The notes below the pieces were generated by a model. That model worked only from the letters and a program-made list of their open reading frames with translations, did not search any database and was not told the origin of the DNA. DNA of 46,653 bases. It comes from an uncultured Erysipelotrichaceae bacterium (lineage in GTDB: Bacteria; Bacillota_I; Bacilli_A; RF39; UBA660). The position numbers were made by a program, and so were the translations under genes. This document shows, one piece after another, positions 1-46,653 of this stretch. The DNA lies in the NCBI GenBank assembly GCA_902793375.1, contig CADBDE010000009.1:1-46653 (forward strand), read 5' to 3'. Within the stretch, counting starts at the first letter, position 1; the number at the start of each line of letters is the position of its first letter.

Positions 1-617
<617 letters not shown>

Positions 618-678
618 ATTTATCAAGTTTGATTATCATTAATTAAATCCTGACTTAATGTAATTGACGTTTTGCTTA

Positions 679-693
679 GTTTTCAAAGATCAT
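679..693 (-). promoter_or_regulatory. rRNA leader BoxA-like antitermination element
   Basis: On the minus strand the leader reads TGATCTTTGAAAACT, which matches the TTTGAAAACT core commonly found upstream of Firmicute 16S genes and thought to bind Nus factors. It lies between the promoters and the start of 16S, as expected for an rRNA antitermination site. Confidence 0.6.
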
Positions 694-720
694 TTTCACT
701 GCTTTTTGCAGTGCATAAGT

Positions 721-749
721 AATATATCAAAAATTCTCAGTAAAGTCAA
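721..749 (-). promoter_or_regulatory. rRNA promoter 3 (closest to 16S)
   Basis: The minus strand has a -35 box TTGACT (744-749), a 17-base spacer and a -10 box TATATT (721-726). The -35 box is preceded by an A-rich tract and the shared element AAAAAAAGTTGTTGAC, which resembles an UP element. Confidence 0.75.
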
Positions 750-812
750 CAACTTTTTTTATTTTTTTGACATATTTTTACGTTATGTTCTTTTTCACAC
801 ACAACGCTCATT

Positions 813-842
813 AATATATCATAACCAATATATTATTGTCAA
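813..842 (-). promoter_or_regulatory. rRNA promoter 2
   Basis: The minus strand has TTGACA (837-842), an 18-base spacer and TATATT (813-818). The upstream flank repeats the same A-tract plus GTTGTTGAC block as promoter 3. Confidence 0.7.
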
Positions 843-885
843 CAACTTTTTTTATTTTTTCTTCTTTTCGCTGTCAACGTTTAAT

Positions 886-914
886 AGAATAACAAATCCT
901 ACAAACTATGTCAA
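886..914 (-). promoter_or_regulatory. rRNA promoter 1 (most upstream)
   Basis: The minus strand has TTGACA (909-914), a 17-base spacer and TATTCT (886-891), again behind an A-rich tract. It begins right after the stop codon of the YgaC-like gene, so the gap between that gene and 16S is largely promoter DNA. Confidence 0.7.
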
Positions 915-922
915 CATTTTTT

Positions 923-1465
923 TTAACTTTTTATTTTTTCTTTTAATTCATTATATTTTTTATAGTATTCTATTATTGTTTTTTTGTTAAAAGCTAGCAT
1001 TTCTTTCTTAGATATATTTATTAAATCTTTTAATTCTTTTTTTAAAATTATATCTATTTCTTCTGGATAATTCATAATTCTTTTATGATATCTATATTCT
1101 CCTCTATCTAAAACTTTATAGGAATTATCTGCAAATATTCTTAAATCCAAATCATAGTCTATATATTTAATAGTATTATCTTCTATTATATAAGGAGAAG
1201 CCATATTACAATAATAGTATATTCCATCTTCTTTGTTTTGTCCTATTATATTAAACCATCTATCTTTAAAAAAATACAATACTGCTAGTTCTTTTGTCTT
1301 CCAAGTTCTACCATCTGACTCAGTTACCAAAGTTCTATCATTTCCAAAAACTAAGTAATCTTCAGTTTCATCTAACAAAACAGCTTCATCCCAAGCTCTA
1401 TGTAACGAACCATCATGCTTATAACTATGTATTTGATACTTTGATCCAATTTTTAACTTACTCAT
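923..1465 (-). CDS. ygaC: Nucleoside tri-/diphosphate phosphatase, YgaC/Ntdp type (DUF402)
   Basis: A 180-residue protein that resembles Bacillus YgaC / staphylococcal Ntdp along its whole length. The family hydrolyses nucleoside tri- and diphosphates with a divalent metal in the cytoplasm. Diagnostic stretches are QIHSYKHDGSLHRAW near the N-terminus, NDRTLVTESDGRTW in the middle and YYYCNMASPYI followed by KYIDYDLDLR. An ATG at 1474 overlaps the upstream glycosyltransferase stop. I prefer the ATG at 1465 because GGAAGAAG then sits nine bases upstream and the N-terminus matches the family. It is the last gene of the cysS-glycosyltransferase operon. Members affect virulence and stress responses in cocci; any such role here is inference. 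Confidence 0.9.
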   Translation of the reverse strand: MSKLKIGSKYQIHSYKHDGSLHRAWDEAVLLDETEDYLVFGNDRTLVTESDGRTWKTKELAVLYFFKDRWFNIIGQNKEDGIYYYCNMASPYIIEDNTIKYIDYDLDLRIFADNSYKVLDRGEYRYHKRIMNYPEEIDIILKKELKDLINISKKEMLAFNKKTIIEYYKKYNELKEKIKS

Positions 1466-1470
1466 TTTTA

Positions 1471-2439
1471 TCATCTTCTTCCGTATTTATATCTTGCAAT
1501 ATTACAATATCTTTTTGTAATAAATTTATTGCTCTCAATCAATCTTCTAAAATAGCTTTTATTCTTGTAATATTTTTTATCTTTGTAATCAGGAACCTCT
1601 CTTTTTAAATAAGCAAAAGCTTCATCTATAAATTTATTTCCTATTTTTTTATTTTGTTGAGCTCTTTGTTGAATAGTATAATTTGTAATTAAGTCTACTG
1701 TAAAAATATCCATATTCTCTTTTAAATAATCATGTTTTTTCATTTTATTTCTTAAATCTTCAATTATATATAAGAAATCAAATACTTTATCATCTCTTGT
1801 TGTGGTTTCGCTATTTTTATGAATACAATAATAACTTAAATAACTATTACATTTTGAAATTCTATCAGCATAAAGAAGAGCATCTACCACAAATGGGCTA
1901 TCTTCATATTTATGTTCTTCATCAAATTTTATACTATTATTAACTATTAATTCTCTTTTATAAAGTTTATTACAAGGACCAGGGTTAATGATTAATAGTA
2001 AATCTGGATTCTCTTTCATACTAGAAGAGTTAAAATTACCTATAGATATTTCTAGTAGTTTACCATCTATATCCTTATAATAATTAGATACAACTATAGA
2101 GGATTTGTTTTTAATTGCATTCTCATACATTTTTTCACAACAATCCTCTCTAATATAATCATCACTATCAATAAACATTAAATACTTTCCAACAGCTTTA
2201 TTAATTCCAAAATTTCTTGTTTTTCCTATTCCTTGATTTTTATTTTTAAAATATTTAATTCTATTATCATTATAACTTTTAATTATTTTTTCTGAATTAT
2301 CATTAGATCCATCATTTATTAATATAACTTCTATCTCTTTTTTAGTCTGATTTAGTAAGGAATCAATACATTTTTTAAGATATTTCTCTGTATTGTATAC
2401 AGGTACTATTATACTTATATCTACTTTTTCCATTCCCAT
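1471..2439 (-). CDS. Glycosyltransferase family 2
   Basis: A 322-residue GT2 (GT-A fold) enzyme. The N-terminus has the family start ISIIVPVYNTEKYLKKCIDSL, followed by the VILINDGSND nucleotide-binding stretch. The metal-binding motif IDSDDY lies near residue 92, and MEKVDI just upstream shows no signal peptide. Such enzymes transfer sugars from nucleotide-sugar donors to cell-surface polysaccharide or teichoic-acid-like acceptors; donor and acceptor cannot be told. The C-terminal 120 residues are basic and charged, with no clear membrane segment. It follows another GT2 gene after one base and overlaps the YgaC-like gene. AAAGGA lies about ten bases before the chosen ATG. Confidence 0.9.
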   Translation of the reverse strand: MGMEKVDISIIVPVYNTEKYLKKCIDSLLNQTKKEIEVILINDGSNDNSEKIIKSYNDNRIKYFKNKNQGIGKTRNFGINKAVGKYLMFIDSDDYIREDCCEKMYENAIKNKSSIVVSNYYKDIDGKLLEISIGNFNSSSMKENPDLLLIINPGPCNKLYKRELIVNNSIKFDEEHKYEDSPFVVDALLYADRISKCNSYLSYYCIHKNSETTTRDDKVFDFLYIIEDLRNKMKKHDYLKENMDIFTVDLITNYTIQQRAQQNKKIGNKFIDEAFAYLKREVPDYKDKKYYKNKSYFRRLIESNKFITKRYCNIARYKYGRR

Positions 2440-2440
2440 A

Positions 2441-3364
2441 CTATTTATTTCCTTTCATTTTGTAATAAAATTTAGGAGATATTTTCAACATAGTCTTCTT
2501 AATTTTTCTTTTTAAGTTATCATCTAAAAGATTATTATATATTCCTTGTTTTTTTAATTCTTTTAAATATTGCTTATAATCCTTTTTATTTAGTTCTGTT
2601 ATCTTTAATAACATATTATTAGCTACAAAACTACGAAAGTATTTTTTTTCTCCTTTTATTTTATCTGATTCTTTAATTAGAAAATTATAGTGAATCATCA
2701 TATCATGGGATTTCCTTTTTGTCCATTCATAGTCATTTTTTGTCATGATACTTCCTTGTCTTCTATAATAATTGTATCCTATATAGGTTATGGAATTAAC
2801 TTTACTGGCTTTAATTATTATTAAAGGTGTTAAACCAAAATCCTCATGTATAGTATTTTTATTAAATTGAAATTTTTCCTTTAAAAAATACTTTCTTTTT
2901 ATAGCATAGAAAACAACACTATCTACGTAATGATAGTTTAATATACGATTAAAAGCATCATTTCCATTTAATCCTTCAAAAGGCTCTTCCTCATAATTGT
3001 TAATAATTCCATCATCTGTTACAGTCCTTGCTTGGAATCTTACTAAATCTGGATTGTTTTTTGTTGATTTATTTATTTCTTTTAATAAGTCTTTATCCCA
3101 ATAATCATCACTATCTATAAATATAATATACTCTCCAGTAGCTTCTTTTACACCAATATTTCTTGCTTCACTTACTTCTATATGCTTCGAATGAATTATT
3201 TTTACATTATAGTTATTTACTATTTCAATACTTTTATCAGTACATCCATCATCTACTACAATTACTTCAAAATCAGTAAATGTTTGATTAAAGATACTAT
3301 CAAGGCATTTTTTTATATATTTTTCCACATTATAAACAGGAATTATTATACTGAATTTTTTCAT
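2441..3364 (-). CDS. Glycosyltransferase family 2
   Basis: A 307-residue GT2 enzyme that starts FSIIIPVYNVEKYIKKCLDS and carries VIVVDDGCTDKS and the metal site IDSDDYWDKD. It is a clear paralogue of the next gene, about 40% alike in the catalytic half by eye. Its start overlaps the upstream stop as TAATG, with GGAGTG six to seven bases before, so the pair is probably translationally coupled. Together with the membrane/GT4 fusion it forms a three-enzyme set for a surface glycan. The substrate is unknown. The basic C-terminus could peripherally bind the membrane. Confidence 0.9.
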   Translation of the reverse strand: MKKFSIIIPVYNVEKYIKKCLDSIFNQTFTDFEVIVVDDGCTDKSIEIVNNYNVKIIHSKHIEVSEARNIGVKEATGEYIIFIDSDDYWDKDLLKEINKSTKNNPDLVRFQARTVTDDGIINNYEEEPFEGLNGNDAFNRILNYHYVDSVVFYAIKRKYFLKEKFQFNKNTIHEDFGLTPLIIIKASKVNSITYIGYNYYRRQGSIMTKNDYEWTKRKSHDMMIHYNFLIKESDKIKGEKKYFRSFVANNMLLKITELNKKDYKQYLKELKKQGIYNNLLDDNLKRKIKKTMLKISPKFYYKMKGNK

Positions 3365-5169
3365 TATATCACTCCATCAAATAATTTTTCTAATTTTATC
3401 ATTCTTTCATTTTGTATATTATTTAAATCTACTTTAGAATTTTTAATTTCTTTCTTTTTTATTATACTTTTAACATCATCTATATAATTATTCTTTGATA
3501 TTATATGAGCTCTTTCATTCATATCTATTTTTCCTGCACTAACAGGAATAGTAGTAATAATTTCTTTATTAAGTGCTAATGCCTCTAAATAAACTACAGG
3601 AAATCCTTCATAATCAGAGGTTAAAATAAGATAATCTGCCTTGTCCATATAGTTATAAGGTTCTTTTTTACTTCCCAGCATTAATACTCTTTTCTCTAAC
3701 TTATATTCTTTAATTAATTTTTGATATAAATCTCTATCTTTTCCATCACCAATAATCCAAACGTAAATATTACTAATATTATTAGCAATTTCTATTAATC
3801 TTGTAATCTTTTTAGATTCTTCTTCTAACCTACCAATAAAAACCAACAATTTTTTATTTTTAGGTTTACTTATTTCTACTTTTTCTTTCTTTTTTTCTTC
3901 TATTCTATCAATATTTATAAAATTATTCATAACTAAAGATTTATCTTTATGTTCTGGATATAATTCTAAATAAGTATTTCTAGATTCATTAGATACAAAT
4001 ATTATTTTTCTAAACTCATTCATTTTTCTAGTATTAAAGAATTTTTTTGTATCCTCAATATTTTTATATACATACTTATAATTACTATGTACCCATATAC
4101 TTGAATTATCTGAAGAAATCTTAGCTAATTTATTTCCACAATAAGAATATGTTGCATAGCAACAACTAAATTCATAAGTATTATAATTAAATAAAGAATA
4201 TATAGATCTTTTTAATAAGTTTAATACTTTGCACATCATTGATGGTTTAAAGTTAAATACTTTATATTCTTTTATATATACTTTATCACTTATTTCATCT
4301 AAAAGAATTCCCTTTTTCTCTTCTAATATTAGAGTTAAATCATATTTATCTTTATCTATCTTATTTAACAAATTAACTAATGCAGTTTCTATACCTCCAA
4401 TTTCTAAATTAATTGCTGTAAATAGCAATCTTTTCTTTTCTTTTATAAATCCTTTATTTGCAAATGTAGACATTACAAACATTATTGGAATAATAGGAGA
4501 TAATCGTTCAAACGAAATTAATATCGCTGATATAGCAAATAATATCATAAAAATGAAATCAATTTTTTTTGATGTTTTATTAAGTAATAAAATAGCTAGC
4601 TCAGTAATAGAAAGTAAAATTACATATAATTGTTCATTTATAAATAAAGATAATATAAAGAAATTTGCTATTATATATATTAGTTTTAATAGTAAATTAT
4701 TATCTTTATATATAATAATAAAAGTTAAAGGAGCTAAAATACAAGATAATTCAGTTAATACATCTCTATTACCAATATTAAAAAGAGAGAATAATCCAAC
4801 TATTACTATTAATAAGCCATAAACTCTATCACTTATTCTTATTTCATCAATAGTTAATAACCATAATGGTAAAATAATAGATGTAGATAATTCTACTATT
4901 GTATCAAAGCTAGTATTCTCAGTAAATATACTCATTATAATAGGTGCTAAACTTAAACACATAATCAATATTATATATTTTTGAAATATTTTCTTTGTTA
5001 TATTAGTCTTTAAAGATATAAAAACAGTAAATATAATAAATAGTATAGTTACAATATTAATAACTGTATTTGCCAAATTGTTATTATAAACATTAAATAT
5101 CCATAATAATGGTAGAACTACGATTAATAAGTCAAGTAAAATATTATACTTTTTTACAACATTATTCAT
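3364..5169 (-). CDS. Membrane protein fused to a GT4-type glycosyltransferase
   Basis: A 601-residue two-part protein. Residues 1 to about 225 hold around seven or eight hydrophobic segments (for example LLDLLIVVLPLLWIF and FIFMILFAISAILISF). Residues from about 240 on look like a GT-B, GT4-family glycosyltransferase: the N-lobe loop LEIGGIETALVNLLNKI, then VFIGRLEEESK, WIIGDGKD and the C-lobe nucleotide-sugar motif DYEGFPVVYLEALAL (E-x7-E type). The membrane half may be a polymerase-like or acceptor-binding domain. The start has AGGAGG seven bases upstream. Downstream are two GT2 genes, so a glycan assembled at the inner membrane face is likely. The membrane-to-GT4 fusion is uncommon. Confidence 0.85.
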   Translation of the reverse strand: MNNVVKKYNILLDLLIVVLPLLWIFNVYNNNLANTVINIVTILFIIFTVFISLKTNITKKIFQKYIILIMCLSLAPIIMSIFTENTSFDTIVELSTSIILPLWLLTIDEIRISDRVYGLLIVIVGLFSLFNIGNRDVLTELSCILAPLTFIIIYKDNNLLLKLIYIIANFFILSLFINEQLYVILLSITELAILLLNKTSKKIDFIFMILFAISAILISFERLSPIIPIMFVMSTFANKGFIKEKKRLLFTAINLEIGGIETALVNLLNKIDKDKYDLTLILEEKKGILLDEISDKVYIKEYKVFNFKPSMMCKVLNLLKRSIYSLFNYNTYEFSCCYATYSYCGNKLAKISSDNSSIWVHSNYKYVYKNIEDTKKFFNTRKMNEFRKIIFVSNESRNTYLELYPEHKDKSLVMNNFINIDRIEEKKKEKVEISKPKNKKLLVFIGRLEEESKKITRLIEIANNISNIYVWIIGDGKDRDLYQKLIKEYKLEKRVLMLGSKKEPYNYMDKADYLILTSDYEGFPVVYLEALALNKEIITTIPVSAGKIDMNERAHIISKNNYIDDVKSIIKKKEIKNSKVDLNNIQNERMIKLEKLFDGVI

Positions 5170-5180
5170 GTAACCTCCTA

Positions 5181-5849
5181 TTATTTATTACTATCTCCAA
5201 ATATCAGTATTTTTTTTATTAATTCAACTACCGGAAAAATAATACTTGCAAAAGAAGTAAAAGAAGATACCTTTAATAATTCTTCTATTTTTTTTATTTC
5301 ACTTTTTGTTATTATCTTATTATCTATTAGTTCAACCATTGAGATTGCAATAGATTTTTTCTCAACTTTATAAAAAATAACATTATATAATAATAGTAAA
5401 TCAATTAAAGATAAACCAAGAACTATTGTATTTACATGTCCAAAAAAGCATCCAATAATTGTTATAATATATCCTAAAACAAGTAAAATATTTGCTACTG
5501 GATTAATCTTTTCCTTTATATGAAACATTTGATCATTCTTTTTATCTAATATTGCATGGCTTGCTTCAATAGATGAAATAGCACAACTTACAATAGAATT
5601 ATCATTAAATATCTTATTTGTTAATCTAATTACTTTTCTATTACTATCATATCTACTAATTAATTGCATTTTTGATTCAGTAATATAAATATTATTTAAA
5701 TCATAATTATCAATTATTTTTCTTGAAACTTCAAAACCAGATAAATCATTCTTTGTTTTTATTTTTTTATATTTATTATATGTTAATCTAATATAAATAT
5801 AAAAACCAATCGAAATAGATAAAATTAATAATAATACTACAATAATCAT
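5181..5849 (-). CDS. Degenerate YugP-type membrane zinc peptidase paralogue
   Basis: A 222-residue membrane protein alignable end to end with the intact YugP-like peptidase at 11261-11941. Shared blocks are the N-terminal helix, SGFEVSRKIIDN (TGEEVARKLLDK), SRYDSNRKVIRL (DHYDPKGRVIRL) and the C-terminal hydrophobic half. The zinc site HECGH has become IEASH (residues 94-98): the first His ligand is lost, while Glu and the second His remain. The later E-F-D region is also altered. It is therefore probably proteolytically dead and may act as a scaffold or decoy. GAGGGAT lies just before the ATG at 5849, making this a better start than the TTG at 5861. The gene follows the cysS stop by one base. 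Confidence 0.8.
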   Translation of the reverse strand: MIIVVLLLILSISIGFYIYIRLTYNKYKKIKTKNDLSGFEVSRKIIDNYDLNNIYITESKMQLISRYDSNRKVIRLTNKIFNDNSIVSCAISSIEASHAILDKKNDQMFHIKEKINPVANILLVLGYIITIIGCFFGHVNTIVLGLSLIDLLLLYNVIFYKVEKKSIAISMVELIDNKIITKSEIKKIEELLKVSSFTSFASIIFPVVELIKKILIFGDSNK

Positions 5850-5850
5850 T

Positions 5851-7257
5851 CTATCCCTCAATTATTTCGTAAGTTGTTCCTTCTCTTGAGTCAATTAATT
5901 TTATTCCTTGATCAAACAATTCATCTCTTATTTTGTCCGCAGTTTCAAAATCTTTATTTTTCTTAGCAAGATTTCTTTCTTCTATTTTCTTAAGAATCAT
6001 TGATTCAGTTTCTTCACTGATGATTTTCTCATCATCATCCATTATTAAATCTAATGATAATACTTTATCAAAATCTTCAATTAAATATAATTTAGTAAAA
6101 TCAGATAATTCATTATCTTTTAAAACATCATATAAAACAGTTAGCATTGAAGAAGTATTTAAATCATTATTAATAGCATCACTAAATCTTTCTTTATAAT
6201 AATCAAGTTTACTTTCGTGTAAATCTGGTGTTCTATCTAATTTTTTAATTTTATTTCTTAATTTATCATATGTTTTTTGAGCAGCATCTAAAGCATCATA
6301 TGAGAACTCTAATACTTTTCTATAATGACTTTGTAAACAGAAAAAACGATATGCTAAAGGATTATATCCCTTAGATTCTAATAAGTCTATAGTTAAGAAT
6401 TCTCCATTAGATTTACTCATTTTTCCTTTAGAATCATTTAAATGCTCTCCATGTATCCAGTAATTACACCATTTATGGCCTAAAAAGCCCTCAGATTGAG
6501 CAATTTCGTTAGTATGATGAGGAAATATATTATCTACACCTCCACAATGAATATCAAGATATTCTCCAAGAAATTTATAAGATATTCCAGAACATTCAAT
6601 ATGCCATCCTGGATATCCTACTCCCCACGGAGAATCCCACTTCATTTCCTGCTTAGAAAATTTAGACACAGTAAACCAAAGTCCAAAATCTTGTGGATTT
6701 CTTTTACTTTTATCATTCTCTACAGTATCTCTTACTCCTACATATAACTCGTCTTGATTCTTACCTGATAATTGATAATAATTATTAGCCTTAGTAACAT
6801 CAAAATAAACATTTCCATTAGATATATAAGCAAAATCTTTATCAAGTAAAACTTTAATCATTTCTATATATGTATCTATATGTTTTGTAGCTCTTTCAAC
6901 TACTTTTGGTTTTCTAATATTAAGACTTTCACAATCCTTAAAAAATGCTCTTTCATAGAAATCTGCAATTTCATAAACTGATTTATGTTCTCTCTCTGCA
7001 CCCTTTTGCATCTTATCTTCACCATCATCAGAGTCATTTTCTAAGTGACCAACATCAGTAACATTCATTACTCTTAATACATTATATCCTAGATATTCTA
7101 AACCTTTTTCTAAAATATCTTCAAAAATATATGTTCTTAAGTTTCCAATATGAGCGTAATGATAAACAGTAGGTCCACAGGTATACATTCTTACGGTATT
7201 TTCTTCATTTGGAGTAAATTGTTCTACTGTTTTTGTTAATGTATTGTATATTTTCAT
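5851..7257 (-). CDS. cysS: Cysteinyl-tRNA synthetase
   Basis: A 468-residue class I synthetase that charges tRNA-Cys in the cytoplasm, at the family's normal length. Visible signatures are MYTCGPTVYHYAHIGNLRTY with the HIGN form of the HIGH motif (residues 36-39) and KMSKS (279-283). The zinc ligands are Cys27, Cys222, His247 and Glu251, matching the E. coli set with a constant offset. Residues 65-80 (NVTDVGHLENDSDDGEDK) and the C-terminal helical bundle are also typical. It starts an operon that continues into a YugP-like pseudoenzyme and glycosyltransferases. AAGGCG upstream of the ATG is a passable ribosome binding site. No T-box is visible before it. Confidence 0.98.
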   Translation of the reverse strand: MKIYNTLTKTVEQFTPNEENTVRMYTCGPTVYHYAHIGNLRTYIFEDILEKGLEYLGYNVLRVMNVTDVGHLENDSDDGEDKMQKGAEREHKSVYEIADFYERAFFKDCESLNIRKPKVVERATKHIDTYIEMIKVLLDKDFAYISNGNVYFDVTKANNYYQLSGKNQDELYVGVRDTVENDKSKRNPQDFGLWFTVSKFSKQEMKWDSPWGVGYPGWHIECSGISYKFLGEYLDIHCGGVDNIFPHHTNEIAQSEGFLGHKWCNYWIHGEHLNDSKGKMSKSNGEFLTIDLLESKGYNPLAYRFFCLQSHYRKVLEFSYDALDAAQKTYDKLRNKIKKLDRTPDLHESKLDYYKERFSDAINNDLNTSSMLTVLYDVLKDNELSDFTKLYLIEDFDKVLSLDLIMDDDEKIISEETESMILKKIEERNLAKKNKDFETADKIRDELFDQGIKLIDSREGTTYEIIEG

Positions 7258-7315
7258 ATTATCGCCTTCTTTTCAATTAATTATACTATATTGTATCATA
7301 TTTTATCATAGAAAA

Positions 7316-7333
7316 AAAGAGCATATGCTCTTT
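7316..7333 (-). terminator. Rho-independent terminator of surface protein gene at 7340-9154
   Basis: A perfect hairpin, AAAGAGCATATGCTCTTT, follows the stop codon by a few bases on the minus strand and runs into a T-rich tract (7311-7318). It separates this gene from cysS. Confidence 0.85.
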
Positions 7334-7339
7334 CATTTT

Positions 7340-9154
7340 TTATTTTAATATCCAAGTATTACCTTTTAATCCAGTAGTTCTTACATCTGGTCTTAAATAT
7401 ATAATTGGTCTTAACCCTAAAGATTTATTTGTACTAGCTACACGATTTCCGTTTGGATCAATTCCAAATACACCATTTGAATGAACAGTCCAATAAGAAT
7501 ATCCTGTTTTAAACATATATGTTGAATATGTATCTCTATTACATTCGAACCCAACTGTACCGCATTGTAAAATATCTGATCCATATGCATATTTTTGATT
7601 AACATAGCTTTGGGCCTCTCCAGACATAACATTTATTAAATTCGTTGGTGATGTATTAGTATGATAAATACATTCAGGAGTTCCAGCACTAATTATAACA
7701 ATACTTTTACCACTTGATCCTAATACTATCCATCCATTCTTTGGACTTCCGTCACTTGAATTACATCTTACACCAGTTTGTTTTGATGCACCAGCTGTCA
7801 TTCCCCAAGCATATGCATCTTTTCCTTGCTCAGTTTTTGTTTGGCTCCAAGTACCAGCATCATATGATACATATTGTCCAGGTTTTACACCCACTGTATT
7901 TAATAAACTAGATTTTTCAATTACAAATGAATTTGTAGCACAACTTGCAGTATTTCCATAAGAATCTTTTACCACACCATATACAGTATGTGGTCCATCA
8001 CTTGAAATAGTTATTTCTTTTCTTTGATTGTATGTTTGACTTTCTGCAATGCCATAATCTATTACAACAGCATTATTTGTAGTTGTTGGAATTAAAACTG
8101 CTTTAACTTCTCTTGCATAATTACCATTTGAATCATATTCAATATTGTCTAATCTTATATCACAATGTGGAACAGATTGTTTTTTAGCTGGTTCTGGTGT
8201 TGGCTGTGGTTGTGGTGTTGAAGAAGGTCTTGTAATATCAATCGAACATGTTCCTTCATTTCCAGCTTTATCTTTTACATATCCATATACAGTAGTTTTT
8301 CCTTCTCCAGTTACTTGGTATGTAGATTCAGAATAATTCTTAGACACACCTACACCTTTATAGGCTATCTGAGAAACACTATCTTCTGCTTTATCAATTC
8401 CAATTACTGGATTATCTGTATAAACACCATTTGCATCTTTATTTCCACTATTTACCTTAAGTGAACATGTTGGAACGCTTGAATCTTTGCTAATTGTTAT
8501 CTTACATGTACCATCATTTCCAGCACTATCAATTACATGTCCAACTAATGTTGTAGTTGAATCATCTGTTACAGTATATTTATCCACATTTCCTGTTGGA
8601 GGAGTAGAACCTGATGATTCTTTTTCAATATAATATTGTTTAACCTCTAATCTATCATTATTTGTATTCATTGATTTAAAACCAACTTCAACATTACTTT
8701 TATACCAATTATTATCACCTAGAGTACCTTGTGTTACTTCAAGTTCACAAGATGGTACTTTTAAAGAAACTTCAAAATTAATTTCACATGTTTCTTTATT
8801 TCCAGCTGAATCTTGAATAAATCCATACAAATGATATTTTCCTGAATGTGATACAGTAAATGTCTCCTTGTTTTTTGAATTATCAGATGTACCAATTACT
8901 TGTTTAATAACTTTATTTCCTGAAATAGTATTTATTTCTTTAAATCCAACAGTTACACCTTGATGATATACACCATTTGCATCTGGTTTAACACCATCTT
9001 TTATTTCAAGTTCACAACTAAATTTTGTTTGTTTTTTAGTAACAAATTTATAAATCAAGAATATTGACAAACCAATTATTAGTAAAATAACTATTGTTAT
9101 TAAAATAATTAATCTTCTTCTCTTTCTTTTTATTTCTTCATCAGCATCATACAT
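7340..9154 (-). CDS. Membrane-anchored surface protein with Ig-like repeats (paralogue A)
   Basis: A 604-residue protein with a short charged cytoplasmic head (MYDADEEIKRKRRR), one membrane helix (about residues 16-37) and a large extracellular part. That part has four imperfect domains of about 85-100 residues. Each opens with C-x-(L/I/V) and closes with a K/D-(D/S)-(S/K)-x-GN-x-(G/E)TC pattern, so each has two cysteines that could pair. A Pro/Gln linker (STPQPQPTPEPAKK) precedes domain 4. The C-terminal 170 residues contain AGTPECIYH and GLRPIIYLRP, a domain seen in many gut Firmicute surface proteins. GGGAG eight bases upstream and agreement with the paralogue fix the ATG at 9154, rather than the GTG at 9169. 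It likely serves in adhesion or cell-wall contact; there is no LPXTG motif. Confidence 0.75.
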   Translation of the reverse strand: MYDADEEIKRKRRRLIILITIVILLIIGLSIFLIYKFVTKKQTKFSCELEIKDGVKPDANGVYHQGVTVGFKEINTISGNKVIKQVIGTSDNSKNKETFTVSHSGKYHLYGFIQDSAGNKETCEINFEVSLKVPSCELEVTQGTLGDNNWYKSNVEVGFKSMNTNNDRLEVKQYYIEKESSGSTPPTGNVDKYTVTDDSTTTLVGHVIDSAGNDGTCKITISKDSSVPTCSLKVNSGNKDANGVYTDNPVIGIDKAEDSVSQIAYKGVGVSKNYSESTYQVTGEGKTTVYGYVKDKAGNEGTCSIDITRPSSTPQPQPTPEPAKKQSVPHCDIRLDNIEYDSNGNYAREVKAVLIPTTTNNAVVIDYGIAESQTYNQRKEITISSDGPHTVYGVVKDSYGNTASCATNSFVIEKSSLLNTVGVKPGQYVSYDAGTWSQTKTEQGKDAYAWGMTAGASKQTGVRCNSSDGSPKNGWIVLGSSGKSIVIISAGTPECIYHTNTSPTNLINVMSGEAQSYVNQKYAYGSDILQCGTVGFECNRDTYSTYMFKTGYSYWTVHSNGVFGIDPNGNRVASTNKSLGLRPIIYLRPDVRTTGLKGNTWILK

Positions 9155-9186
9155 AAACATCTCTCCCACATTTATTATCTAATTAT

Positions 9187-9215
9187 ATTTTATATTATCA
9201 ATAGTTTTATGTCAA
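9187..9215 (-). promoter_or_regulatory. Promoter of surface paralogue A
   Basis: The minus strand has TTGACA (9210-9215), a 17-base spacer and TAAAAT (9187-9192), lying between the upstream terminator and the ATG at 9154. The layout matches the promoter of paralogue B. Confidence 0.8.
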
Positions 9216-9225
9216 TTAAAGAAAA

Positions 9226-9239
9226 AGAGCTTTTGCTCT
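9226..9239 (-). terminator. Terminator of surface paralogue B
   Basis: Hairpin AGAGCAAAAGCTCT on the minus strand, touching the stop codon and followed by TTTTTC. The stem is only five base pairs but well placed. Confidence 0.7.
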
Positions 9240-11165
9240 CTATTTTAAAACCCATGCATTACCATTTTTTCCAGAAGTCATTGTTGATGGATTTAATTCA
9301 ATTATAGGTCTTAAACCATATGATCTTAGTGTTTGTCCTTGCTTTGCTCCTGAAGAACTAATATTATTTAACATATTATTTGAACCTATTTGAGCAACCC
9401 AATAGTGTGTTCCTGTAACAAATACTGGATTGTTACTATATGAATTTGCATTGCAATCAAATCCTCTAACATTACAAGATAAAATAGTTGATCCAATTGC
9501 ATATTTACCATCTATATATTTTTTTGCTTCATTATACATTACATTAACAACATTTTGAGCTGCTACTCTATCATGATAAATACATTCTGGAGTTCCAGCA
9601 GATATTAATACAACTTTTCCATCATATACGTTCATTACCATCCAGCCATTTCTTGTACTAACATCATTTGAGTCACATTTAACACCTGTACTTTTAGATT
9701 GACCACTTTTCATTCCCCAGTAATATCCATCTTGTTTTTGTTCAGAAGGTCTATTCTCATTCCAATTACCTGGATTATAAGCAACATAATCACCAACTTT
9801 TACTTTTGCTGAAAGTAATTCTCCTTTTTCGATATAAAATGAAGGAGTTTCACATGTGAAAGTATGTCCATATGCATCTTTTACAATTCCATATATTTTA
9901 TGTGGTCCATTTGTAGTTATAGTTATTGTAGTTTTTTTGTTATATGTTGCACTTTCTCCAAGTCCATAATCTACAATAGCAGCACCATTTGGTATTTGAA
10001 TTAAAGATGTTGTGATATCTTTTGAATATACTCCATTATTTTCACCCTCAGGATGTGTTAATTTTATTTGACATCTTGGAGAAGAAGATGGAGTAGTTGA
10101 ACCTCCACTACCTCCTTGAGATCCACCACCTTGGGAACCTCCTCCTTGAGATCCGCCGCCTTGAGAACCTCCTCCTTGAGAAGATCCACTTGGTCTAGTT
10201 ATTTCAATTGAACATGTTCCTTCATTTCCTGCCTTATCTTTTACATAACCAACAACTGTAGTCTTACCTGCTTCTGTTACTTTATAAGTTGTTTGAGTAT
10301 AATTTTTTGATATTCCAATACCCTTTGATGCAATTAATGAAACATCATCATTTACCGTATTAAATCCTATTTCTGGGTTATCTGTATAAACACCATTTGC
10401 ATCTTTATTTCCACTATTTACTTTTAGTGTACATGTTGGAACAGTTGAATCTTTGCTTATTGTAATCTTACATGTTCCTTCATTTCCTGCATTATCTATA
10501 ACATGTCCCATCAAAGTGGTAACTGAATTATCTTTTACTGTATATTTTTCTATATTTTCTGTTGGAGGATCGGCTTTAACTACTTCGGAAGAATCTAAAT
10601 CAGTTGTAATTTTTTCTATATAATATTGTTTAATACCAATTGAAGGATTATTTGAAGTTAAAGTACTAAATCCTACTACAACATCACTTCTATACCAATT
10701 ATTATCTCCAAGTGTTCCTTCAGCTACATCAAGTTCACAAGTAGGTTTTTGAAGAGAAACTTCAAAACTAATCTCACATTTTCCTTTATGCCCAGCAGAA
10801 TCTTGAACATATCCATATAAATGATATTTACCAGATTTAGATACCGTAAAAGTATTCTTATTTCTTGAATTATCTACTGTACCAATTGTTTGCTTAGTAA
10901 TCTGGTAATCTTTAGAAATTGCATTTATGCTTTTAAATCCAACCATAAATCCCTGATGATAAACTCCACTTTCATCTGGTTTTACTCCTTCTTTAACCTC
11001 TAGTTCACAAGTTATTTCTTTTGCTGTATCCGTACTACTCTTTTTCTTACCTGAGCCTCTCATCAATAAAAAAACTATAAGAATTATTATTAATAAAATA
11101 ATTACTCCAATTATTATAAAAAGGGTTCTCCTTTTCTTTTGGATTTCCTCATCTGTATCGTACAT
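9240..11165 (-). CDS. Membrane-anchored surface protein with Ig-like repeats (paralogue B)
   Basis: A 641-residue paralogue of the next gene with the same plan. It has a head MYDTDEEIQKKRR, one membrane helix (about residues 16-38), three Ig-like domains with paired Cys, a linker, a fourth domain and the C-terminal AGTPECIYH / GLRPIIELNP domain that ends WVLK. The linker differs: here it is a run of GGGSQ units, there a Pro/Gln stretch. AGGAGG six bases before the ATG at 11165 decides the start, two codons inside the longest frame. Its own promoter and terminator make it a single-gene unit. It probably anchors by the N-terminal helix and projects through the wall; ligand unknown. Confidence 0.75.
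   Translation of the reverse strand: MYDTDEEIQKKRRTLFIIIGVIILLIIILIVFLLMRGSGKKKSSTDTAKEITCELEVKEGVKPDESGVYHQGFMVGFKSINAISKDYQITKQTIGTVDNSRNKNTFTVSKSGKYHLYGYVQDSAGHKGKCEISFEVSLQKPTCELDVAEGTLGDNNWYRSDVVVGFSTLTSNNPSIGIKQYYIEKITTDLDSSEVVKADPPTENIEKYTVKDNSVTTLMGHVIDNAGNEGTCKITISKDSTVPTCTLKVNSGNKDANGVYTDNPEIGFNTVNDDVSLIASKGIGISKNYTQTTYKVTEAGKTTVVGYVKDKAGNEGTCSIEITRPSGSSQGGGSQGGGSQGGGSQGGGSQGGSGGSTTPSSSPRCQIKLTHPEGENNGVYSKDITTSLIQIPNGAAIVDYGLGESATYNKKTTITITTNGPHKIYGIVKDAYGHTFTCETPSFYIEKGELLSAKVKVGDYVAYNPGNWNENRPSEQKQDGYYWGMKSGQSKSTGVKCDSNDVSTRNGWMVMNVYDGKVVLISAGTPECIYHDRVAAQNVVNVMYNEAKKYIDGKYAIGSTILSCNVRGFDCNANSYSNNPVFVTGTHYWVAQIGSNNMLNNISSSGAKQGQTLRSYGLRPIIELNPSTMTSGKNGNAWVLK
10111..10180. repeat. 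In-frame 15/30-bp tandem repeat (GGGSQ linker)
   Basis: A G/C-rich array of about five 15-bp units, best seen as a 30-bp unit repeated 2.3 times with few changes. On the minus strand it encodes (GGGSQ)n between domains 3 and 4 of surface paralogue B. Copy number could vary without shifting the frame, changing linker length. Confidence 0.8.
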
Positions 11166-11194
11166 ATGCATCCTCCTATTGTATTACTATTTAT

Positions 11195-11223
11195 ATTGTA
11201 TATTATTGATAATACTATGTCAA
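11195..11223 (-). promoter_or_regulatory. Promoter of surface paralogue B
   Basis: The minus strand has TTGACA (11218-11223), a 17-base spacer and TACAAT (11195-11200), about 30 bases before the ATG and right after the yugP terminator. Confidence 0.8.
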
Positions 11224-11238
11224 TTAAAGAAAAAAAAG

Positions 11239-11259
11239 ATAGTGTAAATTCTACACTAT
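11239..11259 (-). terminator. Terminator of yugP-like gene
   Basis: Hairpin with arms ATAGTGTA / TACACTAT on the minus strand, immediately after the stop codon and followed by eight T residues. Confidence 0.85.
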
Positions 11260-11260
11260 T

Positions 11261-11941
11261 TTAATCATTTCTTCTTCCGTATATAAGCACAAGTCTTAAT
11301 ACTTGAATTATTGCTGTAGCAACACTGGCAACATATGTTAAAGCTGCTGAAATAAGCATCTTTTTTCCACCCTTAAGTTCACTATCTGTTAAGAATTTTT
11401 CTGCCTTTACTTCCTTCAAACCTCTTTTTGATGCATCAAATTCTACTGGTAATGTTACAAGTTGAAATAACAAAATAACCATTTCTGCAATTATACCTGC
11501 CCATATTAATCCCATCATGCTTAAAATCCCACCAAGAATTATTGATATATACCCAGCATAAGAACACAAATTAACTACTGGAACCAAACTGCTTCTTATT
11601 CTTAAAAAAACAAATTTATTCTTATCTTGGATTGCATGACCACATTCATGACAAGCAACTGATACTGCAGCAATAGTTGCTTTACCATAAATACCTTCTG
11701 ATAATCTAATTACTCTTCCTTTTGGATCATAGTGATCAGTTAACTCTCCACTTACTTGTTGAACTTTTATATCGGTAAGCCCATGTTTATCTAAAAGCTT
11801 TCTAGCAACTTCTTCTCCAGTTATACCCTTTTCATTTTGTACTTTAGAATATTTTTTATAATTATTTGAAATAAATGCTTGAGCTCCTAAAGTAATTAAT
11901 ATTGATATTCCAGCTAAACCATAGAATATTAGTAAATCCAT
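11261..11941 (-). CDS. yugP: YugP-type neutral zinc metallopeptidase
   Basis: A 226-residue membrane protein of the Zn-dependent peptidase family that includes Bacillus YugP. It has an N-terminal helix, a cytosolic segment ending in the zinc-binding HECGH (residues 98-102), and then three or four hydrophobic segments in the C-terminal half. The conserved DHYDPKGRVIRLSEGIYG block precedes the active site. PVEFDASKRGL probably provides the third ligand. Membrane proteins are its presumed substrates, but none is established here. It stands alone between a TTGAAA-17-TATAAT promoter and a terminator. The gene serves as the intact reference for the degenerate copy next to cysS. Confidence 0.88.
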   Translation of the reverse strand: MDLLIFYGLAGISILITLGAQAFISNNYKKYSKVQNEKGITGEEVARKLLDKHGLTDIKVQQVSGELTDHYDPKGRVIRLSEGIYGKATIAAVSVACHECGHAIQDKNKFVFLRIRSSLVPVVNLCSYAGYISIILGGILSMMGLIWAGIIAEMVILLFQLVTLPVEFDASKRGLKEVKAEKFLTDSELKGGKKMLISAALTYVASVATAIIQVLRLVLIYGRRND

Positions 11942-11965
11942 TATATCCCTTCTTTCCTTATATGT

Positions 11966-11994
11966 ATTATATATTAAAAATACATGTTTTTCAA
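11966..11994 (-). promoter_or_regulatory. Promoter of yugP-like gene
   Basis: The minus strand has TTGAAA (11989-11994), a 17-base spacer and a perfect TATAAT (11966-11971), placed 25 bases before the start codon. Confidence 0.8.
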
Positions 11995-12091
11995 ATATAT
12001 TTATTACACTTTTTTACATATTAAAAGTTCTGTAAACGTGTTATAAATTATTTTAAATGTTTTATAAAAACATTTTGGTAACTATATAAAT

Positions 12092-12114
12092 AAAACTTGC
12101 ATTTAGCAAGTTTT
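12092..12114 (-). terminator. Terminator of metG overlapping its stop codon
   Basis: Hairpin arms AAAACTTGC / GCAAGTTTT around the metG stop, followed by ATTTAT on the minus strand. The last codons and the stop codon form part of the stem and loop. Confidence 0.7.
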
Positions 12115-13746
12115 ATTAGCATTCAATCTATTAATTTCTTCTTCAATTACTTTTTTATCATATCTTTCATATAGTGGTTTAATATCTTCTTTTATTGAAA
12201 CGTTTCCAACAGCTTTGTATTTCCAGTTTGGATTTTCAATATTTAAGTAATCTTCAACTTTTTCACAAGAATATGGAAGGTATGGTTTTAACAATGTATT
12301 AACATTACTAATTATATTAACACAATTTAATAATACTTTGTTACATTCTTTTGTATCTTCTTTTGCAAGTACCCAAGGTTGTTTTTCATCAAAGTACTTA
12401 TTTGCATAGCTTATAAAATCAAAAATATTAACAAGTCCTGATTTTACTTCTCCATCATCAATATCTTTTCCTACATTATCAAATAATTCTTTTAATTTTT
12501 CTTCTACTTCAAGATCTATCTCATCTTTTTTTAATTTTCCATCAAAAGACTTATTAATAAATTGTAATGTTCTATTAATAAAATTACCCCATTTACCAAG
12601 AAGTTCTCCATTTATTGAATTAATGAAATCATTCCAAGTAAAGTTAAAATCTCTTTTTTCTGGATCATTTATTAAGAAATAATATCTCATAGCATCGGCT
12701 GGATATCTATCTAATAAATCTCTAACACTTATATAATTTCCTTTACTCTTAGATAACTTATCTCCTTCAATAGTTAGATACTCATCAGATACAATCTTAT
12801 CTGGTAAATGATAATTCTCTTTTGTTCCTAACATTAGTGATGGGAAAATAATTGTATGAAATGGAATATTATCTTTTGCATGAACAAGATAAATTTTGTT
12901 ATCATGTCCTTCTTTCCAAAAATCTTCCCAATTCAAATTATGAGATTCTGCATATTTTTTGCTTGCAGTAACATAACCCCAAACATTTTCAAACCATCCA
13001 TATATTTTCTTATCTTCATATCCTTTAACAGGAATATCAATTCCCCAGTTTAGGCTTCTTGATGCGCATCTATCTGGTACACCTTCACCCAAATATCTTT
13101 CAGTAAAGAATACTGCATTTTCTCTCCATTTATCTCTAGACTTATCAAGTAATTTCTTTAAATCATCTTGGAATCTAGATAAAGAGAAATATAAGTTTTT
13201 AGTTTCTTTAATACTTGTTTTATTACCGCATATTGCACATTTAGTTTCTTTTACTTCATCTATAGTTAGTAGGCTTCCACATTTTTCACATTCATCACCT
13301 TTTATGTCTGCCCCACATTTAGGACATATTCCAACAATATAACGATCTGCTAAGAAAAGATTACAATGCTCGCAATATAATTGTTTTTCACCTTTTTCAT
13401 ATAAATATCCATAATCATAATATTTTTTAAATTGTTCTTTTACAAAATCTTTATGATATGGATCATCAGTTCTATTATAAAGGTCAAAACTAAAACCTAA
13501 ATCTTTAAAATCTTTATCAAACTTTTCATGACATTCATCAACTATTTCTTTAGCTGTCTTCTTTTCTTGCAATGCCTTAACATCAATTGGAGTACCATGA
13601 CAATCACTTCCTGATACCATTATTACATTATCTCCATTTAATCTGTGAAATCTTGCAATAACATCTCCTGGTAAACTACTAGCTGCATGACCTATATGTA
13701 AATCTCCATTTGCAAAAGGCCAACTTATTCCTACTATAATATTCAT
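12103..13746 (-). CDS. metG: Methionyl-tRNA synthetase (short form)
   Basis: A 547-residue class I synthetase. It opens NIIVGISWPFANGDLHIGHAAS with the HIGH motif and has KLSKSKGN as the KMSKS loop. Between the two is a knuckle region with four CxxC pairs (CEHC, CPKC, CEKC, CAIC), the two-zinc form. The C-terminal tRNA-binding (Trbp111-like) domain found in longer MetRS is absent: the protein ends after the anticodon-binding helical domain. The annotated start is the ATG at 13746, which matches the family and has AAGGAT upstream; a longer frame begins at 13764 inside the ribosome binding region. A T-box leader directly upstream controls the gene. Confidence 0.97.
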   Translation of the reverse strand: MNIIVGISWPFANGDLHIGHAASSLPGDVIARFHRLNGDNVIMVSGSDCHGTPIDVKALQEKKTAKEIVDECHEKFDKDFKDLGFSFDLYNRTDDPYHKDFVKEQFKKYYDYGYLYEKGEKQLYCEHCNLFLADRYIVGICPKCGADIKGDECEKCGSLLTIDEVKETKCAICGNKTSIKETKNLYFSLSRFQDDLKKLLDKSRDKWRENAVFFTERYLGEGVPDRCASRSLNWGIDIPVKGYEDKKIYGWFENVWGYVTASKKYAESHNLNWEDFWKEGHDNKIYLVHAKDNIPFHTIIFPSLMLGTKENYHLPDKIVSDEYLTIEGDKLSKSKGNYISVRDLLDRYPADAMRYYFLINDPEKRDFNFTWNDFINSINGELLGKWGNFINRTLQFINKSFDGKLKKDEIDLEVEEKLKELFDNVGKDIDDGEVKSGLVNIFDFISYANKYFDEKQPWVLAKEDTKECNKVLLNCVNIISNVNTLLKPYLPYSCEKVEDYLNIENPNWKYKAVGNVSIKEDIKPLYERYDKKVIEEEINRLNANKTC

Positions 13747-13764
13747 AATATCCCATCCTTTCAA

Positions 13765-14035
13765 AATAAAAACCTCTTAGGGTTCCCTAAGAGGTGAATT
13801 AACACTGTACCACTCTTATTCATTAATACATTGCTGTATTAACCTTTATACCTACTTATGATTAACATAGTAATAGGTTTATGCTATAACAGGCATACCT
13901 GTAACAACCTACTATAATTTCAGTCATTCACAATTGAGGGCCATGTTCGATAACTTAAACATCCTCTTTTTCAGCTACCAGAGTTCTCTTTAATGCCTTT
14001 ATTATCTACTTCTTCCTCGCACTTGCTTTCGTTAA
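13765..14035 (-). ncRNA. T-box riboswitch, tRNA-Met type
   Basis: The minus-strand leader of metG has the T-box parts in order. There is a Stem I with the conserved AGAGAACTCTGGTAGCTGAAA stretch near 13967-13986. A specifier loop follows, where GAAC is followed by ATG (13942-13944). The antiterminator T-box AAGAGTGGTACAGTG lies at 13804-13818, and a terminator sits at the end. The specifier codon ATG fits the downstream metG gene. Uncharged tRNA-Met should pair with the specifier and the T-box and allow read-through. Confidence 0.92.
13773..13794 (-). terminator. T-box regulated terminator
   Basis: Perfect stem CCTCTTAGGG / CCCTAAGAGG with a 2-base loop on the minus strand, followed by TTTTTATTTT, between the T-box sequence and metG. 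It is the off-state structure of the riboswitch. Confidence 0.9.
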
Positions 14036-14038
14036 TTA

Positions 14039-14066
14039 ATTATAACATGCTTTTAATAAAAATCAA
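14039..14066 (-). promoter_or_regulatory. Promoter of the T-box-metG transcript
   Basis: The minus strand has TTGATT (14061-14066), a 16-base spacer and TATAAT (14039-14044), just before the riboswitch and just after the stop of the TPR-like gene. Confidence 0.7.
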
Positions 14067-14069
14067 CTA

Positions 14070-14975
14070 TTATTTTATATTATATCTTTGTCTAAATTTA
14101 TCTATTTGACTTGGTCTTTTTACAAGAGTCTTTTCTTCTTCTTTTTCTTTCAAATAATTTAAATCAACATATGGATAATATGTACAATTATCTGAAGGAC
14201 ACATTGTTATAAAATTTTGAGTATTACTAAATGTATAAACTTTAAAATAATCAACTAATTTATTTTTATCTCTTCCACATTGATCATATTTAAATATATA
14301 CATATTTTCAAAATATCCTTGACATAATCTTTTCTCTGAAGGTATATATTTTTTTATTTCTTCTATTGCTTTATCAATAGGAAAATCTGGATTAAAATAA
14401 GATACGCTTATATTTCTATCATTTTCATTATAATCAGCTAAATGTTTTTTTATATGTTCTCTAAAGTCATCTTCTTTATATTCTACAATTTGTCTAAACA
14501 TATATGAGTTTGGAGTTCTTCTTTTAGGATCTAATACTCCACGTAATTTATCAAAAAAGAAAATAAATTCTTTTCCTAAATAAGATAATTCATCAAAATT
14601 AGAAAAGAATAAATCCATAGCTTCTTCACTTCTATTTTGATATAAGTATAATTTTAGTCTACTTAATTTTATACTATGACTTAATGCTTTAGCTCTATTT
14701 TCATCAAAACTATAAATTCCTTTTTTCTTTAATAAATATTCTAGTTTCTCTAATTCTTTTTCTGCTTCTTCAAATTTACCTATTGCTATTAAATTAGATG
14801 TATAATAAGTTCTTGCAGAATTATCATCTGGATATTTCTCAAAATATTTTTCAAATTCAATTATAGAGCCATAAGGATCTATTTTTGATTTTTCAATTAT
14901 TTTAACAAATTCATATTTATTAAAATACATTTTTTTATTCTGATATTCTTTTTTTACTTTATCAAAATCTCTCAT
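14070..14975 (-). CDS. Hypothetical TPR-like cytoplasmic protein
   Basis: A 301-residue charged protein without signal peptide or membrane helix. The first 130 residues look like two or three degenerate tetratricopeptide helices (for example SARTYYTSNLIAIGKFEEAE). A later part is rich in aromatic residues and Cys (CQGYFENMYIFKYDQCG, CPSDNCTYYPY). I do not recognise a named family. GGGGTGG five to six bases before the ATG at 14975 favours this start over the GTG four codons upstream. It has its own promoter and is downstream of a coiled-coil gene that has its own terminator, so it is probably a separate unit. Function unknown. Confidence 0.7.
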   Translation of the reverse strand: MRDFDKVKKEYQNKKMYFNKYEFVKIIEKSKIDPYGSIIEFEKYFEKYPDDNSARTYYTSNLIAIGKFEEAEKELEKLEYLLKKKGIYSFDENRAKALSHSIKLSRLKLYLYQNRSEEAMDLFFSNFDELSYLGKEFIFFFDKLRGVLDPKRRTPNSYMFRQIVEYKEDDFREHIKKHLADYNENDRNISVSYFNPDFPIDKAIEEIKKYIPSEKRLCQGYFENMYIFKYDQCGRDKNKLVDYFKVYTFSNTQNFITMCPSDNCTYYPYVDLNYLKEKEEEKTLVKRPSQIDKFRQRYNIK

Positions 14976-15000
14976 ATAATCCACCCCAATTAAGTAATGT

Positions 15001-15029
15001 ATTATAACATATTATTCATAATAAAGCAA
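15001..15029 (-). promoter_or_regulatory. Promoter of the TPR-like gene
   Basis: The minus strand has TTGCTT (15024-15029), a 17-base spacer and a perfect TATAAT (15001-15006), 25 bases before the ATG. Confidence 0.65.
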
Positions 15030-15043
15030 ATTAATAACAAAAA

Positions 15044-15062
15044 AAAGGATTATTCATCCTTT
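15044..15062 (-). terminator. Terminator closing the giant-repeat-protein operon
   Basis: Hairpin arms AAAGGAT / ATCCTTT with the loop GAATA on the minus strand, running into eight T residues directly after the stop codon of the coiled-coil gene. Confidence 0.8.
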
Positions 15063-16576
15063 TATAAACCATTACTATCTAATACTTTTTTTAATTCACA
15101 AGCATCATTTATTTTTTCAAAAGATTGATTACTACTATTTATATAATGGTTAACCAATACTTTATTAACTAATGATATTAAACTATCTATATTAGTATCT
15201 TCTAATTGTTCTCCTGTAATATTTATATTCATTAGTTTATATTTATCAAGTATTATTGTTACAATATCAGAATTATCACTAATAGTAATATTATTAATTA
15301 TATTATTATTTGGATACAATATAAATTCTTTTAATTCTTTTAGTTTATCATCTATTTCTTGATTTGTAATTTCTTCATTTTCTTCTTTTAATAATTTACC
15401 AAAATCTATTTTATAAGAACTTACAATTTTTAAAGCATCAAGTAAAGTTGAATTATCAGATAATCTTGTAGCAATTATTTCTTTGAATTTTGCATCATCA
15501 TATTCTTTATATAAATCTTTTAATTCTAATAAATTAGTATTGATCTTATTATAGAATTTTTCAGTCTTTGCTCTACTTTTAAATAAGAATTTTCTAAATC
15601 TAATTTTTTTATTTAATTTTTTAATTCTCTTTTCACTCTTTTTAATTTTCTTTAATAAAGATTTTGTTAATGATTTATTACTCTTATCTAAATAAATATT
15701 TTTTACTTTCTCTAGTATACTTTTAAATTCTAAATATTTTTTATATTCGTATAATGAATATGAAAGTTTTAATATATTATTTATTTGATCATCATTTTCT
15801 TCTTCTTTTAAAAGAATTGATGATTTTAACTTAGATACTTTAGAATCTTCATATTCTTTAATATCTAATTCTCCTTCTAAAAACTTATCTTGTAATATTT
15901 TTATATCACTATTTTCTTGCTGTAAATATTTTGAATATATATATTTATAATGCTCTTCTTCTTTTGAAAGATCTGTTCCCTTTATTTGATTTGAACAGTA
16001 CTTTTCAAAAGCTTTTTTATTTTTAGAATATAAGTGTCTTAAGCATATATTAATATATTCAAATAAATTAGGACATTTCCAATATAAATTATCAAATGTT
16101 TCCTGTAATTTTTCTAAGTTTTTATTATTTAATTTAAAAAACTCAGTCATATATGTTTCAACTTCTTTTCCATAGTTGAAATCTTTTTCTGTTAGGGTTA
16201 CAAGAGCAGTATTAAATATTTCAAGAGAAATTCTTATATCATTATTAACCTGAAATAAATCGTTTTTATAAAATTTTCTTAAATCATTTAATACTTCATT
16301 TAAACCAGTTTTTTCATAAGAATCATTATATTGATTTAAAAATACAAGTTTCTTTTCTGATTTATTTAAATAGTCATTTAATAATTCTATTTCACTATTT
16401 CCTTCTACTATTATTCCTAAATATCTTTTTTTAATTTCTTTTAATGCTTTTTCTCTTTGTTCTTGCATTTCTTGCTTCATTACCAATGCTTTTTTCTTAT
16501 ATTCTCTTGAGTTTTTAACATTAGTTCTTGGCAAGACTTCTAGTAATTCTTTATATTGTTCTATCTTCTTACTCAT
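15062..16576 (-). CDS. Hypothetical coiled-coil cytoplasmic protein
   Basis: A 504-residue, Lys/Glu/Asn-rich protein without signal sequence or membrane span. Long helical heptad-like stretches are visible (residues about 15-60 and 285-350, the latter very basic with KKIKKSEKRIKKLNKKIRFRK). I recognise no catalytic motif. It is the last gene of the operon headed by two TasA-like genes and the giant repeat protein. Its ATG at 16576 overlaps the stop of the preceding 50-residue gene as ATGAGTAA, so coupling is likely; the longer in-frame start at 16591 has no better ribosome binding site. A cytosolic partner of the surface system is possible but unproven. Confidence 0.7.
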   Translation of the reverse strand: MSKKIEQYKELLEVLPRTNVKNSREYKKKALVMKQEMQEQREKALKEIKKRYLGIIVEGNSEIELLNDYLNKSEKKLVFLNQYNDSYEKTGLNEVLNDLRKFYKNDLFQVNNDIRISLEIFNTALVTLTEKDFNYGKEVETYMTEFFKLNNKNLEKLQETFDNLYWKCPNLFEYINICLRHLYSKNKKAFEKYCSNQIKGTDLSKEEEHYKYIYSKYLQQENSDIKILQDKFLEGELDIKEYEDSKVSKLKSSILLKEEENDDQINNILKLSYSLYEYKKYLEFKSILEKVKNIYLDKSNKSLTKSLLKKIKKSEKRIKKLNKKIRFRKFLFKSRAKTEKFYNKINTNLLELKDLYKEYDDAKFKEIIATRLSDNSTLLDALKIVSSYKIDFGKLLKEENEEITNQEIDDKLKELKEFILYPNNNIINNITISDNSDIVTIILDKYKLMNINITGEQLEDTNIDSLISLVNKVLVNHYINSSNQSFEKINDACELKKVLDSNGL

Positions 16577-16721
16577 TATCATCACCAACATCCGTCTTCT
16601 TTAGTTCTTCGTCAACCATTTTTAGGAATGCTTCTATTTCGCGATAATAACTTAATAATTCTTGATTATTTAGTTTTTCTATAGATACATCTTCATCGAC
16701 TATTACGTCATTTGACTTCAT
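16569..16721 (-). CDS. Hypothetical small acidic protein
   Basis: A 50-residue acidic protein, MKSNDVIVDEDVSIEKL at the start, with a predicted helix (NNQELLSYYREIEAFLKMVDEELKK) and an acidic tail GDDNE. AGGGTGA lies about seven bases before the ATG at 16721; the longer frame reading to 16778 lacks such a site and would add a spurious hydrophobic head. It sits 43 bases after the giant protein's stop and is coupled to the coiled-coil gene. It may be an adaptor for that protein. Family not recognised. Confidence 0.6.
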   Translation of the reverse strand: MKSNDVIVDEDVSIEKLNNQELLSYYREIEAFLKMVDEELKKTDVGDDNE

Positions 16722-16764
16722 AAAAATCACCCTAACTATTAAATTTATTATAACATGAATTAAT

Positions 16765-19700
16765 TTATTTGATAACAATATATTTATATACGTTACCTAT
16801 TTGAGTATTATTATCATACAATGCAAATACAATTTTGTAAGTACCTGATATTAGGTTTTCTTTTAAATGGAAAGTTTTTGTCATTGTATTAGTTGGTGGA
16901 TTAAATAGCATATATACCTTTTGTAAATTAGTATCATCTAAATTATCAGAAACATAATCTTTTAAATCTACTAAATTATAATTATTTGAATATACTTCAC
17001 TGTAATCTCTTCTATATAAAGATACTCTTAGATTTGGATTTAATAATCCAGAAGAATAGTTAATATTAAATGTTATAGTATTTGTATCTAAATCATTTTT
17101 TCCACTATCCTTGTTTATAACTAATTCTCCATCATTTGCAGTTGCAACAAGACCATATATAGTATTTTTAACAACAAAAGGAAGTTCTATAGAATCAGAA
17201 GAAGTAAGTCCATAATAAATACCATCAGGAGATGCAAATGATTCTAATAATAATTTATAATTTCCTGAAGCTAGATTACTTCCTTCAGTATTTATAACAA
17301 GCCTTGTTGATACATTTGCAATTCTCTCTGCAATATTAATTCTTGTAGTTCCATCAAATCTAGGATAATATGTATTATTTCCAATTGTATAAGAAAGACC
17401 TAACAAACTTGAACCATTTACTACATTATTGTTTGAATCCAATATAGTTATTTTTATACCTGATTTATAGTCATAATAATTGGTATCTACAATTGGATTT
17501 GATGAAATATTTTGTTGTATAAAATTAGTAAATACATTTACGTGAACTTGTTCACCAATATAAACATCATTTGATCTCATATTAGCATCTATATCAATTA
17601 CCGAATCTTTATTAGCATATAAATTGTAGAATAATTGTTGTTGTTCAACGCCTATAACAGACATTACAACTTCATCATCACTACTTCTAAGCTCTAATAA
17701 TAATGATTTTTCTAAAACATCTTCTTCTATTCCAGATTCTTTAAAATCTACTATAAATATAAATTCTTCTTCTGCAATATGAGTAGATGTATCATAGTAT
17801 AATTGATTTTTTGCAACATCATCATAATGATTATTTGAATTTGAACTACCCATTTTTACAAAATTAGATAGATTGTATGAAACATCACCATGATTTGCAA
17901 GTTCTAATTGTTTTGTTTGATAATCATTATCTGTAACAACATAATAGTAATATTCTGGAGTTGTTCCACTTAATAAATCAATCATAGTAATTTTTGTATT
18001 TGCAGGGAAGTTATATGTTGAAGAAAGTGCTCTATGATATCCGCTTCTATATATTGTTTCATTACTTTCTACAAATAATGAATAATATGTAGAAAATGCA
18101 CTTGTAGCAGTAATATTAACTGTACTTGGAGCAAACATTTCATAAACCTTTCCTTGAGTAATTGTTCCTTCATAATCATTTGTAGCGTATATAGCTCTAT
18201 TTAAATTAACGTTTATATTAATTCTCTTTATTTCATTTTCTAGATCATTTATTGCTGTTATTGCAACAAGTGAAATTGTAACAGTACCCATATCACCACT
18301 TGTTTCTAGATTTTTTGAGTGATATAAGTAGAACAAGAATGTTGGAACAATGTTCGAGTTTTCACCAATATAATTAGTTGTTCCACTAAAATATGATTCA
18401 TTTGATAAGAATGTTGTTTTACCAATTGTAATCCATCCATTATCACTTGATTTCATAACTAAACTCATCTTATGATCTGCTATTGTTCCACTACTTGCAA
18501 TTCTTGGAATTTCACTTTTTTCAACTAAATCAATATCACTATTTAAATCACTATAGTTAAATCCAAGTACAGAGAAAGTAGTATTAGCTTCAGAAAAATT
18601 GATAAGAGGCAATTCATAAGTACCTAATGTTGAGTATTTTGATGCTGTTAAAGTTATTTCATAAGCAGTTATTTGTTCTCCAATTGCCCAAATATAATAA
18701 TTTGAATCTTCTGGTGTTGGAACAATATATTTAACATCTACTTTATCTATAGTATCCTCTCTTGGAAAATTACTATAGAACCCATCTTGTTCGTAATTAT
18801 GATTAGTATGATGTAGACCTAATACATAACTTCCTTTTGTAAAGTAAACTATTTCAGAAGAAGGTACCGTACTTTGTCCATCATAATTTGTATTATAAAG
18901 TGCTTTAAACACTTTTCCATCTCTATCATGTAAATACATTCCAAAGAATGTCATACCACTTACTTCACCATATGCAGTAATATTTTCGTTAGTAGCAATA
19001 TTAATATTTTTACCTTCATAAATATATAGTTTATTATTAACATTTCTTGAAATCGTTCCATCATTATTGATAGTTACAGTAGCTTTTCTTTCAATTCCGT
19101 TTGATAAAAGTCCACTAGTAAATTTCTTAACTAAGTTAGTACCTGTTTCAAGATAAAGTGTTGAATTATTTAATAATTTTATTTCATCTAATCTACTTAA
19201 AGAGAATAATACATCAGAGTATTCATTAGTTCTATCTGTTGCTCCAACAAGTTCAATAGCTGAGTTATTTAAAGTAACTAATGATGCTCTTTGAATAGAA
19301 ACATTCTTTTTATAATTTGTTTCTGTTCCATAATTTTTTATATTAACACTACTAAATCCACTTGTACTTGAAGCATTACCACTTCCGAATATTGAACCAT
19401 CAATATCAAAAAGACTATGATTTTGACCATCAATATTAATTGTTATTCCCTCAGTAACACTTATGAATGAGAAGTCATAGATTTCTGAACCATGTTCATT
19501 TGCTTCTCCTCCTCCAAACACTGTTCCACCAATATGAATATTTCCTGTATTTATTGTGTTATTAACTACTTCTTGTCCAATATTTACTGTAACCGTTCCA
19601 TAAAGTACTGAAGTATTGGCTCCACCATAAACATTTCCTCCACAAGTAAGCCCTGCGATGTTTACGACACTAGTAGAATCATTATTTTCCTCAGTTCCTG

Positions 19701-22700
19701 TTGGAGCAGCATTTCCTCCACCAAATACGTGACGAGTTACATTTGTTGTTCCTCCAACATTTAATAAAGTATTACCATATACTGCCGCAGTATATCCATT
19801 TCCTCCAGCAAATAGACTACTACCAAGAGTTGAATCAATTACTTTTACAGTTGTATTTCCTCCAATAGTACCTAGATTTCCTCCTCCATATACGTTTTCA
19901 TTTGCTCTTACCCTATTTAATGAAAGAATGGCATTATTTGTAACTGCTGCTTGGTTTCCTCCACCAAAAATAGAACGATTAATTACTGCGCCTTCAATTT
20001 TTGTATTTGTTGAGCCAGTAACTGCATAGTTTCCTCCACCATATACATATTGAATATTTCCACATTTTATATCTATATTAGCATCAGTTGTTTGTCCACC
20101 TTGATTATTACCACCATAAATATTACCTATAGTTGGTGCATTATTAGAAAATGGAATATTAATATTACTTGTAGTAACATTTCCTTGAAGATTTGATCCA
20201 CCAAATATGTTAGTAACATTTAAATTTCCACCAATAGTTACATTTGATGTAGTAACAGAAGCTTTATTTCCTCCACCATATACACTATTAAGAGTAACAC
20301 CACTTACGTTTATATTTGAAGTTTCAGTACTTGCTTCATTTCCTCCTCCAAATACATTAGTAGCATTTCCTCCTGTAATTGTAATATTTGTAGTTGTTGT
20401 ACTTCCACCTAAGTTATTTCCTCCATAAATTGTTCCTACACTTCCGCTTGTTTCGGTAATAGTTGAAATTGGAACTATTCCACTTTGATTAGATCCTCCA
20501 TATATATTCGATGTCGATCCTCCAGATAAAGTAACAGTTGTTGATGTAGTTATTCCAGCTTGGTTTCCTCCACCATATATATTTCCAACATATCCGCTTT
20601 GATGTGTAACAGATGTCGTATCAACAGTTGCAAGATTTCCTCCACCATACACGTCATTTATAGACCAAGAGTTAATTACTATATTAGATGATCCAGTAGC
20701 GGCTTCATTACCACCACCAAACAGAGTTGTAATACTTGCTCCATTTACATTTATATTTGTTTCAGTTGTGCTTCCTCCTAAGTTGTTTCCTCCATAAATT
20801 GTTCCAACTGATCCATTAGTTGTATTTATTGTGGACATTGGTACTGTTCCACTTTGATTAGATCCACCATAAATATTTGTTACTGTTGAACCATTTAATA
20901 TAGTTGTTGTTGAGGTATTTATTCCTGCTTTATTTCCTCCACCATATACATTTGTTGAAGTTCCTCCATTTAAGTTAATTTGAGTTGTTCCTGTAGTTGC
21001 TTCATTTCCTCCACCAAAGATATCAGTCATTGTTCCACCATTTATAATTATGTGTGAGGCATTAGTACTTCCTCCTAAGTTATTTCCTCCATAAATTGTA
21101 GTTGCAGATCCACTTGTTGTTGTTATATTTGAACTAGTTACTGTTCCACTTTCATTTGATCCACCAAATAAATTTGTTATATTTGAACCATTTAAATTAA
21201 CTGTTGTTGAAGTATTTATTCCTGCTTTATTTCCTCCACCATAAACACTTGTAATAGTTCCATTATTCAAGTTAACTGTTGTTGTTCCTGTTGTTGCTTC
21301 ATTTCCTCCACCAAAAACAGTAGTTATACTACCACCATTTATTGTTAAATGAGAGTTTGTTGTACTACCTCCTAAATTATTTCCACCGTATACAGTTGTT
21401 GCAGTTCCACTTGTTGTTGTAATGTTTGAGTTTGTTACTGTTCCACTTTGATTAGATCCACCAAAAATACTTGTTACAGTTGATCCTTGAAGAATAACAT
21501 TTGTAGTAGTAGCATTTGCAGCATTTCCTCCACCATATACGTTTGTTGAAGTTCCTCCTGATAAGTAAACTGTACTTGTATTGGTTGGTGCTAGATTTCC
21601 ACCACCATATACATTTGTTGAAGTTCCCCCATTTATTCTTACTGTTATTGTTCCTTTTGGTGTTCCTTTTTGATCATTACCACCATAAATATTAGCAGCA
21701 TTTCCACCATTAACAGTTACATTTACATTTCCTAAAACATATGGAGTATTAGTATTATCTCCTTCTCCGCCACCAAATACAGAACCAGATAAATTTCCAT
21801 TATTTATTGTTACATTAGTATTACCATAAGTAGTTCCATTTGCTGAATTACTATTAACTATTCCAAGAGCACTTCCACCATATATATTACCTTGTATAAC
21901 TGGAGTATTTAAAACGTCATTAGTTCCAATTGTTATATCAATATTATTAGATACAAATGTTGGAGCTCCTTTTCCACCACCATAAACATTACCTGTAATA
22001 GTTCCACCAGTGATACCTATATCTACTGATCCATATACATCTCCTTCAGTATTAGATCCACCATAAATATTACCAATAGTTCCACTAGACATATTAATGT
22101 CAATAGTACTTGAACCTCTATAGCTATTTTGGCTAAATCCTGCTGATTTAGAACCTCCATAAACTTCTGCAATATTACCATCTAAAATATCAATTACTGT
22201 TGAAGAAGTTCCAGCATATTGAGTACCAGTAGAACCATAGTTACCACCACCATACACTGATCGTCTTATTGTTCCTCCATTGATGATAACGTGAGAGTTA
22301 TATACTGTTCCTTTTTGATCATAACCACTACGTCCTCCACCAGCACCATATACTGATCCTGATTCAACTCCATAAAGTGTATTGTTCGTTCCATCTCCAA
22401 CAACCACAGTACCACCAACATAAACTAAAGTAGATCCTTGAACTACTCCATCACTTGTATCAGTAGTACTATTACTATCTGATCCTCCCAATACACCGAA
22501 TTGAACAGTTCCTCCAGTAACGTTAATTATACGATTTCCTTTTGTTGTAGAGTGTCCTGCTCCTCCATATATTGATCTTACTGCTCCTCCACTCATTCCA
22601 ATATAAGTTGAGTTTGTTGTATTTGTACCATTGTATCCATATCCTCCAACAACAGTATTAATTTGTCCACCTTCTATTTTAGCTCCTGTAATTGAGTTAA

Positions 22701-24789
22701 CACAGGTACTTGCTCTTCCACCAATATATAATCCAGCAGTATTATCAGTATTAGCACTTCCATCACTATTGTATCCAAACGTTCCACTCTTAATTGTATT
22801 AAATGAAACAAATAATGAATCACTTCCTGCTGTATTATGTCCACCTGCATAACCATCTAATCCGATTATAAATCTTAATTTATTATTAGCTGTAGTTACT
22901 CTATCATAGTCACTTCCAAATACAGTTGTTTCATTTAATGTATAGTTAGAATATCCACTCATAGCACCACTATGATATGCATAATAATAACCACTTTCAA
23001 CAATAACTCTAAATGTACCAGATGCACCAGCATTATTTGTTCCACCCATTATTGTATATGCAGTTAAATAGTTACTATTTCTACTACTATAAGTATTCCT
23101 TCCTATTTTTAAATTATGTGAATTTGCGTAAATAGTATAACTTGTTCTACTATTATTACCAAGTTCTGTATTACTAGTTCCTGCAGAATTTGGTCCATAT
23201 ATTCTTATATTTTCAATTGCCAAATCATTTGCAACTGTTAAATTACTATTGTATATGTTCAATATCCCTGCTGCTGTAGTACCATTAACTGCTGCTCCAG
23301 TCACAGTAAACGGCCTATTAATTTGTAAACTCGACATATTTAAACCATTGTTTGATGAAGACGTGTACCTAAATATGTTAGTATCACGCGTTACCAAATA
23401 ATAGTATAAGTTTTGGTCTACTATATTACCGTTTGATCCTTCTATCTGATAAATTGAATTCCCATTAGAATTGTTAACTGAGTCATTGTAATTAATCAAT
23501 TTATATGCTGTTCTACAGTTATTTGCATTAGTACAAAGAGACCCATCACTATTATAGTATTCTCTTGTTGCAACCATTGTTGATGTTGGATTAGACACTT
23601 GATAGAAGAATCCAGAGGCTTTATTTCCAACATTCAAATCAAATGAATAATGTGTAACTTGTACTTGAATTGAATGAGGCCCATTAGGATCTTCAACTAT
23701 ATTCATATAAGTATTATTTGGGGAATCAACTACTACAGCATTATTACTTCCTGTAGTATTAAAGTATCCTGTTATAACTCTAATCGTTTCTCCAGTGTAT
23801 TGAGATCCGCTAGTAACTGAAGAAGCTGTATATACATAGCATGTTCTTCTATTTCCACATCTTGTACTATAATAATTATATGTATATGTGTTACCATTAT
23901 TATTTTGATCAGTTTGATACCAAGTACCTGCTGGCATATATCCATTTTGGTCATCTCCACGCACATAAGTACGAGAAAAAACAAAAGTATTATAATTTTG
24001 TTTCCAATACGCAAAAGCTTGACGAGTCTCATTAACTGTAACAGAATGAAGTAAAGGTTGCATTGACATTGAATTAAAGTTACTTGCATCAGTAGCTGTT
24101 GTAGCAACATCAGCTTCATACCAACTAGCATTTAAGTGAATAGTAAATTCATCTTCACCATCGCAAGCTATTTCCATATATCTTGTATAATTTGTTTTGT
24201 TAAAATACATTGTAGTGTTTTCACATACACCATTTGTAGTATCTTCTCCTTGATTACATACCCATCCATTAAAACCATATTCTACTCCATTAACATATGG
24301 TCTTTTACTAAATGGATTATCAATTAATTCTACTTTTATATAGTTATCTCCATCACTATTAGTAGCCAAAGTACCATTAGTATTTCTTTCTAATGCAAAA
24401 TATTTATAATAAATATATTTATTTGAAGTTTCATTATTTATAGGAGAAACAGCTCCAACTAAAGACGAATTATTAATATCTTTTCCATCATATATAATTC
24501 TAACTTTTACAAGATACTCGTCATCATAATAACCTCTACTTGATCCACTAGGAATATTTTCGTCTCTAATTTCAGTATAATTAAGTCCTTTGAAGTAATT
24601 ATAATCAGCAACTAAATCATTAATATATACTGTATTATTTGATATTCCAGAAGATACAGGTTCTAAAGTTGATACAAATTCACCATAAGATTTTAAATAA
24701 GTTGTTAATCCCAAATAAAAAAGAAGAAAAGAAAAAGATACAAAGACTATTCTTCTAGTTTTAATTTTAGTAATTCTTTTCTTCTTCAT
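16765..24789 (-). CDS. Giant repeat-solenoid surface protein (2674 aa)
   Basis: A 2674-residue secreted or membrane-tethered protein. A basic head plus hydrophobic stretch (residues about 12-32, ending TTYLKSYGEF) acts as signal or anchor. Residues about 40-640 are Asn/Thr/Tyr-rich and contain KxxxNGxxxGFNGW-like and other adhesin-type segments. Residues about 650-1790 form a solenoid of some 40 units of 24-25 residues, each carrying (Y/F)GG(G/S/N)N and often an INGG- or NLNG-like strand; a beta-helix is likely. The remaining 880 residues look like beta-sandwich domains and end YKYIVIK without LPXTG or a terminal helix. It follows a TasA-like gene by 13 bases, with AGGAAGGG upstream. I infer a fibre or adhesin that is displayed with the TasA-like subunits. 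Confidence 0.85.
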   Translation of the reverse strand: MKKKRITKIKTRRIVFVSFSFLLFYLGLTTYLKSYGEFVSTLEPVSSGISNNTVYINDLVADYNYFKGLNYTEIRDENIPSGSSRGYYDDEYLVKVRIIYDGKDINNSSLVGAVSPINNETSNKYIYYKYFALERNTNGTLATNSDGDNYIKVELIDNPFSKRPYVNGVEYGFNGWVCNQGEDTTNGVCENTTMYFNKTNYTRYMEIACDGEDEFTIHLNASWYEADVATTATDASNFNSMSMQPLLHSVTVNETRQAFAYWKQNYNTFVFSRTYVRGDDQNGYMPAGTWYQTDQNNNGNTYTYNYYSTRCGNRRTCYVYTASSVTSGSQYTGETIRVITGYFNTTGSNNAVVVDSPNNTYMNIVEDPNGPHSIQVQVTHYSFDLNVGNKASGFFYQVSNPTSTMVATREYYNSDGSLCTNANNCRTAYKLINYNDSVNNSNGNSIYQIEGSNGNIVDQNLYYYLVTRDTNIFRYTSSSNNGLNMSSLQINRPFTVTGAAVNGTTAAGILNIYNSNLTVANDLAIENIRIYGPNSAGTSNTELGNNSRTSYTIYANSHNLKIGRNTYSSRNSNYLTAYTIMGGTNNAGASGTFRVIVESGYYYAYHSGAMSGYSNYTLNETTVFGSDYDRVTTANNKLRFIIGLDGYAGGHNTAGSDSLFVSFNTIKSGTFGYNSDGSANTDNTAGLYIGGRASTCVNSITGAKIEGGQINTVVGGYGYNGTNTTNSTYIGMSGGAVRSIYGGAGHSTTKGNRIINVTGGTVQFGVLGGSDSNSTTDTSDGVVQGSTLVYVGGTVVVGDGTNNTLYGVESGSVYGAGGGRSGYDQKGTVYNSHVIINGGTIRRSVYGGGNYGSTGTQYAGTSSTVIDILDGNIAEVYGGSKSAGFSQNSYRGSSTIDINMSSGTIGNIYGGSNTEGDVYGSVDIGITGGTITGNVYGGGKGAPTFVSNNIDITIGTNDVLNTPVIQGNIYGGSALGIVNSNSANGTTYGNTNVTINNGNLSGSVFGGGEGDNTNTPYVLGNVNVTVNGGNAANIYGGNDQKGTPKGTITVRINGGTSTNVYGGGNLAPTNTSTVYLSGGTSTNVYGGGNAANATTTNVILQGSTVTSIFGGSNQSGTVTNSNITTTSGTATTVYGGNNLGGSTTNSHLTINGGSITTVFGGGNEATTGTTTVNLNNGTITSVYGGGNKAGINTSTTVNLNGSNITNLFGGSNESGTVTSSNITTTSGSATTIYGGNNLGGSTNASHIIINGGTMTDIFGGGNEATTGTTQINLNGGTSTNVYGGGNKAGINTSTTTILNGSTVTNIYGGSNQSGTVPMSTINTTNGSVGTIYGGNNLGGSTTETNINVNGASITTLFGGGNEAATGSSNIVINSWSINDVYGGGNLATVDTTSVTHQSGYVGNIYGGGNQAGITTSTTVTLSGGSTSNIYGGSNQSGIVPISTITETSGSVGTIYGGNNLGGSTTTTNITITGGNATNVFGGGNEASTETSNINVSGVTLNSVYGGGNKASVTTSNVTIGGNLNVTNIFGGSNLQGNVTTSNINIPFSNNAPTIGNIYGGNNQGGQTTDANIDIKCGNIQYVYGGGNYAVTGSTNTKIEGAVINRSIFGGGNQAAVTNNAILSLNRVRANENVYGGGNLGTIGGNTTVKVIDSTLGSSLFAGGNGYTAAVYGNTLLNVGGTTNVTRHVFGGGNAAPTGTEENNDSTSVVNIAGLTCGGNVYGGANTSVLYGTVTVNIGQEVVNNTINTGNIHIGGTVFGGGEANEHGSEIYDFSFISVTEGITINIDGQNHSLFDIDGSIFGSGNASSTSGFSSVNIKNYGTETNYKKNVSIQRASLVTLNNSAIELVGATDRTNEYSDVLFSLSRLDEIKLLNNSTLYLETGTNLVKKFTSGLLSNGIERKATVTINNDGTISRNVNNKLYIYEGKNINIATNENITAYGEVSGMTFFGMYLHDRDGKVFKALYNTNYDGQSTVPSSEIVYFTKGSYVLGLHHTNHNYEQDGFYSNFPREDTIDKVDVKYIVPTPEDSNYYIWAIGEQITAYEITLTASKYSTLGTYELPLINFSEANTTFSVLGFNYSDLNSDIDLVEKSEIPRIASSGTIADHKMSLVMKSSDNGWITIGKTTFLSNESYFSGTTNYIGENSNIVPTFLFYLYHSKNLETSGDMGTVTISLVAITAINDLENEIKRININVNLNRAIYATNDYEGTITQGKVYEMFAPSTVNITATSAFSTYYSLFVESNETIYRSGYHRALSSTYNFPANTKITMIDLLSGTTPEYYYYVVTDNDYQTKQLELANHGDVSYNLSNFVKMGSSNSNNHYDDVAKNQLYYDTSTHIAEEEFIFIVDFKESGIEEDVLEKSLLLELRSSDDEVVMSVIGVEQQQLFYNLYANKDSVIDIDANMRSNDVYIGEQVHVNVFTNFIQQNISSNPIVDTNYYDYKSGIKITILDSNNNVVNGSSLLGLSYTIGNNTYYPRFDGTTRINIAERIANVSTRLVINTEGSNLASGNYKLLLESFASPDGIYYGLTSSDSIELPFVVKNTIYGLVATANDGELVINKDSGKNDLDTNTITFNINYSSGLLNPNLRVSLYRRDYSEVYSNNYNLVDLKDYVSDNLDDTNLQKVYMLFNPPTNTMTKTFHLKENLISGTYKIVFALYDNNTQIGNVYKYIVIK
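20100..21450. repeat. Four-step higher-order repeat inside the giant gene (~297 bp period)
   Basis: Within the solenoid the 24-25 residue units recur as an ordered quartet: FGGGNEA(T/S), YGGGNKAG, (F/Y)GGSNxSG and YGGNNLGG, about 99 residues per cycle. By eye at least four cycles are seen, with high DNA similarity between neighbouring cycles. This points to recent duplication of whole quartets and to a region open to slippage or recombination. Confidence 0.8.
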
Positions 24790-24802
24790 AATTAAACCCT
24801 TC

Positions 24803-25801
24803 CTATGATGGATTAACAGTTAATTGGATATTAAATTGAACATCGTCATAAGATGCATTATTTTCACAATCTACATCCTGCCCCTCAATCCACATATATA
24901 TTCTCATTTTTGTAATTCCACTTAATAAAGTGAATATTTCTCTATTATTTGTAAAAGTATTTGGAGTGCTATAGTTAACATTTACTTTTCTAAACAATGT
25001 AGGATGACTAGCACTATTTGCCTCTCTTAATGTTACATTATCTGTACTAGTTATTGTATTAATAATTCCATCATAACTTATAGCTGTAGCTCCTGTTTCG
25101 GTTGTAGAAATCCCATATACATCTCTTGCATTTGCCACTGCAGAAGCAGTATGAAGGTCATAATTTGGTTCCCAAATATATGTTGATGCAGCAGTTGCCC
25201 CTTTAAGTCTTTGAATGTCTCCCAAATCAGAACCACTTGGAACATTTCCTTCATCTACAAAAGCAACTCTAACAGCATTAGCAATTCCTTTTCCTTCATC
25301 ATTTAAATATTCAATTTTAGAATTTCCAGTTAAATACATTGTTGTATCGCTAGATACTTTAAAGAATAAATCAAATGCTATAAATTTACCCTCATTAGTT
25401 GGACCATTTCCTTCTGTCTCTACAAGTCTTGAACTAGTTAAGACATATTCTCCAACATCATTACTATCAGTTAATCCATAAAACATTTTTAAAAAACCAG
25501 TTGCAGCATCAATTTCCTTTCCTGTTGATACTGGTTCCATTTGATATGGGATTTGATTAACGCTTGATGGATAAGTAGTTGCATGAACACCTGTAATATC
25601 CTCTGGCAAAATAACTGATTTCCATGTAGTACCATCTGCTGATATTTCTATTCCGCCACTTGCTGCAACATGAACATTAATTGTATTTATTGTTACTACT
25701 CTATTTGATGTGAACCACGCATATGTTGATGTTGAAAACATAATAGATGTAAAAAGTAACATTATTATTAAATAAAATAATCTTCTCCTTTTATTATTCA
25801 T
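24803..25801 (-). CDS. TasA/camelysin-like secreted fibre protein (WIEG-DC type)
   Basis: A 332-residue exported protein. The N-terminus MNNKRRRLFYLIIMLLFTSI, followed by STSTYAWFTSN, is a SipW-class signal peptide with the characteristic AWFT segment. A beta-rich body follows (SGGIEISADGTTWKS), with KFIAFDLFFKV, YIWEPNYDLHT and, near the end, MWIEGQDVDCEN, then the C-terminus QLTVNPS. It is strongly similar along its whole length to the gene at 33441-34466, less so to its neighbour. The ATG at 25801 overlaps the upstream stop (ATGAATAA); a GTG start four codons earlier is possible. Presumed role: subunit or cap of a surface fibre, released by a SipW-type peptidase. Confidence 0.85.
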   Translation of the reverse strand: MNNKRRRLFYLIIMLLFTSIMFSTSTYAWFTSNRVVTINTINVHVAASGGIEISADGTTWKSVILPEDITGVHATTYPSSVNQIPYQMEPVSTGKEIDAATGFLKMFYGLTDSNDVGEYVLTSSRLVETEGNGPTNEGKFIAFDLFFKVSSDTTMYLTGNSKIEYLNDEGKGIANAVRVAFVDEGNVPSGSDLGDIQRLKGATAASTYIWEPNYDLHTASAVANARDVYGISTTETGATAISYDGIINTITSTDNVTLREANSASHPTLFRKVNVNYSTPNTFTNNREIFTLLSGITKMRIYMWIEGQDVDCENNASYDDVQFNIQLTVNPS

Positions 25802-26558
25802 TATCTTCTTCACTTTCTTTCTTCTCTATTCTATTAACATTTGGAAGAATATGTTCTTCACGAATATTCATGTGCATTTTAATGTCTCCACCTATTATTG
25901 CATTAATACAATCAGGGTCATCTCCTTCAATCCAAACAACAATTGTGAATCTATCAATATCAAGAGGTTTGAAATCTTTTACTTCTTCTAATACTGCAAT
26001 ATGTTCTTTGCTTGATATTTCGTTATCATAGAATGCAACAGTTCCTTCTTCTTCCTTTTTAGTATCTGCATTCTTTTTTGCATAAACTGTTCTCTCACCA
26101 TTTCTAAAAATCATTATTCTAACAGCTTCATCAACATTTTTTATAACATCATCAATTACTACTTCATACCAATAATTAACTGTTTGAACGCCTGTATTTC
26201 CTAAATAGAAAGTATATGCTATATAATTATCACCATTATGTGATCCTTCATACTTATCACTATCGATGTCCTCTGGTAACCACTTAACAGAAATATTATC
26301 CATAAACTCTATTTCATCAGCATACAATTTTCTTTTTACTTCTTTATATTCTAGATTATCAAATAATGCTAAACTAGTTGATAAATCATCATTATTATCT
26401 AGACTAATTGTAAACTTTCCACCATTAAATAGAAAAGCCAATATTATAAAAACTACTGTTAAAACAGCAAAAATACAACAACTTATTATCATTGTTATAC
26501 GCATTAGTTTTTTTCGTCCTTTTATTCTATTTGCAGTTACTAAAACATCCTTTGCCAT
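25794..26558 (-). CDS. TasA-like secreted protein, first gene of giant-protein operon
   Basis: A 254-residue exported protein. A basic head (RIKGRKKLMRI) precedes a hydrophobic stretch (residues about 20-45, MIISCCIFAVLTVVFIILAF), so it may stay anchored. The body has LWLP-like strands (DNISVKWLPEDIDSDKYEGS), YTFYLGNTG and the family mark VWIEGDDPDCINAIIGGDIK. The tail is acidic (KKESEEDNE). It lacks the AWFT segment of its neighbours. It is related to the two larger WIEG-DC proteins but shorter. The ribosome binding site before MAKDVLV is weak. It lies under a promoter with an inverted repeat and heads a five-gene operon. Confidence 0.8.
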   Translation of the reverse strand: MAKDVLVTANRIKGRKKLMRITMIISCCIFAVLTVVFIILAFLFNGGKFTISLDNNDDLSTSLALFDNLEYKEVKRKLYADEIEFMDNISVKWLPEDIDSDKYEGSHNGDNYIAYTFYLGNTGVQTVNYWYEVVIDDVIKNVDEAVRIMIFRNGERTVYAKKNADTKKEEEGTVAFYDNEISSKEHIAVLEEVKDFKPLDIDRFTIVVWIEGDDPDCINAIIGGDIKMHMNIREEHILPNVNRIEKKESEEDNE

Positions 26559-26584
26559 TACATCACAACTTTCATATTCTATAT

Positions 26585-26620
26585 ATGTAAAATTTTATCA
26601 TATTTTACATTGTTCTTCAA
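26585..26620 (-). promoter_or_regulatory. Promoter with internal 9-bp inverted repeat
   Basis: The minus strand has TTGAAG (26615-26620), a 17-base spacer and TAAAAT (26592-26597). An inverted repeat ATGTAAAAT / ATTTTACAT with an 8-base centre (26585-26610) covers the spacer and -10 box, so a bound repressor would block it. The promoter faces away from the plus-strand TasA-like gene. Confidence 0.6.
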
Positions 26621-26648
26621 TAGAATTAAACATAAAAACATATTCCCA

Positions 26649-26657
26649 TGATATAAT
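26649..26657 (+). promoter_or_regulatory. Extended -10 promoter of the plus-strand TasA-like gene
   Basis: TGATATAAT, an extended -10 (TGnTATAAT), lies 25 bases before the ATG at 26683. No good -35 box is visible at 16-18 bases, which fits an extended -10 promoter. It is close to and divergent from the promoter at 26585-26620. Confidence 0.6.
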
Positions 26658-26682
26658 ATTTACAAGATGGGAGGATGTTTAA

Positions 26683-27261
26683 ATGGATAAGAAATACATA
26701 TTACTTATATTATCTTTTATTTCACTTTATGTTACTATCTGTTTAGCGAATGAAACTTATGCCAAATATCTTTCATCTGCAACCTCTACATCATCTACAT
26801 CTATTGCACGATGGAAAATTTTAGTTAATAATGATGATATCACTATAGGAGCAACATCAACTTCACTAATTACTCCACAATTTCCTGGAAATGATAATAT
26901 AAGTGAAAATGTTTTAGCTCCTAACGCAGAAGGTTTTTTTGATTTAGTTATTGATGCAAGTAATATAGATGTTTCCTTTAGATATGAAATTTCTATTGCT
27001 CCAAACGAAAATAGTCCTGTAACAGAACTGATTGCTACAAAATATCAAATTGATGGTGAAGAAGAAATAGAATTTGAAGAAGGAGAAAATACGATAGAAG
27101 GATCTTTTAATTTAAATGATGAAAATAGAACAACGAATATTCGAGTTTATATAAAATGGGATGATACATTAAACTTAATGACAAATGCACAAGACACAAA
27201 TACAACCGTAGGAAATCAAGCAGGATTATTAGATGTAACTGTATATGCAATTCAAATATAA
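26683..27261 (+). CDS. TasA-like secreted protein on the opposite strand
   Basis: A 192-residue exported protein and the only convincing plus-strand gene in the window. The signal region YILLILSFISLYVTICLANE is followed by TYAKYLSSATSTSS and IARWKILVNN, the TasA-type start of the mature chain. FDLVIDASNIDVSFRYEIS and the late strand NIRVYIKW are shared with the gene at 35691-36290. GGGAGG eight bases before the ATG is a strong ribosome binding site. It converges on the gene at 27288-27914 and they share a terminator. Divergent expression from the big operons suggests its dose is set separately, perhaps as a minor or alternative subunit. Confidence 0.85.
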   Translation: MDKKYILLILSFISLYVTICLANETYAKYLSSATSTSSTSIARWKILVNNDDITIGATSTSLITPQFPGNDNISENVLAPNAEGFFDLVIDASNIDVSFRYEISIAPNENSPVTELIATKYQIDGEEEIEFEEGENTIEGSFNLNDENRTTNIRVYIKWDDTLNLMTNAQDTNTTVGNQAGLLDVTVYAIQI

Positions 27262-27262
27262 A

Positions 27263-27283
27263 ACACTTCATATTATGAAGTGT
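27263..27283. terminator. Shared terminator between convergent TasA-like genes
   Basis: Hairpin ACACTTCA / TGAAGTGT with a five-base loop lies between the stops of the plus-strand gene and the facing minus-strand gene. It has eight T residues on the plus side, and a weaker T tract on the minus side. Confidence 0.8.
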
Positions 27284-27287
27284 TTTT

Positions 27288-27914
27288 TTATTCGTTCGAT
27301 TGAATAGCAGAAATTTTAACAACTATTTCCAAACTTGGTTCACCTGGATGATTAGATGAATAATTATAAGATTCATTCCCCCAATAAGTATCTAATGCAT
27401 CATTATTAGACTCAAAAGGCCAATTAACATTTATAGAAAATGTAGTATTACCAGAATTTGTTGAAAGTATAGTATTAGTCAATGAAAATGTAGTATGAAA
27501 CGGAAACTGATTTGCTAAAATACTTTCCATTTGCCCACTTGAGTAGCTTCCACCTTCAATATCATAAACATTATTAAGTATTCTTACATTAACTAACTGA
27601 TAATATATTTCTGCACTTCTTTCTCCTAGATTATACGCTGTAATACTATCGCTATAATCTGGCATTCCTGGGTATAAATTAGGAATATAAAAATTAACAT
27701 ACTCTTCTACTGTATTATCTTCATTAGTAAACAATATATTCCATGCTTCAATATGCGCAGTTATTCCTGTTGAAACTTTAGTAGCATAAATAAACCAAGC
27801 AAAAGTACTTGAAGCAAAAGTAATCAAAAGTAAAAGAATTGTAGTTATTCTCGTTCTTTTAAAAATAATCTTCAATAATTCTATAAATTTATTCTTTTTC
27901 TTAGAATTATCCAT
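27288..27914 (-). CDS. TasA-like secreted protein
   Basis: A 208-residue exported protein with a long basic head (KKKNKFIELLKIIFKRTR), a hydrophobic core (ITTILLLLITFASS) and the SipW-class segment TFAWFIYATKVS. IEAWNILFTNED and INVNWPFESNNDA are the mature-chain landmarks. It follows the SipW-type peptidase gene after two bases, with AAGGAG upstream, and is the last gene of the six-gene operon. Probably it is a direct substrate of that peptidase. It is less similar to the other TasA-like proteins than they are to each other. Confidence 0.8.
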   Translation of the reverse strand: MDNSKKKNKFIELLKIIFKRTRITTILLLLITFASSTFAWFIYATKVSTGITAHIEAWNILFTNEDNTVEEYVNFYIPNLYPGMPDYSDSITAYNLGERSAEIYYQLVNVRILNNVYDIEGGSYSSGQMESILANQFPFHTTFSLTNTILSTNSGNTTFSINVNWPFESNNDALDTYWGNESYNYSSNHPGEPSLEIVVKISAIQSNE

Positions 27915-27916
27915 AT

Positions 27917-28585
27917 CTACTCCTTATTTTCTTTTATTTCCTCTTTTACTTCCTTGTTTTCATTAACTTCTTTTGTAGGTGGAGCAGTTAAAGGTGCTTC
28001 CAAAGGTTGTTGCCCTGCATCTGCAATTTCTACAAGAGAAGATACATCTACTACATCTGATTCTTTTTTCTTTTCACCAAATAAATCCCTTGTATCTAAA
28101 AATATAAGAATAGTAAATGGAACAAAAATAATTATATAAAATAATATATTATTATTCATTAATTTACTAAATAAACTTAATACAATTAATCTAGCCGATA
28201 CCTTTCCATATACTTGCTTATATTTTATTGGTGGATCTTCTAAATCGTTATTAATTCCTTTTGTAACAATTGACTTATCTGATTCAATTCTAATTACCCT
28301 ATGGGTAACAACTTTATCTTTATATGAGTCAACCTCTCCAATATATACAAGATCATCACCTTCATGAATGTCTTTTTCTTCAATTTCTTTAGCAAGGAAC
28401 ATATCTCCTACTTCATATTCTGGTAACATACTTTCTGAAATAACAGTATATACACCATAACCAAATAATCTTAATTTATTATTAGTAACCTTTTGAATAA
28501 TAACTACTATCAAAGCAACAATTACAAATGCTGTTGATAATACTTTTAATATTTTAAATAATAATTTTAGTATTTTTTTTAACAT
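27917..28585 (-). CDS. SipW-type signal peptidase I (ER type)
   Basis: A 222-residue membrane protease with an N-terminal helix (residues about 15-32). It has Ser52 in VISESMLPEYEVGD, His95 in VVTHRVI, a TKG box at 108-110, a C-terminal helix (about 143-160) and a Pro/Glu-rich cytosolic tail. Use of Ser-His rather than Ser-Lys marks the SipW/Sec11 class, which processes TasA-like subunits. The first Asp of the usual TKGD box is Ile (I111), while the second conserved Asp position, D117, is kept. This is unusual and may shift or weaken activity. It lies between the DUF2357-like gene and a TasA-like gene; AGAGGTAG precedes the ATG. Confidence 0.88.
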   Translation of the reverse strand: MLKKILKLLFKILKVLSTAFVIVALIVVIIQKVTNNKLRLFGYGVYTVISESMLPEYEVGDMFLAKEIEEKDIHEGDDLVYIGEVDSYKDKVVTHRVIRIESDKSIVTKGINNDLEDPPIKYKQVYGKVSARLIVLSLFSKLMNNNILFYIIIFVPFTILIFLDTRDLFGEKKKESDVVDVSSLVEIADAGQQPLEAPLTAPPTKEVNENKEVKEEIKENKE

Positions 28586-28593
28586 AACTACCT

Positions 28594-29826
28594 CTATTCT
28601 AGTTCTATAGAGTTAAACTTATCTCTATAGTTTTTAAAAGCTGCTTTAAATTTATCAACTATTTCTTTATCATTAACTACACTCTTATATTTAATAATAG
28701 TATAGTATTTATCTATTAAATCTAATATTTCCTTTTTATCAATAGAATCCATTTCAAGAAGTCTTTGAAGCATACTATTTACTATTTTTTTAGATATTTC
28801 TTTCTTTTGTTTTTTGGCTTTTTTAGTACCTTGATTTGTATATAAATCAAGTATTAGATGTTCTAATAAGAATATCTCATCAGAATTCTTTTTTGCTTTT
28901 CCTTCTACTCTTTCATTTTTTGAATCTTTTACATTATTCATTTCAGCATTCATATGTTCTTGCATATAATTCCAAAGTTTTAATGCATACTGAAAGTTAG
29001 TGTTTTTTAATATAACATTTGTCTTTTTTATTGGTGATGTAACTAATGCAACATGAAGTTTACTTAATGTTTTATATACTTCTGATGAAGTTAAATCAGT
29101 AATTCTATTTTCAAGTTTTGTAATACGTTCCATTACACTCTCTACACTATTTTCATCTTGTGATGCACTATCATCTAATGAGCTAGAAAAATTAATGGAA
29201 ATTTCATACTTGGTATTTCCAACTTTTGTTGTACCAGTATATTTTAATTTTTTATCATCCTTTGAATTAGATACAGTTTCTAATCCCTTCTTTTTAAACA
29301 TTACGTATGTTTTCATATTTTGAATTAAACTATAAATAAATCTGTTTTCATATGTATTAAAACTTTCTTCTTTATTTATATTTAAAATCTTTGAAGGCTT
29401 TATATCTCCTGTTTCTTTATCATATTCTTGAATTAAGTTAGTATTTCTTGATAAGTGTTTTATACTTTCAACTGTAACTCTTCTAGCTAATTCAATTTTA
29501 ACTATATCCTCTTCATTAACAATGAAACGATTAGGATTCCTTAAAATATTATCTATATATCTAATTGTTTCCTCCATCATTGTTAACCATTCAAGATTAA
29601 ACTCCGTTTTGTCGTAATCAACATTAATATCCAAAGATGATGATAATTCTTTATAAAAGTCTTCAATTTCGGAATCATCGCATTCATTATATAGATTTGC
29701 TACTTGTAATTCTCCTACTCTTGACGTTTCTTCTAAGGCTTTTTTATCTATTTCTACAGGAACTTCTTCATCGTTTTTAATATCTTTAGCCTCAATTTCT
29801 TCTTTTTTTTCATCTTTTTCTTCCAT
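28594..29826 (-). CDS. DUF2357-like partner of the AAA+ ATPase, no nuclease motif seen
   Basis: A 410-residue acidic, helical, soluble protein. The stretch FNTYENRFIYSLIQNMKTYV and the later TNVILKNTNFQYALKLWNYM resemble the DUF2357 domain that accompanies McrB-type ATPases in restriction-like systems. The PD-(D/E)XK nuclease domain that often follows is not visible; instead the C-terminus is a Lys/Glu helical bundle. It lies 22 bases downstream of the ATPase gene and eight before the signal peptidase gene, so it is co-expressed with both. The family call is by eye and moderate. A role as adaptor for the ATPase is inference. Confidence 0.6.
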   Translation of the reverse strand: MEEKDEKKEEIEAKDIKNDEEVPVEIDKKALEETSRVGELQVANLYNECDDSEIEDFYKELSSSLDINVDYDKTEFNLEWLTMMEETIRYIDNILRNPNRFIVNEEDIVKIELARRVTVESIKHLSRNTNLIQEYDKETGDIKPSKILNINKEESFNTYENRFIYSLIQNMKTYVMFKKKGLETVSNSKDDKKLKYTGTTKVGNTKYEISINFSSSLDDSASQDENSVESVMERITKLENRITDLTSSEVYKTLSKLHVALVTSPIKKTNVILKNTNFQYALKLWNYMQEHMNAEMNNVKDSKNERVEGKAKKNSDEIFLLEHLILDLYTNQGTKKAKKQKKEISKKIVNSMLQRLLEMDSIDKKEILDLIDKYYTIIKYKSVVNDKEIVDKFKAAFKNYRDKFNSIELE

Positions 29827-29848
29827 GTTGTCACCTCATTTCTAATTA

Positions 29849-31399
29849 TTATGTTAATTTCTTAAGTCTTAATACGTACTCTTCACATTCTTTCATTTTT
29901 CCTTTTCCAAAAGTACTATCTAAGAATTCTACAAAACCATCTATTTCATCTCTTATATATGAGATGTTTAATTGTTCAAATTTTCTTAAAATCTTTTTAG
30001 CTATGAAATAGTCTACTCCTTCTATTTCATCTCCTCCGCAAGCTACATAAACTGGTACAAATTTCTTCATATGAGATACAATACGGTTACCAAATGCTAT
30101 ACGGAAATGTTGTATAACATAATCATCCATCTGTTCAATCTTATCTAGTGTATCTTGTGACACAGGATTCTTTTCCATTGCATCTTTAAACAAAGAATTA
30201 ATATAACTAAAGTTTATATCTTGTGCTGGAATTTCTTCAGGAGTAAATGCTTCACCTTTTTCATTAATATCAATTGGCATGGCACGGTCATATACTTTAT
30301 CTGTAACCATAAATGTTGAATCATCGTTATTAATTGTACCTATATACCATACGTTTTCAGGAATTTGAAGTTTTCCTCCCTTAATTCTTTTTGGGTCATT
30401 CTTCCATGAACTAGAAACTAATTCAACAATCCACTCATCATGGTTAGGCATTTCTAGTATAGATAGCATTTCTGCAAAATAATACTCAACACGTGAGATA
30501 TTCATCTCATCCAGAATTACTGTATAAACATCATCAGTATAACCAGCTCTATATAACTCTTTTAAAACTTCTGTTTCATTAAACTTTTTAGTAAACTCGT
30601 TGAAGTAACCAAACAACTCAGTCCTATCACGCCATGATGGTTGAACCGAAGCAATACATGAGTCATGTTTTAAAAACTTACCCCAAGCATATGCAAGTGA
30701 TGTTTTACCTGTTCCAGAAATACCTTGTAAAATAACAAGTTTAGTTGAAGCAAGTGCAGATATAAACAATCTTATCATTTGAGGTTTATAATATAGTTTT
30801 AACTGTGATGCGGCAAAATTTCTAAAGTTACTACACAATTCTTCCAAATCAAATGAATTTCCATAATTTTGAATTTTATAATTAGCAAATTCTTCATCAA
30901 GTTCTGCAAGTTTTGAAAATCTTGGAGCTTCAACTGGTCCAGTATCTTCTTCTCCTGTTTCACCTTCAGCAGTTTCTCCAGTTCCTCCACCTGCTGCAGC
31001 TGCTGCATCCTTAGGATTTATTCCAAGGTGAGATACTTTCATAGCAAGTATTTCATCTTTTTCTTTTATAAGAGTTGCTACTTTATTATTTAGTTTTCCA
31101 ACTTCTTCTAATAATGATTCTTGTTCAACAATAGTCTTTCTAAATCTTAAATATTTCTTAATTATAAAACCTGCAATAACAACTATTCCAGCAATAAGAA
31201 TTAGTAAAAGTAAAATAGCTATCACAACAAATAACCATTCTGGTCCACTAAAATCATCTTTATAAAATTGTATTACAGATATATATGCTTTAACATTAAA
31301 TATCTTTCCAATACCATTTACAAATCCCATTAATATATCTAATACACCATTAAAAAATTGGGATAAGAAATCATATAAAAATTTAAAGAAAGTATCCAT
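29849..31399 (-). CDS. Membrane-anchored AAA+ ATPase, McrB/MoxR-like
   Basis: A 516-residue protein. An amphipathic or hydrophobic start leads to a strong helix at residues 56-80, then a coiled coil (about 83-120), a Gly/Glu/Ala linker (132-155) and the ATPase. Walker A is GISGTGKT (226-233), Walker B ILDEMN (295-300), sensor 1 TINN (355-358), and an Arg finger is plausible in YDRAM (370-374). The ILDEMNISRVE arrangement is McrB-like. It is tightly linked with a DUF2357-like gene, a SipW-type peptidase and TasA-like proteins, so it could power surface-fibre assembly or quality control at the membrane. A defence role, as in McrBC relatives, cannot be excluded. AGGTGAAG precedes the ATG. Confidence 0.88.
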   Translation of the reverse strand: MDTFFKFLYDFLSQFFNGVLDILMGFVNGIGKIFNVKAYISVIQFYKDDFSGPEWLFVVIAILLLLILIAGIVVIAGFIIKKYLRFRKTIVEQESLLEEVGKLNNKVATLIKEKDEILAMKVSHLGINPKDAAAAAGGGTGETAEGETGEEDTGPVEAPRFSKLAELDEEFANYKIQNYGNSFDLEELCSNFRNFAASQLKLYYKPQMIRLFISALASTKLVILQGISGTGKTSLAYAWGKFLKHDSCIASVQPSWRDRTELFGYFNEFTKKFNETEVLKELYRAGYTDDVYTVILDEMNISRVEYYFAEMLSILEMPNHDEWIVELVSSSWKNDPKRIKGGKLQIPENVWYIGTINNDDSTFMVTDKVYDRAMPIDINEKGEAFTPEEIPAQDINFSYINSLFKDAMEKNPVSQDTLDKIEQMDDYVIQHFRIAFGNRIVSHMKKFVPVYVACGGDEIEGVDYFIAKKILRKFEQLNISYIRDEIDGFVEFLDSTFGKGKMKECEEYVLRLKKLT

Positions 31400-31416
31400 A
31401 ACTTCACCTATCTTTC

Positions 31417-32385
31417 TTATACTATTATTATTTTATCATTTAATGCCTTATTAGTACAATATTTTGAATCCTTATCAAGAATAATATATTTAAAAATATT
31501 AAACACAAACAAGTCTTCTACTTCTTCTTCGATACCTAACTCCATTGCAAGAATAAAGCCCTCTTTCACCATGTCTTTAACATCATTTCCATACTTACAA
31601 TAATCTTCATATTTTATCTTAAAAATTGCTTGATTTTTGAAACAATCATTATTAAATGATCCTAGTAAATTTTTTAGTCCATCCTTGTTTTCAAACAAAC
31701 TATTAGGAAAATCTAATAAGTAATTTTTATCAAAATTGCACTCTTTAATATCTTTTAATATTTTTCTAGTTATTAATTGATATTCAACAAACATTTTATC
31801 TTCACTAATAGAACTACTATCAAAAACCCTATCTATTGCATAATCACTATATATTTTTGGAAAGTTAATATTATGTTTTAATTCAACATTAACTACATTA
31901 TCTAGGCTAGTAATATTCTCTGTTATAGAGAAGTCTTTAGTATCAAATATTTTATAAAATTTTTCTCTTTTCTTATTTGTATTATTAATAAATTTAGATA
32001 TATTTTCTTGGAATAAATCATCATCCATTTTAAATAATTTCATTCTATATTTTTTTAAAAGTGAAATAAAAATTTGATCATCTATAAACAAAACGCCATC
32101 AAAATATAATATAAATGTGAATATTAAATAATTTTCTATTGCCTTTTTCTTTTCTTCTTCAGGAATTCCATCAGTTATATTAAAAAAAGTTTTTTCAATA
32201 TGATTCATTATATTATCTTCAAACGAAATATCATTATCACTATTGTAATCATAATATCTATCATCTATATATACATTTAATAATTCAGTAAAAATACTTT
32301 CATCATAATAATCAGATAATACTTCTTTAGCAAATAAAGTAAGATTGTTTTTCTCAAAATTCAAGAATTCTTCTAACATGTTCAT
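31417..32385 (-). CDS. Hypothetical acidic protein of the AAA+/SipW operon
   Basis: A 322-residue, Asp/Glu/Phe/Asn-rich cytoplasmic protein without signal or membrane helix. I do not recognise the family; no catalytic motif stands out. An acidic helical body with repeats of the type DDxFxEN is seen. AGAGGTG about seven bases before the ATG at 32385 favours this start over the GTG three codons earlier; that site overlaps the stop of the preceding membrane protein. It lies 17 bases before the ATPase gene. Conserved position between the surface protein and the ATPase would argue for a link between the two. Confidence 0.7.
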   Translation of the reverse strand: MNMLEEFLNFEKNNLTLFAKEVLSDYYDESIFTELLNVYIDDRYYDYNSDNDISFEDNIMNHIEKTFFNITDGIPEEEKKKAIENYLIFTFILYFDGVLFIDDQIFISLLKKYRMKLFKMDDDLFQENISKFINNTNKKREKFYKIFDTKDFSITENITSLDNVVNVELKHNINFPKIYSDYAIDRVFDSSSISEDKMFVEYQLITRKILKDIKECNFDKNYLLDFPNSLFENKDGLKNLLGSFNNDCFKNQAIFKIKYEDYCKYGNDVKDMVKEGFILAMELGIEEEVEDLFVFNIFKYIILDKDSKYCTNKALNDKIIIV

Positions 32386-32397
32386 TTTTATCACCTC

Positions 32398-33324
32398 TTA
32401 TTGAGCACTAAATGTTATTATTGGAGTACTTGTAACAAATGGATAAGTATAATTGTTATTTGTATTCAATTTATAAAATCTAACCGCATTACTTGATAAT
32501 GCATCTATTCCAAAAGTTACACTATTTATATAATCATAGCCGTCACCCAAAACAGTAGAAGATGTATTATAAGCTTGTAATACGGCTTCACTTGTCATAT
32601 CAAGTCTTAATAGACTTGGGTTAAATGAAAGCGTAATGACAGCAGATGCACACTTTCTTTTGTTTTCTGGAGACAATGATAAGTATTCAGATATTTCGAT
32701 TTTATCATTTTGATTATATGTTCCAAATGGTGTTAATACCTTGTAGTAATCAAGTGTATTAGTTATATTAAAATCTAAATAAGCTCGTCCAGGCTCATCT
32801 AGAATTTCATAGGATAATCCAATCTCACCAACATTAATCTTAAATTTACCACTTATTGTTTTTGTGTAAGGTGAAGTTGCACTAGCTGATACTTCAAGTT
32901 CAATGAAATCACCCTCATATAAATTTATGTTTGGAGTCATTGTAATTGTAAAACTGTCAGTATTAGTTCCATTCATAATTAACCCAGTTTCTTTAGATGC
33001 GACACAAGTAACATTTGATGAACATTCGTATTCAATACTATATGTGATATTATCAGGTGATGCTATTAAATTATTCTTTTTACTATCCATATTAAATGTA
33101 ATAGTAACTGGTTCAACTCCTGACCAATTATCTAGCTGATAATATGATTCATTGTCACTCATTTTATCACTATTAAAGTAAAACGATTTAGTACTTAAAT
33201 AATAATTTCTAAGGCCATTATATATAAAACGACCATAAGAAAGAGTAATTGATAAAACAATTAGAACAATAGCAAAAATAATTATATGTATTTTCTTTAT
33301 TTTTCTAGATTTCTTCTTTTTCAT
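32398..33324 (-). CDS. Membrane-anchored extracellular beta-sandwich protein
   Basis: A 308-residue protein with a basic head (KKKKSRKIKK), one hydrophobic helix (about residues 12-30) and a SYGRFIYNGLRNYYLSTKSF junction. The extracellular part has two or three Ig-like beta domains; ITYSIEYECSSNVTCVAS holds a Cys pair and ISGKFKINVGEIGL is a typical strand pair. It is distinct from the TasA-like proteins but shares the SipW-class exported look (hydrophobic core, then aromatic plus basic residue). First gene of the six-gene operon with the ATPase. GGAG seven bases before the second of two adjacent ATGs suggests 33324; 33327 is possible. Likely a surface component or minor fibre subunit. Confidence 0.75.
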   Translation of the reverse strand: MKKKKSRKIKKIHIIIFAIVLIVLSITLSYGRFIYNGLRNYYLSTKSFYFNSDKMSDNESYYQLDNWSGVEPVTITFNMDSKKNNLIASPDNITYSIEYECSSNVTCVASKETGLIMNGTNTDSFTITMTPNINLYEGDFIELEVSASATSPYTKTISGKFKINVGEIGLSYEILDEPGRAYLDFNITNTLDYYKVLTPFGTYNQNDKIEISEYLSLSPENKRKCASAVITLSFNPSLLRLDMTSEAVLQAYNTSSTVLGDGYDYINSVTFGIDALSSNAVRFYKLNTNNNYTYPFVTSTPIITFSAQ

Positions 33325-33400
33325 CATAGTACTCCATCATACATTATTATCATATATAAGAGTATCATATTTTGAGTTATCTTACAATAAAACAATAAAA

Positions 33401-33430
33401 AAAGTACATCACTTTTTGATGTACTTTTTA
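33401..33430 (-). terminator. Terminator of major TasA-like gene
   Basis: Hairpin arms AAAGTACATCA / TGATGTACTTT with a five-base loop on the minus strand, followed by TTTTTTATT. It separates the four-gene unit from the six-gene unit. Confidence 0.88.
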
Positions 33431-33440
33431 TAGTTTAATC

Positions 33441-34466
33441 TTAGTCACCTTCTCCGTTATCTGTTGTGATTTGTAAATCGTAAGCTATATCTCCACCAGA
33501 TGCTGCGTTTTCACAGTCAACATCTTGTCCTTCGATCCACATATAGATTCTTACTTTAGTTACACCTGTTTGTAAACTAAAGATTTGTTGTTGTTCAGAG
33601 AAACCTGCAATTGTTGAATAATCAATTTCAACATCTTCGAAGAAATCACTATATGTAGATGAATAATCTGTTGCATTGCTTTGACGAACTAAAACATTAT
33701 CAGTTGAAGCAATAGGTGCTTTAACTCCAGAGTATTCTAATAAATCTCCATCTGTTTGTGTAGTAGTTACTCCATAAGTATCACGAGCATGTGATACAGC
33801 AGCTGCTGTATGAACATCATAGTTTGGTTCCCAAATATATTTATGAGAAGAAGTACCGTTATTTAATCCTTGGATAGTTTCAACACTTGATCCTGAAGCT
33901 GTATTTCCTAATACTACAAAACCAATTCTTGAAGCATTTTTAATTCCTTTATCTGCATCTCCAATTGATCTTACACCTGAATTAGTTGTTAAGAATATAT
34001 CAGTTGCAGCATCAACTTTAAAGAATAAATCAAATGCTATAAACTTACCAGTTGTACCATTTAGTTCAGTACTTTTTGTAGCAGTAAGAATATATTCACC
34101 ACCACTATTAGTTCCAACTGTACCATAGTACATTTCCATCATACCGTTTTCGTCAATATTACCAACAGTAGAAACTGGTTCTAATTGTGCTGGTATTTGA
34201 TTAACTGCATCACCATAAGCACCTGCTTTAGCTCCAGTTATATCAGTTGTTTGAATAATTGATTTCCAATTTGTTCCATCTGCTGATATTTGAATACCAT
34301 TTTGAGCAGCAACGTTAACAGTTAATCTACTTACTTGAACTGTTTGGTTAGCTGTGAACCATGCATATGTTGATGATCCAAATAATACCATAGTAAATAG
34401 TAATGATATTAATAATAACAATAGTCTTCTTTTGTTACGACGACCTTTAACATTTTTATTTTCCAT
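33441..34466 (-). CDS. TasA/camelysin-like secreted fibre protein (candidate major subunit)
   Basis: A 341-residue exported protein. RRNKRRLLLLLISLLFTMVLF plus SSTYAWFTANQ is a SipW-class signal. The mature chain has NGIQISADGTNWKS, KFIAFDLFFKV, YIWEPNYDVHT and MWIEGQDVDCENA, each nearly the same as in the gene at 24803-25801; the C-terminus ends QITTDNGEGD. The strongest ribosome binding site of the locus (GGAGGG), its own TTGCAT-17-TATACT promoter and a strong terminator suggest high expression, so it may be the major subunit. The preceding gene encodes a SipW-TasA fusion that could process it. Confidence 0.88.
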   Translation of the reverse strand: MENKNVKGRRNKRRLLLLLISLLFTMVLFGSSTYAWFTANQTVQVSRLTVNVAAQNGIQISADGTNWKSIIQTTDITGAKAGAYGDAVNQIPAQLEPVSTVGNIDENGMMEMYYGTVGTNSGGEYILTATKSTELNGTTGKFIAFDLFFKVDAATDIFLTTNSGVRSIGDADKGIKNASRIGFVVLGNTASGSSVETIQGLNNGTSSHKYIWEPNYDVHTAAAVSHARDTYGVTTTQTDGDLLEYSGVKAPIASTDNVLVRQSNATDYSSTYSDFFEDVEIDYSTIAGFSEQQQIFSLQTGVTKVRIYMWIEGQDVDCENAASGGDIAYDLQITTDNGEGD

Positions 34467-34514
34467 TTTTATTCCCTCCGTTTACACCTTTTATTCCTTT
34501 GTTAGTATAGTTGA

Positions 34515-34543
34515 AGTATATCACTTGACTTTTGTAAATGCAA
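34515..34543 (-). promoter_or_regulatory. Promoter of the candidate major subunit gene
   Basis: The minus strand has TTGCAT (34538-34543), a 17-base spacer and TATACT (34515-34520), 50 bases before the ATG. An independent promoter lets this gene be made in excess of the others in the unit. Confidence 0.6.
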
Positions 34544-34586
34544 TAGGTTTGTCAATATTTGTATATAGGTTTACACAAAAAAGTGT

Positions 34587-35684
34587 CTATATCTTTTGTT
34601 TTGATAAAATGTTAATCTCTATACTCTCACAAATTCCTTGTAATTCATGGCTTCTTTGCGCTGACGGATACTTAATTGTCAACTTGTAAAGCTTTGTATT
34701 ATCATCGGTATATTCAAAAGTTTCACTTGACGTTTTTATTTCTTTGAAATATGTTCCATCATCATCATTTATTATATTAGAACTCAATACAACATCTGTA
34801 TCTGTTCCTGAAACCACTTCATACAATTCATACTCAAGTGGCAAATTAGTTGTTGCACGTATTACAACTTCATAATCAAGAGTTACTTCTGATCTATTTG
34901 TTCCGTCGGTATTAGAAACACTAAATGTATAAGAGTTCGTGTCTCCTGGCTTCATTTCATTTAATGTTATGTTTTGATGAGTATAAGTATCATTTACTAA
35001 ATAAAATGCAATATCTATTGGAGCATTTCCACTAGCTTCAGTTCTAAACCTTGATAATGTAAAAGGTATCAAGAAGCATAGCATAACTAGTAGAACAAAT
35101 AATATTATGATCTCTAGTTTTAATCTATTATTATTTTTTATTAATTCCATAATATCAATCCTACCATTATTTTTTATTTTTTCTTTTTTAACCTCATTCT
35201 TAAACGTTGCCGCACACCAACACATAAATGTTATGGTTATAAAACACATAATCATTACTTTTGGAGTAGTAAGTACTTTAGCAAGTATAAATGCCCTTGA
35301 GATTGTTTTAACTGTTTTACCTATTATCTGATCCTTATTAATTGGATTATCTACTGTATTATTAGCATCTCCCTTAGTAACATAGTAATTATCATTTATT
35401 TCTACAATTCTATGAGTAATAATTGAATCATTTTCTTTAAAAGATATTATATCTCCAACATTATAATTAGTATCAAGTTTTACAAGAATCATGTCTCCTT
35501 TTTCAATTGCTGGTGACATACTTCCACTTATTATTTCAAAAAAAGTATATCCAAATATATTTGGATAATCTTTATGTAATATTTTTATAGATACAAAATT
35601 ATAAATTGCCATACTCATTATAGAAAAGGTAAATATAATTAGTAATACAGTTAATGATTTAGAAACAATTTTACGTATCTTCAT
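34587..35684 (-). CDS. SipW-type signal peptidase fused to a TasA-like domain
   Basis: A 365-residue natural fusion. Residues 1-165 are a complete SipW-type peptidase: an N-terminal helix (10-30), Ser55 in ISGSMSPAIEKGD, His91 in IITHRI, the TKGDANNT box with Asp106 and Asp112, and a C-terminal helix (142-160). A linker then leads to a second hydrophobic core (about 188-207) with FTLSRFRTEASG and PIDIAFYLVND, the TasA-like signal and mature start, followed by a beta domain with the strand SNTDGTNRSEVTLDYEVVIR. The peptidase could cut its own fused subunit or its neighbours. AGGAGG precedes the ATG. I see no frameshift, so the fusion looks real. Confidence 0.88.
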   Translation of the reverse strand: MKIRKIVSKSLTVLLIIFTFSIMSMAIYNFVSIKILHKDYPNIFGYTFFEIISGSMSPAIEKGDMILVKLDTNYNVGDIISFKENDSIITHRIVEINDNYYVTKGDANNTVDNPINKDQIIGKTVKTISRAFILAKVLTTPKVMIMCFITITFMCWCAATFKNEVKKEKIKNNGRIDIMELIKNNNRLKLEIIILFVLLVMLCFLIPFTLSRFRTEASGNAPIDIAFYLVNDTYTHQNITLNEMKPGDTNSYTFSVSNTDGTNRSEVTLDYEVVIRATTNLPLEYELYEVVSGTDTDVVLSSNIINDDDGTYFKEIKTSSETFEYTDDNTKLYKLTIKYPSAQRSHELQGICESIEINILSKQKI

Positions 35685-35690
35685 AATTTA

Positions 35691-36290
35691 TTAACCTCCT
35701 GTATATTCAGTTAAAGTATCACCGTCAACATATTGAGTTACATTAACTGATACAGGAATCATTATTTGATTATTCAAAACTGTTCCTAAACTAGAATCTT
35801 TTTCATTATTATTATCATCATTAATCCATTCTATATACACTCTTATAGTATTCGTTTCTCCATCATCTATATCATCAAGCGTAATTACATTACTATAAGT
35901 GTATTCAGCGGTTCTCACTATATCTTTATCATCAATCTCTTTAATCTCAGTAATTACAAATTGATCTGGATCTAATACAGAAAAATCAAAAGTAATATCA
36001 TATCTAATAGAAGTATCTGCATCATTTGGGTCAATTTCTATATCAAAATAACCATTTAATCCAGGGGCTGCTTTACCTTCTTTAACATATTCAGAAGTAC
36101 TCCAAGTAAAATTATTTATTGTAAATTCAGAAGTACTACCTGATAACATATTATCATTTACTTTAATTTCCCACTTTGCAATTGTAAGCTCACTTGTATT
36201 AGTTCTTTGACTTTCAAATAAAGCATAACTTCCTACGAATATCATCACTAAGAAAAAGAATGGTGCAAGCACCATTGTATATTTCTTCAT
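35691..36290 (-). CDS. TasA-like secreted protein
   Basis: A 199-residue exported protein with a short head (MKKYT), a hydrophobic core (MVLAPFFFLVMIFVGSYALF), then TIAKWEIKVNDN, the TasA-type mature start. YFDIEIDPNDADTSIRYDIT and NTIRVYIEW match the plus-strand gene at 26683-27261. Its start overlaps the degenerate peptidase stop as TAATG, and its stop is just before the fusion gene. Probably a minor fibre subunit. The signal has SYALFES rather than an AWFT segment. Confidence 0.85.
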   Translation of the reverse strand: MKKYTMVLAPFFFLVMIFVGSYALFESQRTNTSELTIAKWEIKVNDNMLSGSTSEFTINNFTWSTSEYVKEGKAAPGLNGYFDIEIDPNDADTSIRYDITFDFSVLDPDQFVITEIKEIDDKDIVRTAEYTYSNVITLDDIDDGETNTIRVYIEWINDDNNNEKDSSLGTVLNNQIMIPVSVNVTQYVDGDTLTEYTGG

Positions 36291-36808
36291 TATTTCTTTC
36301 TAACTTCCATAACAATTGCATATATTTCATATATAAATAGAAGAAATAAAGGAAATACAACAATTAGCAAAAATCCCCATTTAGATTGTAATATATACAA
36401 TACTTTTCCTAAGAATGATAGTGTTTCAGCTGTCTTTTCAGATCCTAAAACATATTCACTTGATACAAGAGTATTATCTCTTAAAGAATATGTAACCTCT
36501 GAATCATTTACTTTTTCTTTTCTAGTGACTTCCGTAAATTTAATTTTATGATCAGCAGAGTAAGTGTCATAATAGAACACTTTATCTCCTACTTCAACAT
36601 CTTCATCTGTAACTGGCTTTAATACAAGTATAGAATTTTCTTTATAATCAGGTGCAAGTGAATCATCATCAAGAGCTATATAATACTTCCCTAAAAATTT
36701 AGATACACCATATTCATTTTTGTTAAACAACAATCCAGTTGTAAACGCTATAACTACCAAATAAATGCATATAAAAATGCCTAATACTATTTTTAATACT
36801 TTTTTCAT
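36290..36808 (-). CDS. Degenerate SipW-type signal peptidase homologue
   Basis: A 172-residue membrane protein with two helices, residues about 8-27 and 143-162. The layout is that of a SipW-type peptidase. The catalytic Ser region reads LDDDSLAPDYKENS, which keeps Ser50 in the S-x-x-P spacing, but the THR(V/I) His is replaced (KIKFTEVT, Phe91 at the aligned position; His87 lies four residues earlier). The TKGD box has become SLRD. Loss of the general base predicts little or no peptidase activity, so it could be a chaperone or regulator. It heads the four-gene unit, with AGAGGTA before the ATG, and is translationally coupled to the next TasA-like gene. Confidence 0.75.
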   Translation of the reverse strand: MKKVLKIVLGIFICIYLVVIAFTTGLLFNKNEYGVSKFLGKYYIALDDDSLAPDYKENSILVLKPVTDEDVEVGDKVFYYDTYSADHKIKFTEVTRKEKVNDSEVTYSLRDNTLVSSEYVLGSEKTAETLSFLGKVLYILQSKWGFLLIVVFPLFLLFIYEIYAIVMEVRKK

Positions 36809-36846
36809 ATTTAATTACCTCTAAAACCCATATTATTATATAAATA

Positions 36847-36875
36847 AATATAACACATATTAATATTAAGTGCAA
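36847..36875 (-). promoter_or_regulatory. Promoter of the first fibre unit
   Basis: The minus strand has TTGCAC (36870-36875), a 17-base spacer and TATATT (36847-36852), 38 bases before the ATG. Confidence 0.6.
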
Positions 36876-36905
36876 GTATTATAAAGGCTTAACATTTATA
36901 AAAAA

Positions 36906-36924
36906 AGAAGTAATAAATACTTCT
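36906..36924 (-). terminator. Terminator of XRE regulator gene
   Basis: Hairpin arms AGAAGTA / TACTTCT on the minus strand right after the stop, followed by seven T residues. Confidence 0.8.
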
Positions 36925-36927
36925 TAA

Positions 36928-37533
36928 TTATTTTAATACTTTCTTACACCATGTTTTTTTACCACATTTTGGACATCTCATTTTTCTAGTTCTATTAACA
37001 TGTTGTGCAAAAAACACTTGATTATATGTTGGTATGAATTTATGATGGCAATCTTTACACTCATAATACCCAGCAATTTGTTCTATTCTTAAATCAAAAC
37101 ACATACTTATCAAAAATATAATAATACCAAATGCAATTATTAAACCTCTTACCCACTCTTCCATATCAACCAAAAATGATATTCCAATTGCAGTAAATAA
37201 AATAATAAGTGCTAAAGCTCCAATCAATATTTCTAATCTTAACAATCTTTTATCAGACTCTTCTTTTAATTGTGTCATTTCTAATAGGTTTTCCTCTAGT
37301 TTTTTTTCATTATTTTTCATATCTACTTTTTCACCACTAAACAAATCATTAATTGTAATTCCAAGTATATCACATATAATTGGCATATTTGATGCATCAG
37401 GTAAACAAATACCATTTTCCCATTTTGATATTGCTCTATCACTTATATTTAATTTTTCTGCCAATTCACTTTGTGTAATGCCTTTTTCTTTTCTTTTTTC
37501 TTGTATATATTTACCAATTTTTATTTGATTCAT
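36928..37533 (-). CDS. XRE-family regulator with membrane helices and zinc ribbon
   Basis: A 201-residue protein in three parts. Residues about 5-60 are a Cro/CI-type helix-turn-helix (GITQSELAEKLNISDRAISKWENG). Two hydrophobic segments follow (about 100-120 and 130-146), and a C-terminal zinc ribbon is formed by CKDCHHKF and CPKC plus a basic tail. The regulator is therefore membrane-bound, able to sense something at the membrane. It is on the same strand, just upstream of the fibre locus but with its own terminator. It is a candidate regulator of the locus; no binding site has been shown. AAAGGAG precedes the ATG. Confidence 0.85.
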   Translation of the reverse strand: MNQIKIGKYIQEKRKEKGITQSELAEKLNISDRAISKWENGICLPDASNMPIICDILGITINDLFSGEKVDMKNNEKKLEENLLEMTQLKEESDKRLLRLEILIGALALIILFTAIGISFLVDMEEWVRGLIIAFGIIIFLISMCFDLRIEQIAGYYECKDCHHKFIPTYNQVFFAQHVNRTRKMRCPKCGKKTWCKKVLK

Positions 37534-37603
37534 ATTAGTTTCTCCTTTCTTGCATTACATTTTATATTAAATAGTATAAAAAATACACGAACTAGAAGTT
37601 GAG

Positions 37604-37822
37604 TTATTGAAAATTAAATATAATTCCTAATACTGCTAGTATAAATGGTACTAAACTAGCAACCATCGTCCACATACCAATATTCTTCAACTCTTCTTTT
37701 GAGGCATTTTTATTATAACCCTTCCATATTAATAATTCACTGTTATGTCCATTATAAATGTATAAACCCGCTATAAAAATTAAAGAACCAAATATAATCA
37801 TAAAAATTGAAAAACCAAGCAT
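37604..37822 (-). CDS. Small two-helix membrane protein (DUF3784-like)
   Basis: A 72-residue protein with two membrane helices (residues 3-23 and 50-70) and a loop with WKGYNKNASKEELKNIG, which resembles the DUF3784 family of small membrane proteins. AAAGGTG precedes the ATG. It lies upstream of the XRE gene on the same strand, with a 70-base gap. Function unknown. Confidence 0.7.
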   Translation of the reverse strand: MLGFSIFMIIFGSLIFIAGLYIYNGHNSELLIWKGYNKNASKEELKNIGMWTMVASLVPFILAVLGIIFNFQ

Positions 37823-37874
37823 AATTATTCACCTTTCTATATTAATTATTATAACATATTAATATATTATAAAA

Positions 37875-37899
37875 AAGTTTTAAGATATACTTAAAACTT
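37875..37899 (-). terminator. Terminator before the small membrane protein gene
   Basis: Hairpin arms AAGTTTTAAG / CTTAAAACTT with a five-base loop, followed by TTTTTTA on the minus strand. It closes the transcript that holds the possible 18-residue peptide. Confidence 0.75.
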
Positions 37900-37913
37900 A
37901 TTTTAATATTTTA

Positions 37914-37970
37914 CTATTCACTTGGAGATACTTCTTGTATATCAGTTCCTTTATTTTCTATATCATCCAT
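37914..37970 (-). CDS. Possible 18-residue acidic peptide gene
   Basis: An ATG at 37970 opens a frame of 18 residues (MDDIENKGTDIQEVSPSE) ending in TAG. AGGA lies ten bases upstream and a strong terminator begins 15 bases after the stop. It could be a real short gene, a leader peptide, or the remnant of a lost acidic gene. Only the framing signals support it. Confidence 0.3.
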   Translation of the reverse strand: MDDIENKGTDIQEVSPSE

Positions 37971-38037
37971 AATTAACACATCCTATTATAATTAATAATA
38001 ACATATTTATAAATTAACTACTAATTCTTTTGTATTA

Positions 38038-39333
38038 CTAATGCCTTATAACTCTAAATTTTTCTACGCTTATTTTTTCGTTATTATCTATTTCAGCTTT
38101 ATTCTTTGCTATTTTAATTTGTTCTTCAACAGTGTCTACACCTTCCAAATCAGGAAGTAACACACCTCTTTTAAATCCACTCGATACTATAACTCCATAT
38201 TTTTTTGGATTTAATTCACTAATATTTTTAACACTTTCTAGTGTTGTTAAAACATCTACACTTATTTCTAAACTATCTAATTCTTCTTTTTCTATTGGAT
38301 TAAATCTTGGATCTTTTGTTGAAGCACTAATTGCATTATTTATTATTTCTTTTGCAATGCAATTTGTTGTAGGTAGAATTGTACCAATACAACCTCTTAA
38401 TAATCCATTCTTATGAATTGATACAAAAACTCCAGCTCTATTACTTAACATTTCATCAGATATATCGGAAGGTATTTCTATTATTCTTCCATTTTTTATA
38501 TACTCTTCAATCGTTTGTTTTGCTAAAGCTACATATGAATCAAGTGGATAATATGAGCAAATACCATAACCAACTCCTGTTATATCTTCATGTGAATAAA
38601 ACTTTGATTTTACTTGAATACCATCTAATACTCCACTCATTATTACAAAAGATCTATGTCCACATTCAGCTACTTTGTCTAGAAATTCTTCATCAAAATC
38701 TAGTAGTTCACTAAATCTAGCATTACTCATTATATCCATTATTCTTTCATCGTATATAGGACCCTCTTTAACATAGCCATATGGGCCATATTCTTGTAGT
38801 TTATGAGATAAATCACCACTTGCTATATAAACAACTTTTCTATTTAAGTTATTAATTGCTTTACCAATTGCTTTTCCCATTTCATAGTGTTTCTCTAAAG
38901 ATAATCCACTTAATCCAAGAACAATTATTTTATAATCTGATAAATATTTTCTTATAAAATATAAAGGAACCATTGATCCATGATCAAGATCATTATTGTT
39001 CATCTTTTTGCAAGGAATATTTATTTCATTTGATATTTTTTCTATTTCATCTATCAACTCAATATCATAATCTTCATAAAATGATACTTCTGGGGCTCCA
39101 AAAGATGAGAATGATCCCTCAACTTTACTTTCATTTGGTATATAAAAACAATCCTTATATAAAGGGGCATGTGGACTAGAAATAACTATTGTTTCAGGAT
39201 TCAAATTTCCTATTTCACTTGCTATTTGTTCATAAGATTTAATTGTCTTTTTAATCTCTTTTTCTCTACCTTTTCCTACTTCAGGAATAATTAATGGTGG
39301 ATGAGGTAACATAAATGCTCCAAGTAATTCCAT
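38038..39333 (-). CDS. LigB-like / AMMECR1 fusion protein (AmmeMemoRadiSam type)
   Basis: A 431-residue two-domain protein. Residues 1 to about 255 look like a class III extradiol dioxygenase (LigB/Memo) fold: [42 protein letters not shown] and [11 protein letters not shown] carry the metal-type His and Asp residues. Residues about 280-431 are an AMMECR1 domain with [18 protein letters not shown] and [22 protein letters not shown]. Such fusions occur with a radical SAM partner in the AmmeMemoRadiSam set, but no partner is in this window. The ATG at 39333 has AAGGAGAA five bases before it and starts at the domain edge, 17 codons inside the longest frame. The reaction is not established. Confidence 0.88.
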
Positions 39334-39433
39334 ATCTATTCTCCTTAATAATATATTAACATATTTATAATCTCTATGGTACAATTAGAATAAAGATAGG
39401 ATAATTATAAAAAAATTAATTAATAGAAAAAAC

Positions 39434-39451
39434 AGCTTACATTAATAAGCT
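39434..39451 (-). terminator. Terminator of phosphofructokinase gene
   Basis: Hairpin AGCTTA / TAAGCT on the minus strand right after the stop codon, followed by GTTTTTTC. Confidence 0.75.
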
Positions 39452-39453
39452 AT

Positions 39454-40686
39454 TTATTTTTTTAAACTAATATGTTGAGGTATTCCATCTTTATATATTT
39501 GTTTAACTTCTCCTTGGATTAATGGTCTTAAATAATCAATTAATTCTTTTTTAACATAATTATTATCAACATCTATCCATTCAATTGGAATCTTTTTTTC
39601 TATATTTGCTATCTTGTGAATATCATCAAATACTTCATATTTTATTTTATATGGTTTATTAGAAATTCTATTCATAGCAACCATTTTTCCTGAATCTCCA
39701 GCAAAAGCTAAATCAGCACCTTTCTTACCACAATTAAAGGCTTCATCCAAATCTGTTTTTGAAGATAAATGAGCAGCTGCTCTTTGAAGAGTAGATAAAG
39801 TAATTGCTCTTGTTTTAACTCCTAATTCTTTTTTTAATGTTTTACAAAGTATTTCAGCACACCCTGATAATTCTTTGTGTCCAAATGAATCAACAAGTAA
39901 ATTTGAATCTGTTAATTCACAAATAAATTGATCATCTTCAGTTTTTATTCCTTCAGATACTGCAATTACTATAGATGATTTTTTCTCTAATAATTTTCTT
40001 GTTTCTACAACAAAGGTGTCAAGGTTAAATGGTATTTCTGGTAAATAAATTGCATCTACTCCTTCTCCTGTTTCATCCTTTGCTAAAGATGCTGCTGAAG
40101 TTAACCAACCAGCGTGTCTACCCATTATTTCAACAATTGCAACAGTTGGTTTTGTACTTCCATAGCAATTATTATCTTGAATTACTTCCCTTAAAGTAGT
40201 AGCAATATACTTGCAAGCACTACCAAATCCTGGACAATGATCAGTTATTGGTAAATCATTATCTATTGTTTTTGGAACTCCAATAAAATTTTGTTTTTTA
40301 TTTTTTAATTTGGCATAATCAGATAAAGATTCAACAGTATCCATTGAATCATTTCCACCAATATATATAAATGAATCAATTGAATGTTTATCTAATATTT
40401 TAAATACTTTTTCATAGGTATCTTCATGATCTTTAAAACTTCCTAATTTAAAACGACAAGTCTCCAAAAAACTTGAAGGAGTTCTTTTCAATAATTCTAA
40501 ATTATTTTTATCTTTAAAATAATCATCTAAATCAATAATATGATCATCAAGTAATCCTTCTATTCCATTTACCATTCCATATACTTTATCAAAACCTTTT
40601 TTCTTTGCTTCATAATAAACTCCTGCTAAAGAAGCATTTATAACAGAAGTTGGTCCCCCAGATTGTCCAACTATTAATTTTTTCAT
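39454..40686 (-). CDS. pfp: PPi-type 6-phosphofructokinase
   Basis: A 410-residue phosphofructokinase. It starts KKLIVGQSGGPTSVINASLAG, and has IYIGGNDSMDTVE and the catalytic VPKTIDNDLPITD. The GGNDS motif (instead of the GGDGS of ATP-dependent enzymes) and the long form fit the pyrophosphate-using or group III clade. MGRHAGWLTSAASLA is a further family mark. It converts fructose-6-phosphate to the 1,6-bisphosphate in glycolysis; PPi use is inferred from sequence. GGAGG five bases before the ATG at 40686 decides the start. It stands alone between terminators. Confidence 0.9.
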   Translation of the reverse strand: MKKLIVGQSGGPTSVINASLAGVYYEAKKKGFDKVYGMVNGIEGLLDDHIIDLDDYFKDKNNLELLKRTPSSFLETCRFKLGSFKDHEDTYEKVFKILDKHSIDSFIYIGGNDSMDTVESLSDYAKLKNKKQNFIGVPKTIDNDLPITDHCPGFGSACKYIATTLREVIQDNNCYGSTKPTVAIVEIMGRHAGWLTSAASLAKDETGEGVDAIYLPEIPFNLDTFVVETRKLLEKKSSIVIAVSEGIKTEDDQFICELTDSNLLVDSFGHKELSGCAEILCKTLKKELGVKTRAITLSTLQRAAAHLSSKTDLDEAFNCGKKGADLAFAGDSGKMVAMNRISNKPYKIKYEVFDDIHKIANIEKKIPIEWIDVDNNYVKKELIDYLRPLIQGEVKQIYKDGIPQHISLKK

Positions 40687-40761
40687 AATTACCTCCATAC
40701 AAATAATTATATATTATTATCTAAATTATTCAACAGTCTTTAATATTTCATAATAAAAAAG

Positions 40762-40780
40762 CTTGTAATAAATTTACAAG
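40762..40780 (-). terminator. Terminator of the redox operon
   Basis: Hairpin CTTGTAA / TTACAAG abutting the trxB stop, followed by GCTTTTTT on the minus strand. Confidence 0.8.
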
Positions 40781-41689
40781 TTATTTCTTTTCATTAATAT
40801 ATTTAATAGCTGCAGTAGCTGCAACTGCACCATCACTTGTTGCAGTAACTAATTGTCTTACTTCTTTTGTACGATTATCTCCTGCTACAAAGATTCCTTC
40901 AACATTTGTATTACATTTTTCATCTGAAATAATATATCCACTATTATCTAAATTAATTATTTTTCCAAAATTTTGATTTTCAGGAATTCTTCCTACTGCT
41001 ACAAATAATCCATCAACCTTAATTGTTGATTCTATTCCTTCTTTGTCAGTAACTACAATGCTTTCTAGCTTTTCGTTTGAATTAAGCTTTGTAACATTAC
41101 TATTATAAATAAATTCAACATTATTTTTTTCTTTTAAAAGATTAACTGTTGATTCTGATCCTCTAAATTCATCTCTTCTATGTATTAAGTACACTTTTTC
41201 TACAATACCTGATAAGTATAAAGCATCTTCTAAGGCAGTATTGCCACCACCTACAACAGCAACAGTTTTCTTTTTATAGAAAGCACCATCACAAGTAGCA
41301 CAATATGATATTCCTTTACCCACTAATTCATCTTCATTAGAGATTCCTAATTTTCTATTTTCTGAACCAGTTGCAATTATTATTGCTTTTGTTTTATAAG
41401 TGTTTTTAGTAGTAATTACTTCCTTTTCATTATCTTGATTATTAATATCTACTACTTTCTCAAATTTTATTTCTGCCCCTAAATTTTTAGCTTGATTATA
41501 TAGTTTAGTAGCAAAATCAAAACCAGAAATATGTTCCTCAACAGGATAATTTTCTATATCAAGAGTATTTATTATTTGTCCACCATAACTTTTAGCTTCT
41601 AATACTAATACATTTTTAGATGCTCGTCTTGCATAAATAGCTGCAGTAAGACCAGCTGGACCTGCTCCAATTACAATAATATCATACAT
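40781..41689 (-). CDS. trxB: Thioredoxin reductase
   Basis: A 302-residue low-molecular-weight flavoenzyme that passes electrons from NADPH through FAD to thioredoxin. Visible are the FAD fingerprint VIGAGPAGLTAAIYARRA at the start, the redox pair CATCDGAF in mid-protein, the NAD(P) fingerprint VVGGGNTALEDAL and the C-terminal FVAGDNRTKEVRQLVTATSDG. It follows trxA after three bases with AGGTGA as ribosome binding site. It reduces TrxA, which in turn likely feeds the peroxidase of the same operon. Confidence 0.97.
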   Translation of the reverse strand: MYDIIVIGAGPAGLTAAIYARRASKNVLVLEAKSYGGQIINTLDIENYPVEEHISGFDFATKLYNQAKNLGAEIKFEKVVDINNQDNEKEVITTKNTYKTKAIIIATGSENRKLGISNEDELVGKGISYCATCDGAFYKKKTVAVVGGGNTALEDALYLSGIVEKVYLIHRRDEFRGSESTVNLLKEKNNVEFIYNSNVTKLNSNEKLESIVVTDKEGIESTIKVDGLFVAVGRIPENQNFGKIINLDNSGYIISDEKCNTNVEGIFVAGDNRTKEVRQLVTATSDGAVAATAAIKYINEKK

Positions 41690-41692
41690 ATT

Positions 41693-42004
41693 TTAGTCAC
41701 CTATAAGAGTATTAATATCATCTTTAGATATTAATCCAACACTTCTTTTAGTTTCTTTTCCTTGTTCAAATAAAACTAAACAAGGAATTGAAGATACATT
41801 ATACTTTTCTGCTAATAGATCTTCATCATCAATATTAATTGATACAATCTTAACATTATCATTTTCTAATGCAACTTCTTCAATTATTGGTTTCAACATT
41901 TGACATGGTCCACACCAATTAGCATTAAAATCTGCTAATACTTTAATATCACTATTTAATACTTCATCTTCAAAATTCTCTTTATTAACCTCTATTACTT
42001 TCAT
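41693..42004 (-). CDS. trxA: Thioredoxin
   Basis: A 103-residue thioredoxin with the active site NWCGPCQML and the fold marks VLADFNANW and YNVSSIPCLVLFEQGKE (cis-Pro). AAAGGA lies nine bases upstream of the ATG at 42004, inside the MarR gene's end; a longer frame from 42013 would have no spacing from that site. It should reduce disulfides, ribonucleotide reductase and the peroxidase encoded upstream. Confidence 0.96.
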   Translation of the reverse strand: MKVIEVNKENFEDEVLNSDIKVLADFNANWCGPCQMLKPIIEEVALENDNVKIVSINIDDEDLLAEKYNVSSIPCLVLFEQGKETKRSVGLISKDDINTLIGD

Positions 42005-42449
42005 CAATATCATTCCTTTCTACATTTAATAAAACTTTATTAACTAATTTATATAATGTAATTGCTTCTTCATCTGATAAATCAATACACTTCCCCATTT
42101 TTTTAGGAATAGTTAAAGCTTTAGTTTTTAACTGTTTTCCTTTATCAGTTATGGTTACTTCAAGATTTCTTTCATCTTTTGTTGATCTAACACGAGTAAT
42201 ATATCCTTTAGATTCAAGTTTTTTAAGAAGAGGAGTTAAAGTACTTGAATCAAGAAGTAAAGTGTTTCCTATTTCTTTAACATTACTTTTTTCTTTTTCC
42301 CAAAAATACATCATTACTATATATTGAGTATAAGTTAAATCTAATTCATCAAGTAATGGTGTATATTTTCTAATTATTTCTTTAGAACACAAATAAATTG
42401 GAAAACATAATTGATTTTTAAGACTTAGTACATTACTATCATTATCCAT
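41985..42449 (-). CDS. MarR-family regulator, OhrR-like with Cys15
   Basis: A 154-residue winged-helix regulator. The N-terminus carries NQLCFPIYLCS; with the ATG at 42449 as start, the redox Cys is residue 15, exactly the position used by OhrR peroxide sensors. YTQYIVMMYFWE precedes the wing region, and STLTPLLKKLESKGYI is the recognition helix. AGGTG six bases before this ATG supports it over the GTG three codons earlier. It probably represses its own operon and releases it on oxidation by organic peroxide or bleach-type oxidants. A 24-bp palindrome before the peroxidase gene is the likely operator. Confidence 0.9.
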   Translation of the reverse strand: MDNDSNVLSLKNQLCFPIYLCSKEIIRKYTPLLDELDLTYTQYIVMMYFWEKEKSNVKEIGNTLLLDSSTLTPLLKKLESKGYITRVRSTKDERNLEVTITDKGKQLKTKALTIPKKMGKCIDLSDEEAITLYKLVNKVLLNVERNDIDESNRG

Positions 42450-42458
42450 AATATTCAC

Positions 42459-42998
42459 CTATAACAATTCTAATAAGTCTTTTTCTATATCTTTTGGATC
42501 AAATGTTGGATTATATCTTTTTACAGCATTACCATCTTTATCTACTAAAAATTTAGTAAAATTCCAAACAATATCTCCATCTTTTTTACAAGTTGAACTT
42601 ATCTTTTTAATAGCTTTCATAGCCATTTTATTTTTTAATCCTTTAACATCTTCTTTAGGTTGTTGTTCTTTCAAAATAGTAAATACTCGGCTTTCATTTT
42701 CTCCATTTACTTCAATTTTTGCAAATTGATCAAATTTAGTTTGATATTTTGCAGTACAGAACTCATGAATTTCATTATCATCGCCAGGTGCTTGATGACC
42801 AAATTGATTACATGGAAAATCTAATACTTCAAATCCTTTATCATGGTATTTTTCATACAATTTTTCTATTGCTTCATATTGTGGAGTAAAGCCACAACCA
42901 GTTGCAGTATTTACAACTAATGATACTTTTCCCTTTAAAGTAGATAAATCAAATTCTTCACCATTTCTTTTTTTTACTTTCAAATCATAGATATTCAT
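42459..42998 (-). CDS. Glutathione peroxidase-like thiol peroxidase
   Basis: A 179-residue GPx-family peroxidase. The peroxidatic Cys35 lies in VNTATGCGFTPQYEAIEKLY. Gln of FPCNQFGHQ and Trp of VWNFTKFLVD complete the catalytic set. Bacterial members use thioredoxin rather than glutathione, which fits trxA and trxB downstream. It is the first gene of the redox operon, with AAGGAGG before the ATG, ten bases before the MarR start. Reduction of lipid or organic hydroperoxides is the expected role. Confidence 0.93.
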   Translation of the reverse strand: MNIYDLKVKKRNGEEFDLSTLKGKVSLVVNTATGCGFTPQYEAIEKLYEKYHDKGFEVLDFPCNQFGHQAPGDDNEIHEFCTAKYQTKFDQFAKIEVNGENESRVFTILKEQQPKEDVKGLKNKMAMKAIKKISSTCKKDGDIVWNFTKFLVDKDGNAVKRYNPTFDPKDIEKDLLELL

Positions 42999-43013
42999 AT
43001 AACATCCTCCTTA

Positions 43014-43037
43014 AATTAATTTGTATACAAATTAATT
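43014..43037. promoter_or_regulatory. 24-bp perfect palindrome, probable OhrR-like operator
   Basis: Perfect dyad with the core TTAATTTGTATACAAATTAA and two more paired bases on each side. It overlaps the -10 box (43035-43040) and the transcription start of the redox operon. Size and A/T-rich, TTGTATACAA-centred symmetry fit MarR/OhrR operators. The likely ligand is the OhrR-like protein encoded in the same operon. Confidence 0.8.
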
Positions 43038-43063
43038 GTACTATAATTATCTTGCTTTTGCAA
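43035..43063 (-). promoter_or_regulatory. Promoter of the redox operon
   Basis: The minus strand has TTGCAA (43058-43063), a 17-base spacer and TACAAT (43035-43040). The palindromic operator covers part of the -10 box. Confidence 0.75.
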
Positions 43064-43073
43064 GTGTAAAATA

Positions 43074-43100
43074 AAATAGATGAATATATTTCATCTATTT
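43074..43100 (-). terminator. Terminator of the flavodoxin pseudogene operon
   Basis: Hairpin AAATAGATGAA / TTCATCTATTT on the minus strand, eight bases after the flavodoxin stop, followed by TATTTTA. It separates the acetyltransferase unit from the redox operon. Confidence 0.8.
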
Positions 43101-43107
43101 TATTAAT

Positions 43108-43602
43108 TTAAATCCAAGATTCTATTAATGATTTAGATTCTTTTGCAAGAGAACCTTTTATTGGTAATGCATTATCTAAAACATTAGCACCTTTACATAC
43201 TCTTTTAATGTCGTTTACAACATTACCAAGACCAGTTCCTTCATGTGTAGTAATAATTCTAATAGTTTTACCACTAAAGTCAATTTCTTTCAATGCTGTT
43301 TCTAATTCTGGAGCATATGTTCCCCAATAAATTGGAGTCATTATATAAATAACTTCATATTGTGAAATATCATTTATTGATTCTTTAATTGGAGCATTTC
43401 CTATTCTATCTTTTGCTTCCTCAATACATGTTTGATAATCTTTTGCATATGGAATTAAAGGCTCTACTTTAAATATATCAGCATTTGTTAATTCTTTTTA
43501 AAACTCTGCTACAATCTCAGTATTACCTTTATCTATGTATCCTACTGCATAGTTTTCATCTGCCCTACTATAATAAATTATTAAACTCTTTTTATCTTTC
43601 AT
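43108..43602 (-). pseudogene. Flavodoxin-like gene with one in-frame stop
   Basis: From an ATG at 43602 the frame reads a flavodoxin-type start (KKSLIIYYSRADENYAVG, then DKGNTEIVAEF) and meets TAA at 43498-43500, codon 35. The same frame goes on without a shift through ELTNADIFKVEPLIPYAKD, VIYIMTPIYWGTYAPELETAL and FSGKTIRIITTHEGTGLGN to a normal end. One point change explains it. The full reading would be 163 residues plus the stop. A start inside the second half is unlikely to give a useful protein because the FMN phosphate loop lies before the stop. A sequencing error is the main alternative. Confidence 0.85.
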
Positions 43603-43616
43603 ATTAACTTAAACTC

Positions 43617-44102
43617 CTAAAATATCTTTTTTATCATTGTTTCCATTCTTGTATGATAATTGTTTTTATTATAAAATTTCTTTCCTATTTCATTATAACC
43701 AAATACATCTACTATAACATATTCACAACCAACTAATTTAAAATATTCTTCTAATTTATTTATTAGCTCTTGACCTACTCCATTACTTCTAATTCTTTTA
43801 GTAACAATTAATTCAGTTATTTCACCCCTTTTTGGGCATTTATAATCCAAATAATCATATTCGTCATATGGAAATATGCATCCCATAATTAAGCCAATTG
43901 CTTTATTATTTTCTACTGCCAAATAACATTTACCGTTGTTCTTATTAACTTCTTCTAAATCTAAAACTGCCATTTTTTCTCTATATTCAGGATGAACTTG
44001 ATCCAAATGATCTTTATCTATTGATACAATATACTCTTCAAGTTCAACTAATAAGTCTTTAACATCTTCTAAATATTTATCAGAATATTCTATTATATTC
44101 AT
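43617..44102 (-). CDS. GNAT-family N-acetyltransferase
   Basis: A 161-residue acetyltransferase. The core has KCYLAVENNKAIGLIMG (motif C/D), then ITELIVTKRIRSNGVGQELINKL (acetyl-CoA motif A; R-x-x-G-V-G) and VDVFGYNEIGKKFYNKNNY (motif B). The acceptor cannot be told. It follows the TfoX gene after three bases and has AAGGAAG before the ATG. Confidence 0.85.
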   Translation of the reverse strand: MNIIEYSDKYLEDVKDLLVELEEYIVSIDKDHLDQVHPEYREKMAVLDLEEVNKNNGKCYLAVENNKAIGLIMGCIFPYDEYDYLDYKCPKRGEITELIVTKRIRSNGVGQELINKLEEYFKLVGCEYVIVDVFGYNEIGKKFYNKNNYHTRMETMIKKIF

Positions 44103-44105
44103 ATT

Positions 44106-44411
44106 TTAAACTTCCTTTATTTTTTTTAATTCATTACAAGTATCCAAAACAATGTCTCTTAACATTTCTTGATTTTCTATATCGTCTACTAAGTACATTG
44201 ATTTAGCTCCATCATAAGGAATAGATTCTTGCATATTATATTTTTTATTACTACTTACTTTTTTTACTAGTAATCTATCATCATATATTCCACCAAATAG
44301 TACTCCATCATAACAAAGTAAGTATTCTCCCATCATAGATTTACAAATTATACTATCCAACAAACTTAATTGTTCTAAAACAAAATCTTTATAATTTTTT
44401 GTTGTAGCCAA
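44106..44411 (-). CDS. TfoX N-terminal domain protein
   Basis: A 101-residue protein of the TfoX-N type with SMMGEYLLCYDGVLFGGIYDD, then RLLVKK. The start is TTG at 44411; GAGGTGATAAA just before it fixes this rare start and no ATG lies near. TfoX proteins regulate competence in Gammaproteobacteria, but stand-alone domains in Firmicutes have no settled role. It is coupled to acetyltransferase genes on both sides. Confidence 0.88.
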   Translation of the reverse strand: MATTKNYKDFVLEQLSLLDSIICKSMMGEYLLCYDGVLFGGIYDDRLLVKKVSSNKKYNMQESIPYDGAKSMYLVDDIENQEMLRDIVLDTCNELKKIKEV

Positions 44412-44425
44412 TTTATCACCTCTAC

Positions 44426-45169
44426 CTATTTTAATAATTTTTCAAATGAATTAGCATTTAATATTGTATTTGAAATAAATTTTCCTTTATAAAAGTTTGC
44501 CCAGTTATTGAATACACATGGTGCATTTTTTGCTTTCTCTAATGAGTCTATTTTTATAAAATTTAATTTAATACCTTTATCTTTAGCATATTCAGATAAC
44601 TCTTTAACTTCATATTCTACATATGGGCATTCATTAGAATAATAAATAGTAAAATCTTGAGCATCAATTTCCATTTTTCTAGCTTTATCATTAAACATTG
44701 GTATTTCTCTATCATCAAAAGAAAGTGCCATTAATTCATAATCATTAATTGTATCAATTACTTTAAATCCATAATGTTCAAAGAATTTCTTATCTCCAAT
44801 AAATGGTTTTTTCTTTTGAGTTACTATTGTACAAACACCACTCATTTTTTTCGTTTTAGCATCTTCTATAGCATATTCTAATAATTCTTTACCAATTCCT
44901 TTTCCTTTAAAACTACCTGCTACCCATAAGCAATAAATATACATGTAGTTTTTACCACATATTGGAACCCAAGCTGTTTCTATTGGTTCATATTCAATAA
45001 AGATTTTTCCTCTTGCATTTAGTTTTCTAAATACATGTCCATCCTTTAATTTACTTTTAATCCATTCTTTCTTTTTATCAACACCATCTTGATGTTTAGG
45101 ATCCCCAATTGCACAACAAATATGCTCCTCATCAATATTCTTTTCATCCAAATTAATATATTCATTCAT
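44426..45169 (-). CDS. yoaP: GNAT acetyltransferase with YoaP domain
   Basis: A 247-residue two-domain protein. Residues about 55-150 are a GNAT fold (YIYCLWVAGSFKGKGIGKELLEYA, the acetyl-CoA site, then GDKKFFEHYGF). The C-terminal part (about 165-247) is a YoaP-type, thioredoxin-like domain with IYYSNECPYVEYEVKEL and APCVFNNWANFY. GAGGTATAAG precedes the ATG. First gene of a four-gene unit. Substrate unknown. Confidence 0.88.
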   Translation of the reverse strand: MNEYINLDEKNIDEEHICCAIGDPKHQDGVDKKKEWIKSKLKDGHVFRKLNARGKIFIEYEPIETAWVPICGKNYMYIYCLWVAGSFKGKGIGKELLEYAIEDAKTKKMSGVCTIVTQKKKPFIGDKKFFEHYGFKVIDTINDYELMALSFDDREIPMFNDKARKMEIDAQDFTIYYSNECPYVEYEVKELSEYAKDKGIKLNFIKIDSLEKAKNAPCVFNNWANFYKGKFISNTILNANSFEKLLK

Positions 45170-45476
45170 AACTTATACCTCACATTTATTATATCATTTA
45201 AATTATCTTTCTTCTATATATCATCTTGATAAGTATGTACTGTTATAATCGTATAACTATATGAGTTAATAGTAATCTTCATATTATCAATTTCACAATA
45301 CCAATTCTTTATTCATATTATATCAACTCCTATAATCATTATATCAAAATGATTTTTAAGCTATCTAATTTTAAGCCATTAATAAGGCATACTTTTAATA
45401 ATGCTACTTATATTTGTGATTAGAGTTAATATCTTATATTTTTGAGAATAACCTACAACTCTATCAAATTAAATAT
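45170..45476. other. Intergenic region without a clear gene
   Basis: About 300 bases of A/T-rich DNA. The stretch 45310-45350 repeats, with small changes, the leader of the methyltransferase gene (46272-46309): the ribosome binding region and the start AATATG. The frame that follows here stops after seven codons, so a decayed copy of a methyltransferase-type gene start is the best reading. A later 22-codon frame exists but has no good ribosome binding site. Confidence 0.5.
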
Positions 45477-46277
45477 TTATTTTTCTACAATTGATAAGAT
45501 ATGTCCACTGTATCCAATTAAGTCCTCCCTTTCACATATAGATAAATGATACTTTATGTATATTTTATATTCTTCATCTGTCATTTCATCAATAGTATTT
45601 CTAATGGCCCTTCCAATACCATCTGTAGCAACATAATGAAGTTGTTTTAGATTAAATGAACTTATCATTTTTTTAACTTCACTAAAATATCTCATATTGA
45701 ATATTAAATTTTCATCATTATTTGGTGTGAACTCTTCTGATACCTGTTTTTCATCTCCAAAATTTTCATAAATATTTTTCGACTGAAATCCCCATGTTAA
45801 CATGGTTAAATCAAATAATATAAATGCAAAATATATTTTTCCTCCTGGCTTAGTAACTCTTATTGCCTCATCAATGGCCTTTTTCGTTTCTTCTGGTTTA
45901 AACAAATGATAAAGTGGTCCTAACGAAAGAGTCACATCAAAAGTATTATCATTGTACATAGACAAATCCAATGCATTCCCTTGTATTGCATTTATATTCA
46001 TATCTAATGTTATTTTTGATTTCATTACATCAACATTTGTTTGAACCAATTCTACTGCATCTACTTGAAACCCTTTCTTTGCATAATATAATGAATAAGC
46101 ACCAGTGCCAGCACCAATCTCTAATATTCTATCACCTGGTTTCAAATATTTATCTACATAAGTTGTAGTAGTAATAAATTCAACATAATGCATTTTATCT
46201 CTTGTAAGCCTATTATCTTCAACATAGCAATCTTTATAGTATGTATTTATAATATTATCTAAATCTCTATCATTCAT
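45477..46277 (-). CDS. Class I SAM-dependent methyltransferase
   Basis: A 266-residue methyltransferase with motif I ILEIGAGTGAYSLYYA, VDAVELVQTN (motif II, Glu binds the ribose), GNALDLSMYNDNTFDVTLSLGPLYHL and AIRVTKPGGKIYFAF. The acceptor is not evident; the type is common in Firmicutes as a stand-alone enzyme. AGGAG eight bases before the ATG at 46277 decides the start, 20 codons inside the longest frame. Confidence 0.92.
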   Translation of the reverse strand: MNDRDLDNIINTYYKDCYVEDNRLTRDKMHYVEFITTTTYVDKYLKPGDRILEIGAGTGAYSLYYAKKGFQVDAVELVQTNVDVMKSKITLDMNINAIQGNALDLSMYNDNTFDVTLSLGPLYHLFKPEETKKAIDEAIRVTKPGGKIYFAFILFDLTMLTWGFQSKNIYENFGDEKQVSEEFTPNNDENLIFNMRYFSEVKKMISSFNLKQLHYVATDGIGRAIRNTIDEMTDEEYKIYIKYHLSICEREDLIGYSGHILSIVEK

Positions 46278-46393
46278 ATTATCAACTCCTATATTAAATA
46301 TATCAAAATAAAAGCTTTTATTGGCCTTTTTAATCACTTTTTTAGGGTATCTAGAAGGTATCTAATTCTCGTTTTTTCACTTTTCTTCACTCG

Positions 46394-46510
46394 TCAATCT
46401 TCTAAACCCCTTGATTTCACATACTTTCCGCAGCACTGCTTATATTTGCGACCAGAACCACATGGTAAAATATTAAAGCAACCAGGTAATTTTTTCCTTT
46501 TAAATTGGTA
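46394..46510 (-). pseudogene. SEC-C zinc motif remnant
   Basis: On the minus strand a short frame without a start codon reads LPGCFNILPCGSGRKYKQCC and then GKYVKSRGLED before a TGA at 46394-46396. CGSGRKYKQCCG is the C-terminal zinc motif found on SecA and SEC-C proteins. An upstream stop closes the frame after about 35 codons, so only the tail of such a gene remains. The rest of the window end (46511-46653) shows no gene. Confidence 0.65.
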
Positions 46511-46653
46511 TTTTTTATTTTAAATTTATAATTTTTTATTCGATTATTGTAAGTTTTTTTCGTAGAACTTATCTAATAACTTATCTAAAAAAATCCAATT
46601 AAATAAATCAAAATATTGCGAACTATTTATTATCACTAATCATTTTCTTTTTA

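Follow-up and report, generated by a model that had tools for sequence, protein, structure and literature searches.

What does a membrane-anchored NTPase do among the genes of an apparent surface fibre? TasA-type fibres are known to be built from SipW-processed subunits and to assemble without a dedicated motor. In Bacillus, the tasA operon places only SipW and TapA beside TasA, which assembles by donor strand (PMC9674648). The locus considered here occupies positions 15062–36808 of the window (that is, the whole 46,653-nucleotide stretch of DNA that was analysed) and belongs to a genome of 1.59 Mb. A preliminary description had reported an ATPase, a DUF2357-like partner, SipW homologues, TasA-like exported proteins and a giant repeat protein in this one tightly packed 22-kb locus, and had supposed the combination to be undescribed.

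Organization of the locus

All of these components were found as long open reading frames at the coordinates in Table 1 (the gene names, for example, SipA, TasB, AAAG and DUFH, were coined in this analysis). Every gene lies on the minus strand except TasK, and the order of transcription is SipA, TasB, SipTasC, TasD; ExpE, CytF, AAAG, DUFH, SipI, TasJ; ExpL, TasM, BigN; and CytO. At least six of the products are TasA-like or SipW-dependent-type exported proteins, as previously counted, and the tight packing was likewise borne out, with gaps of 2–22 bp between the following neighbours: in the motor operon 3 bp (ExpE–CytF), 17 bp (CytF–AAAG), 22 bp (AAAG–DUFH), 8 bp (DUFH–SipI) and 2 bp (SipI–TasJ), and 13 bp between TasM and BigN; SipA and TasB overlap by 1 bp, and ExpL and TasM by 20 bp. 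A second terminator-like hairpin lies 3′ of TasD (33429–33399) and, together with the one after TasJ, fits a division into several transcription units. The base composition of the locus is unremarkable; given this and the partial nature of plasmid and phage matches, an origin as a mobile element is unsupported.

Table 1. Features of the locus, in order of decreasing window position
Feature	Position	Strand	Assignment	Evidence or remark
SipA	36290..36808	-	SipW-type signal peptidase homologue, predicted pseudo-peptidase	NF046067, TIGR02228 below cut-off; catalytic columns S/E/-
TasB	35691..36290	-	exported TasA-like protein, TasK family	TasK profile match at same position in L141–L220
SipTasC	34587..35684	-	active-type SipW + membrane segment + TasA-like exported domain	TIGR02228 E 6.3e-22; S/H/D; TM 185–215
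TasD	33441..34466	-	main TasA-like subunit, TasM paralogue	SipW-type signal peptide ending ...STYA-WFT
ExpE	32398..33327	-	exported/membrane-anchored	kept a few genes upstream of motor in order
CytF	31417..32394	-	cytosolic, directly upstream of motor	SipW-fused in related loci
AAAG	29849..31399	-	membrane-anchored McrB-type AAA+ NTPase	TM 49–86, then helix; GISGTGKTS, LDEMN, TINNDD = NxD
DUFH	28594..29826	-	McrC-like DUF2357 partner, no recognisable nuclease domain	PF09823 E 1.1e-12
SipI	27917..28585	-	SipW-type signal peptidase, S52/H95/D117	TIGR02228 E 9.9e-20, over cut-off
TasJ	27288..27914	-	SipW-dependent-type exported protein (...STFAWF)	closes the motor operon
Terminator-like hairpin	27260..27286		12-bp stem	between convergent TasJ and TasK
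TasK	26683..27261	+	exported, TasJ-related	between TasJ and ExpL; hhalign TasJ–TasK 97.7%
ExpL	25794..26558	-	TasD/M paralogue, N-terminal TM, no SipW-type cleavage site	hhalign vs TasD/M 99.5%, E 4e-22
TasM	24803..25813	-	main TasA-like subunit	modelled as a beta-sandwich
BigN	16765..24789	-	2674-aa exported protein	24–25-residue GGGN repeats at about 1060–1720
CytO	15062..16591	-	cytosolic helical protein	adjoins TasD/M, SipA or giant gene in many relatives (CytO profile)

An McrB-type motor and its partner

AAAG carries a single transmembrane (TM) segment with the AAA+ core behind it. The N-terminus consists of a hydrophobic/TM segment and a helix, in which domain profiles found no nucleic-acid-binding domain, and the residues that follow the membrane segment (63–116) gave an FtsL-like match below the cut-off (E 0.014). 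In a sequence search of the PDB, the best solved relatives were Escherichia coli McrB structures (E 9e-7). The Walker A, Walker B and TINNDD motifs, together with DKVYDR, are invariant or nearly so among 27 relatives from the order and 32 from the class; N357 and D359 of the N-x-D signature are invariant in 27 and in 32 AAAG homologues, and Arg residues are also among the invariant positions of the 32 diverse motors. The earlier label 'MoxR-like' was thus dropped in favour of McrB. As the equivalent motif of McrB belongs to GTP hydrolysis, GTP is the expected nucleotide, and AAAG is, judging from its motifs, probably a GTPase. In the spacing of N-x-D it agrees with the branch that Bell et al. 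2024 (PMC11090510) named NxD. Among defence profiles, the core matches the candidate PDC-M26A of PADLOC (E 4e-35); phage and plasmid matches to the motor are partial and never reach 80% coverage.

The partner DUFH is a genuine DUF2357 protein, as had been suspected, matching PF09823 above the cut-off, and the positions conserved in 81 homologues (YENR, PI..TN, W80, P144 and K146) belong to the DUF2357 region. A PD-(D/E)xK nuclease domain was not matched in DUFH by any profile, and the D...ExK motif is unconserved across the 81 homologues; outlying relatives beyond the order have long K/E-rich tails where the nuclease would be. The model of DUFH, with a short helical C-terminus, is of low confidence (pTM 0.44) and yielded no useful match by Foldseek or VIA-align; McrC was not among the matches listed, and DUFH may still have an McrC fold. 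No credible solved relative was found by sequence in the PDB.

Signal peptidases and exported proteins

The three SipW homologues of the preliminary description are all present, but one of them, SipA, is catalytically degenerate. SipI and SipTasC exceed the TIGR02228 cut-off, both falling under the strict SipW equivalog cut-off (NF046067), and the Ser/His/Asp set is intact in SipI and in the N-terminal half of SipTasC; at the SipI position, which directly follows DUF2357 in most loci, it is kept in 108 of 113 cases. SipA matches NF046067 (E 2.8e-8) and TIGR02228 (E 4e-5) below both cut-offs. It lacks the catalytic His and Asp, and many relatives at the SipA position lack the Ser as well, so that we predict a pseudo-peptidase.

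TasD and TasM (50% identical) form one family with ExpL, and a search of the source genome with TasD matched only TasD, TasM and, weakly, ExpL. ExpL shares the C-terminal signature W-x-E-G-x-D-x-D-C of the family, and its N-terminus aligns as a plain TM segment in which the ...A-W-F cleavage motif is absent. ExpL should therefore stay in the membrane, and from these features it is predicted to be an uncleaved anchor or base subunit. The signal peptides of TasD and TasM fall slightly short of the TIGR04088 cut-off (17.5 and 16.6 bits versus 19), and 5 of 29 relatives match this profile with an E value no higher than 0.01 (the best being 5e-5). A second family consists of TasJ and TasK, with a weaker link from TasJ to TasD/M (82%) and weak profile similarity of ExpE to TasK/TasJ (60–70%); the opposite-strand orientation of TasK recurs in nearly all relatives. 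TasB has a single N-terminal hydrophobic segment.

The term 'TasA/camelysin-like' holds for the probable type of signal peptide and the probable fold, but not for family membership: Pfam gave no match to Peptidase_M73, the TasA/camelysin family (PF12389), in the genome or the locus proteins, and no TasA match by sequence was found in the PDB for TasD/M, TasJ or TasK. The TasM model is a beta-sandwich (pLDDT 87.5, pTM 0.84) for which Foldseek returned nothing at E 0.001. In a VIA-align comparison with about 1,000 chains, the Sulfolobus 0406 filament came first (Z 5.2, rmsd 4.6, 135 aligned) and the TasA fibre 8aur second (Z 4.7, rmsd 3.9, 132 aligned), the latter a weak match with Z under 8; FimA pilins followed just below, near Z 4. 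Both top matches are donor-strand fibres, a likeness of the model that is suggestive only. BigN has the length reported earlier, but its clear repeats (24–25 residues with a 99-residue super-period) are confined to about residues 1060–1720; they are predicted to form a beta-solenoid. In most relatives, too, a giant protein is encoded next to the locus.

Conservation and co-inheritance

Whether the ATPase/DUF2357 pair usually lies away from SipW/TasA genes was examined in 160 loci (that is, 40 from the order, 40 from the class and 80 from named genomes, the last ranked by motor similarity, and thus not an unbiased set, overlapping with the order set and including Ruminococcus albus and Oscillospiraceae). 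DUF2357 adjoins the motor in 154 of the 160 (order 40/40, class 37/40, named 77/80), with a spacing of typically 10 bp in the order loci, and SipW is nearby (within one stretch of no more than about 20 kb) in 138 of the 160 (order 30/40, class 31/40, named 77/80), the loci without it being confined to a few branches of the motor tree rather than scattered at random. The possibility that homologous pairs are mostly found far from SipW was rejected on these counts and the tree. Co-location of the motor with SipW and TasA-like genes is seen across the class and in Clostridia, and the linkage is consistent, contrary to the condition that the preliminary description had set for a chance link.

Full-length relatives of the motor occur in about 40 of the 146 order genomes; the nearest relative in the genome set (G016, of the same genus) has a motor-bearing contig. 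Of the 40 order genomes with the motor, 30 encode TasD/M, as does 1 of the 106 without it (Fisher p 1.8e-21); for ExpL, the corresponding counts are 29 and 1 (p 1.9e-20). Both p-values are inflated by shared ancestry. Conversely, the motor is found in 30 of 31 TasD/M-positive and 29 of 30 ExpL-positive order genomes, compared with 40 of 146 overall. SipW has a far wider distribution than the motor, being present in 209 of 296 class genomes. Fusions of SipW provide evidence of linkage that is independent of gene order: SipW is fused to CytF in 22 related loci and to DUF2357 through a coiled coil in two cases (R. albus KH2T6, 991 residues, and an uncultured Ruminococcus); TasJ is its fusion partner in two (L157 and L187). 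The R. albus locus L213 has ExpL, SipW and AAA genes together with the DUF2357/SipW fusion. The pair is tied to SipW and TasA-like genes, and the link is not due to chance.

Motor loci without SipW

As the motor/DUF2357 pair also exists without SipW, in 10 of 40 order loci and 9 of 40 class loci, the motor does not need SipW. A quick-method tree with SH-aLRT support was computed from 133 motor cores. In it, the SipW-less order loci group in a single supported clade that lies within the radiation of the order and also includes L063, a locus with a SipW homologue close by; this clade retains CytF and DUF2357 and has a 420-residue membrane protein as a replacement. Profile comparison did not support a TasA-like identity for that protein. 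Cadherin-type loci (L124, L125, L128 and L132), which combine a giant protein of about 2,100 residues, a degenerate GGDEF/EAL protein, the motor and DUF2357, nest inside a SipW-linked class clade, and double-motor loci with repeat giants (L136–L140) form a separate branch. SipW adjoins the motor again in a further branch with a 600-residue motor, and is mostly missing beside a distant 900-residue motor with DUF2357. The SipW-less motor loci are thus derived branches with other surface proteins, and their placement makes the SipW linkage look old in the radiation, with several changes of cargo.

Comparison with known systems

Bell et al. 2024 (eLife, PMC11090510) named CoCoPALM, in one paragraph of a census of restriction systems that promises a fuller account, as an NxD McrB GTPase with an FtsB-like membrane part and a link to signal peptidase. 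The present locus resembles it in the NxD McrB-like, probable GTPase, the DUF2357 McrC homologue and the signal peptidase neighbours. For the FtsB-like TM/coiled-coil part, AAAG offers its one TM segment and the sub-cut-off FtsL-like match; for the coiled coils on the McrC homologue, there is here the short helical C-terminus, with K/E-rich tails outside the order. Unlike the locus, the main text on CoCoPALM has no TasA-like cargo, pseudo-peptidase, uncleaved anchor paralogue, SipW fusions or order-wide statistics, and neither TasA nor SipW occurs in the text of that paper (PMC11090510). The earlier statement that the combination is not described therefore fails for the system of motor, partner and signal peptidase, which is CoCoPALM, but stands for TasA and the anatomy of the locus. 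Identification as a richly equipped CoCoPALM-type locus is strongly supported; new here are the TasA-like cargo, the predicted uncleaved ExpL, the SipW pseudo-peptidase, the fusions and the absence of the nuclease motif.

With the B. subtilis tapA–sipW–tasA operon and the B. cereus TasA/CalY/CapP proteins, the locus shares ER-like SipW and, probably, SipW-type signal peptides and beta-sandwich subunits. The Bacillus operon differs in having no motor, DUF2357 protein, CytF or giant protein, and the locus in having no recognisable TapA and subunits outside the TasA/camelysin Pfam family. An McrB-type AAA+ domain adjoining a DUF2357 protein is likewise found in the CoCoNuTs and in Type IV restriction by McrBC (E. 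coli McrB/McrC), whereas here no DNA/RNA-binding domain and no PD-(D/E)xK nuclease were found, and a membrane anchor and linkage to secretion genes are present. The closest structural matches of TasM include archaeal fibres, namely donor-strand threads (Sulfolobus 0406) and bundling pili (Pyrobaculum), but with low Z, no sequence similarity and from a different domain of life. A literature search found no account of such a system that brings McrB together with SipW, or with TasA and pilus assembly, no motor in descriptions of Bacillus TasA fibres and no mention of a SipW pseudo-peptidase.

A model and its alternatives

We consider it reasonably probable that this CoCoPALM-type locus encodes a nuclease-less McrB-like NTPase and a DUF2357 activator that are devoted to TasA-like surface fibres. 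The cargo is very probably such a fibre; that the motor powers its assembly is our best guess. In the proposed scheme, the motor would form a ring beneath the membrane, with the TM segment as its anchor and the DUF2357 partner as its switch, and CytF and the SipW enzymes (directly fused in some species) would couple it to the processing of TasD, TasM and TasJ. SipW may then release the N-terminal strands of the subunits outside the cell, where these could polymerise by donor-strand exchange, like Bacillus TasA, with ExpL keeping its TM anchor as the cell-side base and SipA and BigN serving as putative scaffold and outer layer. The most speculative step is that NTP hydrolysis may drive or gate subunit release and assembly. 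The sequences themselves show the parts of the locus and their order, the co-inheritance and fusions, the invariant NTPase motifs, the missing nuclease motif, the ExpL–TasD/M homology and the lost catalytic residues of SipA; GTP use, the ring, donor-strand assembly and the role of ExpL as base are inferred. Somewhat less probably than the main reading, single-membrane bacteria may have a nucleotide-powered machine for donor-strand fibres, in which an McrBC-derived membrane GTPase ring that has lost its nuclease would control both SipW processing and fibre assembly from the uncleaved anchor, with related versions serving other giant surface proteins. The weak structural match of TasM to TasA, the wider distribution of SipW than of the motor, the 10 of 40 order and 9 of 40 class loci without SipW and the low-confidence DUF2357 model without a known fold count against the main reading. 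Bacillus TasA fibres, moreover, form without such a motor.

The McrB/DUF2357 ancestry, the PDC-M26A match and the naming of CoCoPALM in a census of restriction systems (PMC11090510) would also suit a defence against phages that resembles Type IV restriction, uses the membrane and lies near surface genes by chance. Such a function seems improbable to us, given that no nuclease domain or motif was found in the DUF2357 partner, that a membrane anchor replaces the DNA-binding domain of McrB, that co-inheritance and fusion with SipW/TasA-like genes are strict, and that phage and plasmid matches cover only part of the motor. Alternatively, the motor and its partner could act as a switch that regulates or positions surface proteins generally (for example, FtsB/FtsL-like, at the division site), with TasA-like fibres as one cargo; SipW-less pairs do adjoin other giants (cadherin-like with GGDEF/EAL partners, and repeat giants at paired motors), and the weak FtsL-like match after the TM segment points the same way. 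We nevertheless regard this as rather unlikely, because most loci are linked to SipW, the position of the cadherin-type branch inside SipW-linked loci suggests a change of cargo over a general role, and the fusion partner is SipW rather than division proteins. That the neighbours are merely co-regulated, with fibres that form unaided once SipW has cleaved the subunits and a motor that acts elsewhere, accords with the Bacillus operon, in which TasA has only SipW and TapA beside it (PMC9674648), but co-regulation alone hardly explains order-wide co-inheritance and three kinds of fusion, and we give it very little credence.

If a fibre-devoted motor is indeed what the locus encodes, TasA-type fibres would have their first associated component that consumes energy, and a nucleoprotein motor of the defence type would have been recruited to building the surface of gut and rumen bacteria that are very common. 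A phage-defence motor has probably been reused in this way for surface structures in uncultured gut and rumen bacteria and in the cultured R. albus, whose DUF2357–SipW fusion makes the idea testable.

Motor homologues and their pairing with DUF2357 proteins

The core of the membrane-anchored McrB-type motor matches the PADLOC candidate defence profile PDC-M26A (E = 4e-35), so that automatic annotation might label the locus a defence system. In the double-motor loci of other genomes (for example, L136 and L140), two motor genes flank the DUF2357 gene, and the AAA cores of the paired motors are identical or nearly so while their N termini differ, as if the cores had undergone gene conversion. 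In Ruminococcus albus KH2T6 (L213), a single 991-residue protein carries DUF2357 and a SipW of the active type together with a long coiled coil. A pair composed of a multi-transmembrane McrB-like NTPase of ~900 aa and an adjoining DUF2357 protein of ~520 aa, without SipW (L262-L269), is widespread within the class.

Features in the window and in related loci
Feature	Stretch	Position	Remark
Two similar adjacent single-transmembrane exported proteins	Window	7340-9169, 9240-11171	Weak HYR-domain matches; outside conserved locus
Motor gene	Window	29849-31399
XRE-type regulator	Window	36928-37533	Membrane segments, possible zinc ribbon
Cadherin-type locus	L125	1-7794
Cadherin-type locus	L132	12051-20000
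Double-motor locus	L136	6806-11984
Double-motor locus	L140	7832-12426
DUF2357-SipW fusion	L213	11634-14609

Possible regulation

The XRE-type gene, which ends ~120 bp ahead of the first gene of the locus, possibly encodes its regulator. In two cadherin-type loci (L125 and L132), the motor/DUF2357 pair and a degenerate GGDEF/EAL membrane protein adjoin the cadherin-like giant surface protein, and intact-looking GGDEF/EAL proteins precede ExpL (the TasD/M paralogue predicted to remain uncleaved) in L106 and L118. Such GGDEF/EAL neighbours of motor loci hint at cyclic-dinucleotide control.
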